NCBI GenBank assembly: GCA_003599815.1
Contig: QZJZ01000043.1
Coordinates: 1-60,208 of the forward strand
Source of the DNA: Candidatus Auribacter fodinae
GTDB lineage: Bacteria; Auribacterota; Auribacteria; Auribacterales; Auribacteraceae
Reading direction: 5' to 3'
DNA length: 60,208 nt
This document shows, piece by piece, positions 1-60,208 of the stretch. A program made the position numbers and the translations under genes. The notes under the pieces were generated by a model. The model did no database searches, was not told the origin of the DNA, and saw only the letters and a program-made list of their open reading frames with translations. Position 1 is the first letter of the stretch. Each line of letters starts with the position of its first letter.

Positions 1-110
1 ATCGTCACTCTCTCCTACACCGCTAAAATCAAAAGTTATTACATTATAATTTGCTTTGTTAAATTCGCTAGCTATTTTATCAAACTTATTTTGTTTTTCT
101 TCTATTCTTT
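1..110 (-). pseudogene. alpha/beta-hydrolase fragment, 5'-truncated, running off the left edge
   Basis: Seen: on the minus strand one frame is open from position 147 to base 1 and encodes a stretch ending FDFSGVGESDD. It is preceded by a helix (KFDKIASEFNKANYNVI). Known: this helix-strand-G-x-G-x-S-D pattern is typical of serine aminopeptidase-like alpha/beta hydrolases, where an HG oxyanion motif should lie about 15-25 residues earlier. Here the frame is cut off upstream: the region where HG should be overlaps the 3' end of the small secreted-protein gene in another frame, a TGA lies at 148-150, and there is no ATG. The remainder of the gene lies outside the window. Inference: this is a hydrolase that lost its N terminus, or less likely one with a sequencing frameshift in the A-rich stretch at 90-120. 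A non-ATG start giving a shortened protein cannot be excluded. Confidence 0.5.
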
Positions 111-512
111 CTTTTCTTTTATGCCGTAAATAACACCCTCTCCGCCATCAAGGCTACGAAAAATACCGCCAATAAATGTACCGTCGTGATTCAGGTTTAA
201 TGAACAACGGAGGACTCTTTTTTCGTAAGAAAAAGTCATTTCAATTAACGTCCCTTTCACTAAACCGCTTACTCGCCCAATCTGTGTTTCATTACCTTCC
301 AAAGCTTTTCCGTCGATGCGGCCATTCGATAAATCCTGAGTGATATTGATGGTTGTTTCTGATTCAAGCCCTTTATTTGTTCCTCGCACAACTTCCGTGT
401 AAAGAGTCCATTTTCCATCCAGAGTATCATCAGCACTCGAGACAGCAGGGGATAAAACCCCGGCAATCATTAGAATTAAAAACGCTGTAGCTAAACTTTT
501 CATTAATTTCAT
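102..512 (-). CDS. small secreted protein of unknown function
   Basis: A 136-residue protein with a clear N-terminal signal peptide: KLMK, then a hydrophobic core of about 15 residues, with likely cleavage after VSSA near residue 26. The mature part begins DGKWTLYTE and contains alternating beta-strand-like segments with GxW near its start and GTFIGG and GEGVIYG near its end. This suggests a small beta-barrel (lipocalin-like) fold, which is inference only; I do not recognise the family. The start is supported by AAGGAG (complement of 521-526) eight bases upstream of the ATG. The gene follows the DUF4921 gene by 17 bases and its ribosome site lies in that gap, so the two are probably co-transcribed. 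It ends with a TAG inside an A-rich stretch that overlaps the hydrolase fragment in another frame. Confidence 0.75.
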   Translation of the reverse strand: MKLMKSLATAFLILMIAGVLSPAVSSADDTLDGKWTLYTEVVRGTNKGLESETTINITQDLSNGRIDGKALEGNETQIGRVSGLVKGTLIEMTFSYEKRVLRCSLNLNHDGTFIGGIFRSLDGGEGVIYGIKEKKE

Positions 513-529
513 ACAGATCTCTCCTTGAA

Positions 530-1861
530 TCAGTTTTTGGGATTGCCTTTCACGTATTTAAGACTGTTTGGTTTGCACGGGCATTCAAAGGCAATAGGAA
601 ATTCCTCAATTTTCCCCTTATTTTTCAATTCAAATAAACGAGGAACGATCACATCTCTCAGGTCTTCAGGACTCATGGGGTTTACATAAATTTTAGTGCC
701 GCCTTCAAACCCTGCAGGATTGTTAGTCCTCCATTTGATAAGTATATGCCATGGTATATTTTCTGTTGCGTCTATCGGAGTACAATACCATTCCTCGTTA
801 CATGGGATGTGACTGCCCATAGCCGCATGGCATGCATGTACTATATCACTTATGCCGCGAATTTCCTCAGGAGTATGATTCTGAGGTAAGGCATGCTCAC
901 TTTTGGAATAAATTGCCAAAGTCGGGTATCTGTGACCGATTTCAGCGAAAGCAATGGCATGATCATTCTCTGCGAATACCAGATTATGGTAACTGGCAAA
1001 ATTAGCCGCTTTTTCGTTATAGATGTTTTTATTGTGGCGAACAAGCTGGATTTCCCGTTCCAAAGCGACACCCCATTCATCAATCGCCACCAACTGTTTA
1101 TGCAAATGGTCAAAACTCGCTCCAGCAGAAGCCAGCCAGTTTTGAAAAACGGCGACTGACCGCACATAGCGATTCACCGCATACATATTTTTCATGGTCT
1201 CAATAGTAAACATGAAATAGTGAAAATGTTCTTCAGGAGTCAGTTCCCCTGAAGAACATAACTGAACATCATATTCTGCACCATCAATATAATGCCGGCG
1301 AGCGACAATCAGTTCGTGTCCTCCTCCAAAAAAACTATCTGCCATTTTCAACTTCTCGTCAAGACTAAGACCGGAGATATACTTTTCGGACTTCCCAAGT
1401 AATTTCAATTTAAAATTAAGCACGCTGACAATATGTTCTATTCCCTCGGATGTACTGAGATAATCATTTTTATGGTCAACACACTCTTTGGGCATTGAAT
1501 GATGATAGTTCTTCACCCAATAATCATAAGAAATAATCTCAAATAAATTCGGAATACAACGGAATTCAGCAACAGTATCAAAAAGATTCTCAGCACGAAC
1601 TGTTTTGATCGTTTCAAATTTATTCTTTTTCTTTATAACACGTGCTTTTTCAGGAGGAGTATTAAGATAATACTTTTCGCAGAAATCACAGAAATCTTCT
1701 TTGCCGTTTCGTGAAACTTTTTTTGACGTTTTTGGAATCTCATTGGCAATTGGTTTATTGCTCCTGCCGGGCACAGTCCAAACTTCAGTACCAGTGAAAG
1801 GGTTGACCTGCTTTATTGTCCCATCAGGCATTTTATGGTAATTCTCAAATAAGTTGCTCAT
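530..1861 (-). CDS. DUF4921 family protein, galactose-1-phosphate uridylyltransferase-like
   Basis: A 443-residue cytosolic protein with no signal peptide. The N terminus reads MPDGTIKQVNPFTGTEVW followed by PGR, which I recognise as the hallmark of the DUF4921 family. A Cys-x-x-Cys pair (C58, C61) may bind zinc. DHLHKQ at 251-256 resembles the active-site histidine motif of GalT/HIT-superfamily nucleotidyltransferases (H-x-H-x-Q). Known: GalT-like enzymes transfer nucleoside monophosphate through a histidine; the substrate of DUF4921 proteins is not something I can state. A second Cys pair (ECPCK) lies close to the C terminus. The start is supported by AAGGGGGG just upstream of the ATG (complement of 1866-1873). 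It is the first gene of a two-gene unit with the small secreted protein, read from a promoter at 1889-1917, divergent from the STAS gene. Confidence 0.8.
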   Translation of the reverse strand: MSNLFENYHKMPDGTIKQVNPFTGTEVWTVPGRSNKPIANEIPKTSKKVSRNGKEDFCDFCEKYYLNTPPEKARVIKKKNKFETIKTVRAENLFDTVAEFRCIPNLFEIISYDYWVKNYHHSMPKECVDHKNDYLSTSEGIEHIVSVLNFKLKLLGKSEKYISGLSLDEKLKMADSFFGGGHELIVARRHYIDGAEYDVQLCSSGELTPEEHFHYFMFTIETMKNMYAVNRYVRSVAVFQNWLASAGASFDHLHKQLVAIDEWGVALEREIQLVRHNKNIYNEKAANFASYHNLVFAENDHAIAFAEIGHRYPTLAIYSKSEHALPQNHTPEEIRGISDIVHACHAAMGSHIPCNEEWYCTPIDATENIPWHILIKWRTNNPAGFEGGTKIYVNPMSPEDLRDVIVPRLFELKNKGKIEEFPIAFECPCKPNSLKYVKGNPKN

Positions 1862-1888
1862 AACACCCCCCTTGATAAAAACAGATAT

Positions 1889-1917
1889 AATATAAACATA
1901 TTTTATGTTTATGTTAA
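1889..1917 (-). promoter_or_regulatory. predicted sigma-70-type promoter of the DUF4921 gene
   Basis: On the minus strand TTAACA (1917-1912) and TATATT (1894-1889) are separated by exactly 17 bases, about 28 bases upstream of the start codon. The whole intergenic region is very AT-rich, so chance matches are easy. The position and spacing are good, and an inverted repeat fills the spacer. Confidence 0.4.
1892..1912. promoter_or_regulatory. perfect 8-bp inverted repeat, candidate operator
   Basis: ATAAACAT and ATGTTTAT form a perfect 8-base inverted repeat around a 5-base centre. It occupies the spacer between the predicted -35 and -10 boxes of the DUF4921 gene, a classic place for a repressor site. 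The flanking AT-richness means a chance origin is possible. No regulator of matching type is encoded in the window. Confidence 0.35.
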
Positions 1918-1958
1918 TGATTATATATAATTATTTGTTAAAGAAAAGCATTTTTAGT

Positions 1959-1988
1959 TTGACGGACTTCTTAAGTTTATCGTAATTA
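1959..1988 (+). promoter_or_regulatory. possible promoter of the STAS gene
   Basis: TTGACG (1959-1964) and TAATTA (1983-1988) are 18 bases apart, about 100 bases upstream of the STAS start codon. The -35 box is good and the -10 box is moderate. The rest of 1862-2091 is AT-rich and shows no other gene. The implied leader of about 95 bases has no structure I can recognise. Confidence 0.3.
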
Positions 1989-2091
1989 TACACTTTAACT
2001 TTATTAAGTATTTTCTATTATATTTTTCTTGATTTATAGATATTTTTTTTGATAAGTTTAAAAAAATTTACTAAAAGGATGTATTGTAAAG

Positions 2092-2418
2092 ATGAATATT
2101 GCGCAGCGTACATTTGATTCATGGATTATTCTGGACCTGAACGGAAAACTCAACGAGGTAACTGCTAAAAGCCTGACAGAAAAAGTTCAAGAATGCCTAA
2201 AAAACGGTCACATCAATTTAATACTGAATTTTAGAGGTATTGAGTTCATCAACAGTCCCGGACTGGGAACACTAATTTCTCTTACCAAGCTGATATCAAG
2301 AAACAAAGGCAAATTACGCTTAATCAATCTTTGCGGTTTTGTTTTAGAACTTTTTAAAGCAACAAAACTGAACACTGTGTTTGATATCTATTCTTCCGAA
2401 GAAGAAGCTATCAAGTAA
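2092..2418 (+). CDS. STAS-domain protein, anti-sigma factor antagonist-like
   Basis: A 108-residue single-domain protein of the usual SpoIIAA/RsbV length. It has the STAS pattern: strand (SWIILDLNGKL), helix, central strand (INLILNFRGIEFIN), then the loop S55-P56-G57-L58-G59 leading into the second helix, and a final strand-helix ending in DIYSSEEEAIK. Known: in partner-switching systems the motif is D-S-S/T-G-L-G and the second Ser/Thr is phosphorylated by an anti-sigma kinase to release the sigma factor. Here the Asp is Asn (N54) and the phosphorylatable position is Pro (P56), so classical control should be lost unless S55 substitutes. No kinase or phosphatase partner is encoded nearby. The ribosome site is weak: an AGGA lies about 12 bases upstream. 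The gene is divergent from the DUF4921 unit and convergent with the giant gene. Confidence 0.85.
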   Translation: MNIAQRTFDSWIILDLNGKLNEVTAKSLTEKVQECLKNGHINLILNFRGIEFINSPGLGTLISLTKLISRNKGKLRLINLCGFVLELFKATKLNTVFDIYSSEEEAIK

Positions 2419-2568
2419 TTATCTTCTGACTCTTTTTGTTACTAACCAAGACAAAATAATCCAGTGATACAGTTTGTTCTGGATCTTCCGCTTGTTTTTG
2501 TTAAACAAAGCTTTCTTTGCATACTCGGTTTTCGCGATTATGCAAATTCTTCCGCCATCTTCATCTTC
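2419..2568 (-). other. open minus-strand frame in the 3' gap, possible gene relic
   Basis: A 49-codon frame, open after a TGA at 2569-2571, overlaps the last 31 bases of giant gene 1 in another frame and ends with TAA at 2419-2421, directly abutting the STAS stop. It reads through an otherwise empty 119-base gap as a basic, partly hydrophobic sequence (EYAKKALFNKNKRK, then WIILSWLV, ending KRVRR). There is no ATG and no ribosome site. It may be the 3' relic of a gene replaced by the giant gene, or chance. Confidence 0.2.
2459..2484. terminator. weak hairpin between the convergent STAS and giant 1 genes
   Basis: ATCCAG and CTGGAT form a 6-base stem with a 14-base loop in the convergent 3' gap, 41 bases after the STAS stop and 54 bases after the giant 1 stop. 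On the minus strand it is followed by TATTTTGT, and on the plus strand by a loosely T-rich stretch. The stem is short, so it is at best a weak bidirectional terminator. Confidence 0.25.
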
Positions 2569-5500
2569 TCATATTCACGAAGATAAGTACTGCTGATCTT
2601 TTGCTTTGGCGGCTGTAAGACAAGATTCACCATAGAGCCCTGCAATTGTTCCTGAAAAACAGAATTACTTATAAGTTCATTCAGGAAAACATCGCCGAGT
2701 ATTGTGCCGAGAGCTTGGGTAAGTTGTTGTTTGAGACCCTGAATATTTAATGTATCGGTAACGGTTATATTGTTGTTCATCACCATCTGAACAATGGATT
2801 TGTAGAACAACTGCTGAAGTTCAAGTTCTGATAGGTCAATACCATATATATCGCGCAAACGGGCAATAAAATCAGTATTTTTCATCAGCTCCATAGAAAA
2901 ACTGTCTTTATAATCAGCCAACAACTGCATAATTTTTGTTTCATGATCAATTTGTACTTTACGAATATCTACAACACGAAGATCATTCGGTATCGCTTCA
3001 TACGGAGAAACAGCGCCGCGCACAAAAAGATTCAACCCGCCAACTAAAGTTGCGCCGAACATCGCCCCATCTTCCCCTTGTTCCAACTTTACATTAGGCT
3101 GAACGTTCATAACCTGAATGCCACGAGATCCAACTGCGCTGATTATCTCTTTATTATTGCGTGCATTTTCGTTAAGAATAATTTTAACATTATCGCTATC
3201 GATACGATATGTTTGCTGAACCGCATCTATCAAGTCTACAAAAGAATTTGTTCTGTCTGCAAAATCATTGCCGAATATATCAACATAGGAGGCAGATAAG
3301 CGCAACCCACTAAGCTGATCCTGAATATGAGAGGTATCATAAGAATCCGACAGAATAACAAACCGCACATCTTTGCCTTGCGAGCGCGACATTTCTCTCA
3401 GGAACTCGATTGTTTCTTTCACCATAAAGGTAGATTCATTCGAACTAATCGTGCCATCTTTTTTCGCCAGTGTATCGAAACTGATCGCAAACACATAACG
3501 ATCAGCCTTAGTTTCCTCAGATACAGAAGCCGGAGTCAAATCACGCAGCAATGTATCCCATAGCTGGCGCTTTTCTTCAGGAGCGATCTCGCTGACTCTG
3601 AACATATCAGTGCCTAATAATTCCTGTATCATTTGCGCAAAGACAACCCTTTTGTCTGTTACGGATGCCTGTTCTGCTATTTCCTGCAATAGAGGAGCTT
3701 TATCCACCATGATATTTGACCCGAGAAACTTGGTCAGCTCATCTTTAAAGGCGGGGAGAACAAGGCCCTTATCATCTACAAAAGCCTGAGAATATACCGG
3801 GTTCATGTCAACACCGAGATATGTGTGCGCCATCAACGATATAATTCCTTCACGAATATTTTTGGAATCAGTAATTCCATTACTGCGAAGCCGAGCCACA
3901 ATCTGAGGGACAACCGCTTCCTCAGTGCTCGCTTCAAGCGCTTCATCAAACAGGATGCCTGCATACGCTTTAAGTTTTTCGTCAACAATAAGTTTTCCGA
4001 TATTCTCTCCGGTAATAACAGACAACTGCTGTATAATCTTCTCAACGATGGGATAAGACTTAACAGTATTGCCGATAATATCAAAACTAATACCGTTTCC
4101 AACAATGTTGAATATCGATTCCACCAGTTCCCGTTGCTTTTCGTCCTGAATTTTGTCCAGAAGAACTGATTTCACCCGTGAATTTACATACGTTTCAGTG
4201 TACTGTGTAGCAATCACTGACATGTCATCTTTACTTTCACCTAGTACATCCTTCACATAATAGTCAATTTTTGAGGTCAAAGATGCCGCCGCGGTTATCA
4301 GGTTTTCTTCATTGGTTGAGTTAGCCAGCTCAGATAAAAAGTTTTTGAATGCCTCATTACGTTTAACATTACTTTTAACGACTTCAAAAAACTTTTTCCC
4401 AAGTTCTGCATCTTCAACAGATAAGACGCCGGAAACTCGTTTTAAAGACATGCGTATCAATTGCTTTTCATCGTCACTCAGTTCCTGCTGAAAATAATCA
4501 AAATTAGATTTTTTAACGGGCGATGCCTCAACAAGAATACGTGCATCAGTTGCTATGATCGAGTCGAATATTTCATTCAAGCCATTCAGATACGCTTGTG
4601 TCGCCTGCAATGTTTCCAGAGCAACTCCAGCAGGTTCATTTATCTCGTTGTTCATCTGTTGAAGCAAGCTTTCGAGGTTTGCTACCAATCCGGTTAAAGT
4701 ATCTCTGCGTGCCTCGATCTGGTTACGATGTTCAAAATAAAGCTCGCCGTTCAAAACAATATTAACAGTTTCAGTGGCTTTGAGGATCATTGACCGAACC
4801 GAACGAATCACCTCACGATTATTGCGCAAATTCTCATTCTGAACTAATTCCTGCACCGCAACCTTATTAAGAATGATATTAACAATAAACCGCAATCCTT
4901 CCATATTAACTTTATCAGGGTTAACTGGACGACGTTCACGGACAGCAGATATGTATTCTTCAACCATCTCTGCGGCCTGAGGATTTCGACGCTTTAAGAT
5001 CCAGAAACCTGTACTCGACAGGATTCCAGTGAGAACTTCTGTCAAATATTCATCTTTGGAAGAAATCTTTTCTACCGGAGTCATACCGCCGGGGAATAAA
5101 TCTTGTGTGGAAGGCATGTCAAACACAATACCTATTTCACGTAACGCATCGCTGAATAAAAGTTGGGTTGGATTTTCTATTCCCATCTGCGCCAGTTGTT
5201 TCTTTACGTTTTCAAGCGTCTCAGGATTGGTAATGTCTGTATCAGGCATCATGTAGACCACTCCATCGGAACCAACTCTGACACCTAAATTTTCTTTTAA
5301 TATCACCTGTTTCAGCACGGAAGCTTGTAAAGAAGGGACTGGCTGGAGTTTGTAGCCTTGAGCGGCGAGAATCACACTGCTGACTGCATCGACATCAATA
5401 AGATCCTGATACTGGCTTTCCAGCCATTGTACAAGGCTTGATTTTTGTGTATCTCGCTGTTGCACAACACTTGACAGAACACGTATTTCATCCTGACTTA

Positions 5501-8500
5501 ATGCATATGGATTTTCAATACCAACTGTCTTAATAGATTGAATTGTAGATTCGGTCAGACTCAGAGAGGATAAAGAAGCTATCTTCTCTTTTTGATCTAT
5601 CATTGTTGAAAACAATGTACTAACAGCATTCGCATAGGCTGAAGTCACTGCGGCTAGCGTAACAGGAGTCTGAGCTAACTGTTCGGGTGCGGTATCAGGA
5701 AGTAAAGCCTGCTTTATCTGATTAGTCAGGCTAATCTGCATCTGGGGAGGCAGATATGCGGATAGTTGCTTGCTCCACTCGCGCAAAGCAATGTTAACAT
5801 CCCCTTTATTCTGTTCGATGGCAATGACCAGATCTTTCGCAATAGGATATCCAACTTTCTGGTTCAAGATTGCCTCCACTCTCGGGCGCAAAACAGCGAT
5901 ATCCTGTTCAAATCCCCCCTGTGATACCTTTTGCAGGTATTGAAAGACATCCCGCAGTTCAACTATGTTAGTAAGATCTTTATTTGTTATTGGCGTACCC
6001 GCTTTCTGCAACTCAGACTGCCAGAAACTAAATAAACCTCCTATCTGGCTGGGCTGTCCGGCAAATGATGCCGCGGGCAGTTTCGAATCTCCAATCTGCT
6101 GTAATTGAAGGAGTTCAACTTGCGAATAATTCTGTAACGCGGGAATCAAAATCTGCTGAACAACATCAGCTGTCGTATTAAGAGAATCAATGTTTGAAGG
6201 CAATGAATACGATGCGTTAATCAGCTGATACGAGCCCGCACCTAAAAGGTCTTGTTGAGCAATACGAGTATTCAGTGATTGAAAATACCCGATCATTTCA
6301 GCAGGAGTTTCGGAAGCTGTTAATTGAGACACATGCTGGTTTATTGCTGAAGAAATAGTCTGCTGGAGGCTCATGTCAAACAAAGACTGCAGAGAATTCA
6401 GCCTCTGTTCATCCATCTGAAACAAGTTACTCAGTATTGTATCAAGTCCGGCGCGAACCAATCCTGCTTCATCTCCTTGCAATTCAGCAATACTGACAGC
6501 AACCGCATTGCTGACACCCCATTGTGCCTGTATGTCTTTAATTAACTGATCAATCGGTTTGTCTTTTGCCAGCTCAAGAAATTCAGTCATCATATCCATA
6601 ACAAAAGAATCAAATGTATACTGCTGATACCCTTTTTCAAACAAAGCGGAGAACAGACGGGTTTGCAGAGGTGAGGCGCCGACAACAATCTGATGTCCTT
6701 CTAAAATAAAGACTGTGGCGTCAGGATCAACCAGCTTAAAGAATGCTTGCAGTTTATCAATTTTCTTATTGTTTAATTCCATCTGAATGAAACCGGAAGA
6801 ATCAACAGAGGACAAGTTAAGGCTATCGCGCAGAACTGCAACTGATGGAATCGATGAAAGGCTGTCAAAAACACCCGGTTTTTTCAAATTGTCGACAAGA
6901 GTCTTTATAGCTGTTACCGGAGACCGTCCGTATGGCGCCTGTAATGCCATAAGAGTATCAAGTACCTGATTCTGGAGGGAAACCAGTTGATCAACAACAG
7001 CACGCTGTTCAGGATTCGTAACATCAGCAACTATGGTATTTTGTATATACCCCGATAAGCCGGCCAGCGTTTTTACCACTTCGATAGAAACCGCATCAGA
7101 AACATCTGCAGTCGCGGCGCGCGTATTTAAAGATAACAATGTTGCCATGAGAGATTCAATGTATGCAGGATTAGAAGCAACAGCCCCTGATTCTAAAGAA
7201 GCGCGGATCAATTTCAAGACATCCATCGTCTGTGCTTGCGTCTCTTTGGACAATTCTACTTCGTCCAGAAACGTAATCTTTTCACCCTTTAGCAGGTCAA
7301 TTGAAAGACTTTTCATTTGTAATGTCACAATGAGATCAGGATACTTATTTTCCAGTTCATCCAGCAAGGAAACTGCCGCGTCAAAATCCTGCCATTTTAG
7401 TAAAAGATCGACTTTCAAAAGTTGGATATCGCTGTAATACATATTATCTTTGGGTATGGTATTGATAACCGCGTTAATCGCTGTTTCCGCTTCAGCCCTG
7501 TCCTTATTCTGGTTTTCCGCTATTACAGCTTCAACTCGCAGCTTCCCGATGTTATCAATTAAATACTTTGACAATTCCTTGTCAGCCAGACGGATCACGG
7601 CTTCCTCAGCGCTTTTTAACATTTCACCGATCTTTTTGAAATCCGATGTACCGTTGCTGAGCATGGTTGAAACCTTCATAATGGTAAGGTCTGCTATTTC
7701 AGGCGCCTGTATCTCATACGCAACCGAAAGGGCAACATCAGTTATATCTGTTGCCACCTGATCGTAATACGCGAAAATTTCTTCACGCCCGCCCAGCCGA
7801 GCATTGCGTAAAAGCTCTTTCTGAGCCTGTGTAAGATTCTTAATATCCTCAATTAACAGAATCGGAGACGTGGTTCTCTGAGCAATAATCGCCGTCGCCA
7901 TTTGCTGGGCTTGCGCATTAGACTGGACAATGCCGGTATTAATAAGAACTTGCTCCAACTCAGGTTGCTCAAGTTTATTAATATCGGTTTTATCACCATT
8001 CTGCTGGGCCATTATGCGGTATGCTTTGGAAAGACCATAGAGAGCATCAATCTGTGTTGGCGCAAGCAGTGCCGCAAGATAAAACATACCCAGCAACTCT
8101 TCAGATTTTCGTTGAAGAGTTTTGCCGGTATATTCTCCGCCTTCGATTCGTTCCAGCAAATTCCCTCCGTCACGAAGCACGTCATCATAAATGTTAATTC
8201 CGCTTCCATACCGTGAAAATGACTTTAACATTAGTTCAGATATTCTATTACGAACTGGAACTGAAAAACGGCTTAATGAGGGTCGTACAGCATCAAAAAG
8301 CGGATCACCATACAGTAATTTTCCTGAATCCATATTGTCTTCCCATATCGATTCAGAAACGTTCCATTGGCCGCTCACATCAGACAAATCCAATGATTCG
8401 CGTAATGCGGGAATAAATGTTACAGGGTCAATACCAAGTCTGTTTAAAGTAACATTAAATTCTTCCCATCGCATCTCCTCCCCATTAACATGAACGAATT

Positions 8501-11500
8501 CATTGCCTGCGGAAATAACCGCCGCCAGCAAGGGGTATTGATCGCTGTACTGTTCTTTTAAGATAGAGAGCCTGCGCTCTACAGCATCCGTGCCCAACGC
8601 CGCAATTTCTTTATCAACACGGACATTCAGCAAATTAAGGATATATCCTGTCAGTTTTTCAGCATCTTCCTGTTTTAATCCTTTCTGATCGACCAGATGC
8701 TGTGTAATGCGAGACTGTATGGTTTCTATCTGTGTATTAACTCGTAACAACATGTCATCAATGACCACACCCATTGAGGCAAGATCCTGCATCAACTGTT
8801 TTTCAAATGCCAACGCTTCTTTATTTTCAGGATCTATATACAGCACCGTTTGATTATGAGAAAAAGCTTTAATAGTCAGTTGTTTCTTTTCCTGTTCAGT
8901 ATCAACTAACTGCGATCTCCTATATGCTATTTTGGACGCATCTGTGTGTGAAACAACAGAATCAGGATCATTCATCATTTGCATTTGTGCATACGCATCC
9001 GCTATTTCAAGATCTTCAAGAGAGTCAATATTAGGTAGTTGTTTAATAATAGAATCCATCGTAACGATCAGTTTATCCCTGAGGCTAACTTTACCTGTTT
9101 CAGGAAGCATAAGCTTTACAGCCTCCGCATCAGCCATTTCAAAGGCTTTTGGCAGTTGTACCTCATTGTTGCGGCTATAAATATTAAGTACCTGCTGAAT
9201 CGCTTCCTTGTCCCATAAATCCAGTTCGGATGTTTCAAAAGATGCGAGTTCTTTTGAAGTACCTTTAAAATCAGACACACTCTGCTGAAACCAAACATCC
9301 GTATTATCGGTTCTTCCATCATGCAGAATCTGATGATGTTTAACGTGCTCTTTTGCAATCTCAGCGGCACTGTCAGCTCGTCCCTGAATAACCGAAATAT
9401 CACGTCCGTAAGAACTGCCGACCAACATATCTTTTACTGCAATATCCACATACCCGACACTGACAACCGGACGAGATTGAACGATAACAGCCGCCTGCTC
9501 ATTCTTCTGCGTAACAAAACCATTATCAGCGTATCTCTGATAAGTGGCGGCATCAATGTTTAAAAGAGCGCCTGAGAATGTAGCGGCACCTGTTTCAGCA
9601 TCTACGGATACTGAAAACTGCGTCGGTTGAGGTATACGCGTACCGTCCTTGTCAACAAAAACAATGTTCCCGGTAGAGGCTTCCTGAAAAACACGGAAGT
9701 CAGTCGCTACGTTATCAATAAGAGCCGTAAAAACCTGACCGTCTCCCGCTAACATTTCCTGAGAGAATGTCATCGTCTGCTGTTGAACAACATAGGGCAC
9801 ATCAATAGTTGGAAATTTTACCAGTCTTGTAGTTCCGTCCGCAAGCTGAGCAAGCACAACAACCGCAGTGCGTGTATTAGATACATACTCTTCATTAGAC
9901 CATTTATCATACTGTTCCTGTGTAATATATTGAATCTTATCGGCAGAGACAGTTTTTTCTATTTCAGCGACTTCAGGGCGTGACAAAACCAATCCCCTGC
10001 CGCGCATATCGTTAAAGAAAGCATCAATATTCTTTGCAAGGTCTCGCATATCGCTTGTTGCTTCAATTACACGCAGGGAATCCTCAATCAGTTTGTCACC
10101 AATCCTCATACCCCATTGCCGACTTGTAGCGCCGACATTATTTCCATCAAAACGGTATATGCGTAGATTTCCTGTTTCGCTGTTCCATTCAATTTTCCCG
10201 TATTCATCGCCGCCAACACGGAAGGTGACTGCAATATCTTCCGACGGACGGAACCAGACAACATAGTTGATCATATTCTTGAAAATCCTGTTGCCGGTAA
10301 ACACACCATCGGTATTGGAGAGGTTTTCTGATTCATATATCACCATTGTCTGAACCATCTTATCAATAATCGACTGTAATTCTTCTTCAGCTTTTCCTTC
10401 TTCCAAACCAATTCGATATGCTTCCAATAAATTCAAAATCGAAGTTTCCTCAGAATAAAGGCCATCAATCGGTTTCTGTAAAACTTCATACTCACTAACC
10501 AAAGCGCTCATCCGGGCGGCAGTATTAAGTTCCGTATTTGATTGTTTATAAAGCGTGATGCCTGTCTTTGCCGCAATACGGGCATTTTTAAGGATATCAT
10601 TAATATTGGCGAAGAGATCCTGGATCTGCTGAGAATTCGGATCAACACCTTGCTCTATCAAATCTCTTACCTGAGTAATGATTGGCTGAAACTGGTCATC
10701 AAACAGAAGCTGTTGATGTTTAGCCGCGAGAAAAGCTTGTTTATACAGTTCATCCACAATCTTCGTTGCATTGGTAATTTGTCTGGTCTGATCACGTTGA
10801 ATCAACGGCACTGATTCATTGGAAATGCCGCCATAAAAATGCACTCTGTTATCACGCAAACCATCAGACAATATTTGTTCCAGTTCAGCGCTTACAGGGG
10901 TGATTTCCTTTAAATTTTTCAAGCTCCGATCAACAACTGCGTTTTTAAACTCCGAACTCTGAATAATTTCTGTTAAAATAGCATTTGCCTTATCCGGGCT
11001 CTTCATACCGGAAAACGTGAGAAAGAATTCTGCTCCCGCATTACCTATATGAACTCGTACACCTTCTTCCGCAAAGCGTTTTTCAAGTGTTTCACGAAGA
11101 ACACTGCCAACGGCGGCAATACCTGCATCACCAAGAAAATGCCCCTGATCGTGGATAGCGCCAAAGGTATTAAAATTGTCCTTAAAGTTTTGGATTTTCA
11201 AATATCCAACAACAACAGGATTACCCTGCTCAATATCCTTAATTGTTTGTTCCTGATGAGCACGAATACTCATTGACGATGGAGACACCGGCGAACGCAT
11301 TAATCCTTTATGCAGTGTCCTGAAACGATCCCATTTTGATTCAGGCTGTAATTCCATAAGAGAATCAACCATTTGCTGTTGTACATTTGCGGCATAATTC
11401 CCGAAATGCTTTGTTACCAGCCTGCTAAACTCCGTGTGACGGTCCTCAACGTCCGGAATACGGGTAATTTTATCAATTTCATTTGCGATAGCTGATGGAG

Positions 11501-14500
11501 CAACCACTTCCGAATCAATACCGAACAATAAGTTGTATGGTATTTTCTGATTATTTGTCAGGCGCTCGCGAAAATCGCCGAATTCAGCGTCTAGTTTTTC
11601 AGTTTGTATAGCTCTCTGTCGTTGTAATTCGGCAAGCTGTCGAGCCTGTTTTGCATCCGGAGTCAGCATGCCTGCTAACTGAGACAGTATGGCATATGCC
11701 TGTTTAACATATTTATTATCAGCATCTTGTGATTTAATAGCAAATGCTCTGCTGAAATCTTTTAATTTAGAAACCAGTTTCCCTTCTTGTTTGAGTATAA
11801 TTTCTTCAAATCGGTCGTTGTTATACTCAATCGCTTCACGGCTCCCCTGTTTGAAATGATCACCTAGTACCCTAAGAGGGCCATCAATATATTCACTTTC
11901 GTAATCAAGAAGCATACTGCGTGCACCAACTGAAATCATATTCGCGCGAGAATTGATCCGTTCCAGTATAGCATCCTGATCAGCAGTTACTTTATGAGCG
12001 ATAACGTTATTCAAGATCGCTCCGTTCTCAATTACAACTTGTTTTCCTACTTTTACGTCTGTTAATTGCGCTCCACTGGCAATTGATGACTGTAAATTGG
12101 AATCAACAGCTATAGAACTATTGATAATAGTGACATGCTCACCAACACGAACATGTTCCCCCAGTTTGGAATTAATAAGGATCGATGCTTTTCCGACAGC
12201 ATCCTTATTAAATACTGTATTGCCAATCACTATGACTCCATTTTCAACAAAGACTTCCTGTTGAAAAATATGACGGAATAATGGGTTGCCGGACATTGCG
12301 ATCAACTGTTGAAAATCTCCTGATTGCTCAAGCCTTTTCATTTCAAATATTGTCAGGATATCAGGGTTTACATCGGTGACTTTACCGAAGTTATGTGCTT
12401 CTACGACACCGCTTCTATTTTTGCCAAAAACTAATAAATCTCCGCTAACTTCAAGAATACCTCCGTTTTTAATGGCATCAGTCAGCGCTGATCCGTAACC
12501 TTTCTCTAACAAATTGGACAATGTTTGACGCCCTAAATCAAGTACGATCTGTTGTTTGCCGGCAACAGTCAGTTCGATGCGATCAAGATCGATGCCGCCA
12601 GCTTTACCGGCATAAGCATCTGCCTGAATAGCGGCAATCACCGCTTCCCCAACAGTATTAATATCGGTAACATTAAGTACAAGAGTACGTTGTCCGTTCA
12701 CCTCTCTATATTCCACTACCGTGCCGCTAACGGTTGGAGTTTCTCCGCGACGAATTTCCTTCTGTGTCTGTGCTTCTGTCGCCACAACTTTTCCATCACG
12801 TATGGTAAGCTGAACTGTGGGAGTAACCATGTCACGTTTATCTTCAAGCGACCGTTGATCTTGTATAACCTGCATTGATCTGTTTGGATACAATGCGGCA
12901 GGGGAAACTTCAGCGGGTTCATAAGTACGAGGAATACCTTCAAAATCAATATTCGCCGCTTTCTTTTTTGTTATAAGCTGGGCTTGTTTTTCCTTCCCGA
13001 AAAACTTGAGAATGTTTGTGGTTGTTGTGTCAAGAACAGCGGCAATATTTGTCATTATTTTTTCAAAACGGGTTACTTCCGGCTGAGCCGCTTTTTTTGC
13101 AACCCGAGTAGCCTGTTCTATCCTGCGCATAGTAAGATCCTGACTGATACTGCGGCTCACTATTTCAGCAGTATTTTTCTCGCCAATATCAATTTCTGCT
13201 GTAGTTCGTTCGCTGAGTTCAACCTCCGAAAGGATTTCCCGTGATTTGGCAACAATCGCCTTTGAATAAGTGGTAACCAGTGCATCAAGAAATTTTTCAT
13301 ATTCCGTTCCGATTTCACGTTCAAATTCCGCTATCACCGCATCTGTAGCATCTTTGACCCTTTGAGTTGTCTGCGCGCGAACACGTATAACTTCGTCCCG
13401 AAGTGCATCGCTTACGCTAACAAATGCTTCACCGAGTACACCACCAAAAATAATGGTATCCAAGGTCAGCTCATTTTTTCTAACCTGCGATTGAATCTCA
13501 GTACGTTTTTGTTGGAGAAGATCAGGATTACTATATTCACTGCCTATTACAATTCCTAAAGCGCCAAGGTTTTTCTGGAGCTGTTCAAAATCAGCAGTGT
13601 TTTTTTGAGAAGAATCAAACTGTGAAAAGGCTACATCAATAACACCTAGAATTTCTTTTTGAGTCAAACCTTCTTTTTTAATTGCATCAAGTTTGGTTTG
13701 TAACTCATTCGTATACTTGTTTTTCAGAGCAGACCATTGTTCAAGAAGCCCGGCATTAGCAGATCTGAATGCATCATCAAGCAAATTCTGGTTAACAATA
13801 GTATGTTCTCCTGTTTTAATTTGCTCGCTGAGAAATTCCTTAATCTGCAAAGCATTCTCGGCTGTCACTGAGTCATCAACAGCAAGTCCAACCATGCGCA
13901 AATCGCGTTTTAGATCATCAAGGCTTTTACTCTTTTCAAACTGTTCAAAAATACTATCCAATACCTGCAAATTAAGCTGTATTGAAAAATCCTGTCCGTC
14001 TTTAGTCTGATACGTACCTGACTGAATGGAACTTTTCACTCTGCCGACTTCAAGCGCTTTCGTATATTCCTTTTCATCAAAGTATGATTTGGTGATACGT
14101 TTTTCCGAATCAATAATATCAAGATAATACTGAGCGTCTTTAAACAGATTAGCAAGATCACGCTCAACAGAGGCATAATCCATCAAGAGTTCTGCTGACC
14201 GTGCTACTGTATCAGCAGAAATCGGAGCTGGTAAAATATCCGCAAATGTCTCATTTACATACGATATGAATTCCTGTGGGGATTTAAAACTCTCGGCAGG
14301 TTTAAGCGTTGCCAGTTGTTGCTCCACCTTGAGGCGCAACTGAACATCTGACAAACCTTCACTTTCTTCCAACTCTTTCAACCGGGCAAGCGCATGAGAA
14401 ACAAGTACAGCACGTATAATTTCAGTATGCGTAGCGGCGACGCTGGAATCAAATCTGATAGAAATAATCTGAGAAAGATGCGCTTCAGTTAAACCAAATG

Positions 14501-17500
14501 ATTTGGCTTCATCAATAAGGCTCTGTTGGATATTGCCAGAGGCGTCAAAAAAATCCGTTCGTTGCTTAAGATCGGTTGTTAGTTTAGCGATAAACTTATT
14601 TGCCTGATCTTTGGCTGTTGTCTCCAGCATTCCAGTATTAATCAGATAATTCTGAATCTGATTCGAAAGATCTGTTTTTATACTGCTCATTTTGGCTGAT
14701 CGATCAAACTGAAGCGCCTGATCAAGCGCTGTTTGCTTCAAAGAACTGTCCACAGGACCAAGTAATGAATCAAATTCAGACTGCAAACGAGTCATAATAT
14801 CGGTCAGAGCTTGCTGGCGCTCGAGATATCGGTCATGTTTGACAACACCTTCGCGCGTACCAATATTTTCAAATGCGCGTACTGCTATTTGATCTCCGTC
14901 AGAATCCAGAGAAATCAATGTCTGTTCTGTGCGAGGAGCCTTCTGACGGCCGCCACGTCCAAAGAGCTGAATTGTAATACGTTCAGATAAGGAGTTTCCA
15001 ACCTCAAATACCTGATATCCATATGCACGTTCCACCCTGAAATTCTGAAGCACATCCCGCAACCGTCCGTTCAATGTTTCCTGCAAATATGAATCGGAAA
15101 CCTGCGCTGAGATAGCGGTCTGAAGCAGTTTGACGTATGCGTCAATGGCTTCGCCTTTTGCTTTGCGTGTGAAAAGATCTCTGTCTGAATCAAATTGATC
15201 AATAATACTGTTTATTCCCGAATAAAGAATATACTGGGGGTTTTCCTTAAACTGGTTCATCACTACCTGCACATCAGTTTCTGATGCTTGTTGAGGAGTA
15301 GACGGATTAACAATTAAACGGGCCAGCTCACGCAAAGATTCTTGATTCGTATTAAAGTGTTGAATTAAAGAACGTTCAACAGTGTCATTACGCAAAATTG
15401 AATCAAATTGCCCCATATCAAATAAACTTAACTTAAAGTCTTTACCACGAGTACCGTATGGAGAAATAAAAGTCACACTGCCCCGCTCTCCTGCCAATTT
15501 CAGGAAATTCCGTTCCTCTTCTTCAGTCTTAAACGAACTGCCGTGAAAAACATAGACTTTGGACATTCTGTCAACAGTCGTTTCGAGTTCCGAAACGGCA
15601 TCCCTGACAGCCGATATATCCGGTAATCCCTGCCGGATAGCTTCAGGCAACGCATCATTGAAGCGGAAAAGGATATTAGCGAATTTCAATTCATCTTTCG
15701 TCACATCGAGACCGGAAAGCTGTTGGATTAATATATCAAAATTAGTGACAACATCCTGTAAACGAGCAATTTGTGCGTCGAGTTGAGCAACCAAATCCAT
15801 GTTATTCTGAGCTAAAGCATCCTGTCTCTGCTGTTGTAAATTATCCAAAGCATTTGTTAATGTTCCTTTTTCCTTGGAGATCTGGTCAAAATACTCTGAA
15901 TAGGAATTATACAGCACCGATTTCAACTGGCTTAAAGCCTGAGCGGCTACTTCAGCTTTGGTCTTTAGGGTCGGATCGGAATCCGAGGCACGAACAGCCA
16001 TCGCGCCGCGTATTTGCATCAGGATATCACGGATGTTCTGTATTGTTTCAGTCGTTTTCGCATCTGCAGGGATTATTGACTCAAAGGCAGATAACTGTTG
16101 CAACACTTGCGTTTCAAATTGATCGAGAGCTGATTTATACAACTGTTCAGCATCACTTTCATCACGTGTACCGGCAAGAATCGGAGCACCGTCACGATTG
16201 GCGAAAATTGACTCTATCTGTTGCAATAAATACGCGTCACGCTGCTGTTTAGTCTTAAACACAGCGGCATCACGACGTTCAATAACTTTTTGTATAGCAG
16301 GAGGTATTTCAGCAATGATATCTTTCTGGAATAGTTTCTCCATTTCTTCTCTGGCAACTTCAGTAGCGATAGAGCCGCTAAATCCACTAAATTTTTCGAA
16401 AGATTTTATAACGTCAGCCCCGCCAATTTTACCGGAGGTAACGCTATCGCCAAGCACATCTATATTAACTCCCATGAAATATTTAGCGTATATTTCCATG
16501 ACCGTATGACGATGATTGCTCTGACGCTCGTTTCCATGGTCACCCTGACTTTTAATCAGTTTGATATCCTTTACGATACCCTGATCATTGCGAACCAGTT
16601 CTCCATCCTGATCGTATTTATCCTCAAGTACCCAATGCACTTTTTCCTTATGAAAGAGATGCTGTTCAAGCGTAATGCGAACAATTTCGGTAAATTCCTG
16701 TTTTGCAGGCAATTCAACTCCCTGCTGCTGCGCCGACTGGTATACCTTGTCTATCATGGAAAATATTTCAGATCCCTGATGAAACTCGATAACTTTATTT
16801 TCACGGGTACCCTTGATAGTATAAAGGCTTGAATCCTGAGTCGCAGTTTTCAAGCGTGAAAACAAATCCCTGAATACGGAATAATTCTCATCAGTATCAC
16901 GTTCTTTTGATATTTCAGCGCCTTCACCACGTATTTGCAATACAAAGTCCCACGCTAACCGGTATTTCTGTACTTCCTTGGCTTTCAGGGAGTCGCTAAC
17001 TTCAGCGTTAATGAAGTCCATCAGCGACCCTTCAAAAACAAGAGCGTCGATTTCATCAAAGTTGGCATACGCAAGTTGCTGGGGAAGCATGCGTTCCTGT
17101 TCCGTACGGGTAATGTCTTCCAGTTTCATAAAGGCATAATCTGAAAATGGCATATATATTATTCGAGGGGTAAGCGGAAGCCCCTGTTCTTCGCGCTGAT
17201 CACGCCGCATGAATAATTCTTTAGCTTTGTTTCGATCTGTTTCGCGTGTAACAACCTCTATATCAACACCAAGACGCGATAGAAAACCACGAACTTCGTT
17301 TGCATCATTTTTTGCGAATGCCTCCTGAGTAAGGAACTGTACAGCAGTTTCTCCGGAAAGCGCATGAATATATAAAGCAAGCGCAGATGTAATGGTTTTA
17401 CCTTCACCTGTACCCACATTAAGGATACCGCCATTTGCCAGCAGAGAGCCGGCAAGCAACTGGATATCGTGATATACATAACCTCGCTCCATGAGCATTG

Positions 17501-20500
17501 CCATTGAAACAGCGGTAAACGCATCTTTAATCAGTTCCGCATCAACGTGCCCATTTATGAGGTCATGATCGCGATATTTATTTTGGAGGTCTAGCGTAAT
17601 CTGGGATAAACGCTGGTTGACAACCTGCTGGTATTTATCAGAGCGAACAAGGTCGGTACGCAGCATATTCTGGAGCGCAGACATATCCATCTCAAGAATG
17701 TTGGTTCGTTCGCTGAGTATCTCAGGAGATATCTCTATTTCCCTGCGAAGCTGCAGCTGAACCTGATCGGTCAATTTTTCATACTGCTCACCCGCCTGAC
17801 GTTTTTCTTCCTGTTCAGCTTTAAATTCAGCGATTTTTGTTTCCAATTTCTTGGTAATTTTTTGCTGTATGTACGTTTCTGTAAGATACGCTTTTTTAAG
17901 GTAATCAATAGTCGCCGTATCGCCACGAATAAGGTCATTATACATCGCTTCAAAATTTGGGGTCGCACTGTCTATATAGTTTTCTTTTAACAGGCTCAAC
18001 GCTACAAATCTTGTAACCAGATCCGTAATATCCATGCCTGAAAGTTCCGCAATCCGCTGTGCATTACCCTGCTGGCCCTCAAGCTGTATGATCTTGTCAA
18101 TTAAGACTGATTCGCGGGTCTGGATGTTTTCCATGATGCTTTTAAGTTCACTGGCAAAACTCAAGTTGCGCATACTCATAATTTGAGTAAGCATGAACAA
18201 CTGTTGAACGTTCTCGGGACGGACAGTCTCAATGTTCAAACGTCCCAGCTGTTCAAGTAAAACATCCTGATTTTCAAGAATTGTCAGATTGAGGAAAGCT
18301 TGGTCTTTTGCATCAAGCACAGAATCAATTTGGCTATAAATGCGTTCCAAAATAACTTCTTTCTGTTCTTCAGCCATTTTTTTAAGCTGAAACATATTTC
18401 TTTCCTTACCCCGGACATTGATTAGAAATTCCTGTTGGCGAATAAGGTTTTCAGCATAAGTATCAATATCTTGGGTAAACGTAGGAACATCTTTCAGACG
18501 AGCCTTCACTGCCGACAATACAGCGCGTGCCAGCGCATCATTCACAGATGAAACACCCGGCCTGCTGAACGCTATTGCCAAAATAGCCTGAATATCCTCA
18601 TTAGTCAAATTGGGAGTATTCTTTATAAAATCAACGAGATTCTGGTTAAATGCTTTACTCATCAGCATTTCACGAACCAGATTAATATGCACATCCTGTT
18701 TGGCGCCTTCCAGATCAACAGTGTATGTCTGAATGTCAGAACCTGCGCGCCTGAGATAATCCCTGAAAGTATCAACTGACTTGATTGCCGCTTCAATATC
18801 AGCATGAATACTGGTATTTACTGTTTGTCGCTCAATTTTAGATAATTGCTGTCCCTCAGCTCTGTCTTGCTTTTCGACAAGGCCGCGATACTCCATTTCA
18901 ATATCAGATCTTTTCTGGGCATGTTTTTTCTGTTGTTCCTTGATGTTTGTCATTTCTGTTTGAGCGGCATTTATAATTGCCTGATATATACTCAACTGAC
19001 CGACATTTTGTGCATCTTCCCGACTCCGTTCATGCTGTTGCGATGCTCTGTTCATTTGAAACGCAATTAGTTCCTTTTTCGCTTCAAGCGAGTTGATTTG
19101 TAATGTTTGAATTTCAGCTTCTTTCTGTAAAATTTTTACGGCATATGAATTAGCCGCGACAGTATCATTTTTCGCTTTAGCTTCTGAGTACAAATTACGT
19201 ATTTTTTGAATTTCACGTTCCAGAGTGCTGATTTGCTCAGCAAAAGATTTTAATGCCTCATCTCTTTGCTTAATAGCTGGAGTAATGCCAAGATCAATAC
19301 CTAATTCCCGTTGAACTGAAGTATCCAGCAGGTTCAGGACTCTGATAAATGCACCAAGTACAGCTGTGGTCGTTGCTCCGTCAGTAATTGTCTTCACGGC
19401 AAATTCAAAACGACGCCCCTCAGAATCATATACGACGAGTTTGTTACCTTCAAGATGAGAGCTCGGCAGTTTATCTATCGCTGTAGTAGAAACTTGTTGA
19501 AATTCCTGTAATTTGAGTTGTCCTCCTTTAGCAAGGTCAACTTCATAATTTACATTATCAATACTGATCTGGTGAACTGCCGTGTCCCGGATATCACTAA
19601 ATGCATAAAGATTATTAGTCGCCAACTGTCGTACAAGCTCTCTGGCACGATCCGCTTCATCCGTGAAAGATTGAACAGAAACCGCATTATAAATATCATT
19701 AATAACAGCATCAGCAACTTCAATCTCTACAAAATCCAACCGCCGATTCTGCGTTGCAAGAATCTGATTAATATACTGTTTTTTAAGATCAACTATACGG
19801 CTCTGAGCAACAGTATCTACCGCCGTAAGTTTGGAAAGCCGATCAATCTCTGCCTGAACGAGTGTTACGGACGTCGCGTCTGGCATCGGCCTGACCTGCT
19901 CAGGCAACTGCATTTTAAACTCATGTATCAAAGTCCCATCCGCCTGATAAACAGATGTGGCAGAATTTCCTATCCGGTCAATAACCGTTTTGCTATGGCC
20001 AGTTATAACACCCTCACTATCACGTAATAAAGTCACTTGAAAAGAATTGTCCTTATCCTGAAAACTGATCACAATTTCTTCATGAGCAATAGTGCCTGCT
20101 TTTTGATCAAGCACTTTCCTGATTGTTACACCATCAAGCTGACGTTCAGTAAGATTCGCCACATCAACAACGAGCGTTTTCTGTTGTCCTTCTGGGCCGA
20201 CCGCAAAATAAAGAAACTCTTTACCGCCAAGTTCTGCGAGTTTCCACTGCTCAAACTTAATGACTTTATCAGACTGATCACCGACAAAAATATCCATGGA
20301 CGGTATATCTCTCAATTGTTCCTGCTCGCGTTGTGCGAGTTTTTCTTTCTGGCGGATTAACGCCTGAGCCAACCTGTTCTTTTCTTCCTGAATCTCCTGA
20401 GTTCGCGTATCAATATTCTGAAACCTTTGGCGTAATTCTTCTTGTAAGGATTGTTCAGTCACATATTGGTCAAGGAACAAATCGTTATACTGCGCAGTGA

Positions 20501-23500
20501 TATCAGGCGCATGGCGGGTAATGTCAGTTAACGAACCATTATTCAGTTCAACACCGGCTTTCAGCAGTGCGGTTACAAGTGCATTCTGTGCGGTCTGTGA
20601 TACAACTTGCTGAGGATCGACTTTCTGCCATATTTCATTTGAAATAAAGATGGTGCCAGTGCCTTTCACATCACCTTGCTTGATAAAAACAAACTGATTG
20701 CCGTCGGCAAGCCTGCCCGGTACGGAATCAACCACAACAATAGATATTTTACCTGAATCAAGTTGTGCGGCAATTTCTTGTGCCTGTGGAAGATTGGGAA
20801 AGACCTGCCTGATTTGTTCACCAAGAGATGTATTCCCGACAACCATGTCCACGCGACGATCACCAACTGAACCATGTATAAGCTGACCCTGATTCAACAA
20901 CAGGCTGGCTGTAGCCTCCAGCTGTTTATTAATCATTACTTCATAAGAAATCCCCGGAGTAATATAATTCAGCTCAGCAGTAAAAATCTCATTACCCGTC
21001 TGAATATCAAATATATGCACAACATTATCCGATGTAACCAAGCGAACCTGATTTGTCGCGGAATCGTAGCTATTATGAACAATCGTCGCATCACGCAAAG
21101 CAACAGGAACCGCGATAATACGATTCTCATTACCGGTAATGACAATACTTCCATGCTGAACAGATATGCTTACATTTTTGTTTATATCAAACGAGCTCAA
21201 ACGCTGTTCAACAGATGGTTTTACAGCCGCAATGCTTTGCGTAATAACTGGCATCATGCCGGCAATTTCAAGATCAGTGTATCCCTGCTGTCTAAGTTGC
21301 TGAACCACAACATACTGTCCAATCGAATCAACCTGCTGTGAATATGAGGTTGTGGTTGTCGGCATTTGTAAAATAGTGGAAAGTTCCTGAGCTTGATTAA
21401 CAGAAACTACCTGATTACCAATATAAAACTGGCTCAAAGCAGTCATTTGAGCCTGAGTAAAATTATTCTGTATAAAATCAATAACCGCGCGTTCCGAGAC
21501 AATTCTATCCGCGAGCGAATCGCCAAGACTGCTCCACTGGTTTGTCATCTGGCGAAATAATTCGACCTGCACAGCCACCGGGTTAGATAAGACAGACACA
21601 TCCAGCATAATGGAGCCATCAGTGTGTACAGCAGAAAGCGCACCGAGATTCTGCATAACTCGTATCTGGTTATTCTGAATAATGTTAGCAACCATTGTGC
21701 TATCTGACTGAGCAAGATTGATTAACGCCTTTCCGAGGTTCACTGCCTGAACGATAGTGATTGATCCGGCTTCTCCCGTAACAGATGACAATCCTAGTGC
21801 CTTCAGTACATACGTTATGATTGCCGTCTGCCCTTCCACGGTTAATCCATCTATCTGGTTAATAGATGACACCATATCCAGAAACGTATTCATTAAAGAC
21901 GTCTTTCCCGCCTCAGATAAACGGGTGTTTTCATTGATATAGAGCAGGCCAAACTTAACAACCTGCTGATTATCAGCATTGAGCGAATCCAGAATGGAAT
22001 CTATTTTATCTATATCAAGCGCGGTTCCGATAAGGAACGAATCAAATTTCTGAGCCAGATCAATAAACATCTCAGGACTGAGTTCTTTACTCATATTAAA
22101 AAGATTTATTATTTTATCTCGCTGAATAAGTTCCGACCGCTGTACTATCCTTTCTATGCGATTAATAAAGGCTTCATTGCCGGGGATATCCATATTTTCA
22201 TAGAACTGTTCTAATTTAAGAAACGCTGTCCGCTTCTCAAAAAGGTTTGTTGCCGGATTTAAAACAATTTGTTCAACAAGAGATTTGAGTTGGAACTCAA
22301 TAGCTGTAATCTCAGTCAAGGTAGTCGGTAAAACATTCCCTAGCTCTGTTATCAGGGAAATTAAGCTCAATTGATAATCAACTGATTGCGTTTTTGAACT
22401 TGCAACTTTAGTTTGTATAAGAGTAATCAGTTCAGTCATTGCCTGTGCATCGAGCAGACGTCTCTGGAAAGGACGGGTTTTCAACAACTCAATCATGGTA
22501 TTTACTTTGGAAAAATCACCGGATTCCAAAGCGGAAAGCATCGGAGTCATATATTTCGACATCAACGCATCATTCACCAGATTCTGCTTTAATACAGCAC
22601 CGCTGACATAGACATCAACCAGCTCATTTATCGTATTAATATTGGTAATAATATCCGCAACGCCATACTCATTAAGATTATTAAAGATAACTGCCGCACT
22701 ATGTGCCAGATTTTCGGGGATGGCCTCCTGTGCCCTGCCCGCTTCAACTAATTTTTGTTGAAGCTGCTGATAAATATAGGCCTGGTTTTTCAATGCATTC
22801 ACCTGTTGCGTGTTGCCAATAATTTTTTCAAGTTCTTTCATTATCGAAAGGGTATCCTTGCCCTGAGCACGCAACTGCTGAATTTGGGCTTTCTGCTGGA
22901 TGTCAATAATGTTAAGTGCATTTTCTATAAATATCTCACGAACAGCCGCACTCTGATAAATCGGATTAACTTTCAGTACAGCCATTGCCTTTTGTACCGT
23001 TTGAAACTGTTGTTCAAGCGGCATGTTCGCTATTGAAGTCGTCAGTAAACCTTGATCGGTCAGTACCTGCACCAACACAGAGTTAATACCAGTAAGCGTT
23101 TGTTTTTTTGTTTCGATGACAGTTTTCAGTACCGCCATTTTTATCGGGTTCTGCATATCCAAGTCCTGAAACTGCTGAAGGATAGCAGTCAATTCCTGCC
23201 CCATCGGTCCAAATTCAGCCTGGGCACTGCCTGTATTTATAGCCGCAGCTATCAGAGCATTAATGCTGTTTACAGCCTGATAATTACTAACAACAAAAAT
23301 AGTAGTAGCATCAAGAAGATATTGCTGTTGAATCTGTGATATTATTTGGCTTGAATTGCCTAGAGATTTGATTTGCAGCACATTCTGTGCAGGCATAGAA
23401 ATAAGCGATCCATCCATCCCGGCAATAGCAGTAAGAGCGGCTATATCCGTTGCGGATAATTTAGATAAATCCATCTGTATTGGAAGGGCTTGTACAAGTT

Positions 23501-26500
23501 GTGCGGCAATTTCCTGTGCCTGCGTAGTATTGCCAAGCATATTGGCGATGTACTGTTCCATTACAGACTGCTGGCGGCTTAATTCTCGTGCAACAGATAT
23601 AACAGCTTTAAATTCAGGAGAATTCATTCCAAGAGAAGTAAAATTGTTCCCGGCAATCTTTGATGCGGTAAAATAGCTGTCCAGATATGTCATACTTTCC
23701 GATATAACTGAATCAGCAATTGATGATATACTCTGAAACAGATCATCATTTATTTGCTGTCCATCAAGAGCCAGAGCCTGGTACTCAGCACGTTTTGCTA
23801 TAAGATGAAAACGATGTTCAAGATCGCGGATGAATTCTTCAGAAGCCTGATGCTGTTCTAGCTGTTCACGTATCCACGCGCGCAAATCGCCATTGGCGAT
23901 ATCCTGTGTGCTCATTCCAAGAACTTCTGTTGCAAAGTTACGCCATAAACGCAATTCAACCAGTTCATGAGTCGCTGTGGATGCTCGATCGGCATAGATA
24001 GAATTGCGTGAAATTCCCGCATGGCTTAACTGCCAAGAGTCGAAGAAACCATCAATAAAATATATTTTCTCGCCCTGCTGATCAAACTTTAATGTTATCA
24101 AACCTTTGTTAAATAGCATATCAAGTTGCTCATTTGTCAGGGTATGCACATCAGCGCCTGTAAGAGATATATTCAAATCTTTTTGGCGTTGCTGGATAAT
24201 ATCAGCCAACTGAATCACCTCAAAAACAGGAGACGCCTTAACCAAGTCAACATTGTTCTGCTGTTGGAACGCCTGCAGATCATCAATTACAACTGTCGTG
24301 ATGGAAGGATACAATGTGCTAATAGTTAATTTCTTAGTATCCAGCACTTTTGACAACACCGCCGTAAACTCTCCGGCGGATATTAAACCCAGAGAATCCA
24401 AAACCGCCTTGGAAACGACAAAATCAACACCATCACGCTGGACGCGCCAGTAATCCTGTTGTACTCCATTGACAACTTGAACCTCATGTACTTCCTGATT
24501 TCTGAGCATAAGATCTGACCAAAAATTTTGGACATCGGAAAAGGTAATATCACGTACCCCGGTTGGAGTAGTTATTTGAACAGGTTTTTCTATACCAATA
24601 TCATCAACATGTGCACCCCGCACAAGGTCGCGATATTCATGTTCCAAAATCGCCTGCAATATCTGTTTATACTCCTGCTGTTTCTCTTCCGATTGTTCAG
24701 CAATGAACTGAAGAGTAGAAAGATTAATATAAATATTTTTTGCCGCGGCTTTTGCAGTACCAGCATGAGCCAGCACTTCTCCATCAAAGAAAGCTCCGTC
24801 CTCGTTCAACAAAACAGTCAAGGATAAATCCTGCATTGAGTATTGAGAAGTTTCAAGAACCTGCAACGCGATTGTCAAGCCAGTCCTCAAATTCCTGCGA
24901 GTCACAGAATTTTCAAGCTGAGCTTGTAAATTTTGCTGGGCTTGAGGAGATAATTGTCCAAAAAACAAATCCTGCATTCGCTGAGCTACCTGGGCGGCTG
25001 TCCCGTCAAATAATTGTTGAACAACAACTTCAGCGCCTTTTTCTTTGACATCCTTCAATGATACGCGAACTGCCTTGCCGGTTTCTATATCGGTTTTAAT
25101 GATTGCGTCAATTTGAACATTTGCTTTTGCATACGAAGTAGCAAGATGCTTATCTATATTCTGCAGTAATATATTAACTTCCTGAACTAATTCCTGCTTC
25201 AATTCTGTGACAGCGGCAATAGCTGTTTTATTGGTTTGAACAGCTACATACTGATCCATTTTCTGCTGTAACGCCAGCGTTGCCCCATTAAGTTGCTGTA
25301 CAACAACATTGTTCTTTTCGACGATTGCGCCTGAAGTGATCTGATTGGTAATCGATCGAGCTACCTGAACAATCGCGTCACGCAATGCCTGAACCTGATT
25401 TATATTCTGGAAAGAGATGGAATTGATTTTTTGCTGTAAATTGGTTAAATGATCAATAACAAGCTGTGTATTGACAAAAGTCTCCGTCTGTCGCAATCCT
25501 ATAACTTCAGTAAAATTATCCGCCAGCCATTGAAATGTCTGAATACGTTCCAATTCCTGACTGTTAATGTTAAAAGGGCCTTCCTGTAAAACACTTTGAA
25601 CATCAGGAGAATACTGCTGGCTCGGCGCTGAAGGCTGAGCACCGGTACTCGGCACACCGACAGGCGCCTGCGTATCAATAATAAACGACAACGGCGTATC
25701 AATGCCCTTAATCGATACTACCAGCTTAACCGTTGTATCATTAAGTTTCAGAATATTATCAATGGATATTTCATCGAACGCAGATGACTGTATGACAGCC
25801 GCCAGTTCGCGTTGAACAGCATCGATGTTTCCATCATATTGCTGCATCAGCGAACGCACAGAAGTCTCCACCATCAGCAACTTTAACCCGTTTTTTAAAG
25901 TTGAAGTATCATGCAGGTCGATTAACAACTCTTCAGCAAATAATGACGGAACTGCCAGGGCAGATTTTGCAGACAACGCTTGTACTGCGGCATTAGACCT
26001 GACCGGCTGATTAGTCATTATAGAAAGATATGGATTATCCCGTTCCACTCGTGTAATTGTAGGTGCAATAGCGACATAGGATATACCTTTATCACGCATG
26101 TATTCGGAAATACCATATGTATGAAAACCACCGGTAATAATAACCCCTGTTTTGACCCCTAGTATCTCCATTTCGGATAATGCATTCTCAAGAAGGACTT
26201 TGTTGCGTTTTTGCGCAATAATATAAAAATCTTCAATCAACGGCAGAGCTTTTTCTATGTTGGCAACATTCGGATCAATGAAATAGGTCATGTTATACCG
26301 AGGCGCATACGCACGAATAAAACTAGCTATGTTCTGGATGGAAAAATCCTTTCTGTGAGTACGATAATAACCAAAATCATCCCCAGACACTTTCAGATCG
26401 AACATTTTTTGAATGATATCCATATTACGGGCATAGGAATCCAATGCGGCTTCCTGCGGCGTCTGGTATAGCAGTTCCTTCAGCCGATCACGAACAATAA

Positions 26501-27512
26501 TAACCTGATCATAAAGAGTTTCCTGATTGATGGTACTGTTTAACGCCACAAAATCAAGAAACCGGGCCAAACCTTTTTGAGTTCCAGGGGTAATGGAGTA
26601 TTTGCGAGAAAAAGAAGTCATCGTTTCATAATAGCGTGTTAGAGAAATCATCCCGCTGATGTGAAGCTTATGCACTTTTTCCCACTCTTGTTTATCCGCT
26701 TCGTCAAGTCGTTTATCGAATTCCTGCAGGAGCAGTTGTTCTTCCTGCATTTTGGCTATCATGTCAATATTCTTCTCTATCTTCAGTGACTCATGAACTT
26801 TGGTGAAATCTGCGTATTCGGAGAGATCCAGTCTTGTTTGCATACTGAGGTTATAAAGATAACGATAGTACTCATTGAATCCAAGAGCTTTTTGCTCATA
26901 TAGCCGAATAGCGGTATCAAACTGCAAAAGATCTTTTGAAAACATGTAATTTTTCAGACTGCTCAGTGTATGGTTAAGGGATGACACATACGATTTCGCA
27001 TCAGCTATAAGGGGAAGTACGCTAAGTAAGGCGTTATAGTTTTCAATATATAATGCGGGATCTTCTATCCCTTCAAGGGAAATAGGTTTACCATTAATAC
27101 GATCAACATTAATCGAATATAATTCCGCACCGCTCATGCGCCCTTCGTTGACATAAATAAGCGATGCCTGCCATTTCGCGTTCGCATCAGAATAACGCCC
27201 AAATTCAGAAGTGTTGATAGTACTTGCCGCACCTTCAGTACCAACAAAGGATAACCCCTGATTATCTGAACAGAGCGAGCCAAGAATCTTATAGATGTTC
27301 TGTTGGACTTCAGTATTACAATGAGCATCCTCAATGTGAATGATTGTCCGGTTGTCTGAGCCGGAATAACGGTCGATAACCCTCCCAATTTTTTCAGAAA
27401 TGTCGACATCAATTGAGGTGTTCGCCCCGAAAGATACTCCCGGCAGTAAAAAGGTCTCTGCCAAAAGCAGGGCAAGCACCTTCCCCCATTTGTTTCTGAA
27501 AAATCGTATCAT
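2538..27512 (-). CDS. giant multidomain secreted protein with SecA-like motor and GGDEF-like domains (8,324 aa)
   Basis: One uninterrupted frame of 24,975 bases. The ATG at 27512 is supported by a signal peptide: basic IRFFRNKWGK, hydrophobic core, P24, likely cleavage near G29/A30. A GGGATGGTG stretch lies just upstream. Domains in order: ChaN/TraB/EreA-like (30-495); Gln-rich helical sequence with acidic HEYRD (958) and HELVE (1182) motifs; coiled coil (about 2750-2895); SecA-type ATPase (about 3290-4215); left-handed beta-helix (about 5070-5195); two GGDEF-like domains (about 5410-5590, 5717-5848); TPR-like helices (about 6690-6750); Rossmann/HAD-like region (about 8001-8190). The rest is unassigned, mainly helical. 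No membrane anchor is evident apart from the signal peptide. It follows the RHS giant by 103 bases. A translocase motor combined with a signal peptide is contradictory, so cellular location is unresolved. The overall function is unknown. Confidence 0.9.
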   Translation of the reverse strand: MIRFFRNKWGKVLALLLAETFLLPGVSFGANTSIDVDISEKIGRVIDRYSGSDNRTIIHIEDAHCNTEVQQNIYKILGSLCSDNQGLSFVGTEGAASTINTSEFGRYSDANAKWQASLIYVNEGRMSGAELYSINVDRINGKPISLEGIEDPALYIENYNALLSVLPLIADAKSYVSSLNHTLSSLKNYMFSKDLLQFDTAIRLYEQKALGFNEYYRYLYNLSMQTRLDLSEYADFTKVHESLKIEKNIDMIAKMQEEQLLLQEFDKRLDEADKQEWEKVHKLHISGMISLTRYYETMTSFSRKYSITPGTQKGLARFLDFVALNSTINQETLYDQVIIVRDRLKELLYQTPQEAALDSYARNMDIIQKMFDLKVSGDDFGYYRTHRKDFSIQNIASFIRAYAPRYNMTYFIDPNVANIEKALPLIEDFYIIAQKRNKVLLENALSEMEILGVKTGVIITGGFHTYGISEYMRDKGISYVAIAPTITRVERDNPYLSIMTNQPVRSNAAVQALSAKSALAVPSLFAEELLIDLHDTSTLKNGLKLLMVETSVRSLMQQYDGNIDAVQRELAAVIQSSAFDEISIDNILKLNDTTVKLVVSIKGIDTPLSFIIDTQAPVGVPSTGAQPSAPSQQYSPDVQSVLQEGPFNINSQELERIQTFQWLADNFTEVIGLRQTETFVNTQLVIDHLTNLQQKINSISFQNINQVQALRDAIVQVARSITNQITSGAIVEKNNVVVQQLNGATLALQQKMDQYVAVQTNKTAIAAVTELKQELVQEVNILLQNIDKHLATSYAKANVQIDAIIKTDIETGKAVRVSLKDVKEKGAEVVVQQLFDGTAAQVAQRMQDLFFGQLSPQAQQNLQAQLENSVTRRNLRTGLTIALQVLETSQYSMQDLSLTVLLNEDGAFFDGEVLAHAGTAKAAAKNIYINLSTLQFIAEQSEEKQQEYKQILQAILEHEYRDLVRGAHVDDIGIEKPVQITTPTGVRDITFSDVQNFWSDLMLRNQEVHEVQVVNGVQQDYWRVQRDGVDFVVSKAVLDSLGLISAGEFTAVLSKVLDTKKLTISTLYPSITTVVIDDLQAFQQQNNVDLVKASPVFEVIQLADIIQQRQKDLNISLTGADVHTLTNEQLDMLFNKGLITLKFDQQGEKIYFIDGFFDSWQLSHAGISRNSIYADRASTATHELVELRLWRNFATEVLGMSTQDIANGDLRAWIREQLEQHQASEEFIRDLEHRFHLIAKRAEYQALALDGQQINDDLFQSISSIADSVISESMTYLDSYFTASKIAGNNFTSLGMNSPEFKAVISVARELSRQQSVMEQYIANMLGNTTQAQEIAAQLVQALPIQMDLSKLSATDIAALTAIAGMDGSLISMPAQNVLQIKSLGNSSQIISQIQQQYLLDATTIFVVSNYQAVNSINALIAAAINTGSAQAEFGPMGQELTAILQQFQDLDMQNPIKMAVLKTVIETKKQTLTGINSVLVQVLTDQGLLTTSIANMPLEQQFQTVQKAMAVLKVNPIYQSAAVREIFIENALNIIDIQQKAQIQQLRAQGKDTLSIMKELEKIIGNTQQVNALKNQAYIYQQLQQKLVEAGRAQEAIPENLAHSAAVIFNNLNEYGVADIITNINTINELVDVYVSGAVLKQNLVNDALMSKYMTPMLSALESGDFSKVNTMIELLKTRPFQRRLLDAQAMTELITLIQTKVASSKTQSVDYQLSLISLITELGNVLPTTLTEITAIEFQLKSLVEQIVLNPATNLFEKRTAFLKLEQFYENMDIPGNEAFINRIERIVQRSELIQRDKIINLFNMSKELSPEMFIDLAQKFDSFLIGTALDIDKIDSILDSLNADNQQVVKFGLLYINENTRLSEAGKTSLMNTFLDMVSSINQIDGLTVEGQTAIITYVLKALGLSSVTGEAGSITIVQAVNLGKALINLAQSDSTMVANIIQNNQIRVMQNLGALSAVHTDGSIMLDVSVLSNPVAVQVELFRQMTNQWSSLGDSLADRIVSERAVIDFIQNNFTQAQMTALSQFYIGNQVVSVNQAQELSTILQMPTTTTSYSQQVDSIGQYVVVQQLRQQGYTDLEIAGMMPVITQSIAAVKPSVEQRLSSFDINKNVSISVQHGSIVITGNENRIIAVPVALRDATIVHNSYDSATNQVRLVTSDNVVHIFDIQTGNEIFTAELNYITPGISYEVMINKQLEATASLLLNQGQLIHGSVGDRRVDMVVGNTSLGEQIRQVFPNLPQAQEIAAQLDSGKISIVVVDSVPGRLADGNQFVFIKQGDVKGTGTIFISNEIWQKVDPQQVVSQTAQNALVTALLKAGVELNNGSLTDITRHAPDITAQYNDLFLDQYVTEQSLQEELRQRFQNIDTRTQEIQEEKNRLAQALIRQKEKLAQREQEQLRDIPSMDIFVGDQSDKVIKFEQWKLAELGGKEFLYFAVGPEGQQKTLVVDVANLTERQLDGVTIRKVLDQKAGTIAHEEIVISFQDKDNSFQVTLLRDSEGVITGHSKTVIDRIGNSATSVYQADGTLIHEFKMQLPEQVRPMPDATSVTLVQAEIDRLSKLTAVDTVAQSRIVDLKKQYINQILATQNRRLDFVEIEVADAVINDIYNAVSVQSFTDEADRARELVRQLATNNLYAFSDIRDTAVHQISIDNVNYEVDLAKGGQLKLQEFQQVSTTAIDKLPSSHLEGNKLVVYDSEGRRFEFAVKTITDGATTTAVLGAFIRVLNLLDTSVQRELGIDLGITPAIKQRDEALKSFAEQISTLEREIQKIRNLYSEAKAKNDTVAANSYAVKILQKEAEIQTLQINSLEAKKELIAFQMNRASQQHERSREDAQNVGQLSIYQAIINAAQTEMTNIKEQQKKHAQKRSDIEMEYRGLVEKQDRAEGQQLSKIERQTVNTSIHADIEAAIKSVDTFRDYLRRAGSDIQTYTVDLEGAKQDVHINLVREMLMSKAFNQNLVDFIKNTPNLTNEDIQAILAIAFSRPGVSSVNDALARAVLSAVKARLKDVPTFTQDIDTYAENLIRQQEFLINVRGKERNMFQLKKMAEEQKEVILERIYSQIDSVLDAKDQAFLNLTILENQDVLLEQLGRLNIETVRPENVQQLFMLTQIMSMRNLSFASELKSIMENIQTRESVLIDKIIQLEGQQGNAQRIAELSGMDITDLVTRFVALSLLKENYIDSATPNFEAMYNDLIRGDTATIDYLKKAYLTETYIQQKITKKLETKIAEFKAEQEEKRQAGEQYEKLTDQVQLQLRREIEISPEILSERTNILEMDMSALQNMLRTDLVRSDKYQQVVNQRLSQITLDLQNKYRDHDLINGHVDAELIKDAFTAVSMAMLMERGYVYHDIQLLAGSLLANGGILNVGTGEGKTITSALALYIHALSGETAVQFLTQEAFAKNDANEVRGFLSRLGVDIEVVTRETDRNKAKELFMRRDQREEQGLPLTPRIIYMPFSDYAFMKLEDITRTEQERMLPQQLAYANFDEIDALVFEGSLMDFINAEVSDSLKAKEVQKYRLAWDFVLQIRGEGAEISKERDTDENYSVFRDLFSRLKTATQDSSLYTIKGTRENKVIEFHQGSEIFSMIDKVYQSAQQQGVELPAKQEFTEIVRITLEQHLFHKEKVHWVLEDKYDQDGELVRNDQGIVKDIKLIKSQGDHGNERQSNHRHTVMEIYAKYFMGVNIDVLGDSVTSGKIGGADVIKSFEKFSGFSGSIATEVAREEMEKLFQKDIIAEIPPAIQKVIERRDAAVFKTKQQRDAYLLQQIESIFANRDGAPILAGTRDESDAEQLYKSALDQFETQVLQQLSAFESIIPADAKTTETIQNIRDILMQIRGAMAVRASDSDPTLKTKAEVAAQALSQLKSVLYNSYSEYFDQISKEKGTLTNALDNLQQQRQDALAQNNMDLVAQLDAQIARLQDVVTNFDILIQQLSGLDVTKDELKFANILFRFNDALPEAIRQGLPDISAVRDAVSELETTVDRMSKVYVFHGSSFKTEEEERNFLKLAGERGSVTFISPYGTRGKDFKLSLFDMGQFDSILRNDTVERSLIQHFNTNQESLRELARLIVNPSTPQQASETDVQVVMNQFKENPQYILYSGINSIIDQFDSDRDLFTRKAKGEAIDAYVKLLQTAISAQVSDSYLQETLNGRLRDVLQNFRVERAYGYQVFEVGNSLSERITIQLFGRGGRQKAPRTEQTLISLDSDGDQIAVRAFENIGTREGVVKHDRYLERQQALTDIMTRLQSEFDSLLGPVDSSLKQTALDQALQFDRSAKMSSIKTDLSNQIQNYLINTGMLETTAKDQANKFIAKLTTDLKQRTDFFDASGNIQQSLIDEAKSFGLTEAHLSQIISIRFDSSVAATHTEIIRAVLVSHALARLKELEESEGLSDVQLRLKVEQQLATLKPAESFKSPQEFISYVNETFADILPAPISADTVARSAELLMDYASVERDLANLFKDAQYYLDIIDSEKRITKSYFDEKEYTKALEVGRVKSSIQSGTYQTKDGQDFSIQLNLQVLDSIFEQFEKSKSLDDLKRDLRMVGLAVDDSVTAENALQIKEFLSEQIKTGEHTIVNQNLLDDAFRSANAGLLEQWSALKNKYTNELQTKLDAIKKEGLTQKEILGVIDVAFSQFDSSQKNTADFEQLQKNLGALGIVIGSEYSNPDLLQQKRTEIQSQVRKNELTLDTIIFGGVLGEAFVSVSDALRDEVIRVRAQTTQRVKDATDAVIAEFEREIGTEYEKFLDALVTTYSKAIVAKSREILSEVELSERTTAEIDIGEKNTAEIVSRSISQDLTMRRIEQATRVAKKAAQPEVTRFEKIMTNIAAVLDTTTTNILKFFGKEKQAQLITKKKAANIDFEGIPRTYEPAEVSPAALYPNRSMQVIQDQRSLEDKRDMVTPTVQLTIRDGKVVATEAQTQKEIRRGETPTVSGTVVEYREVNGQRTLVLNVTDINTVGEAVIAAIQADAYAGKAGGIDLDRIELTVAGKQQIVLDLGRQTLSNLLEKGYGSALTDAIKNGGILEVSGDLLVFGKNRSGVVEAHNFGKVTDVNPDILTIFEMKRLEQSGDFQQLIAMSGNPLFRHIFQQEVFVENGVIVIGNTVFNKDAVGKASILINSKLGEHVRVGEHVTIINSSIAVDSNLQSSIASGAQLTDVKVGKQVVIENGAILNNVIAHKVTADQDAILERINSRANMISVGARSMLLDYESEYIDGPLRVLGDHFKQGSREAIEYNNDRFEEIILKQEGKLVSKLKDFSRAFAIKSQDADNKYVKQAYAILSQLAGMLTPDAKQARQLAELQRQRAIQTEKLDAEFGDFRERLTNNQKIPYNLLFGIDSEVVAPSAIANEIDKITRIPDVEDRHTEFSRLVTKHFGNYAANVQQQMVDSLMELQPESKWDRFRTLHKGLMRSPVSPSSMSIRAHQEQTIKDIEQGNPVVVGYLKIQNFKDNFNTFGAIHDQGHFLGDAGIAAVGSVLRETLEKRFAEEGVRVHIGNAGAEFFLTFSGMKSPDKANAILTEIIQSSEFKNAVVDRSLKNLKEITPVSAELEQILSDGLRDNRVHFYGGISNESVPLIQRDQTRQITNATKIVDELYKQAFLAAKHQQLLFDDQFQPIITQVRDLIEQGVDPNSQQIQDLFANINDILKNARIAAKTGITLYKQSNTELNTAARMSALVSEYEVLQKPIDGLYSEETSILNLLEAYRIGLEEGKAEEELQSIIDKMVQTMVIYESENLSNTDGVFTGNRIFKNMINYVVWFRPSEDIAVTFRVGGDEYGKIEWNSETGNLRIYRFDGNNVGATSRQWGMRIGDKLIEDSLRVIEATSDMRDLAKNIDAFFNDMRGRGLVLSRPEVAEIEKTVSADKIQYITQEQYDKWSNEEYVSNTRTAVVVLAQLADGTTRLVKFPTIDVPYVVQQQTMTFSQEMLAGDGQVFTALIDNVATDFRVFQEASTGNIVFVDKDGTRIPQPTQFSVSVDAETGAATFSGALLNIDAATYQRYADNGFVTQKNEQAAVIVQSRPVVSVGYVDIAVKDMLVGSSYGRDISVIQGRADSAAEIAKEHVKHHQILHDGRTDNTDVWFQQSVSDFKGTSKELASFETSELDLWDKEAIQQVLNIYSRNNEVQLPKAFEMADAEAVKLMLPETGKVSLRDKLIVTMDSIIKQLPNIDSLEDLEIADAYAQMQMMNDPDSVVSHTDASKIAYRRSQLVDTEQEKKQLTIKAFSHNQTVLYIDPENKEALAFEKQLMQDLASMGVVIDDMLLRVNTQIETIQSRITQHLVDQKGLKQEDAEKLTGYILNLLNVRVDKEIAALGTDAVERRLSILKEQYSDQYPLLAAVISAGNEFVHVNGEEMRWEEFNVTLNRLGIDPVTFIPALRESLDLSDVSGQWNVSESIWEDNMDSGKLLYGDPLFDAVRPSLSRFSVPVRNRISELMLKSFSRYGSGINIYDDVLRDGGNLLERIEGGEYTGKTLQRKSEELLGMFYLAALLAPTQIDALYGLSKAYRIMAQQNGDKTDINKLEQPELEQVLINTGIVQSNAQAQQMATAIIAQRTTSPILLIEDIKNLTQAQKELLRNARLGGREEIFAYYDQVATDITDVALSVAYEIQAPEIADLTIMKVSTMLSNGTSDFKKIGEMLKSAEEAVIRLADKELSKYLIDNIGKLRVEAVIAENQNKDRAEAETAINAVINTIPKDNMYYSDIQLLKVDLLLKWQDFDAAVSLLDELENKYPDLIVTLQMKSLSIDLLKGEKITFLDEVELSKETQAQTMDVLKLIRASLESGAVASNPAYIESLMATLLSLNTRAATADVSDAVSIEVVKTLAGLSGYIQNTIVADVTNPEQRAVVDQLVSLQNQVLDTLMALQAPYGRSPVTAIKTLVDNLKKPGVFDSLSSIPSVAVLRDSLNLSSVDSSGFIQMELNNKKIDKLQAFFKLVDPDATVFILEGHQIVVGASPLQTRLFSALFEKGYQQYTFDSFVMDMMTEFLELAKDKPIDQLIKDIQAQWGVSNAVAVSIAELQGDEAGLVRAGLDTILSNLFQMDEQRLNSLQSLFDMSLQQTISSAINQHVSQLTASETPAEMIGYFQSLNTRIAQQDLLGAGSYQLINASYSLPSNIDSLNTTADVVQQILIPALQNYSQVELLQLQQIGDSKLPAASFAGQPSQIGGLFSFWQSELQKAGTPITNKDLTNIVELRDVFQYLQKVSQGGFEQDIAVLRPRVEAILNQKVGYPIAKDLVIAIEQNKGDVNIALREWSKQLSAYLPPQMQISLTNQIKQALLPDTAPEQLAQTPVTLAAVTSAYANAVSTLFSTMIDQKEKIASLSSLSLTESTIQSIKTVGIENPYALSQDEIRVLSSVVQQRDTQKSSLVQWLESQYQDLIDVDAVSSVILAAQGYKLQPVPSLQASVLKQVILKENLGVRVGSDGVVYMMPDTDITNPETLENVKKQLAQMGIENPTQLLFSDALREIGIVFDMPSTQDLFPGGMTPVEKISSKDEYLTEVLTGILSSTGFWILKRRNPQAAEMVEEYISAVRERRPVNPDKVNMEGLRFIVNIILNKVAVQELVQNENLRNNREVIRSVRSMILKATETVNIVLNGELYFEHRNQIEARRDTLTGLVANLESLLQQMNNEINEPAGVALETLQATQAYLNGLNEIFDSIIATDARILVEASPVKKSNFDYFQQELSDDEKQLIRMSLKRVSGVLSVEDAELGKKFFEVVKSNVKRNEAFKNFLSELANSTNEENLITAAASLTSKIDYYVKDVLGESKDDMSVIATQYTETYVNSRVKSVLLDKIQDEKQRELVESIFNIVGNGISFDIIGNTVKSYPIVEKIIQQLSVITGENIGKLIVDEKLKAYAGILFDEALEASTEEAVVPQIVARLRSNGITDSKNIREGIISLMAHTYLGVDMNPVYSQAFVDDKGLVLPAFKDELTKFLGSNIMVDKAPLLQEIAEQASVTDKRVVFAQMIQELLGTDMFRVSEIAPEEKRQLWDTLLRDLTPASVSEETKADRYVFAISFDTLAKKDGTISSNESTFMVKETIEFLREMSRSQGKDVRFVILSDSYDTSHIQDQLSGLRLSASYVDIFGNDFADRTNSFVDLIDAVQQTYRIDSDNVKIILNENARNNKEIISAVGSRGIQVMNVQPNVKLEQGEDGAMFGATLVGGLNLFVRGAVSPYEAIPNDLRVVDIRKVQIDHETKIMQLLADYKDSFSMELMKNTDFIARLRDIYGIDLSELELQQLFYKSIVQMVMNNNITVTDTLNIQGLKQQLTQALGTILGDVFLNELISNSVFQEQLQGSMVNLVLQPPKQKISSTYLREYEKMKMAEEFA
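2940..3512 (-). other. giant 1: C-terminal Rossmann/HAD-like domain
   Basis: About residues 8001-8190. The segment starts YVFAISFDTL, continues with a helix and FVILSDS, and then alternates hydrophobic strands (VKIILNEN, IQVMNV) with helices. The DxL after the first strand and the Ser after the second (positions of HAD motifs I and II) make a HAD-like fold plausible. The first Asp is followed by Thr-Leu rather than the usual D-x-D, so catalysis is doubtful. The assignment is structural inference only. Confidence 0.3.
7268..7450 (-). other. giant 1: TPR-like helical repeats
   Basis: Around residues 6690-6750, paired amphipathic helices include LLKWQDFDAAVSLLDELE and a following KYPDL turn. 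The spacing and the conserved W/F-A-L-Y/P pattern fit tetratricopeptide-type repeats. A similar but weaker segment lies near 8000-8130 (FYLAALLAPTQIDALYGLSK). Such repeats usually bind partner proteins. Confidence 0.45.
9970..10365 (-). other. giant 1: second GGDEF-like domain (GGDEY)
   Basis: Residues about 5717-5848. The signature hairpin is RVGGDEYGKI, with GGDEY at 5767-5771. An upstream strand (VIYESENLSNTDG) takes the position of the metal-binding D-x-D-x-F-K segment but lacks the usual Asp at its start. There is no RxxD inhibitory site before GGDEY. It is followed by IGDKLI and a helix. Known: GGDEF domains make cyclic di-GMP. This one retains the signature but probably lacks a metal ligand, so it may bind nucleotide rather than catalyse. 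Confidence 0.6.
10740..11285 (-). other. giant 1: first GGDEF-like domain, catalytically degenerate
   Basis: Residues about 5410-5590. The fold markers are in the right order: VVVGYLKIQNFKDNFNTFG (where active enzymes have D-x-D-x-F-K), GHFLGDAGIAAVGSVLRE, HIGNAGAEFFLTF (GGDEF replaced by AGAEF, residues 5492-5496), VHFYGGIS and finally LYKQAFLAAKHQ, equivalent to the ADxALYxAK helix. Both metal-binding Asp positions and the GG are lost, so diguanylate cyclase activity is not expected. Confidence 0.6.
11930..12300 (-). other. giant 1: left-handed beta-helix (hexapeptide-repeat) segment
   Basis: Residues about 5070-5195. A run of six-residue turns such as INSKLG, EHVRVG, EHVTII and later GKQVVIENGAIL shows the [LIV]-G-x4 rhythm of hexapeptide-repeat beta-helices like those of GlmU-type acyltransferases. 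Around five to seven turns can be read. No catalytic His is obvious, so a structural spacer is as likely as an enzyme. Confidence 0.55.
14868..17645 (-). other. giant 1: SecA-type translocase ATPase module
   Basis: Residues about 3290-4215 follow SecA motif by motif. DIQLLAGSLLANGG leads to Walker A GTGEGKT (3367-3373); then FLTQEAFAKNDANEV, SDYAFMKLED and Walker B FDEIDAL with DEID at 3486-3489. A cross-linking-domain-like insert containing HKEKVHWVLE and RQSNHRHTVME follows. FSGFSGSIATE corresponds to the SecA G-M-T-G-T motif, ILAGTRDES opens the second nucleotide-binding domain, and LFGRGGRQ (GRGGRQ at 4185-4190) corresponds to the arginine-finger motif GRSGRQGD. All ATP-binding residues appear intact. 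The C-terminal zinc-binding tail of housekeeping SecA is absent. Known: SecA drives proteins through SecYEG; here the motor is embedded in an 8,324-residue chain, so its substrate may be the same or the partner giant. Confidence 0.85.
18830..19270 (-). other. giant 1: long coiled coil before the motor
   Basis: Residues about 2750-2895 form a charged heptad-rich stretch with few helix breakers, including EQISTLEREIQKIRNLYSE and EIQTLQINSLEAKKELI and ending in a Glu/Lys/Gln-rich segment. It is followed by further helical sequence leading to the SecA-like module and would act as a stalk or dimerisation element. Confidence 0.55.
20950..21190 (-). other. giant 1: beta-rich insert
   Basis: Residues about 2105-2190 break the helical pattern with short alternating strands (VSISVQHGSIVITGNENRI, VRLVTSDNVVHIFDIQTGNE). 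The DIQTGNE turn resembles beta-propeller blades of the PQQ/WD type. Only one or two blades can be seen, so this is a fold hint, not an assignment. Confidence 0.3.
26030..27425 (-). other. giant 1: N-terminal ChaN/TraB/EreA-like domain
   Basis: Residues about 30-495, directly after the signal peptide. IIHIEDAHCN (57-66) at the first strand, FVGTEGAA shortly after, SLEGIEDPALY, and the late strand GVIITGGFHTYG (GGFH, 461-464) match the pattern of the ChaN/TraB/erythromycin-esterase superfamily, whose metal or catalytic site uses acidic residues and His from these positions. Members include haem-binding lipoproteins and metalloproteases of the Tiki type. The substrate here is unknown. His59, Glu61, His64 and His464 are the candidates for function. 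Confidence 0.5.
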
Positions 27513-27579
27513 AGCTCACCATCCCTTTATATGTAACTTTTCGTTATGTATAAATATCTTCCAGACGCATTCGTGTAAT

Positions 27580-27608
27580 ATAATACATAAATCATACATG
27601 TACAACAA
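27580..27608 (-). promoter_or_regulatory. predicted promoter of giant gene 1
   Basis: On the minus strand TTGTTG (27608-27603) and TATTAT (27585-27580) are separated by 17 bases, in the 103-base gap between the two giant genes, giving a leader of about 60 bases. A perfect TACATGTA palindrome lies in the spacer. This would let giant 1 be expressed independently of the 32-kb transcript of giant 2. No terminator hairpin is visible in the gap. Confidence 0.4.
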
Positions 27609-27615
27609 AGACTGA

Positions 27616-30600
27616 TTACATGGACGATTTTAACGCTTCTTTCGCCGACTCGTTCAGTTTTACGCGTACTCGTTCATACTGTGTTTTCTGCTGTGCTATC
27701 TTAATAATGGTATCCTGCATTTCAGCTGACCTGAACTGGCTGATAACAGCCTGAATATCCTCAGATGCAGTTTGCTGTGCAAGAGCTTCTATCAGCCTGG
27801 TATACTCAGTATTAATATCCTGAATACCTTCTACACGCGCGTTCATCACATCAAATATGTAATTGACCAGAATATCTCTTACAGCATCACGCCGTTCAAT
27901 GCCATCCTGAGTGGTCAGGACAACTGACTCAATGTTTCTGTAAAGAATATCACGCATCAATTCAGTAGCGAAATCGACGTCAAATATGTCAACCACCTGC
28001 GCCTGAACCAGAGCTATGGCACGGCTCTGTGCCCGTGACTCATTCACAAAAGTGCGTAAGGCGTCTTTCAACTTACCGCTGATCTGCTCCCTGCTTGATG
28101 AGTCAAGGCTATCATAAAGAGTAATCAGCTTCTGTATGAACCATGCCTGGCGCACACCACCGTAATTGGTAATCGCACGAATATCATCGGTTATATCTGC
28201 TGACGGATTCTGCATAAGGTCTATCATATTCTTGGCATCCAGATACGCATCCAGTTCTCTGCCGAAGAAATCAGACCGTCTTTCAACAATTATACGTTGA
28301 GCAGTATCAACCAATACAGCCTTCTGAGGTGTAATTTCGTATTGTGACACAAACCGCTGATCCATCAACGATACAACCACGATCTGGTTATCCATTCTGG
28401 CTTCATAAGAACCATCACCAAGATAACGGATGACATCAAGCTTAACAGTCTGGTCAAGACCATTAACCGTACCCTGCAGTTCAACAGGCCTGTTGTTACG
28501 GAAAGCATCCTCAAAAATAGTGTGTCTCTGGTCAACGATCCGCTGTTCACCGCCGGTAAGAGCCGCCAGAGGCAACTCGTCCATGACATCAACATCGCGA
28601 ACTCCGGCAAGGACAGATTCTCTGCCAGGCACAGACTGAATATTAACCTGAGGTATATCAAATACCAACCGGACATTGGAACCCTGTATCTGCTGGTAGA
28701 ACTGTTCGGTTCTGACGGTATCTGTTGTGATCGATACGGTATACAGTTCACCGCGAATCTCAGCCATAAACTGACCGGGCTGTGTCTGCACTTCAGGGCG
28801 TATGATGACACCCTGAACTTCCAACGGTTCAACAGCCACATCGCTGATGTTAATTTGAATCGGCACAGTCAACTGTAAGTCAGCGGCACGGTTCAGAATA
28901 TGGGTGATGACTTCTCTGTTCATCAACTGCTGTACCGCCGCTGTACCTCTGAAGACATCCTGAACATGCTGTGCAAAGGCCGCGTTAATAGCGCTGGTAT
29001 CATATGAACCTATAACTCTCTCGTTATCAACCTCAAATTCCGCAACTATACCCAACGAAGCGTTCTGCAACGACGCAAACCGGGCTTTGCCGTTTTCCAC
29101 AGATACGTCTACGTTAAACCCATAAAGATTAATCAATGATTGCAGAGCAGACGAAATAACCGCGTCGTCACGTGACTCAATGGCTGACTGGAGTTGTGAG
29201 CTGTTTTCAATTACCTGCTGTAACAAAGGCACAATCATGTCAAAATGTACAACGGCATTGTTAGCAGATTCTTTGCGCGCTTTTTCGAGTTCGCGAACAA
29301 TTGCTACCTTGGTTTGGTAAGCACTAGTCTGAGTTATTCTGTCAAGGACCGCACCAGCAACAGCGTCTCTGCTCAATTCACCGATATCAATACGATGCTG
29401 AATATCGCTGATTATATCCTGTTTTTCTACAGCGCTGATATCATACTGAGCATCAAGTATGCTTGAAATAGTTCCGCTGAGGTCGCGCAGTTCCGATTCC
29501 TGACGGTCAAGTTCTGCAAGACGCTGTTCAATAGTGCTAATTTCCTCAACGACAGGTACGGTCTTCGTTTCAGCTTCCACCACTTTGCGCTGATATTCAA
29601 GGACATTCTGGATAGCGGACTGAGCGCCACTGCGGGCAAACTGCGGCAGTTCACTTTCTTTAATTGTCGCTTTAATACCTGCCAGCAATCCCGCCATATC
29701 CTTCGCCTGGTAAAGCGGAGCCTGTTCACTCATATTCAATTCATTGAAATCGTACTCGTTTCGGAATTCAATTTGAGGAGCTTTCACTTCAACAGAGGCG
29801 AGTTCAGTAAGCGTGACCTTTGCCGTAGACGGCAACGCAATAACACTGCCCAATTGTGCATATATATCTTTGGAAATGGAGCTTGCGTTAATCATATCAA
29901 GCAACTTTCCATTTTCGTTTTCCATCTGTGATTTCAGCCAGCTCATAGACCGTTCAAAACCTTGTGACAATGACTGCTGTACTGACTGAGGCGCATTGAA
30001 AGTGATCGTATCGCGAGCCGTCACCTGGCTGGTATATGATGTACGCAGTTGCTCAAATGTTTCACGCAGGACTTTTGCCTGATCGCGTGTTGCTTCATCC
30101 AAAGCGGCATTGCGAATTTGTTCATCAAGTTTCTGCATAATGTTTGTAAAGCTGTTGGTAACGATATAATCCTTGGTTCTGGTGATATTTTCAAGGAATG
30201 AGTTCTGAACTTCTGCATACTCGTTTCCTAAGAGCATATCAAGCATCTGGCCGGCAGACACAGTACCAGTACGGCCGAGCACATACACGTCATGAGTATT
30301 AAACTCTTTAACACCATCAACATCAAATCCACGATCACGTCCAAAGCCCTGCAGAGCGGTGGTCAATGTTGTTTGTGTATCAAGAACATCGACGAACTTA
30401 GTGTATCCAGCTGTCTTCATGTCAAGTCCGAATACGTCACCACTATGTGTAATGATAACGCTACTGCGTTCGGTCGGAGCTGTCTGCATAGCAAATTTAA
30501 CTTCTTTGTTCCACTGCTCCTGTGTCAATACAGCATCGCGAACATATTTGCCGTCTTCAAATTTAAAGCGTACCCATTCCTGATCAATGTGTATTATGAG

Positions 30601-33600
30601 GTCTCTCGGAGCGCCTTCTTCTTTAGCAATCTCATTCAGCCTATTGATAGCCTCAGTGTAATAATCTGAAGTATTGGTTGACTGAGAATGGAACACAAAC
30701 ACAGTATGCTCTTGTGTATTAGCTTTAAGCGCACTCTGCATTAACTGGTTCAACCCTCGTACGCCCTGAACAGGTGTCTGGCTGTCAAACTGAGCTTTAC
30801 CTCTGAATTCATCTCTATTGATCGCATCAAGAACTTCCTGAGTAGTAACGCCGAGTGTTTTGGCAACTTCAGCGGCACGTTCAGGAGTTATATATTTACC
30901 CCAGTATTTCATAATAGCCGATATAGATACTGAACGGTCAACCTGTATACCCAATGACCTGTGCATAGCTTCAACAAGACCGAGCGTGCCAGTCATAGTA
31001 ATAATGCCGCTCCTGTTTGATATAGCAGTCGCAAGGAATTCTTCATAACTGCCCTGTACGGAATCATCATTCAATTCAACTCTGGCGAGATCAGGAATAA
31101 GACCCTGCTGGCGCATACCGAACATCTGCTTAACACCTGCTTCATATGCCTCAGAGAACGTCCGGTTAGGATCAGCCTGTCCAAAGGTATATGGTACGAC
31201 TTTATCGCCATATACACCGTAGTGGACGCCATCAGCCTGATTTACAAACGAAGCAAATGAACTCAGGGCTTTGCGATGTTCAGCCATAACAGACTTTGTG
31301 GAATGCTCGAATTCAGCCATAAATTTCATTAAGTTTTCACTACGCTCAACATTGAGTTCTCCAGCAAAATTATTCAGGAACAGAGCATTGAAGTAATCTA
31401 CAAATACCGTATCAACCTGAGCGGTTTGTTTATCATTAACCGTTTTCTGTGATAATGTCAGAGCTTTAAGCCCCTCAACATAAGCGATACCCTTCATACC
31501 GGTATTTTCCTGATAGAACTTCACAGCACCCTGTTTAGCCGCCAACTGCATCATAAGGTCAAGACTGTTATGATCCAGAATCTCATTAGTAATTGTCAAA
31601 TCTTTCATGAATTTGCCATATGATGCTGTATCAACAGTGGTCTTTATATAATTCTGTATCTGAGTGACAATATAAGACGCATCATTATTCACAACACCTT
31701 CAACTGAACCAAGAATGTCATGCATGATGGCATTCTTGACTTCATCTTGGGTCATGTGCTTCCCTTCGCGAGCGGCAATAGCGGCCTGAATTTCAGCTAC
31801 CTGCGACATTGCTTCAGCAAGTTTGCCGGCATATAACAAGGCAACCAGTTTTTCCTGCTCAATGTCAATAAAGTTGCGGAGAGATTCGATCGACTGTACC
31901 TGTTCTTTAGTCAGTGACTTCTTCGCATCCCCACTCAGTATGTAACTCTGTCCGACAACGGTATGAATTTCGTCATTCACAATCTGAACATTCTTCGTTA
32001 TCAGGTCAAACGCTTCCTTGAAACGTTCTTCCTGTTCACGCTGACGAGTCAGGAAGCCGGGCACAGACATGGTCGTAAAGATAATATCTGCTTCACGCAT
32101 TTTCTGCAGCATATCAGCATCAATAGAGTTGTTATCCTCAACAACAACTACCTTCAAGCCCATTGTCTTATAAAGTTTTTCAGACTCCATAACCGCTTCA
32201 TTCAACTTGTTCAAATCTGAGAGGATAATCACGCCTTTTTCGTAACCATTAATTCTTCCTGCAATCGCCGCGGCATGCATCAGAACTGATGTTTTACCGC
32301 CGCCAGTAAGAATTTCATGTCCCTTAAGAGGATTACCAACGAATTCGAGTACCTTCTGTACTTGTCCCAGCATAAGCGGATACTCACGAGCTTCCTCAAA
32401 GTTAGACAATACTGCGTTCATAGCTTCAACAAGCGCCTGCACTTTTTCGTTCCGGGCACGGAATACATAGCCGCCCTTACCACTGGTATCCTTAACAATT
32501 TCTATATCACGCTTGAGTTCCTGTTCAACCTGAGCAGTATTGCGTGTATCGCGTTCTCCAAAGAGTTGATCAAGCTGCTGTTGTGCGAGTACGACATTGT
32601 CTTTAATGTTGGTAGATGTGGGCCGTACTGAAGCAAGCGATATTACTCTGTTCAGCGGAGTAAGAATATTCGCTATCAGGTTGTCAATCTGGCCGGCGCG
32701 TGTACCAATCAGGTCGGTCGGAGTAGCAAGGTCTTTAAGGCTTTCAGCATCAGACAACTGAGTAAAATATGCCTTCAGGTTCTGTTCAATATCCTCACGG
32801 AGTTTCAGGAGTTGCTGTAGTTCCGCGTTAAATGACCCGCCAACTTCAATGGCTTCATTGAGTATACGTTCATACGTACGGATAATATTTATAATGTTTA
32901 TACCGTTACGTGCAACAGCAGTCTGCAATGTATCGTTCAGTTTCTGCTGAATAAGGTTACGAACCTGAACCTGGTTCAGAGTAAACTCGGTGCCCATGAT
33001 GCGAGCCTGATTCTGCAATTGAGCATATTCATTAACCACTTTGGTAATCACACTTGACAGTACCTGCTGACCCGTACCCTGACCGAGATGAGCATCAATC
33101 TTCGACGCGAGCTCTTCCATCGTTTGTTTGCCAAGTCGCTGAGTTAATGTTTCAGTCAGGCGTCTGATAATTTCATTGGTATTAGAAGTTTCACCGTTCA
33201 GCCACTGGAGATCGAAATCCTGAATACCGGACAACTGATCGACAATAACCATGCCCAGTCCGTCACGTACATATGTATATAAACCGGTAGAACTGGTTGA
33301 TCCGATGCCGAGAATCGTCTCAATAGCTTTATTCATAGCCTGTGAGCGTTCAACCAATGTCGATTCGGGATTACCAAGAACCTGACGGCTTTGAATAAAC
33401 GGCTGTACCTGTTTAAGCAAGTTAGCTTTATTCATATCTATAAAAGCATGGAATGACTGGCTCAGGCTTGCTATCTCTGTGGCAAGCGATTCCATCTGAT
33501 TGCTCAGATCATTACGCTGTATAGGTGTCAAACTGCTGATGTTGTTATGCATGTTCGTCAACATCTCATAAACATTCTTCAAGCGTGCGATATGCTCAAC

Positions 33601-36600
33601 CTGAGCAACGGTTTCAAAGGTAGCATCCTGACTGGAAAGTTCGACCTTAATTTCCTGAGCTCTTGCCTGAGCCGCCTGCGCCAATGCAGTCGCTACGTCA
33701 GTAAACATATTATTAACACTCTTAAGTTGAGCTATAATCTGATCTCTGATAGCTTCAACAGAAGCGTATTGCTGGTCAAGAGTGCTCATATTCGCCAACT
33801 GACGGTTAATTGCATCAAGACGTATTTGCAGTTTAGCTGTGATTTCATTGACACCTCTTCCAATCACATCAATATCCGCACTGGAGAAACTTTCAATCTC
33901 ATACTGTCCGGTTGCCGCAACTTTATAGCTCTCAAGTGTAGATCTGAGTTGTACGACAGCGCTGTTGATTTCAGCATCAACACGGTTGTTATACCCTGTG
34001 CTGAGTATTGTGTGCGTTGAAAGCTGAGCAACGTTGTTTTCCAATTCCAGTCTAATATTCACATCATTACTCTTAAGCAGATTCAGTTGAGCCTCTAAAG
34101 ATTGTACCTGTTGAGTTAATTGTGTTCTCTGCTGTTCAAGTACCTTTACCTCATTGGTTAATGCCATAATTGCCGCGTCAACGGATGCAGAACGGGATTT
34201 AAGCTGTAATCCTTCTATCTGCATTGTATAGACTTCGATGGATCTTTCTATCTCATTCAGATCTGTTTGCAGTTTACCAATCTGTACTTCGGTTGAAGCG
34301 ATATCCTCCCTGACTTTACCCCATGCTTTCTTGATGCGATCATTGATTTCTATCGCAAGGTTCACGTAAAGTTCAGCCGCCGCTTCGCCTGCCAATTCCG
34401 CGTCTTTCAGCAACTGGCTGAATACCGTGTTAGCCTGAGCAATAACAAGGGCCAACTGAGTTGTATCCTTGGTTTCCAACTGTAGCAACAACTGAGCATA
34501 TGGCGATTGTACGCGCTCAATGCGGGCAAGATCTATAACCGTATTGTTAACACGTGTCTCTATGGTAATATCCGCTATCTGCGCATCCGTAGTAAAATTG
34601 TTCAACTGGGCAACAATCAGTTCAAACTGATCAAGAGCAACTCCCTGCGCAACATCAACATTGACAACTAACTTACCGTTCTGGAGTGTCACATGCAGTG
34701 CGGAAACGTCAACCAATCCGGCAAGCTGTGTTTTTAGCTCATTAAACAGGTTGGTGATTTCCTGTGCCCTGTTCACCTGTTCAGTCACTTTTACTTCCTG
34801 ACCATGACGTCCAAGTATCAGGTCACCAAAATTGGCGTTGCCCATCATTTGTTCAACCATCAGATCAATCAAGACACTCTGTAGTTCCGTGTTACCCTGC
34901 TGATTCGCCAATTCAAGCAACTGTCCAATACCTGAAGCCATCGCAACGTTAATCTGAGCAGGTGTGAAATTCTGAATATTCTGCTGTCCAGCGCTTCTTG
35001 CTATCTCACGTAATGTTGTTTCCAGCATTTCACGAGCAATAACCTGATTCAATTGACCCATCTGAGCCAATTCGTTCACAACATTCGTAAATGCCCTCAA
35101 TCCATTGCGCAAATCCTCAACGGATACGTTCATCTGTCGTGCCAGTTCCAGTTCGCTGGTCGCGAGAACAGTCGCCATATCCTGCTGTCCTATAAATTCC
35201 GGTATAGCGGCCAGTTCCGGTGTCGCCAGCAATTCTGCGATATTAATATTGGTCAGACGCGTGATTGTTTCAACATCAATTGCCCTGCGGACTTCAGTAC
35301 CGGCTGGCCGGAATGGTGACGTAATAGAATCCCGTCCATAAATTTCTTCCAAAGTAAGAGTTGCAGGTGTCGCCGGCGTCGGCGTTGGAGTCGGAGTAGG
35401 CTGTGTCTGTTGTGTGGTGATTCTGGAAATGTTTGACCGCCAGAATTCGCTTACCCGAGTTGTAACACTCAAATCATATGAATAATCACGCAGGTTACGC
35501 AATTGATCCATAGTACTCTGGTTTACATACAACATATCGGTTGTCGATGCCAGCCCTGCTTCAATTTCACGAATAATCGAATTTGCTATCTGCCGTTCTA
35601 TTTTGGCAAGTAAATCTATAGACTGCTGACCGGTTAACCGGGTATTGAAATTAGCTACTGTTGCATGCAATCCATTCAGTTCCAGACGCAATGCCTGAAT
35701 TTGAGCCATATTTGCATCAACATTGCCGTACAATCCATTCAGTTCTGCTTCTATTGAGCTCTGAATCATATCCATGACTGTGTATATGAGACTATTATTG
35801 GTTACATTCTGCAGGTTGTTAAGTAAGAGCAGTCTGCTTTGCAGCGATATCTGAGCATTGTCAACCGTGCTGATCAGAACAGAATTAATAACAGATATTT
35901 CATTCTGTAACCGTGCTAAAGTTTCCTGTAACGATGCCGCGATTTGCGTTGAGAAAGCGCCTGAATTGATTTGCTGCTGCAAAGCCTGTATGCTCTGAAC
36001 CGCTTCGGTATAAGCAGAAAGAGCATCCGTCCTTTGGTTAGTACGCAACGCCTGAATAATCACATCAATGTTGTTCTGTGCAGTTGAAGCCGCCGTCGGA
36101 GCGCTGAACTGCTGAACTTGGAACTGTCCCTGAACCTGAGTAATAATTGATATTTCCTGAGTCGTTGCTATTGTAACTGTCGTACCTACGATATTAATGT
36201 CTTTCACCTGACCGTTAACAATACCAATTACCTCACCATTCTGATTAATAATCGTGGTCTTCTCTACTGTACCGTCAATTTCACGAACTAGGCGTAAACC
36301 GTTTTCTAACTGATAATATTTAACGTTATATCCGTTTACGGAAATATCGGTGGTAATAACACCGGAAATTATATCGACATTCGTTGTTGATGTAATTCCG
36401 TAGAGGTTCAGATCCTGACTGTTCCTGACGCTAAGCTGTTCGAGCCGTCCATTATTGATGTCATACAACGTATTCTGAATAGTTTCATTTCTATTCTGAA
36501 CAAGAATCTGGTTCTCATTCACTTTCTTCACGAATACCTGCTGATTTACCAGAGAGCTCAACTGATCCACGTTCGTAGCGACAAGCCTGCCTGCCTGATC

Positions 36601-39600
36601 GACCTCAACATACGCCATCTGGCCATTAACCATATAGTTGAGCGCGATTTTCGTTGTCAGTTCCTGTGCCGCAATGCTAGTCACCTGACCATTCTGCTGT
36701 ATTTCGTACTGATGTAACTGCCTGTTATAAATAGTATTATCAAGGACAGTACCCGGTGCGCTGACGATAATAACGCCCTGTGGATTAACGTTGTATTGCA
36801 CCTGAATGTTCTGTACTTGATTATTGATCAGCACCTGAATTACACCAGTATTGATAATTCCCACCATCTCACCATTCAGGTTACGCACATTTCCAAGGTT
36901 ATCAATAAAGAACCTGAGTTGCCCACCGGCATCATATGCGTTCTGGTGAGAATCCACAAAATACGTCACATTGTTGTATGTTACGGTTTGCAGTATCTGA
37001 GCTGTCTGCGCAGAGGTGCCAACGTTGATATTAGTTAAAGTTCCATTAATATTCAGTTGAGCAATACCGTTCTGAATATTTACATTCTGATAAACCCTAC
37101 CATTGTAAAATAAGGTAGTGTTCGCGACTGTATCTAATATCTGAACATTCTGTAAGGCGCTGAACTGTTCCCCAACCCTAACACCGGCAATCGATGAATC
37201 AACGACAACACCATTGACGTCGATAGTCACTGTTCCGACAAGACCGTCGTATTGTACAACTTTTGTGGTTGCGATACGTCCGACGACACTATCATTAAAC
37301 CTCACGTACCCGTTGGAATCGACTTCCATACCTACCTGGAAACCATATTTATTCTCATTAATAATCAACCTGCCATTATTGTTAATAACAGCAATGCTAC
37401 CGTGCGCTCCTGTCTGAATATTAGTAACTTCAACTGCAGCAGCAGGCTGAATATTAGTTTCTGATGTCAGGTACTGAAGTGAGACAGTGTTAGTATTTGT
37501 GTCATATACACGAACTGCCGCTACTGTCCTGTACACATTATTAATAATAACAGGAACAGTCTCGACAACACGAGCAAACTGGCCGGGCTGTACTTCAATA
37601 CCGTTAAATAGCTGATTGTTGAGTGTCAACGCGCCCAATGTAGTGCCCAGTTGAATACCCGTCAATGTAGTAGCGATAACAAGCCCATTCTGAACAGTGA
37701 CAGTACCAACTACACCATTCAACTCAAGTTTAACTGTCTGTAACTGGTTCAAACCAGAAGTATTAAATTGCTGGCCAATAAGTGACTGAACGTTAAAGCC
37801 GTCAATCAAACTTCCTTGTATAATGCCATTAAGGTCGACATATACGATACCCGGAACGCCTGCGACATTTGAAACGGCCTGAGGAATAACTACTTGTTGA
37901 GCAATAGTACTATATGCCTGTCCGTTGTACGTCGTTACCGCAACACCAGTTGACTCTACATGAGCAGAAATGACCTCATTCAGGTTATTCAGCTGTGCAA
38001 TGATAACATCCGTGCCCTCAACTATCCGTACGGTACGCACAACATCCGCATTGGTGAAATTAGCATCATAACGGATACCGGTTGCGGTATCGAGTATCGA
38101 CAATTGTTCGTTACTTAAGACATTGATAGCCAAATTATTAAACGATACACTACCCAATTCAAACTGATTAATATTAAACGATCCGTCAGTCTGCTGTTGA
38201 GCGGTATATACAGTAACAACATTATTAATATTCGACGCTACAGTGCGCCCGCTCGCGACATCAACTTTAAATTGATTGCCATTGACCGTCAGGACGTTAT
38301 TACTACTATTGAAGTTGATCTGTAAGTTCTGGAGGTCAACAACTACACCTGTTAAGCCCGGTAAACCAACAAGCTGTCCATTCTGATCGATTTGCAAATC
38401 TATCTTAACTCTTTCGGAGGTAAACAATTCAACTCTGGACAATACATTAGTGCCTTCGCCTTCATATACGCTGCGGATATAGCCGCCTTCGATGCCGCTG
38501 ATCGCCTGAACAACAACTGTTTCACGACTGAGAACCGCATTCGTTTCTGTTGAGCGCTTTACGACGTCAAACATTGACGGATTATTTGTGTTCTGGCGTA
38601 CTTCGACGAGAACATTAATATTCTCCTGATGTACAAACGTCAATACGCCGTTATCAAACCGTATTGTACTGGAATCGATTCTGCCTCCGTCAAACTGTCC
38701 AATTTCCCTGCCTGTAAGAGTATCCACAATACGAATCTGATAGAGATTATCCGCTATTTTCTGTTGCGTAATAATAAGTTCTGTTCCGGCAACGGATATC
38801 TCTTCCACACTAATTTGAGTATTTGCCTGATCTACGCGGTTAACAGTGCGTATATCAACATCAGCTGTACCGATGATAGCCACATCACTGGTTGTAAAGA
38901 GCTCACGGTATCTGCTCTGGAAATCAGCCTGACTCATTAAATCGAGAATCGCGCGGTAGAAATGGAATTTAATGTCAGCGCGGTGCTGACCAATCAAAGC
39001 ACGCTTAATTTTGCTTGAGTTGATATCATTGTTCATCTGATTATCGCTGTACCATTCGTCGATAATCTGCTGTGAAACAACCATGATGTCCATTATATCC
39101 GCTACATCAAGCTGTTGTAAGTTCACATTGGCATTCATCTGAGCAAGCAGACTTCCAAAATATTTCTCCACCATTTCCTGAACTTTAACAGCCTGATTTG
39201 CAGTTATTCTCGCGTCAGCAATCTGAAATACCTGTGATAATGCAAGCCCGTTACGTTTCGCGATTGCTTTCAATGACTCTACAGAAACATAACCATTTGT
39301 TTCGCGTGCAATATTGATATCTTCAGCGGCTGATCGTTCAGGTGTACCTTCCGCAAAATGCTCCGCGATAATATGCGTATGGTCTTTGCCAAGAATATTG
39401 CCAATAGTTTCGCTAATGTTCTGCGTCACATTATTTACTGTGGAAGTATTGGTAATAGTCAGCATACCATTAGTGCCCAGACCAATTTTAAAGCTGAAGT
39501 TCTGAACGCTAAACGCTTTTGTTTCACCAATCTTCAATGTTGATATCTGGCCCGTGGCATTGCGTATTATTTGCAACTGCGTGCCGACAACAGACAAGTT

Positions 39601-42600
39601 ATATGATTCACCATTGATATTAAGTGAGTACTGAGATCCATCAGTTGAGAGTTCTTCCAGACGTGCGGTAAAATCCTGAGTTACCCCACCGGTCGTTGTT
39701 ACAGAACCAAGATTTGTCAGGTCAACACCAGCTCTCATCTGCGGCTTAAACAGGTCATTCAACGATAACTGCGATGGATTGATGCCAAAATTATTCACAA
39801 GATTATCGACGACCTGATTGAAATTCTGACCCAAATGCCGTACATTGCCGAACGCAAATATACCAGCATAAATAAACGCCTGATTGTAATGCTGCTGGAA
39901 TATATCGCTATTTTCATTCGCCGCGGCTTGGGCATCAGTGAAATACTGGTTAAATTGATTAAACAACTGCTGCATCTGGGTTTGATTCGTAACATTAACT
40001 GCAGACGCACCATTCTGAACTGATATCGCTCCAGTAGCCGCGTTAAAGTTCAACTGTACGCCCTCAACCTCAACGGTATTGGTTCCACGAATAACCTCAA
40101 CGCCTTTATTGCCTAGATTATCACGGGTAAACACAACCATTTCACTGCCAACTATTTCAACAATATAGTTGGACGGTGTTGCTGTTTGCGGATTAATTGA
40201 GAATTTGAGGTTGTTTGACTGGTAATTATGTTGGAAATCAACATTCTTAACACCGCCGCCGACAACTTCAACTTCCTGTGACACAGGCGTCAGTACAGAT
40301 ACTACACCATCAGTTGTACCATTCGACTGCTCATTCTTGACCCAATCCATAAACTGTTTGTTGGCAAGGATGTTAATAGTGCTCTGTTTGATATCTTCAA
40401 CTGTTGCGACATTTCCGCCGCTACCATCTTGTTTTGTGTTGATAATATTCTGGAGATTTGCATAAATATTATTCAGTACAGGGTTATTACCGATTTGTGA
40501 TTTCACAACATCAACAGCCAGCTCACCAACCACGCCAATATTTTGCGGAGTCGCAACACCTGCTGTAGCTACGGATAACTGGCCGCTAACATTGTTGAGA
40601 TTAAAGGTAAAGGTATCAACCGTGACCGTATCCAGTCCCTGTCCGACCTGTACTCTTTGTCCCTGAGCATTGATTTCAAAAACAGTAATACCCCTTGTAC
40701 GAGAAACATCAAGCACAAGAGTTTTTGGTGTAGTAACACCATTTACTGTCGTTTGAACTGTGACCTGAATCGTATTGTTATTCAATGCGCCAATGTTTAA
40801 TGTTCGCGTTTCGTTAACCGAGACATCAAACTGCACGGTCGACTGTTGAACATCTGTCTTGATTTCATTAAACAAGTCGGTGAAGCTCATCTCAGAAACT
40901 GACTCTAGACCTAGCTGATTGCCGATAGCCAGAGCATTGGAAATATTCGCAAAAATATCTTGCCGCTGACGACGGTTCACATTCTCTAAAGATTGTGCGA
41001 CAGAATCAACACCCTGCAATACGGCAACCAGATGTGTAAACTGGACACCGGTATTAGCCGCAACATCCATGATCTGAGAAACAGATATCTGCGCCGTTGG
41101 TATACCCTGATCAAGAGCCTGACGTATTAACTGATCACGAGCGGATGCAATTGCATATGCGTTATTAATGCTAATTGGAGTTTCAACACCGCTTAATGAC
41201 AGTTGATGAGTAACATCCTGAACCACGTTAGATGTCGGTATATTCAGAGCGCCCAGATCAGCGAATGCACTATTCTGGAAAGAACTGAATAAATTCAGGT
41301 TATTGTTAATGAAATTGTTCACATTCACCTGAAGCTGAGAAGCAGGAAGGTTCAGGTCAATGTTAAGTCCATTCGTTGTGTTAATCTGCTCGATTTTTGC
41401 AAATGTCTGGTTAATGGCTGTGGTTAACGCCGCAGGCAGACTAGCGCCGCGCAGTGTGTTTATCATAACCGCAGAACTGGTCACCAGAGTATTCAGCTGG
41501 CTTCTCTGAATTTGTGTCAGGTTCGGCGCCGTCAACAGTGTTGACATCTGATCAATATGCGCAGAAAGCGTAGTATTGAGAGACTGGATATTCTCTGTAC
41601 TTAAGTTTGCCACATGCTGTGCGGCGGTTGAATAGAACTGTGTTAATGACGATACCGCAGGAGTCATGTTGTCTGCCTTGATATTCGTCATTAAAGTCTG
41701 TACTGTCGGAGCCTGAACCACATTATTGATTATAGATACAACCTGCTGGCTAGCCGGAGCGGATAATGTCATATTTTGTGTTGCACGTAACAATGTCGAG
41801 GCCATCTGGATATTGGCAGTGTTGCTATAAGAGTTCACACCCAGATTCGTAGCAACATTGTCAATCAGCTTCGTAGCGAATTCCTGAGTTGAGGCAACAT
41901 TTGCCGCCGCGCCCATATTTGCCAGAACATCAACAAGGTAGGTACGGTTGTTATTATTAACCGCTGATGCATTTGAAACAACATTGTTGACAATGTTCTG
42001 TACTGCAGTATTTACCGCCGCAAAATTATTGTTCACAATATTATTGCCGCTGATTGTGAGTCCCTGCGTACGCAGTGTATTCAACGTTGGCAACATACGG
42101 CTGAATGCCTGCAAATTAGTGGTATTCATCTGCGTAGGCTGACTGAAATTATTGGAAGCAACAAAAGTGCTGATATTACCGAGAACAGAGTTTACATTCT
42201 GAGTAATATTCGCAAACGATGGCGCCGCCTTAATCGCAGATCCAAGATTTGATGCCAATGCATTATTTAACGAATTCAGTATATTGCTATTTAAGTTAAG
42301 ATCACTGAAGGACTGCACTGATGCCGGATTATTGAATAAGTTGGATGTCAATGTTGTTGCATGACTCTGTATTGCAGTCTGAGTCGCCGCGTTTAGTGTA
42401 CTGAATGCACCAGCGTTTGACAGGTTACTCACGCCGTTCAGGAATGACGATGCCGCAGTTTTGTGATCAAGACTCATATTCGTATTAGTAAGGAACTGGT
42501 TTGGACTCGCGCCGGTAAATTGCGTATTCACCATACTCGCAAATGATTGAGCCACATTTGTACCATTTACATTAGTAATGTTAGCAATAATTCCAGTTTG

Positions 42601-45600
42601 AGCCGCTGATGCAACATTGTTCATCAATGCACCCATCGACTGTACCGCAGATCTCTGAGTAATCTGAGCAAGGCTATTAAACGAAGTGTTTGTCGTTAGT
42701 GTGTTCATCGTATTAACTGTGTTAAGCAACGCTGTATCAAATTTCTGCTGGTTAACACTGACGTTAACTCCAGACTGTGACCACGAAGACAACGATCCGA
42801 GAACTGAGCTCATCGTATCAATTCTGCCAAATTTCTGCGCGTTCGTTATGGACGGCGAAGATATTGCTGTAGAAACCGTAGTCAGCGCGTTATCCATGAT
42901 CTTGCCAAGATCCGTCGAGAACGTCCCGCTAATATCGGCTGTTCTAATAATACCGGTATTAACAAGGTTATTTGCCGCATTATTGAAATTCACAAAATCA
43001 GAAACCTGATTAACTGTTGAGAATCCTGAGAAACTCCCGGTTCCCGCTTTTGCCGAATAAACAGATTGAACGATATTTTTGATGCTTACGTTGGTAGCGG
43101 CATTGGTCTGAATCCCTGCTGTTACTTTTAAAGCATTTACGTTGTTCAGCGCTGTAGTGAACACATTCAGGTTTGTATTGCTGATTGCGGTACGCTGATT
43201 GTGCATATAATTGATTACTTTTGTATTCAACTGAGCTATCGAATCAAAGTTGACTGACGATTTATTGACCATTCCGGTGTCAACAACTTTCAACATCGAA
43301 TTAATTGACTGTGCCGCGATCTGGGCGGTCTCAACCGAATTAAGTTTCAGACCGTTTATGAAGCTTTGCTGGGACGTTACAACATTGTTCATACTGTTGC
43401 GGAAAGTTGTATCCTGAACATTTATAACACCTGACGAAGCAAGATTCGTGATGTTGTTCATAACATTGATCGAATTATTGAACCCGATAATGTTCGATAC
43501 CACACCTATTCCCGCGTTAGCGGACAATGAATCGGTTACACGGGTCGCTAATGCGGTCATATCATTCACTGAAACAGAGACGCCAACATTCGCTGACCGA
43601 ATAGTCTGCATTGTTCTCATGAACTCATTGATGCGCTGAATATTCTTCGCATCCATGATTGAATTAAGCTGGAATTCATTGGCGTTGTTCATGAAACTGG
43701 TCAAACTGCTTGCCGTAGTATTCATCTGCGTGCGGAGATCCGTATACGATCCGGCATTTAAGTTCACCATACCGGCACTTGACAGATTCGAAAGAGTGGT
43801 CAACGTGTTATTGTGAGTATCAAAGTTATTCTCATTAATCACTGTCGGAGCGAGCACTGTTTTCGCCACATCAGTATAGGTATTTACAAACGAAGTCATA
43901 GACGAGCTGATATTCGAAATATTGTTATTCTGAACCAGAGTACTGAGGTTATTCACCAGCGTGCTGGCAGAAGCAAAATTAGACGGAATCTGAGTGTTCA
44001 ACTTCGTAATATTGCTCTGGCTGTTAAATACCGTGGAAATTGTTTGGAAAACATCGGTATTTCCAAGCGACTGAGAAATAGAGAGGAAATCAGCAATGTC
44101 AGTAAAATTGATCTTATTCGCAACAGTCGTGTTTATTGCGTTAAACCGATTATTCAACTGAGTCGCCGCCAGATTCTGAACGTTGGTGAATTGAGTCTGG
44201 ACGTTAGAAGGCAGAACTTCCTGTGACTGAGTCATGCGAGCGACTGCTGACAAGGCTTGTTTCTGAGCGTCAAGGCCAACAACGTTAAGATCAACATTAA
44301 GATTCAATACTGACGAAGCGACATTAACGACGAATTTCTGCAATTGCGTCTTCTGAGTGTCAGTCAAACTACGTGTAACATCAGGACGTGCCAACGCTTC
44401 AGCCGCTTGTGCCGTCTTAGTCATTATGTTGGCAAGAGATGCGCCTGTCGGGATATTATTGACGTCGAAACCTTCTGTAGCTATAAGGTCAAACTGTCCA
44501 CCCTGCCTGAAGTCAGTATCAATGTTGAAATCAGTGAGAATATCCGCAACGCCGCCAGCCTGTGCCTGAGCTAATGCTGACAATATCGCTAACTGGCTTG
44601 GTCGTGTACCTTCAACATTAAAGAACATTCCTGTCGTTTGAGAAAAGCTCGGCGCAAGTAATCCACGAGTTGTCAAACCGAGGTTAAAGTTCTGAACATC
44701 AGCAATAGCCTGCTGTATAAACTGGACGTTCTCTACGGTCAATATCTTCCCGCCAGCGGCATTGGATATAGACTGAGCAATACTTGTATTGCCTCGTATT
44801 AAAGATGCGAATACGTTATTGACATCATTCTTAAAGTAACTTGTTGATGCAGTACTCAGTTCAGTTACTGCAGTCATAACTGTTTGCAGAGCAGCATCCT
44901 GAATAGCAGATACATTAACGCCTGCCTGCTGAAATGCTTGTGTTTGTTTCGCAAACTCAGTTTTAACTATATCAGCCGCAGATTGTTTGGTTAATGTACC
45001 CGCTTTATTTTGTGCAGCAAGCTGATTCGCTATATTATGCTGAACAGTCTCAGCCGCTCTCGACGCACGCTGATTCTGGTTATTCAGGAGTTGCTGTCCA
45101 GTCCTTGCAACAAGAACACGATCTTGGAAAGCCTGTCCCACAAGCCCACGATACTGACTTACAGTTGTCTGTGCTTGTGAAGCAAGCGCAGATAGTCCCG
45201 CTCCAACAGCTCCGGTTCCGGTAAGATAAGAACCGACAACACCACTAAAAGCACCGGCAAGCGCACCGCTAAAGAAGGCGGAGAAAGCGGCACTCGCTGT
45301 ATCTTTTACGACCACATTATCCGCACCAACCGTGCTCTTCGCAATACTTGCCGTTAAAGCGGCGGATAGCGCATTAGCGGTACCCTGAACAACAGCACCA
45401 GTTAATGCGCTTTCAACAACTGTTCCAAGGAACGCTGTATTAAAAGCAGTAGTACCTCCCAACAAAGCATCCGGGCTGGCAAAAGAGGCACCAGGCGTCA
45501 AGAATAATGCAGCAAAATTTGCAACAACCTCAAGAGCAAGTCCAAAAGATTGTTGAACTATTTGCTGTTGCTGGATAGTTGCCGGTACTGCAGTAGATCC

Positions 45601-48600
45601 GCTGAAGAAGAAATTCTGAATCGAAGTCGGGAGTGAACTCCTAACTACAGCTCCAACAGCTTTTGTAAAATCACTAAATGATACATCACTCAAAGCAGTG
45701 CCGCCAAACAATTCCTGTTTTAACGCCATAATTTCCGTATTGAAAACAGTGACCTGAGCACCATCTACATTAATTTCTGTGGTCAGAGGACCGGTGAAAG
45801 GCGATATGGCTTGCTGGAATACATTTCCGACAAATGTACGCACAAGACCATTCTGCTGTGCCTGTGAGTATGATGAATACTGACTCACAGTATTCGCCTG
45901 AATAGCTGATATACCTCCTTCACCTGCCGGATCAACAAATTCTGCCAGTTGTTCACCAATAGCGTGAGCTCTTTGCTTATCAACACCAAACGCAATTAAT
46001 ACATCAGCAATAACGCCACCAACAATATCTTCCACAACGAATTCATCAATGAGGAAGTTCGCTAGGAATGTAAAATGCTTGGTAAAGAACGCGCTGAATG
46101 CCTGACTGAGAGTACCTGCGCTAAACCGCAGGTTAACACCGACAAGCCTTCCTACTGTTCCGAAAACAGCACCAAGTACACGACCAACAGCGCCAAATGC
46201 AGTGCCAACACCTCGTGAAGTTAACTGACCAGCATATGACAAAGCCCTAAACTGCGGAACAAGATTCAGAATCGGCCGGGCTATCGGACTGATAAATGGG
46301 AACAATAAACCAAGTTGCAGACCCTGTACAAAACTTTCAGCAACAACATTCAGTAAACCTTCTTTCTGGATACGCTGGCGCTGTAAGTCGGCAGCATTAA
46401 TTATGCGAGCAACCCAAGTTGTTGGCGAGAAACTCTTTGATCTAGCGTTTTCGTTGATTTTAGCTTCAACAAATTTATCGAGCGCCTCGCCTCTCAAACC
46501 AGTAGTAAGCGCATAGTAGCCTTTTGTTATACTACGGAGCAAATCACCTATAAAAGGCAATATAATAGGTGTAATAGCATTCAGCAACGCCACCCTAAAT
46601 ACCTGTCCTGCCAGTGCCTGACCGCCAACCCAGAGCGAGCTTGCAAAACCTTCAGTTCTATAAGTAGTCATAAAGTTTTTATAGAATGCTCTTCCAGCCT
46701 GACTACTTCCGCGAGTAACCGCTTCGTTATTTGCCAACAGCCTGCCTATAAAGCGGGCAACGGCCTCGCTGAACTTCATTTCGCCAAGTCCCACTTTCCC
46801 TATAGTCAACGCCGCACGGCCAATGCCACGAATCAATCCGCCAAAAACATTGGTAATGGCTCGCAGTATATTCGATCCTAACAATCTAAATGACAATGTG
46901 ACATTTTGATTCGCCAGCAATTTGAGCATTCTAAAACTTGATAGGTTTTTCAGTTCTTTAACGGATTTGCCAGTAGCTGTCGAGATATCCTTGAGAGTAT
47001 TAAAGTAACTTCTATTACCGATTCTCAAAATTCTGGTTCCAAGTGTTTTAGCAGCCTGACCAAAATCCTTAATCGCGGTAAAAAGTTTGCTTGTAGAAGG
47101 TTTCAAAGCAGTACCAATACGGCTCGCAATAGTTTGTAATCGCCCAGGCACAGTCTTAAGGAAAGTCCCGATATTGTTTGCAAGCTGACTCGTTGGTGTC
47201 TTTGAAATATAAGCTATAGCTCTGGATATCTTTCCACTCTGCAGAAATGTTGAAATACGTGTGGCAATGCTTGATAAACGCGCCGGTAAATTCACAAGGA
47301 ATTTGCCAATAGTAGTTAAGCCTCTTCCATAAGCTACAGTTACACGTCCAAGCAATGAGAATCCACGGCTAATATCGCTCAGTATGGAGCCTACAAATCT
47401 TCCGATTGCACCCAGTCCGCGAATTCCACTTGTGAATGATAGTACCCGTGTAGCGAAGTTACCAATAGCTGTTCCGATTCTCAACAATACTTGACCAACA
47501 GTACGTACAGCAATCGCCGCTAATCGTATGGCTGTTCCAACAAACTGAACCGCAATTGCCGCTAATCTGCCTATCGTTGAAGCTATTTGACCCACTATCG
47601 CGATAGTTCTGGCAACAAAAGCAACACGGCTAATAACAGTTGCAACCCGTGCAACAACAGTAGCGACACGCGCAACAGCCGCGGCGGCTTTCGCAACATT
47701 AGCGATCACACCTGTTACCCGTGCAAAAAGACCAGCGGCAATACCCGACGTAGCGCCAAAAGTAAAGAAGGACAATACTGTAGTGACCACCGCGAGCACG
47801 ATATTAGCGGCAAGATTGATATATATACCTGTTTTATGGAATTCAGTAAATTCGCTTAACTGTCTTTGGCCTTCAGCAAAATTTCCAGCCGCGAATTCAC
47901 GTAAAGCTATGTCCTGCCGAGCCTCAACTAACCCACGATGCCCCAAGAAAATACTGGTTCCAAGCAATTCAAAGTTCTTACCGAACCGAGCTTCCAACCA
48001 CCATCCAAATCCTTTTCCGTCACCAGAACCTGTTATGCTCTGAACAATACTCTTCGCTCCGTAATAAATGCTTTCTCCAACAATCTGCAGTAAGTTTATA
48101 GCAAGCTCTAATGGATAGAAGACTACTTCAATCACTGGAGATATAATGTTCGACCACAACTTTCCAAGGAATGATGTAGGACGGTCATCAATAACAGCTT
48201 TCGCTTGCTGAGACCAAACAGTAGCGGTTTGCTGGTATCGGTTGTAATCCGAATTCGCAACATACCCACTGAGAAATGCTGTCAACGGTTTGGCATTCAA
48301 ATCTTCAGTTTGTAGTGTAGCCTGTGCTGGATTACCATTTAAATAGTTACCGATTTCTTTACCAAATATATCCATAATATTATAGACAGGAGCAACGAGG
48401 AAATCTAAAGCTCTAAACAATGTATTGTCAGTATCGACTCCAAAGAAATTAGCTATGGTGCTGACAGGGTGAACAAGAGCATTCCACACTTTCGCGAAAA
48501 ATCCCTGTTCCTGTTGCGCCGCAGTCGCCTCTGCAAGTTGATTCGCTGCCCCAGCAAGCTGTGCATTTGCCTGTTCCACTTGAAAACGATCGCCTTCCGG

Positions 48601-51600
48601 CGTCATTGCTTCATAATTTGCCTGCATTCCCTGATCCAGCAGATTTGCAATAGCATAATTCGTTGCTACTTCAGTATTCTGAGAATCATTCTTAAGCTGG
48701 CCGACTGTCGGCATGTACGATTGAATAAGATTAATACGTGCCTGAGTTGGGCCTCCAGCGAGCAACTGGAATACAGCGACTTTTCTGGGGTCAAGACCGC
48801 CTTCTGCAATGCTGTTTGCCTGCTTTACAATCTTTTTGTCAGCGCCTTCCTGCCCAAACGCCGCCATCAGCATTTCTCGAGTAACTGGATCCTGTACCAG
48901 CGGAGTAATTGCTTTGATAAAGTCCATATCGACATCATCGATAAAATCATACTGCATAACACTGTATGTGGTTCCCGCAACGGTGACATCTGCGAGGCCG
49001 CCCAGTGACAGGAACAGAAGATACGGAGTATTAACTACATCGCTAAGAGTCTTAAACTGCAAGCCCTCAGAGAACGAACCAAAATTACCAAATACATAGA
49101 AGAATTGCTCCTGAATAGAAGCGGCGATACCTTTAAACAATTTAAGATCATCACCAGTAGCAACGCTCTTAAAGAAGCTGATATCAGAAGCTGTTCCGAT
49201 ATTCATATTTCGTACGTCCGTCGATACATCTGTTGCAGTCTCTCTGTATGTAGCGAATTCACCAAGCGCGGCATTCCCAAATGTCTCAAATCCCTTCAGA
49301 CTCAAACCAGCAAAGAAATTACCACCATATCCCAACTCATTGAATGTGCTGATAGTCCCTTGAGCACGCCCAATATTTTCACGAAGTGTGGCAATTTTTT
49401 CTTCAACATTACCACCTTGTACACCTGATATGTCGATCGAGGAAGGGTCAACCCTATCAAGGAAACTGCTCAACTGCGCACCCTGAATACTGGTAAAATT
49501 CTGGAGACGAGTCAGAGCGCTGAAGGTTGTTGAACTTAACATAACGTGCACAGCTTCCACTGTATATAATCGGGAGTATTGACCGTTTTGATTAAACTGA
49601 TAATATAATTGTCCGTCATTGCCAACGATCTGTTCTGTTCCGCTGACCAAGCTTACGAGCTGGTCACGAACCGAACCATTATATGCGCTCTGGAAGAATT
49701 CCAAAGACCCTTTCCCGTCTTCTCCTCTCGTTAAAACTGCCTGCAACCCACGATACTCATCACTCAGTTGAGAGCGATCAGATACTACATGTATATCGCT
49801 GAGTTCAGCATTTTTCTTCGTTGCGTCAATATTATTTGACTGCACTGTAAATAATGACTGCGTCGTATTATTACGGGCCGCAGTGGTAGCGGCAACATCC
49901 ATAATCTGGAATAAATTAAATAATAATGGATTAATACTGTTGAATACGAAGCCAGTAGCATCTTTCTGCTTGAAGTAAAGATCTACAAAAGCCCCTGCAT
50001 TGAGCAAATTATCACCATCTATAGCAAACATCTCCTGCATAAGGAATGTAGTGAATGCTTTTTTGTCATTCAATATAGAAGGATCATAAAGTGTGGCTGA
50101 ACGGAACTCTCTAAGCGCCGCTACACCATTAACTGAAGTTTCAAGGGCAAGTTGTCCGCCCACACTGGTAAAACGTTGAGAGATTCCTTCTGTTTCCCAA
50201 TTTCTAGCCACATCAAATAAGGCAACTCCGCCAGCAGTAACTTCACCGCTTGAGTTAAGATAAAAGTCATAGAAAATAGCGGAACCAAGTGTAGGCACTC
50301 CACTAGCATTTGCCGTAAACGACACAAGAGGAATCGCTTTATCATTCGGACCAATTACTGTCGTACCTGCCCCAAACGTAATGTTGGAACTGGCAACATA
50401 TTTCTGTCCTTCTTCGGTGAGCTGTATATACCGCTCAGGTCCATTAAACAAACCAAACTCTGACATTGCGCCAAGAGTATTTCGATCGTTATCAAGCCCT
50501 TTATAAGCAAGATATTCATTCAATCTGCTAGTACTGAAGAACGTATATTGGTTGTCATACTTGCTGTATATCAATTCGGATCCCAGTACTTTACCGGTAT
50601 TCGGATCTACAAACTGAAATCCATGGCTAAATTGTGAATGAGACCTAACCGCTTTATAATTGTAGGTTAGAGTGAGGTTTCCCACTTGAACCTCTTCCGT
50701 AACATCATCCACCTTAATCTGGATACCTTTGGATACGGTATAATATATTTGTCCGCCAAACGTAGAATCCAACCCTTCAACTTGGAACCTGAAGCTCTGA
50801 ACTATGACAATACCTTCAGCTTTCTGCTGTTGAGACTGCTGGAGCTGTTTCTTTGCCTCAAGCAGTTGCGAAGAATAGTTAGCCTCATTGTTAATATCAA
50901 ACCTGTTTGCCTGATTGAAGATATATGTAATACCTGTCGCCTGTGTAGCTAAAGCGATAACGTCTTCACCAGTAGTCATTTTATTCTCTGGTGTTTGTTT
51001 TTTCAGGAAATCCTGATACTGCTGATAGCTGAGGTAATCTGTTTTTCCTTCCTGCTGAACTATAATTTTCTGTTGGAACAACGCATCAAAGAATGCACCG
51101 TCACCCATATTAACAGCCGCTTCCAGAGCAAAAGCGGCACCACCCGAACGGAACAAATCAAGCCCGCCTGTTTGCGCAAGGTGGCGAATAGCTGTACCAA
51201 GGTCATCATATTTGTTTAAATAATAACTGTAGGTTTGTTGAGCTTTGAAGACCGCGACATCTTTCTTTATTGCTTGCGCAAAATTATCCAATGATTGCTC
51301 AGAAGCATAGCCGGAAAATACAAACTGACCGCCGGACAAGCTGTAAATCTTTGGCGCCGTATCAGATGGAACACCATTACTAAAGCCGCGTTCCATTAAA
51401 GTAGCACTGCCGCCTGATGTCCGGATCCAGAACTCATTCACCTTTGTAGTTTCATTGGTTTGAGCGCCAAGTTCTTCTTCGTCAACAAACCCGTCACTGT
51501 TCGCGTCATTCCATTCATATACTATGATTACACCAAATCCTTCTTCGGTGATGTAACCACGAGTATCAATGATAGTGTATTTGTCTGAACCAGTCGGGAT

Positions 51601-54600
51601 AAATATACGTTGTACACGGCTGGTATGGTCGAGCTGAACATCATAACCGTTATAATCAATAATAATATTGTTAATTGCGGCATTAGGAATCTGGTTAGTC
51701 AAGTCATTCCATTTTGTCTTGATGTCATTGAGATTGACCGCTGAGTTCGGGTTAGTCTCGGAAACATTAACTGTCGCATAGAGATCCGGATCACCAAAAG
51801 ATCCCAGTGAATACGGGCCGGTTACGGCTGATAACGGAACAAGCATTTCGCCATCAAGCCCAACTTTATCAGCAATATCATTGTTCATACGGGCCCGTGC
51901 CTCAAACGCAACTTCAGCGTTAGCGAGTTTCGGGTAGTACATCTTTTTACCGCCAACCATTTTTTCTTCCAGAGTAAACTGCATTGTAAAAGCGGCGGCG
52001 CTTGTCGCAACGTATTCCTGTACAGAACCCCATTCCTGTTTATTGAAGAGGGTAACAATGTTTTTGTAGTCAGCATTGCCATTCATGAAAGACAGCAGGT
52101 CTGTACCGCTTAGCCCGAGGAAATATGGATTAGATATATCTTCGCCATCCATATAAGCTCGTAATGTTTGCGGAACATAAATCGAGTTTTTATATGGGTC
52201 GGTTGCTGTGGCCGTGTATTCTGCACCAGTCTCCGGGTTCGTACTGGTAGTCAACAATGGCGTCCAGTTAAAATCGAGGAATATAAAATCATCCTCAGCT
52301 GTTTTTTCTTGTGGAGATGCAGATCCGCTTGAACCCTTAAACAGGAATTTTATTAATTCCGCAAAGCGGTCGAGATGGTCGCCGCCTGAAATACTGCTTC
52401 CCGGATCAAGGCTGGATGACACAGCTTGTCTGTCAAGACCAAGAGGCCCTGCGCTACCAGAAGCGCCAGCCAGTTCTGCTGAATTCTGGTTATAACTCTT
52501 ACTAATATCATCGACAATACCACCATAGAAAACATTATCCAGAGAGAACTGAACGAAGAAATCACGGAAGTTCTTAGTGGCACGAGTGACGTCTTCCGTA
52601 ACAGGTACCCATCTGCGTCCTTCTTCTTTATAAACAGTGTCTGGTACTGTAAACGGCGAACTCAACTCATAAAAATAACTAATTCCCGTGGCAAAAACTA
52701 TATCATCCTGCACAGTAGGAGTGATCCCGGACGAACTGCCGGAAGCGTCCAGATAAAATTTATACAATGCAGGCATAATACGTTCAGCTGTCTGAAGTAT
52801 AGGATCCTTGCCGTATATTACGCTTAAATCATTTAGGAAGGACGAATTCAACCAGTATAACGCAGTACGTAATGCAGACCCTTCTAGGTATGAATCTGAA
52901 CTAGTATAACTGCCTTGGCTATACATACCAGACCAAACCAAACCCTTGCTTCCATACGAATAGGAGTAGTCACCAATGAGATCCCAACTGCCGACCGTCG
53001 GATTGTTAGACCATCCACGGCTTATATTGACGTTGTACCCTGAGTAATAATCCCAATCATAATAGAAATCTACGTTATCTTCATCATCATGAGGGTTATA
53101 AACAATCGCCCCATTATAGACTTCGTCATATCCGGGTGAATTATCATACAATTCCGCAAGGTTATAGAGCCAATTGTCGCTACGGACGATATCGTTGTAT
53201 CCCGGTATATCGTATCCTTTGCGTGTTGTCATATCCTTACCGTCATCAGGTAAAATAAAGAGCATTTTATCCGGCCCGGTAATGACAAATTTCACTAACG
53301 TCTCGTAACTACCGATGTTCGGGTTAGATTGGCCTGCTTCAGGAACCCAGACTTTTTCTACAAGCAGTTTTGTAATTTCAGGCTGAATAAAGATTTTGCC
53401 ATTGCTTGTCCCACCACTCTTATCAAGGTATATAACTGACGCATACGGCTGAACGTTCGGCGCAACCGGTTCAGCGGCATCATTATCATAAGGACCAATC
53501 AGATTTGTCGCACTTTCGGTTTCACCCCAACCATTAATACCGACAACAAGTTCAGCATTGTCATCATCAAAATAACTGCTTAACCCGCCTGAATAGTAAT
53601 TCTGATAAAGTTCATCAAGTACATATTTCCATTTCTTGCCATTAAGACCCTTGACCTTAATCCACTGTTTCGGTTGTTGGAACTGCTCTTGATGTTCTGC
53701 AACATCATATTTCGCTTCCTCGCTGTCAGCGAAATTAGTTTCAACGTCGGTTCTGCTTCCATAAGTCTTCTGCCAGTTATTGTCATACGCAGTGGTATCG
53801 TCAAGCAGATATTCTTCCTTCTGAATAATCAATGGTATTGCAGTACCATTCACTGATATAGTCAGAATTTTGCCGCGATTATCGACACCAAAATGGATAT
53901 CATCGCCAACACTCAATATTTCTCCGTCATCCTCACGCTGCTGCTGATAGCTGGCAGAAACACCATCTTCACGTGACAACATCCATGTCATATTGCCAAA
54001 ACTATCGTAGTAGTAACTGTAATGATAATCCGCAGGCGGACGATATCCCTTGCTCGGGTCATTCGGATCGATCAAAGTACCCTGGCCCGTATCATTACGA
54101 TATTGATAAATGAGGCTTCTTCCGTTGTACTGGCGGCCTGTATACAAATATGGGCCTTCCTTGTTAACCTGATATTTCAAGTATTGCTGATAATACTTAG
54201 ATTTCATCAACCGGTCACTCGGCATATGGCTGGTTGATACAATGTCGCCGATTTCATTCAGGGTATCAATCCTGCTGGAAGTAGTGTCAAAACTGGTAAC
54301 ATAAGTTTCAAGGATTTTACCATTCGCGTCAATCTGATAGCTGAATGTGCGGAGAGTTGTTCCGTCATAATCTTCTACTTTGACCTGCGGCGTGCCGTCT
54401 TCCATAACTGTGTATGTATCAGTCCAGTATTCAGCATAAGGCAACGGGCTCCATGTTAAATCAGACCGATATTGTTTAGTTGTGGCTCTCTGTACAACAC
54501 CGTCAGCGGATACCAGGTCAATCTTTTCCGGAGTTCCGTCACCAGATCTGTTCTGGAAATTAGGTGTAGGACCGGCGATAAACTCAGTGGAATAAGTTGA

Positions 54601-57600
54601 CTGCAAAATACCGTACGCATCGTAGACATAGTGTTCCTGCGGATAGTATTCAAACGTATCTTCAGTACGTACACCATTTTCAAGACCATGTATAGTCAGC
54701 GTCTTTTTCATACGGGTTACCGTTTTTACCTGTCCGAGCAGATATGGATTAGAAGGATCATCGAAATACTCGTAAATAACCCTTCCGCCACTTGCAAACT
54801 CAAGATGCTGTTCGGTCATATAGCTCAGGTTACCGTCAGCATTAAAATTATAGTATATGTCATCGGTATAACTGTACCCCGGCGCAGAACCTGACACTGC
54901 AATTCTGCGTGCCCGACCCCATGTTAAGGCATCAGTATTCGTCTGATAGGTATAATAGTCGATAGTTTTATAAACAGTGCCGCTGGCATTATTGTCATCG
55001 AATTTGACATCGAACTCTGTCTCATAGCTCTTCTCTAGGATAGTACCAGTTGTGTCATATTCATACTGTACCACAGTGTCCGTGCTTGAATCTGATGTGT
55101 ATATAATATTACCGAATTCATCATAATGCCGTTCAACGACTTTCTGTTTCCCTGAAGGCCCGTGAGCCAGAGTTTCATATGACTTGTTAATCACACCACG
55201 CGAATCAATCTGATAGCTATAATTCAAAGTTATATTCTGGTGATTTGTATAACTCGACAGATGCCCCTTCGCACCACTAAGATTGTTGGTATTAAAATTC
55301 ATAGAAGCATTAATCGACGTGTTTGCAGATTCCAAATTGGTGCCGTCATAATCATAGCTTGTCCTGATGCCGTTTCTATCACGAGCCAGAGTAATCAGAT
55401 CCTGATAGACTGGGTCAAAATCAACTGTATTAGTCAACTGATAACTGGTACCGGCATTAACGTAGCGTCTTGAATTTTCATAACGTTTATTGATAACACC
55501 AGTCCACGAATCTATGTCATACGTAAAGTAGTTGGCAGGACCCTGTACATCACTGTATCCCGCAACCTGGCCTTCCCATGTGCCAGTTGTATAGAAAGAC
55601 GTAGTTTGCTTACGTACTGTATCATAAATACTGGTTAATTTCTGGCTCAAAGGCGCAAGATAATGATAATCTGAACGATGTCCCAGCCGATCTGTCGAAG
55701 AGAGGATATGTTGTGTTACAGGATCAAGTTGACGTGTTGTAATGTTATTAGGTGTCACCGACGGACTGGTCGTTGTATAGGTGCGCACAATATTTCCAAG
55801 CGTATCAGTTTCATAGCTAAACCGCACATCATTGCCGCTCTGGTCAACTGTGTAGTCAATCAGCCCTCGTTTATTAAGATCCGTATAATAATAAGTAAGG
55901 TTATCCAAGCTGTCACGGGTCTTATCAAGCGCGCCATCAGGAGTATAGTAATAACTTGTTACGGCACCCAATACATCAGTTGAGCTTTCAACCATCTCAT
56001 CAGTGTTAAATCTGCGTGTTGTTATTCTTCCGAGGAATTTGGCATTCGTTTCGTAACTTCTGAGTTTGTACCCTTCGCTATCCAGTTGATAACTATAATA
56101 TACAACTGGCCCGTCATAATTGCTGACAGATTTTAACTGGCCTTCATCATCACCGGAAGTGTAGAACTTCGACACATTATCCAATGTATCATATACTGAG
56201 TTCAAAACGTCACCGCTTACATAACTGTAAGATGATACAATGCCGTTTTTGTCAGTCGAAGTATCAACATTACCAGTAATAGTATTAAACCTGCGGGTAG
56301 TATAGCGAGGTGCGATTCCCCGTTCTGTTTCAAAACTACGAATAACCTCACCACTCACCATTTCATATGAATAGGTAGACAATAACTGGTTTTTCTTATA
56401 AGTAGAAGATACCTGGCCTTCAAATAAACCGTCGGTGTAGAAATACGATATATTATTTCTCTTGTCATAAACACTTACCAAACGGTCAATGCTGTCATAG
56501 ACGAAAGAAGATACCCTGTTCTGCGGACTGGTTGAGGTTTCTATATTTCCGCTGTCCGTATTAAATTTCCTCGTGGTGACTTTAGTCGGATCACCATTCT
56601 TCGATTCAAACGACCTCAACAAGACATAATCAGAATCAAATTCATAAGAGAATGTGGCTCTCAACTCGCCATTTCTTGAAGTCTCTTTTACCTGGCCTTC
56701 CCAGTATCCGTCCGTATAGAACTTGGTCACGTTGGTATTGGTATCCCAACTGCTGATCAGGCGATCAATACTGTCGTAAGAGAATGATGAAACTTTGCCA
56801 TACCAATCGGTAGATGTTTCTATGTTGCCGTTATCAGTATTATACCGGCGAGTTGTATACTTGTTTCCGGTCGCGCGTAACGCAGTCTCATAACTGCGCC
56901 GTGTATCACCGCTCACCATTTCATAAGAGAAAGCTGTCTTCTGAACACCATTTTTATACGCGCCGCTGACCTGGGCTTCCCACGCGCCGTCAGTATAGAA
57001 CCGTGTAACATTGTTAAGTTTATCCCATGTACTCACTAAGCGATCGATAGTGTCATAATCATAACATGTCACTCGTCCAAACCAATCCGTGGAGGTATCG
57101 ACATTACCCGAATCAGTATTAAATCTGCGTGTAGTAACCTTGTTGCCTGATGCACGAATAGCGGTTTCATAACTGGTGAGAACATCACCGCTAGACATAT
57201 CATAACTAAATTGGGTTTTAAGAGTAGTGTTTTTCGATGTCTGCCGAGCCTGACCTTCCCATTCGCCGTCTGTGTAGAACTTGGTCACATTTCCACGGCT
57301 ATCCCATAGACTGACAAGTCGGTCTATGGTGTCATAGTTGTATGACGATACACGACCAAACCAATCGGTGGATGTCTCAATATTACCGGTATTAGTATTA
57401 AATTTACGCGTTGTGAACTTATTGCCGGATGGCCGGATTGCGGATTCATAACTATTAACCACTTCACCGGAATCCAAGACATAACTGAATTGTGTTTTAA
57501 GAGCGTTATTCTTCAAAGTTTGGCTGACCTGGCCTTCCCAAACTCCGTCAGTATAGAACTTCGTCACATTATCGCGGGTATCCCATATACTTACCAAACG

Positions 57601-60208: not shown

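Follow-up and report, generated by a model that had tools for sequence, protein, structure and literature searches.

A family of giant, cysteine-poor proteins with a predicted TIKI-type head in Candidatus Auribacter fodinae and its possible export

Thirty-five proteins encoded in the genome of Candidatus Auribacter fodinae start with a common head domain, for which a TIKI-type hydrolase fold is predicted, and continue into cysteine-poor bodies that often carry enzyme domains. We assign a probability of roughly one half to the reading that this family is exported and that G2, one of two adjacent giant genes in the analyzed window, encodes an exported partner of the other, G1. As read from the sequences, the family is marked by the shared head, a step in cysteine content, a frequent C-terminal tail and enzyme domains that keep their signatures, and the order of G2 and G1 is conserved.

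Two adjacent giant genes and their counterparts

The window spans contig C15 (60,208 bp) from end to end and belongs to a genome of 3.54 Mb, 105 contigs and 91.6% completeness. The list of open reading frames and a stop check bore out the two giant frames on one strand, 103 bases apart, of the preliminary description: each has a single stop, which is its last codon, and internal stops are absent (Table 1). Together, G1 and G2 account for 95.6% of the window, and the next longest stop-to-stop frame has only 466 codons. Neighbours include an ordinary gene of the DUF4921 family at 530-1861 on the minus strand (E 2.4e-189) and a small frame at 2092-2415 on the plus strand, convergent with G1, which we take to be STAS-like (anti-sigma antagonist type). 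Omnitrophota was rejected as the phylum of the window; the genome probably belongs to Auribacterota, the phylum of Candidatus Theseobacter exili (NCBI: Candidatus Auribacterota).

The same pair was sought in related genomes, and its order was found to be kept in G001, which represents another genus of the same family. There, an ortholog of G1 with 8,229 codons between stops lies right after the C-terminal part of G2 on one 449-kb contig (C20); the distance from the stop of G2 to the start of G1 is 116 bp if translation starts at GTG and 125 bp if it starts at ATG. The open frame ahead of this ortholog matches G2 residues 8421-10863 at 30%. A frame of 7,682 codons fills contig C32 of G001 and is open on either side; it contains YD repeats and corresponds to the middle part of G2, and we infer that it belongs to the same G2 gene as the end on C20. 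As the order of the pair recurs on the 449-kb contig and no stop lies within either frame, an assembly artefact was rejected. Two G1 pieces of 2,321 and 3,782 codons were found on small contigs of G002. In another family of the phylum (G006, C42:33271-73170), a frame of 13,300 codons carries a related SecA-like core close to its C-terminus and is possibly a relative of the pair.

That each giant gene combines a motor ATPase with its other parts held for G1 and is weak for G2. The SecA_DEAD family (PF07517) matches G1 residues 3276-3718 with E 1.3e-23 and 84.2 bits against a cut-off of 24.6, and a four-row profile of the core finds SecA chains at E 4.8e-24, in a printed alignment that spans the nucleotide-binding parts only. 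G1 shares with SecA the DEAD core including Walker A, Walker B and motif VI (GEGKT, DEID, and GRGGRQ), but differs from it in lacking a match to the C-terminal part, the preprotein cross-linking domain and the helical scaffold/wing, in lying inside a predicted exported protein, and in having no cysteine past the head. The DEAD family is the sole SecA family of Pfam matched in its sequence, and because the cross-linking and scaffold/wing parts are unmatched, the motor is classed as a SecA-derived core and not as SecA proper. The canonical SecA of the genome is encoded at another site (C8, 1,016 codons, 11 Cys). Divergent SecA DEAD domains, as in G1, have reportedly been seen in giant ORFs by West-Roberts et al. 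in a bioRxiv preprint of 2023. The hexapeptide module was matched at E 0.011 in G1 and 5.8e-6 in the G002 ortholog, both under the curated cut-off, and a GGDEF domain (GGDE at residue 5767) was dropped, as neither G1 nor its orthologs had such a Pfam match.

Contig C15 ends within the 276-279 bp tandem array of G2, and relatives of this array at E <= 0.001 occur only on C15 and C9 (7 matches). C9 contains a frame of 3,780 codons on the same strand, with its first start at 11340; it begins with a hydrophobic leader and continues with acidic, calcium-site-like repeats and then with YD repeats up to the contig end. Because this frame runs off the contig in the same repeats, G2 very likely starts on C9 and has at least about 14,640 residues; the start sought beyond the contig would thereby lie across an inferred join. 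The family YD_repeat_2x was matched at E 7e-83 on the C9 part and 1e-40 on the window part, and RHS_repeat at 7.9e-73 and 7.9e-13, respectively, which gives G2 the YD/RHS repeats of Rhs/polymorphic toxins. In these toxins, a DPxGL-type boundary is followed by a C-terminal toxin domain. DPxGL is absent from both parts of G2 (C15 and C9), the Pfam matches of the C9 and window parts include no toxin family, and the reading of G2 as an Rhs toxin was rejected.

The hydrophobic region of G2 is possibly a membrane-inserting part. The DEAD match of its helicase-like core (E 9.9e-5, 22.6 bits) stays under the cut-off of 26, and the region is 46% identical to that of G001, where the helicase-like motifs are kept. 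Among 44 genomes of the phylum, a profile of this core found matches in the A. fodinae genome and G001 only. Comparison of the core with the PDB yielded nothing of weight, a search at E 0.001 over 7,999 scored candidates brought up no homologous protein, and a profile comparison to the G1 core gave nothing, so that a kinship with SecA was left as weak. Judged by these matches, the G2 motor is weakly supported. G2 has no head, and the single cysteine of its C9 part lies in the leader.

Table 1. Features of the two giant genes (positions in the window) and enzyme domains located in members of the head-domain family (by contig)
Feature	Location	Strand	Details
G1	2538..27512	-	complete frame, ATG start, 8,324 aa; 2 Cys, none past head
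G1 N-terminal hydrophobic leader	27414..27512	-	residues 1-33; predicted export signal, from sequence
G1 head domain	25995..27413	-	residues ~34-506; predicted TIKI (EreA/ChaN) fold
SecA-derived ATPase core of G1	14865..17687	-	residues 3276-4216; GEGKT 3369, DEID 3486, GRGGRQ 4185
Possible left-handed beta-helix (hexapeptide) module of G1	12006..12260	-	residues 5085-5169
G1 C-terminal tail MAEEFA	2541..2558	-	LAEEFA in G001; outside family tail pattern
Gap, G2 stop to G1 start	27513..27615		103 bp (116-125 bp in G001)
G2	27616..60207	-	10,863 aa on C15, 5' end open; 1 Cys
YD/RHS repeat array of G2	57021..60208	-	tandem units of 276-279 bp; likely goes on in C9
G2 hydrophobic region	45235..48147	-	residues 4021-4991; 8 windows above hydropathy threshold
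G2 SF2-helicase-like core	30328..32307	-	residues 9301-9960; weak support; conserved in G001
G2 core motifs			GGGKT 9302, DEIH 9412, TMTGT 9737, GFGRDRG 9954
Phosphoacetylglucosamine mutase/PGM with beta-helix modules; GATase; PPDK with HPr	C9		three paralogues
Glutamine synthetase (GS)	C26		three in tandem
Sigma-70	C60, C102		one copy above cut-off each; weaker second copy under cut-off
Sigma-70	C1		weak
Protein kinase	C18		twice, with HEAT repeats
GNAT	C18		another member
ARMT1 and CofD	C29
Methyltransferase	C19
CheR	C3
HAD	C5
HD-GYP signature	C19		838-codon member

The head-domain family and its cysteine boundary

The head comprises the first ~500 residues of G1 and has no Pfam match. It starts 35 proteins in the A. 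fodinae genome (three of their frames are open at the 3' end), which amount to 103,208 codons between stops, 309.6 kb or 8.7% of the genome, and it also starts 29 proteins retrieved from G001. A TIKI (EreA/ChaN) hydrolase fold is predicted for it. Residues H64, E93, and H464 are invariant in 55 aligned rows, and D62 is nearly so (90% or more). The TIKI superfamily is described with 2His/2Glu catalytic residues (PMC6254334). With this superfamily, to which the EreA/EreC esterases, ChaN, HopBA1, and RRSP belong, the head shares the predicted fold, two histidines and one glutamate, but it has an aspartate (D62, two residues ahead of H64) for the other glutamate, a large helical insert, and its place at the start of very large proteins.

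A hydrophobic leader over a fixed threshold precedes the head in 29 of 35 members of the A. fodinae genome and in all 29 of G001. As the first 60 residues of 44 out of 95 other ORFs also pass, this test alone says little; the G1 leader reaches 1.60 against the threshold of 1.8 in a 15-residue test and is weaker than that of most members. A match in G001 that extends beyond the head was found for 31 of the 35 members, with reciprocal best matches for 21, and the largest pair is 51% identical over 9,691 aligned positions, head included.

Some frames stand out by length or arrangement. On C9 (28801-60265; L009-L011), three head-bearing frames of 2,679, 2,958, and 4,709 codons are lined up upstream of the likely start of G2 and on its strand, interspersed with other genes that are presumably gltB/gltD-like. 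A head-bearing frame of 24,620 codons, some stretches of which are masked, occurs in G001 (C22:70151-144010). Head frames of other genomes (L119, L121, L122, L134, and L143) have only 516-561 codons and 0.6-1.2% cysteine, and P0014 combines the head with a CPBP protease domain.

In the A. fodinae family, the cysteine content drops right past the head, from 1.1 to 0.06%. Within the head, it makes up 1.08% of residues (1.21% in G001), in the 50 residues directly past it 0.11% (0.28%), and over all post-head residues 51 of 84,789 (81 of 83,612). Other A. fodinae ORFs of <1,500 aa on five contigs contain 470 cysteines in 40,379 residues, or 1.16% (93 ORFs), and the other ORFs of G001 contain 316 in 18,845. 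The bodies hold cysteine at 0.05x background, a depletion of about 20-fold, followed by tryptophan at 0.58x. Seventeen of the 35 bodies are free of cysteine, and several of the leftover cysteines are closely spaced; autotransporter passengers are described as tolerating only disulfides between closely spaced cysteines (PMC3546941). The loss is not explained by export as such, because other ORFs with a hydrophobic N-terminus keep 0.78% (122 of 15,707), nor by size alone, because a leader-bearing G001 frame of 3,489 codons outside the family, cut by a contig end, has a normal 0.95%.

The tail pattern [DENG]x[SATM][LAIMV]-end was written after inspection of the A. fodinae C-termini, with G001 as a second set that contains many orthologs. 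It fits 29 of 32 complete A. fodinae members and 25 of 29 members in G001, compared to 2 out of 108 other ORFs in the former and none out of 51 in the latter. G1, its G001 ortholog and G2 do not fit. As a phylum-wide mark, a stricter form of the pattern failed, since it fits only 1 of 32 in other lineages, many of which end in SL, SV or AA.

Enzyme domains in the bodies

Domains of cytosolic types were located in 15 of the 35 members (Table 1), including the three C9 paralogues, which lie upstream of the likely start of G2 on the same strand. A pooled scan added iPGM, phosphorylase, glycosyltransferase, signal peptidase II, and metallophosphatase, which are assigned to the pool and not to single members. 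Members on C10, C16, and C8 were scanned singly and gave no domain above cut-off.

The body with tandem GS recurs with six copies in G001 and three in G002 and is thus found in three genera; the other nine genomes of that search had no GS in a frame >1,000 codons. All seven GS motifs tested are present in the three A. fodinae copies, and in G001 four of them are shared by all six copies, two by five copies and the last by three. One embedded copy matches a solved GS at E 7.5e-72. The C26 protein has six cysteines, all at or before residue 431, compared to 8 in 483 residues of the canonical GS. Among PF00120 matches in G001 and G002, no free GlnA-type GS of ~480 codons was seen, and a GS-like frame of 712-714 codons is the only one besides the embedded copies.

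Signatures are likewise kept in the kinase (K, ND..KPDN, DFG), HPr (GLHARP), HD-GYP, and PGM (TASHNP) domains. A G001 member of 6,202 codons has five kinase matches. Another kinase match of G001 (C19, around 316341-316622) falls within an open frame that, at 28,618 codons, exceeds every family member seen in length.

Possible export, alternatives and known giant proteins

For this part of the tree, giant genes and a proposed role in predation have already been published (PMC10066038, PMC12057145, PMC12419801). The giant ORFs known from Omnitrophota and further PVC candidate phyla resemble ours in their very long single frames, predicted export and proposed contact with prey or host. The available text characterizes them by adhesion and transmembrane helices, with few domains annotated, and mentions neither a TIKI head held in common nor a cysteine step, a common tail or housekeeping enzymes in tandem (PMC10066038). 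Gigantic proteins with a lipocone domain in one branch of Omnitrophota likewise carry enzyme domains (polysaccharide biosynthesis, methylases, signalling) and are attributed to probable predators, but the available text describes no such head, tail or cysteine pattern (PMC12419801). The Pfam matches listed for our 35-member family, one pooled list being the best 25 of 31 families, include no lipocone family.

Within the same probable phylum, a protein of ~6,000 aa from Candidatus Menyafoubacter has a Sec signal peptide, is predicted to be extracellular, and carries Rhs-toxin-like and adhesin domains (PMC12057145). It resembles G2 in its leader and YD/RHS repeats but is much shorter, has carbohydrate-binding beta-helix and polysaccharide lyase domains, and is read as carbohydrate-degrading; neither a helicase-like core nor a SecA-bearing partner appears in the available description (PMC12057145). 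Consecutive giant genes (Giant1-5) of 3,000-8,000 aa, about 6% of the genome, are known from Apilactobacillus kunkeei, where they encode surface proteins of a lactic acid bacterium and are likened here by description only (PMC12863079). MARTX and multi-effector polyproteins also place several effector domains on one long exported chain, a comparison of workings only (PMC6254334), but the cargo of our family differs in being of housekeeping type. Among the titles and abstract starts listed, none linked giant proteins to a TIKI head, to a loss of cysteine or to housekeeping enzymes in tandem. As far as the literature was surveyed, the head, cysteine boundary, tail, and tandem housekeeping cargo have not been described.

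We propose that Sec would export the chain, guided by the leader. Because it keeps normal cysteine, the head is placed behind the outer barrier, where it would remain and likely cut or hand over the body. The body would cross a further barrier, and its cysteines are proposed to have been purged for this reason, while the C-terminal tail would serve as a sorting mark. An autotransporter C-terminal beta-barrel family was not among the Pfam matches listed for G1, G2, and the 34 other A. fodinae members, where one pooled list comprised the best 25 of 31 families and the scan of the 2,958-codon C9 frame covered its N-terminal two thirds.

The cargo would act outside the producer, most likely in the cytoplasm of another cell that is attacked or lived on. 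The SecA core, PPDK, GS, sigma-70, kinase, GNAT, and methyltransferase families use ATP, RNA polymerase, SAM or acetyl-CoA. Such families occur in 10 of the 15 located members (sigma-70 in three, methyltransferases in two), and this need points to the cytoplasm of another cell as the workplace. G1 would carry its SecA-derived core as a cargo ATPase, and G2, with its long YD-repeat part, hydrophobic region and helicase-like core, would be a contact or delivery partner in the same transcription unit. The leaders and the cysteine loss would also fit the earlier suggestion that both genes act as one surface or contact-dependent system, but this suggestion misses the genome-wide family. Still more tentatively, and with the odds against it, the exported polyproteins may form a fleet that amounts to a second, cysteine-purged housekeeping set, addressed by head and tag, which runs or rewires the cytoplasm of another cell.

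Doubtful, yet the strongest of the rival explanations, is that the proteins are cell-surface adhesins or coat proteins in which the enzyme domains are inert structural folds. The leaders, YD repeats, calcium-binding-like repeats in the C9 part of G2 and the cysteine loss agree with it, as do the published surface proposals for Omnitrophota ORFs (PMC10066038), the extracellular Auribacterota protein with Rhs-like and adhesin domains (PMC12057145), and the lost motifs of some G001 GS copies. Inert folds should lose their motifs, however, so that the active-site motifs kept in the tandem GS of A. fodinae and the kept kinase, HPr, HD-GYP, and PGM signatures count against it. An extracytoplasmic scavenging factory, with enzymes in the periplasm or on the surface of the producer that are fed by ATP and metabolites of lysed prey, would share the same signs of export and suit the sugar-phosphate and nitrogen enzymes of the cargo; it is distinctly unlikely, as sigma-70, the SecA-derived ATPase, and CheR have no obvious use outside a cytoplasm, and residence in the periplasm alone is insufficient where other leader-like proteins keep 0.78% cysteine. 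Cytoplasmic mega-enzymes, in which the leader serves as an anchor and a scaffolded assembly line is formed by the body in the cytoplasm of the producer, would account for enzymes of cytosolic types and for tandem GS copies that could form part of a ring, but are very improbable, since a cysteine-specific loss of about 20-fold that starts past the head in two genera is left unexplained in a reducing cytoplasm; in the same genome, the canonical GS has retained 8 cysteines and the canonical SecA 11.

If the exported fleet is real, almost a tenth of the genome would be spent on delivered glutamine synthetases, sigma factors, kinases, and a SecA-type motor. The giant genes known from uncultured bacteria of the PVC type have been largely unreadable; the head, cysteine boundary, C-terminal motif, and enzyme domains turn them into a testable class, for which cargo, export signal and probable cut site become predictable. 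Should the cargo act inside another cell, the proteins would provide a route to deliver not toxins but complete housekeeping enzymes, transcription initiation factors among them.
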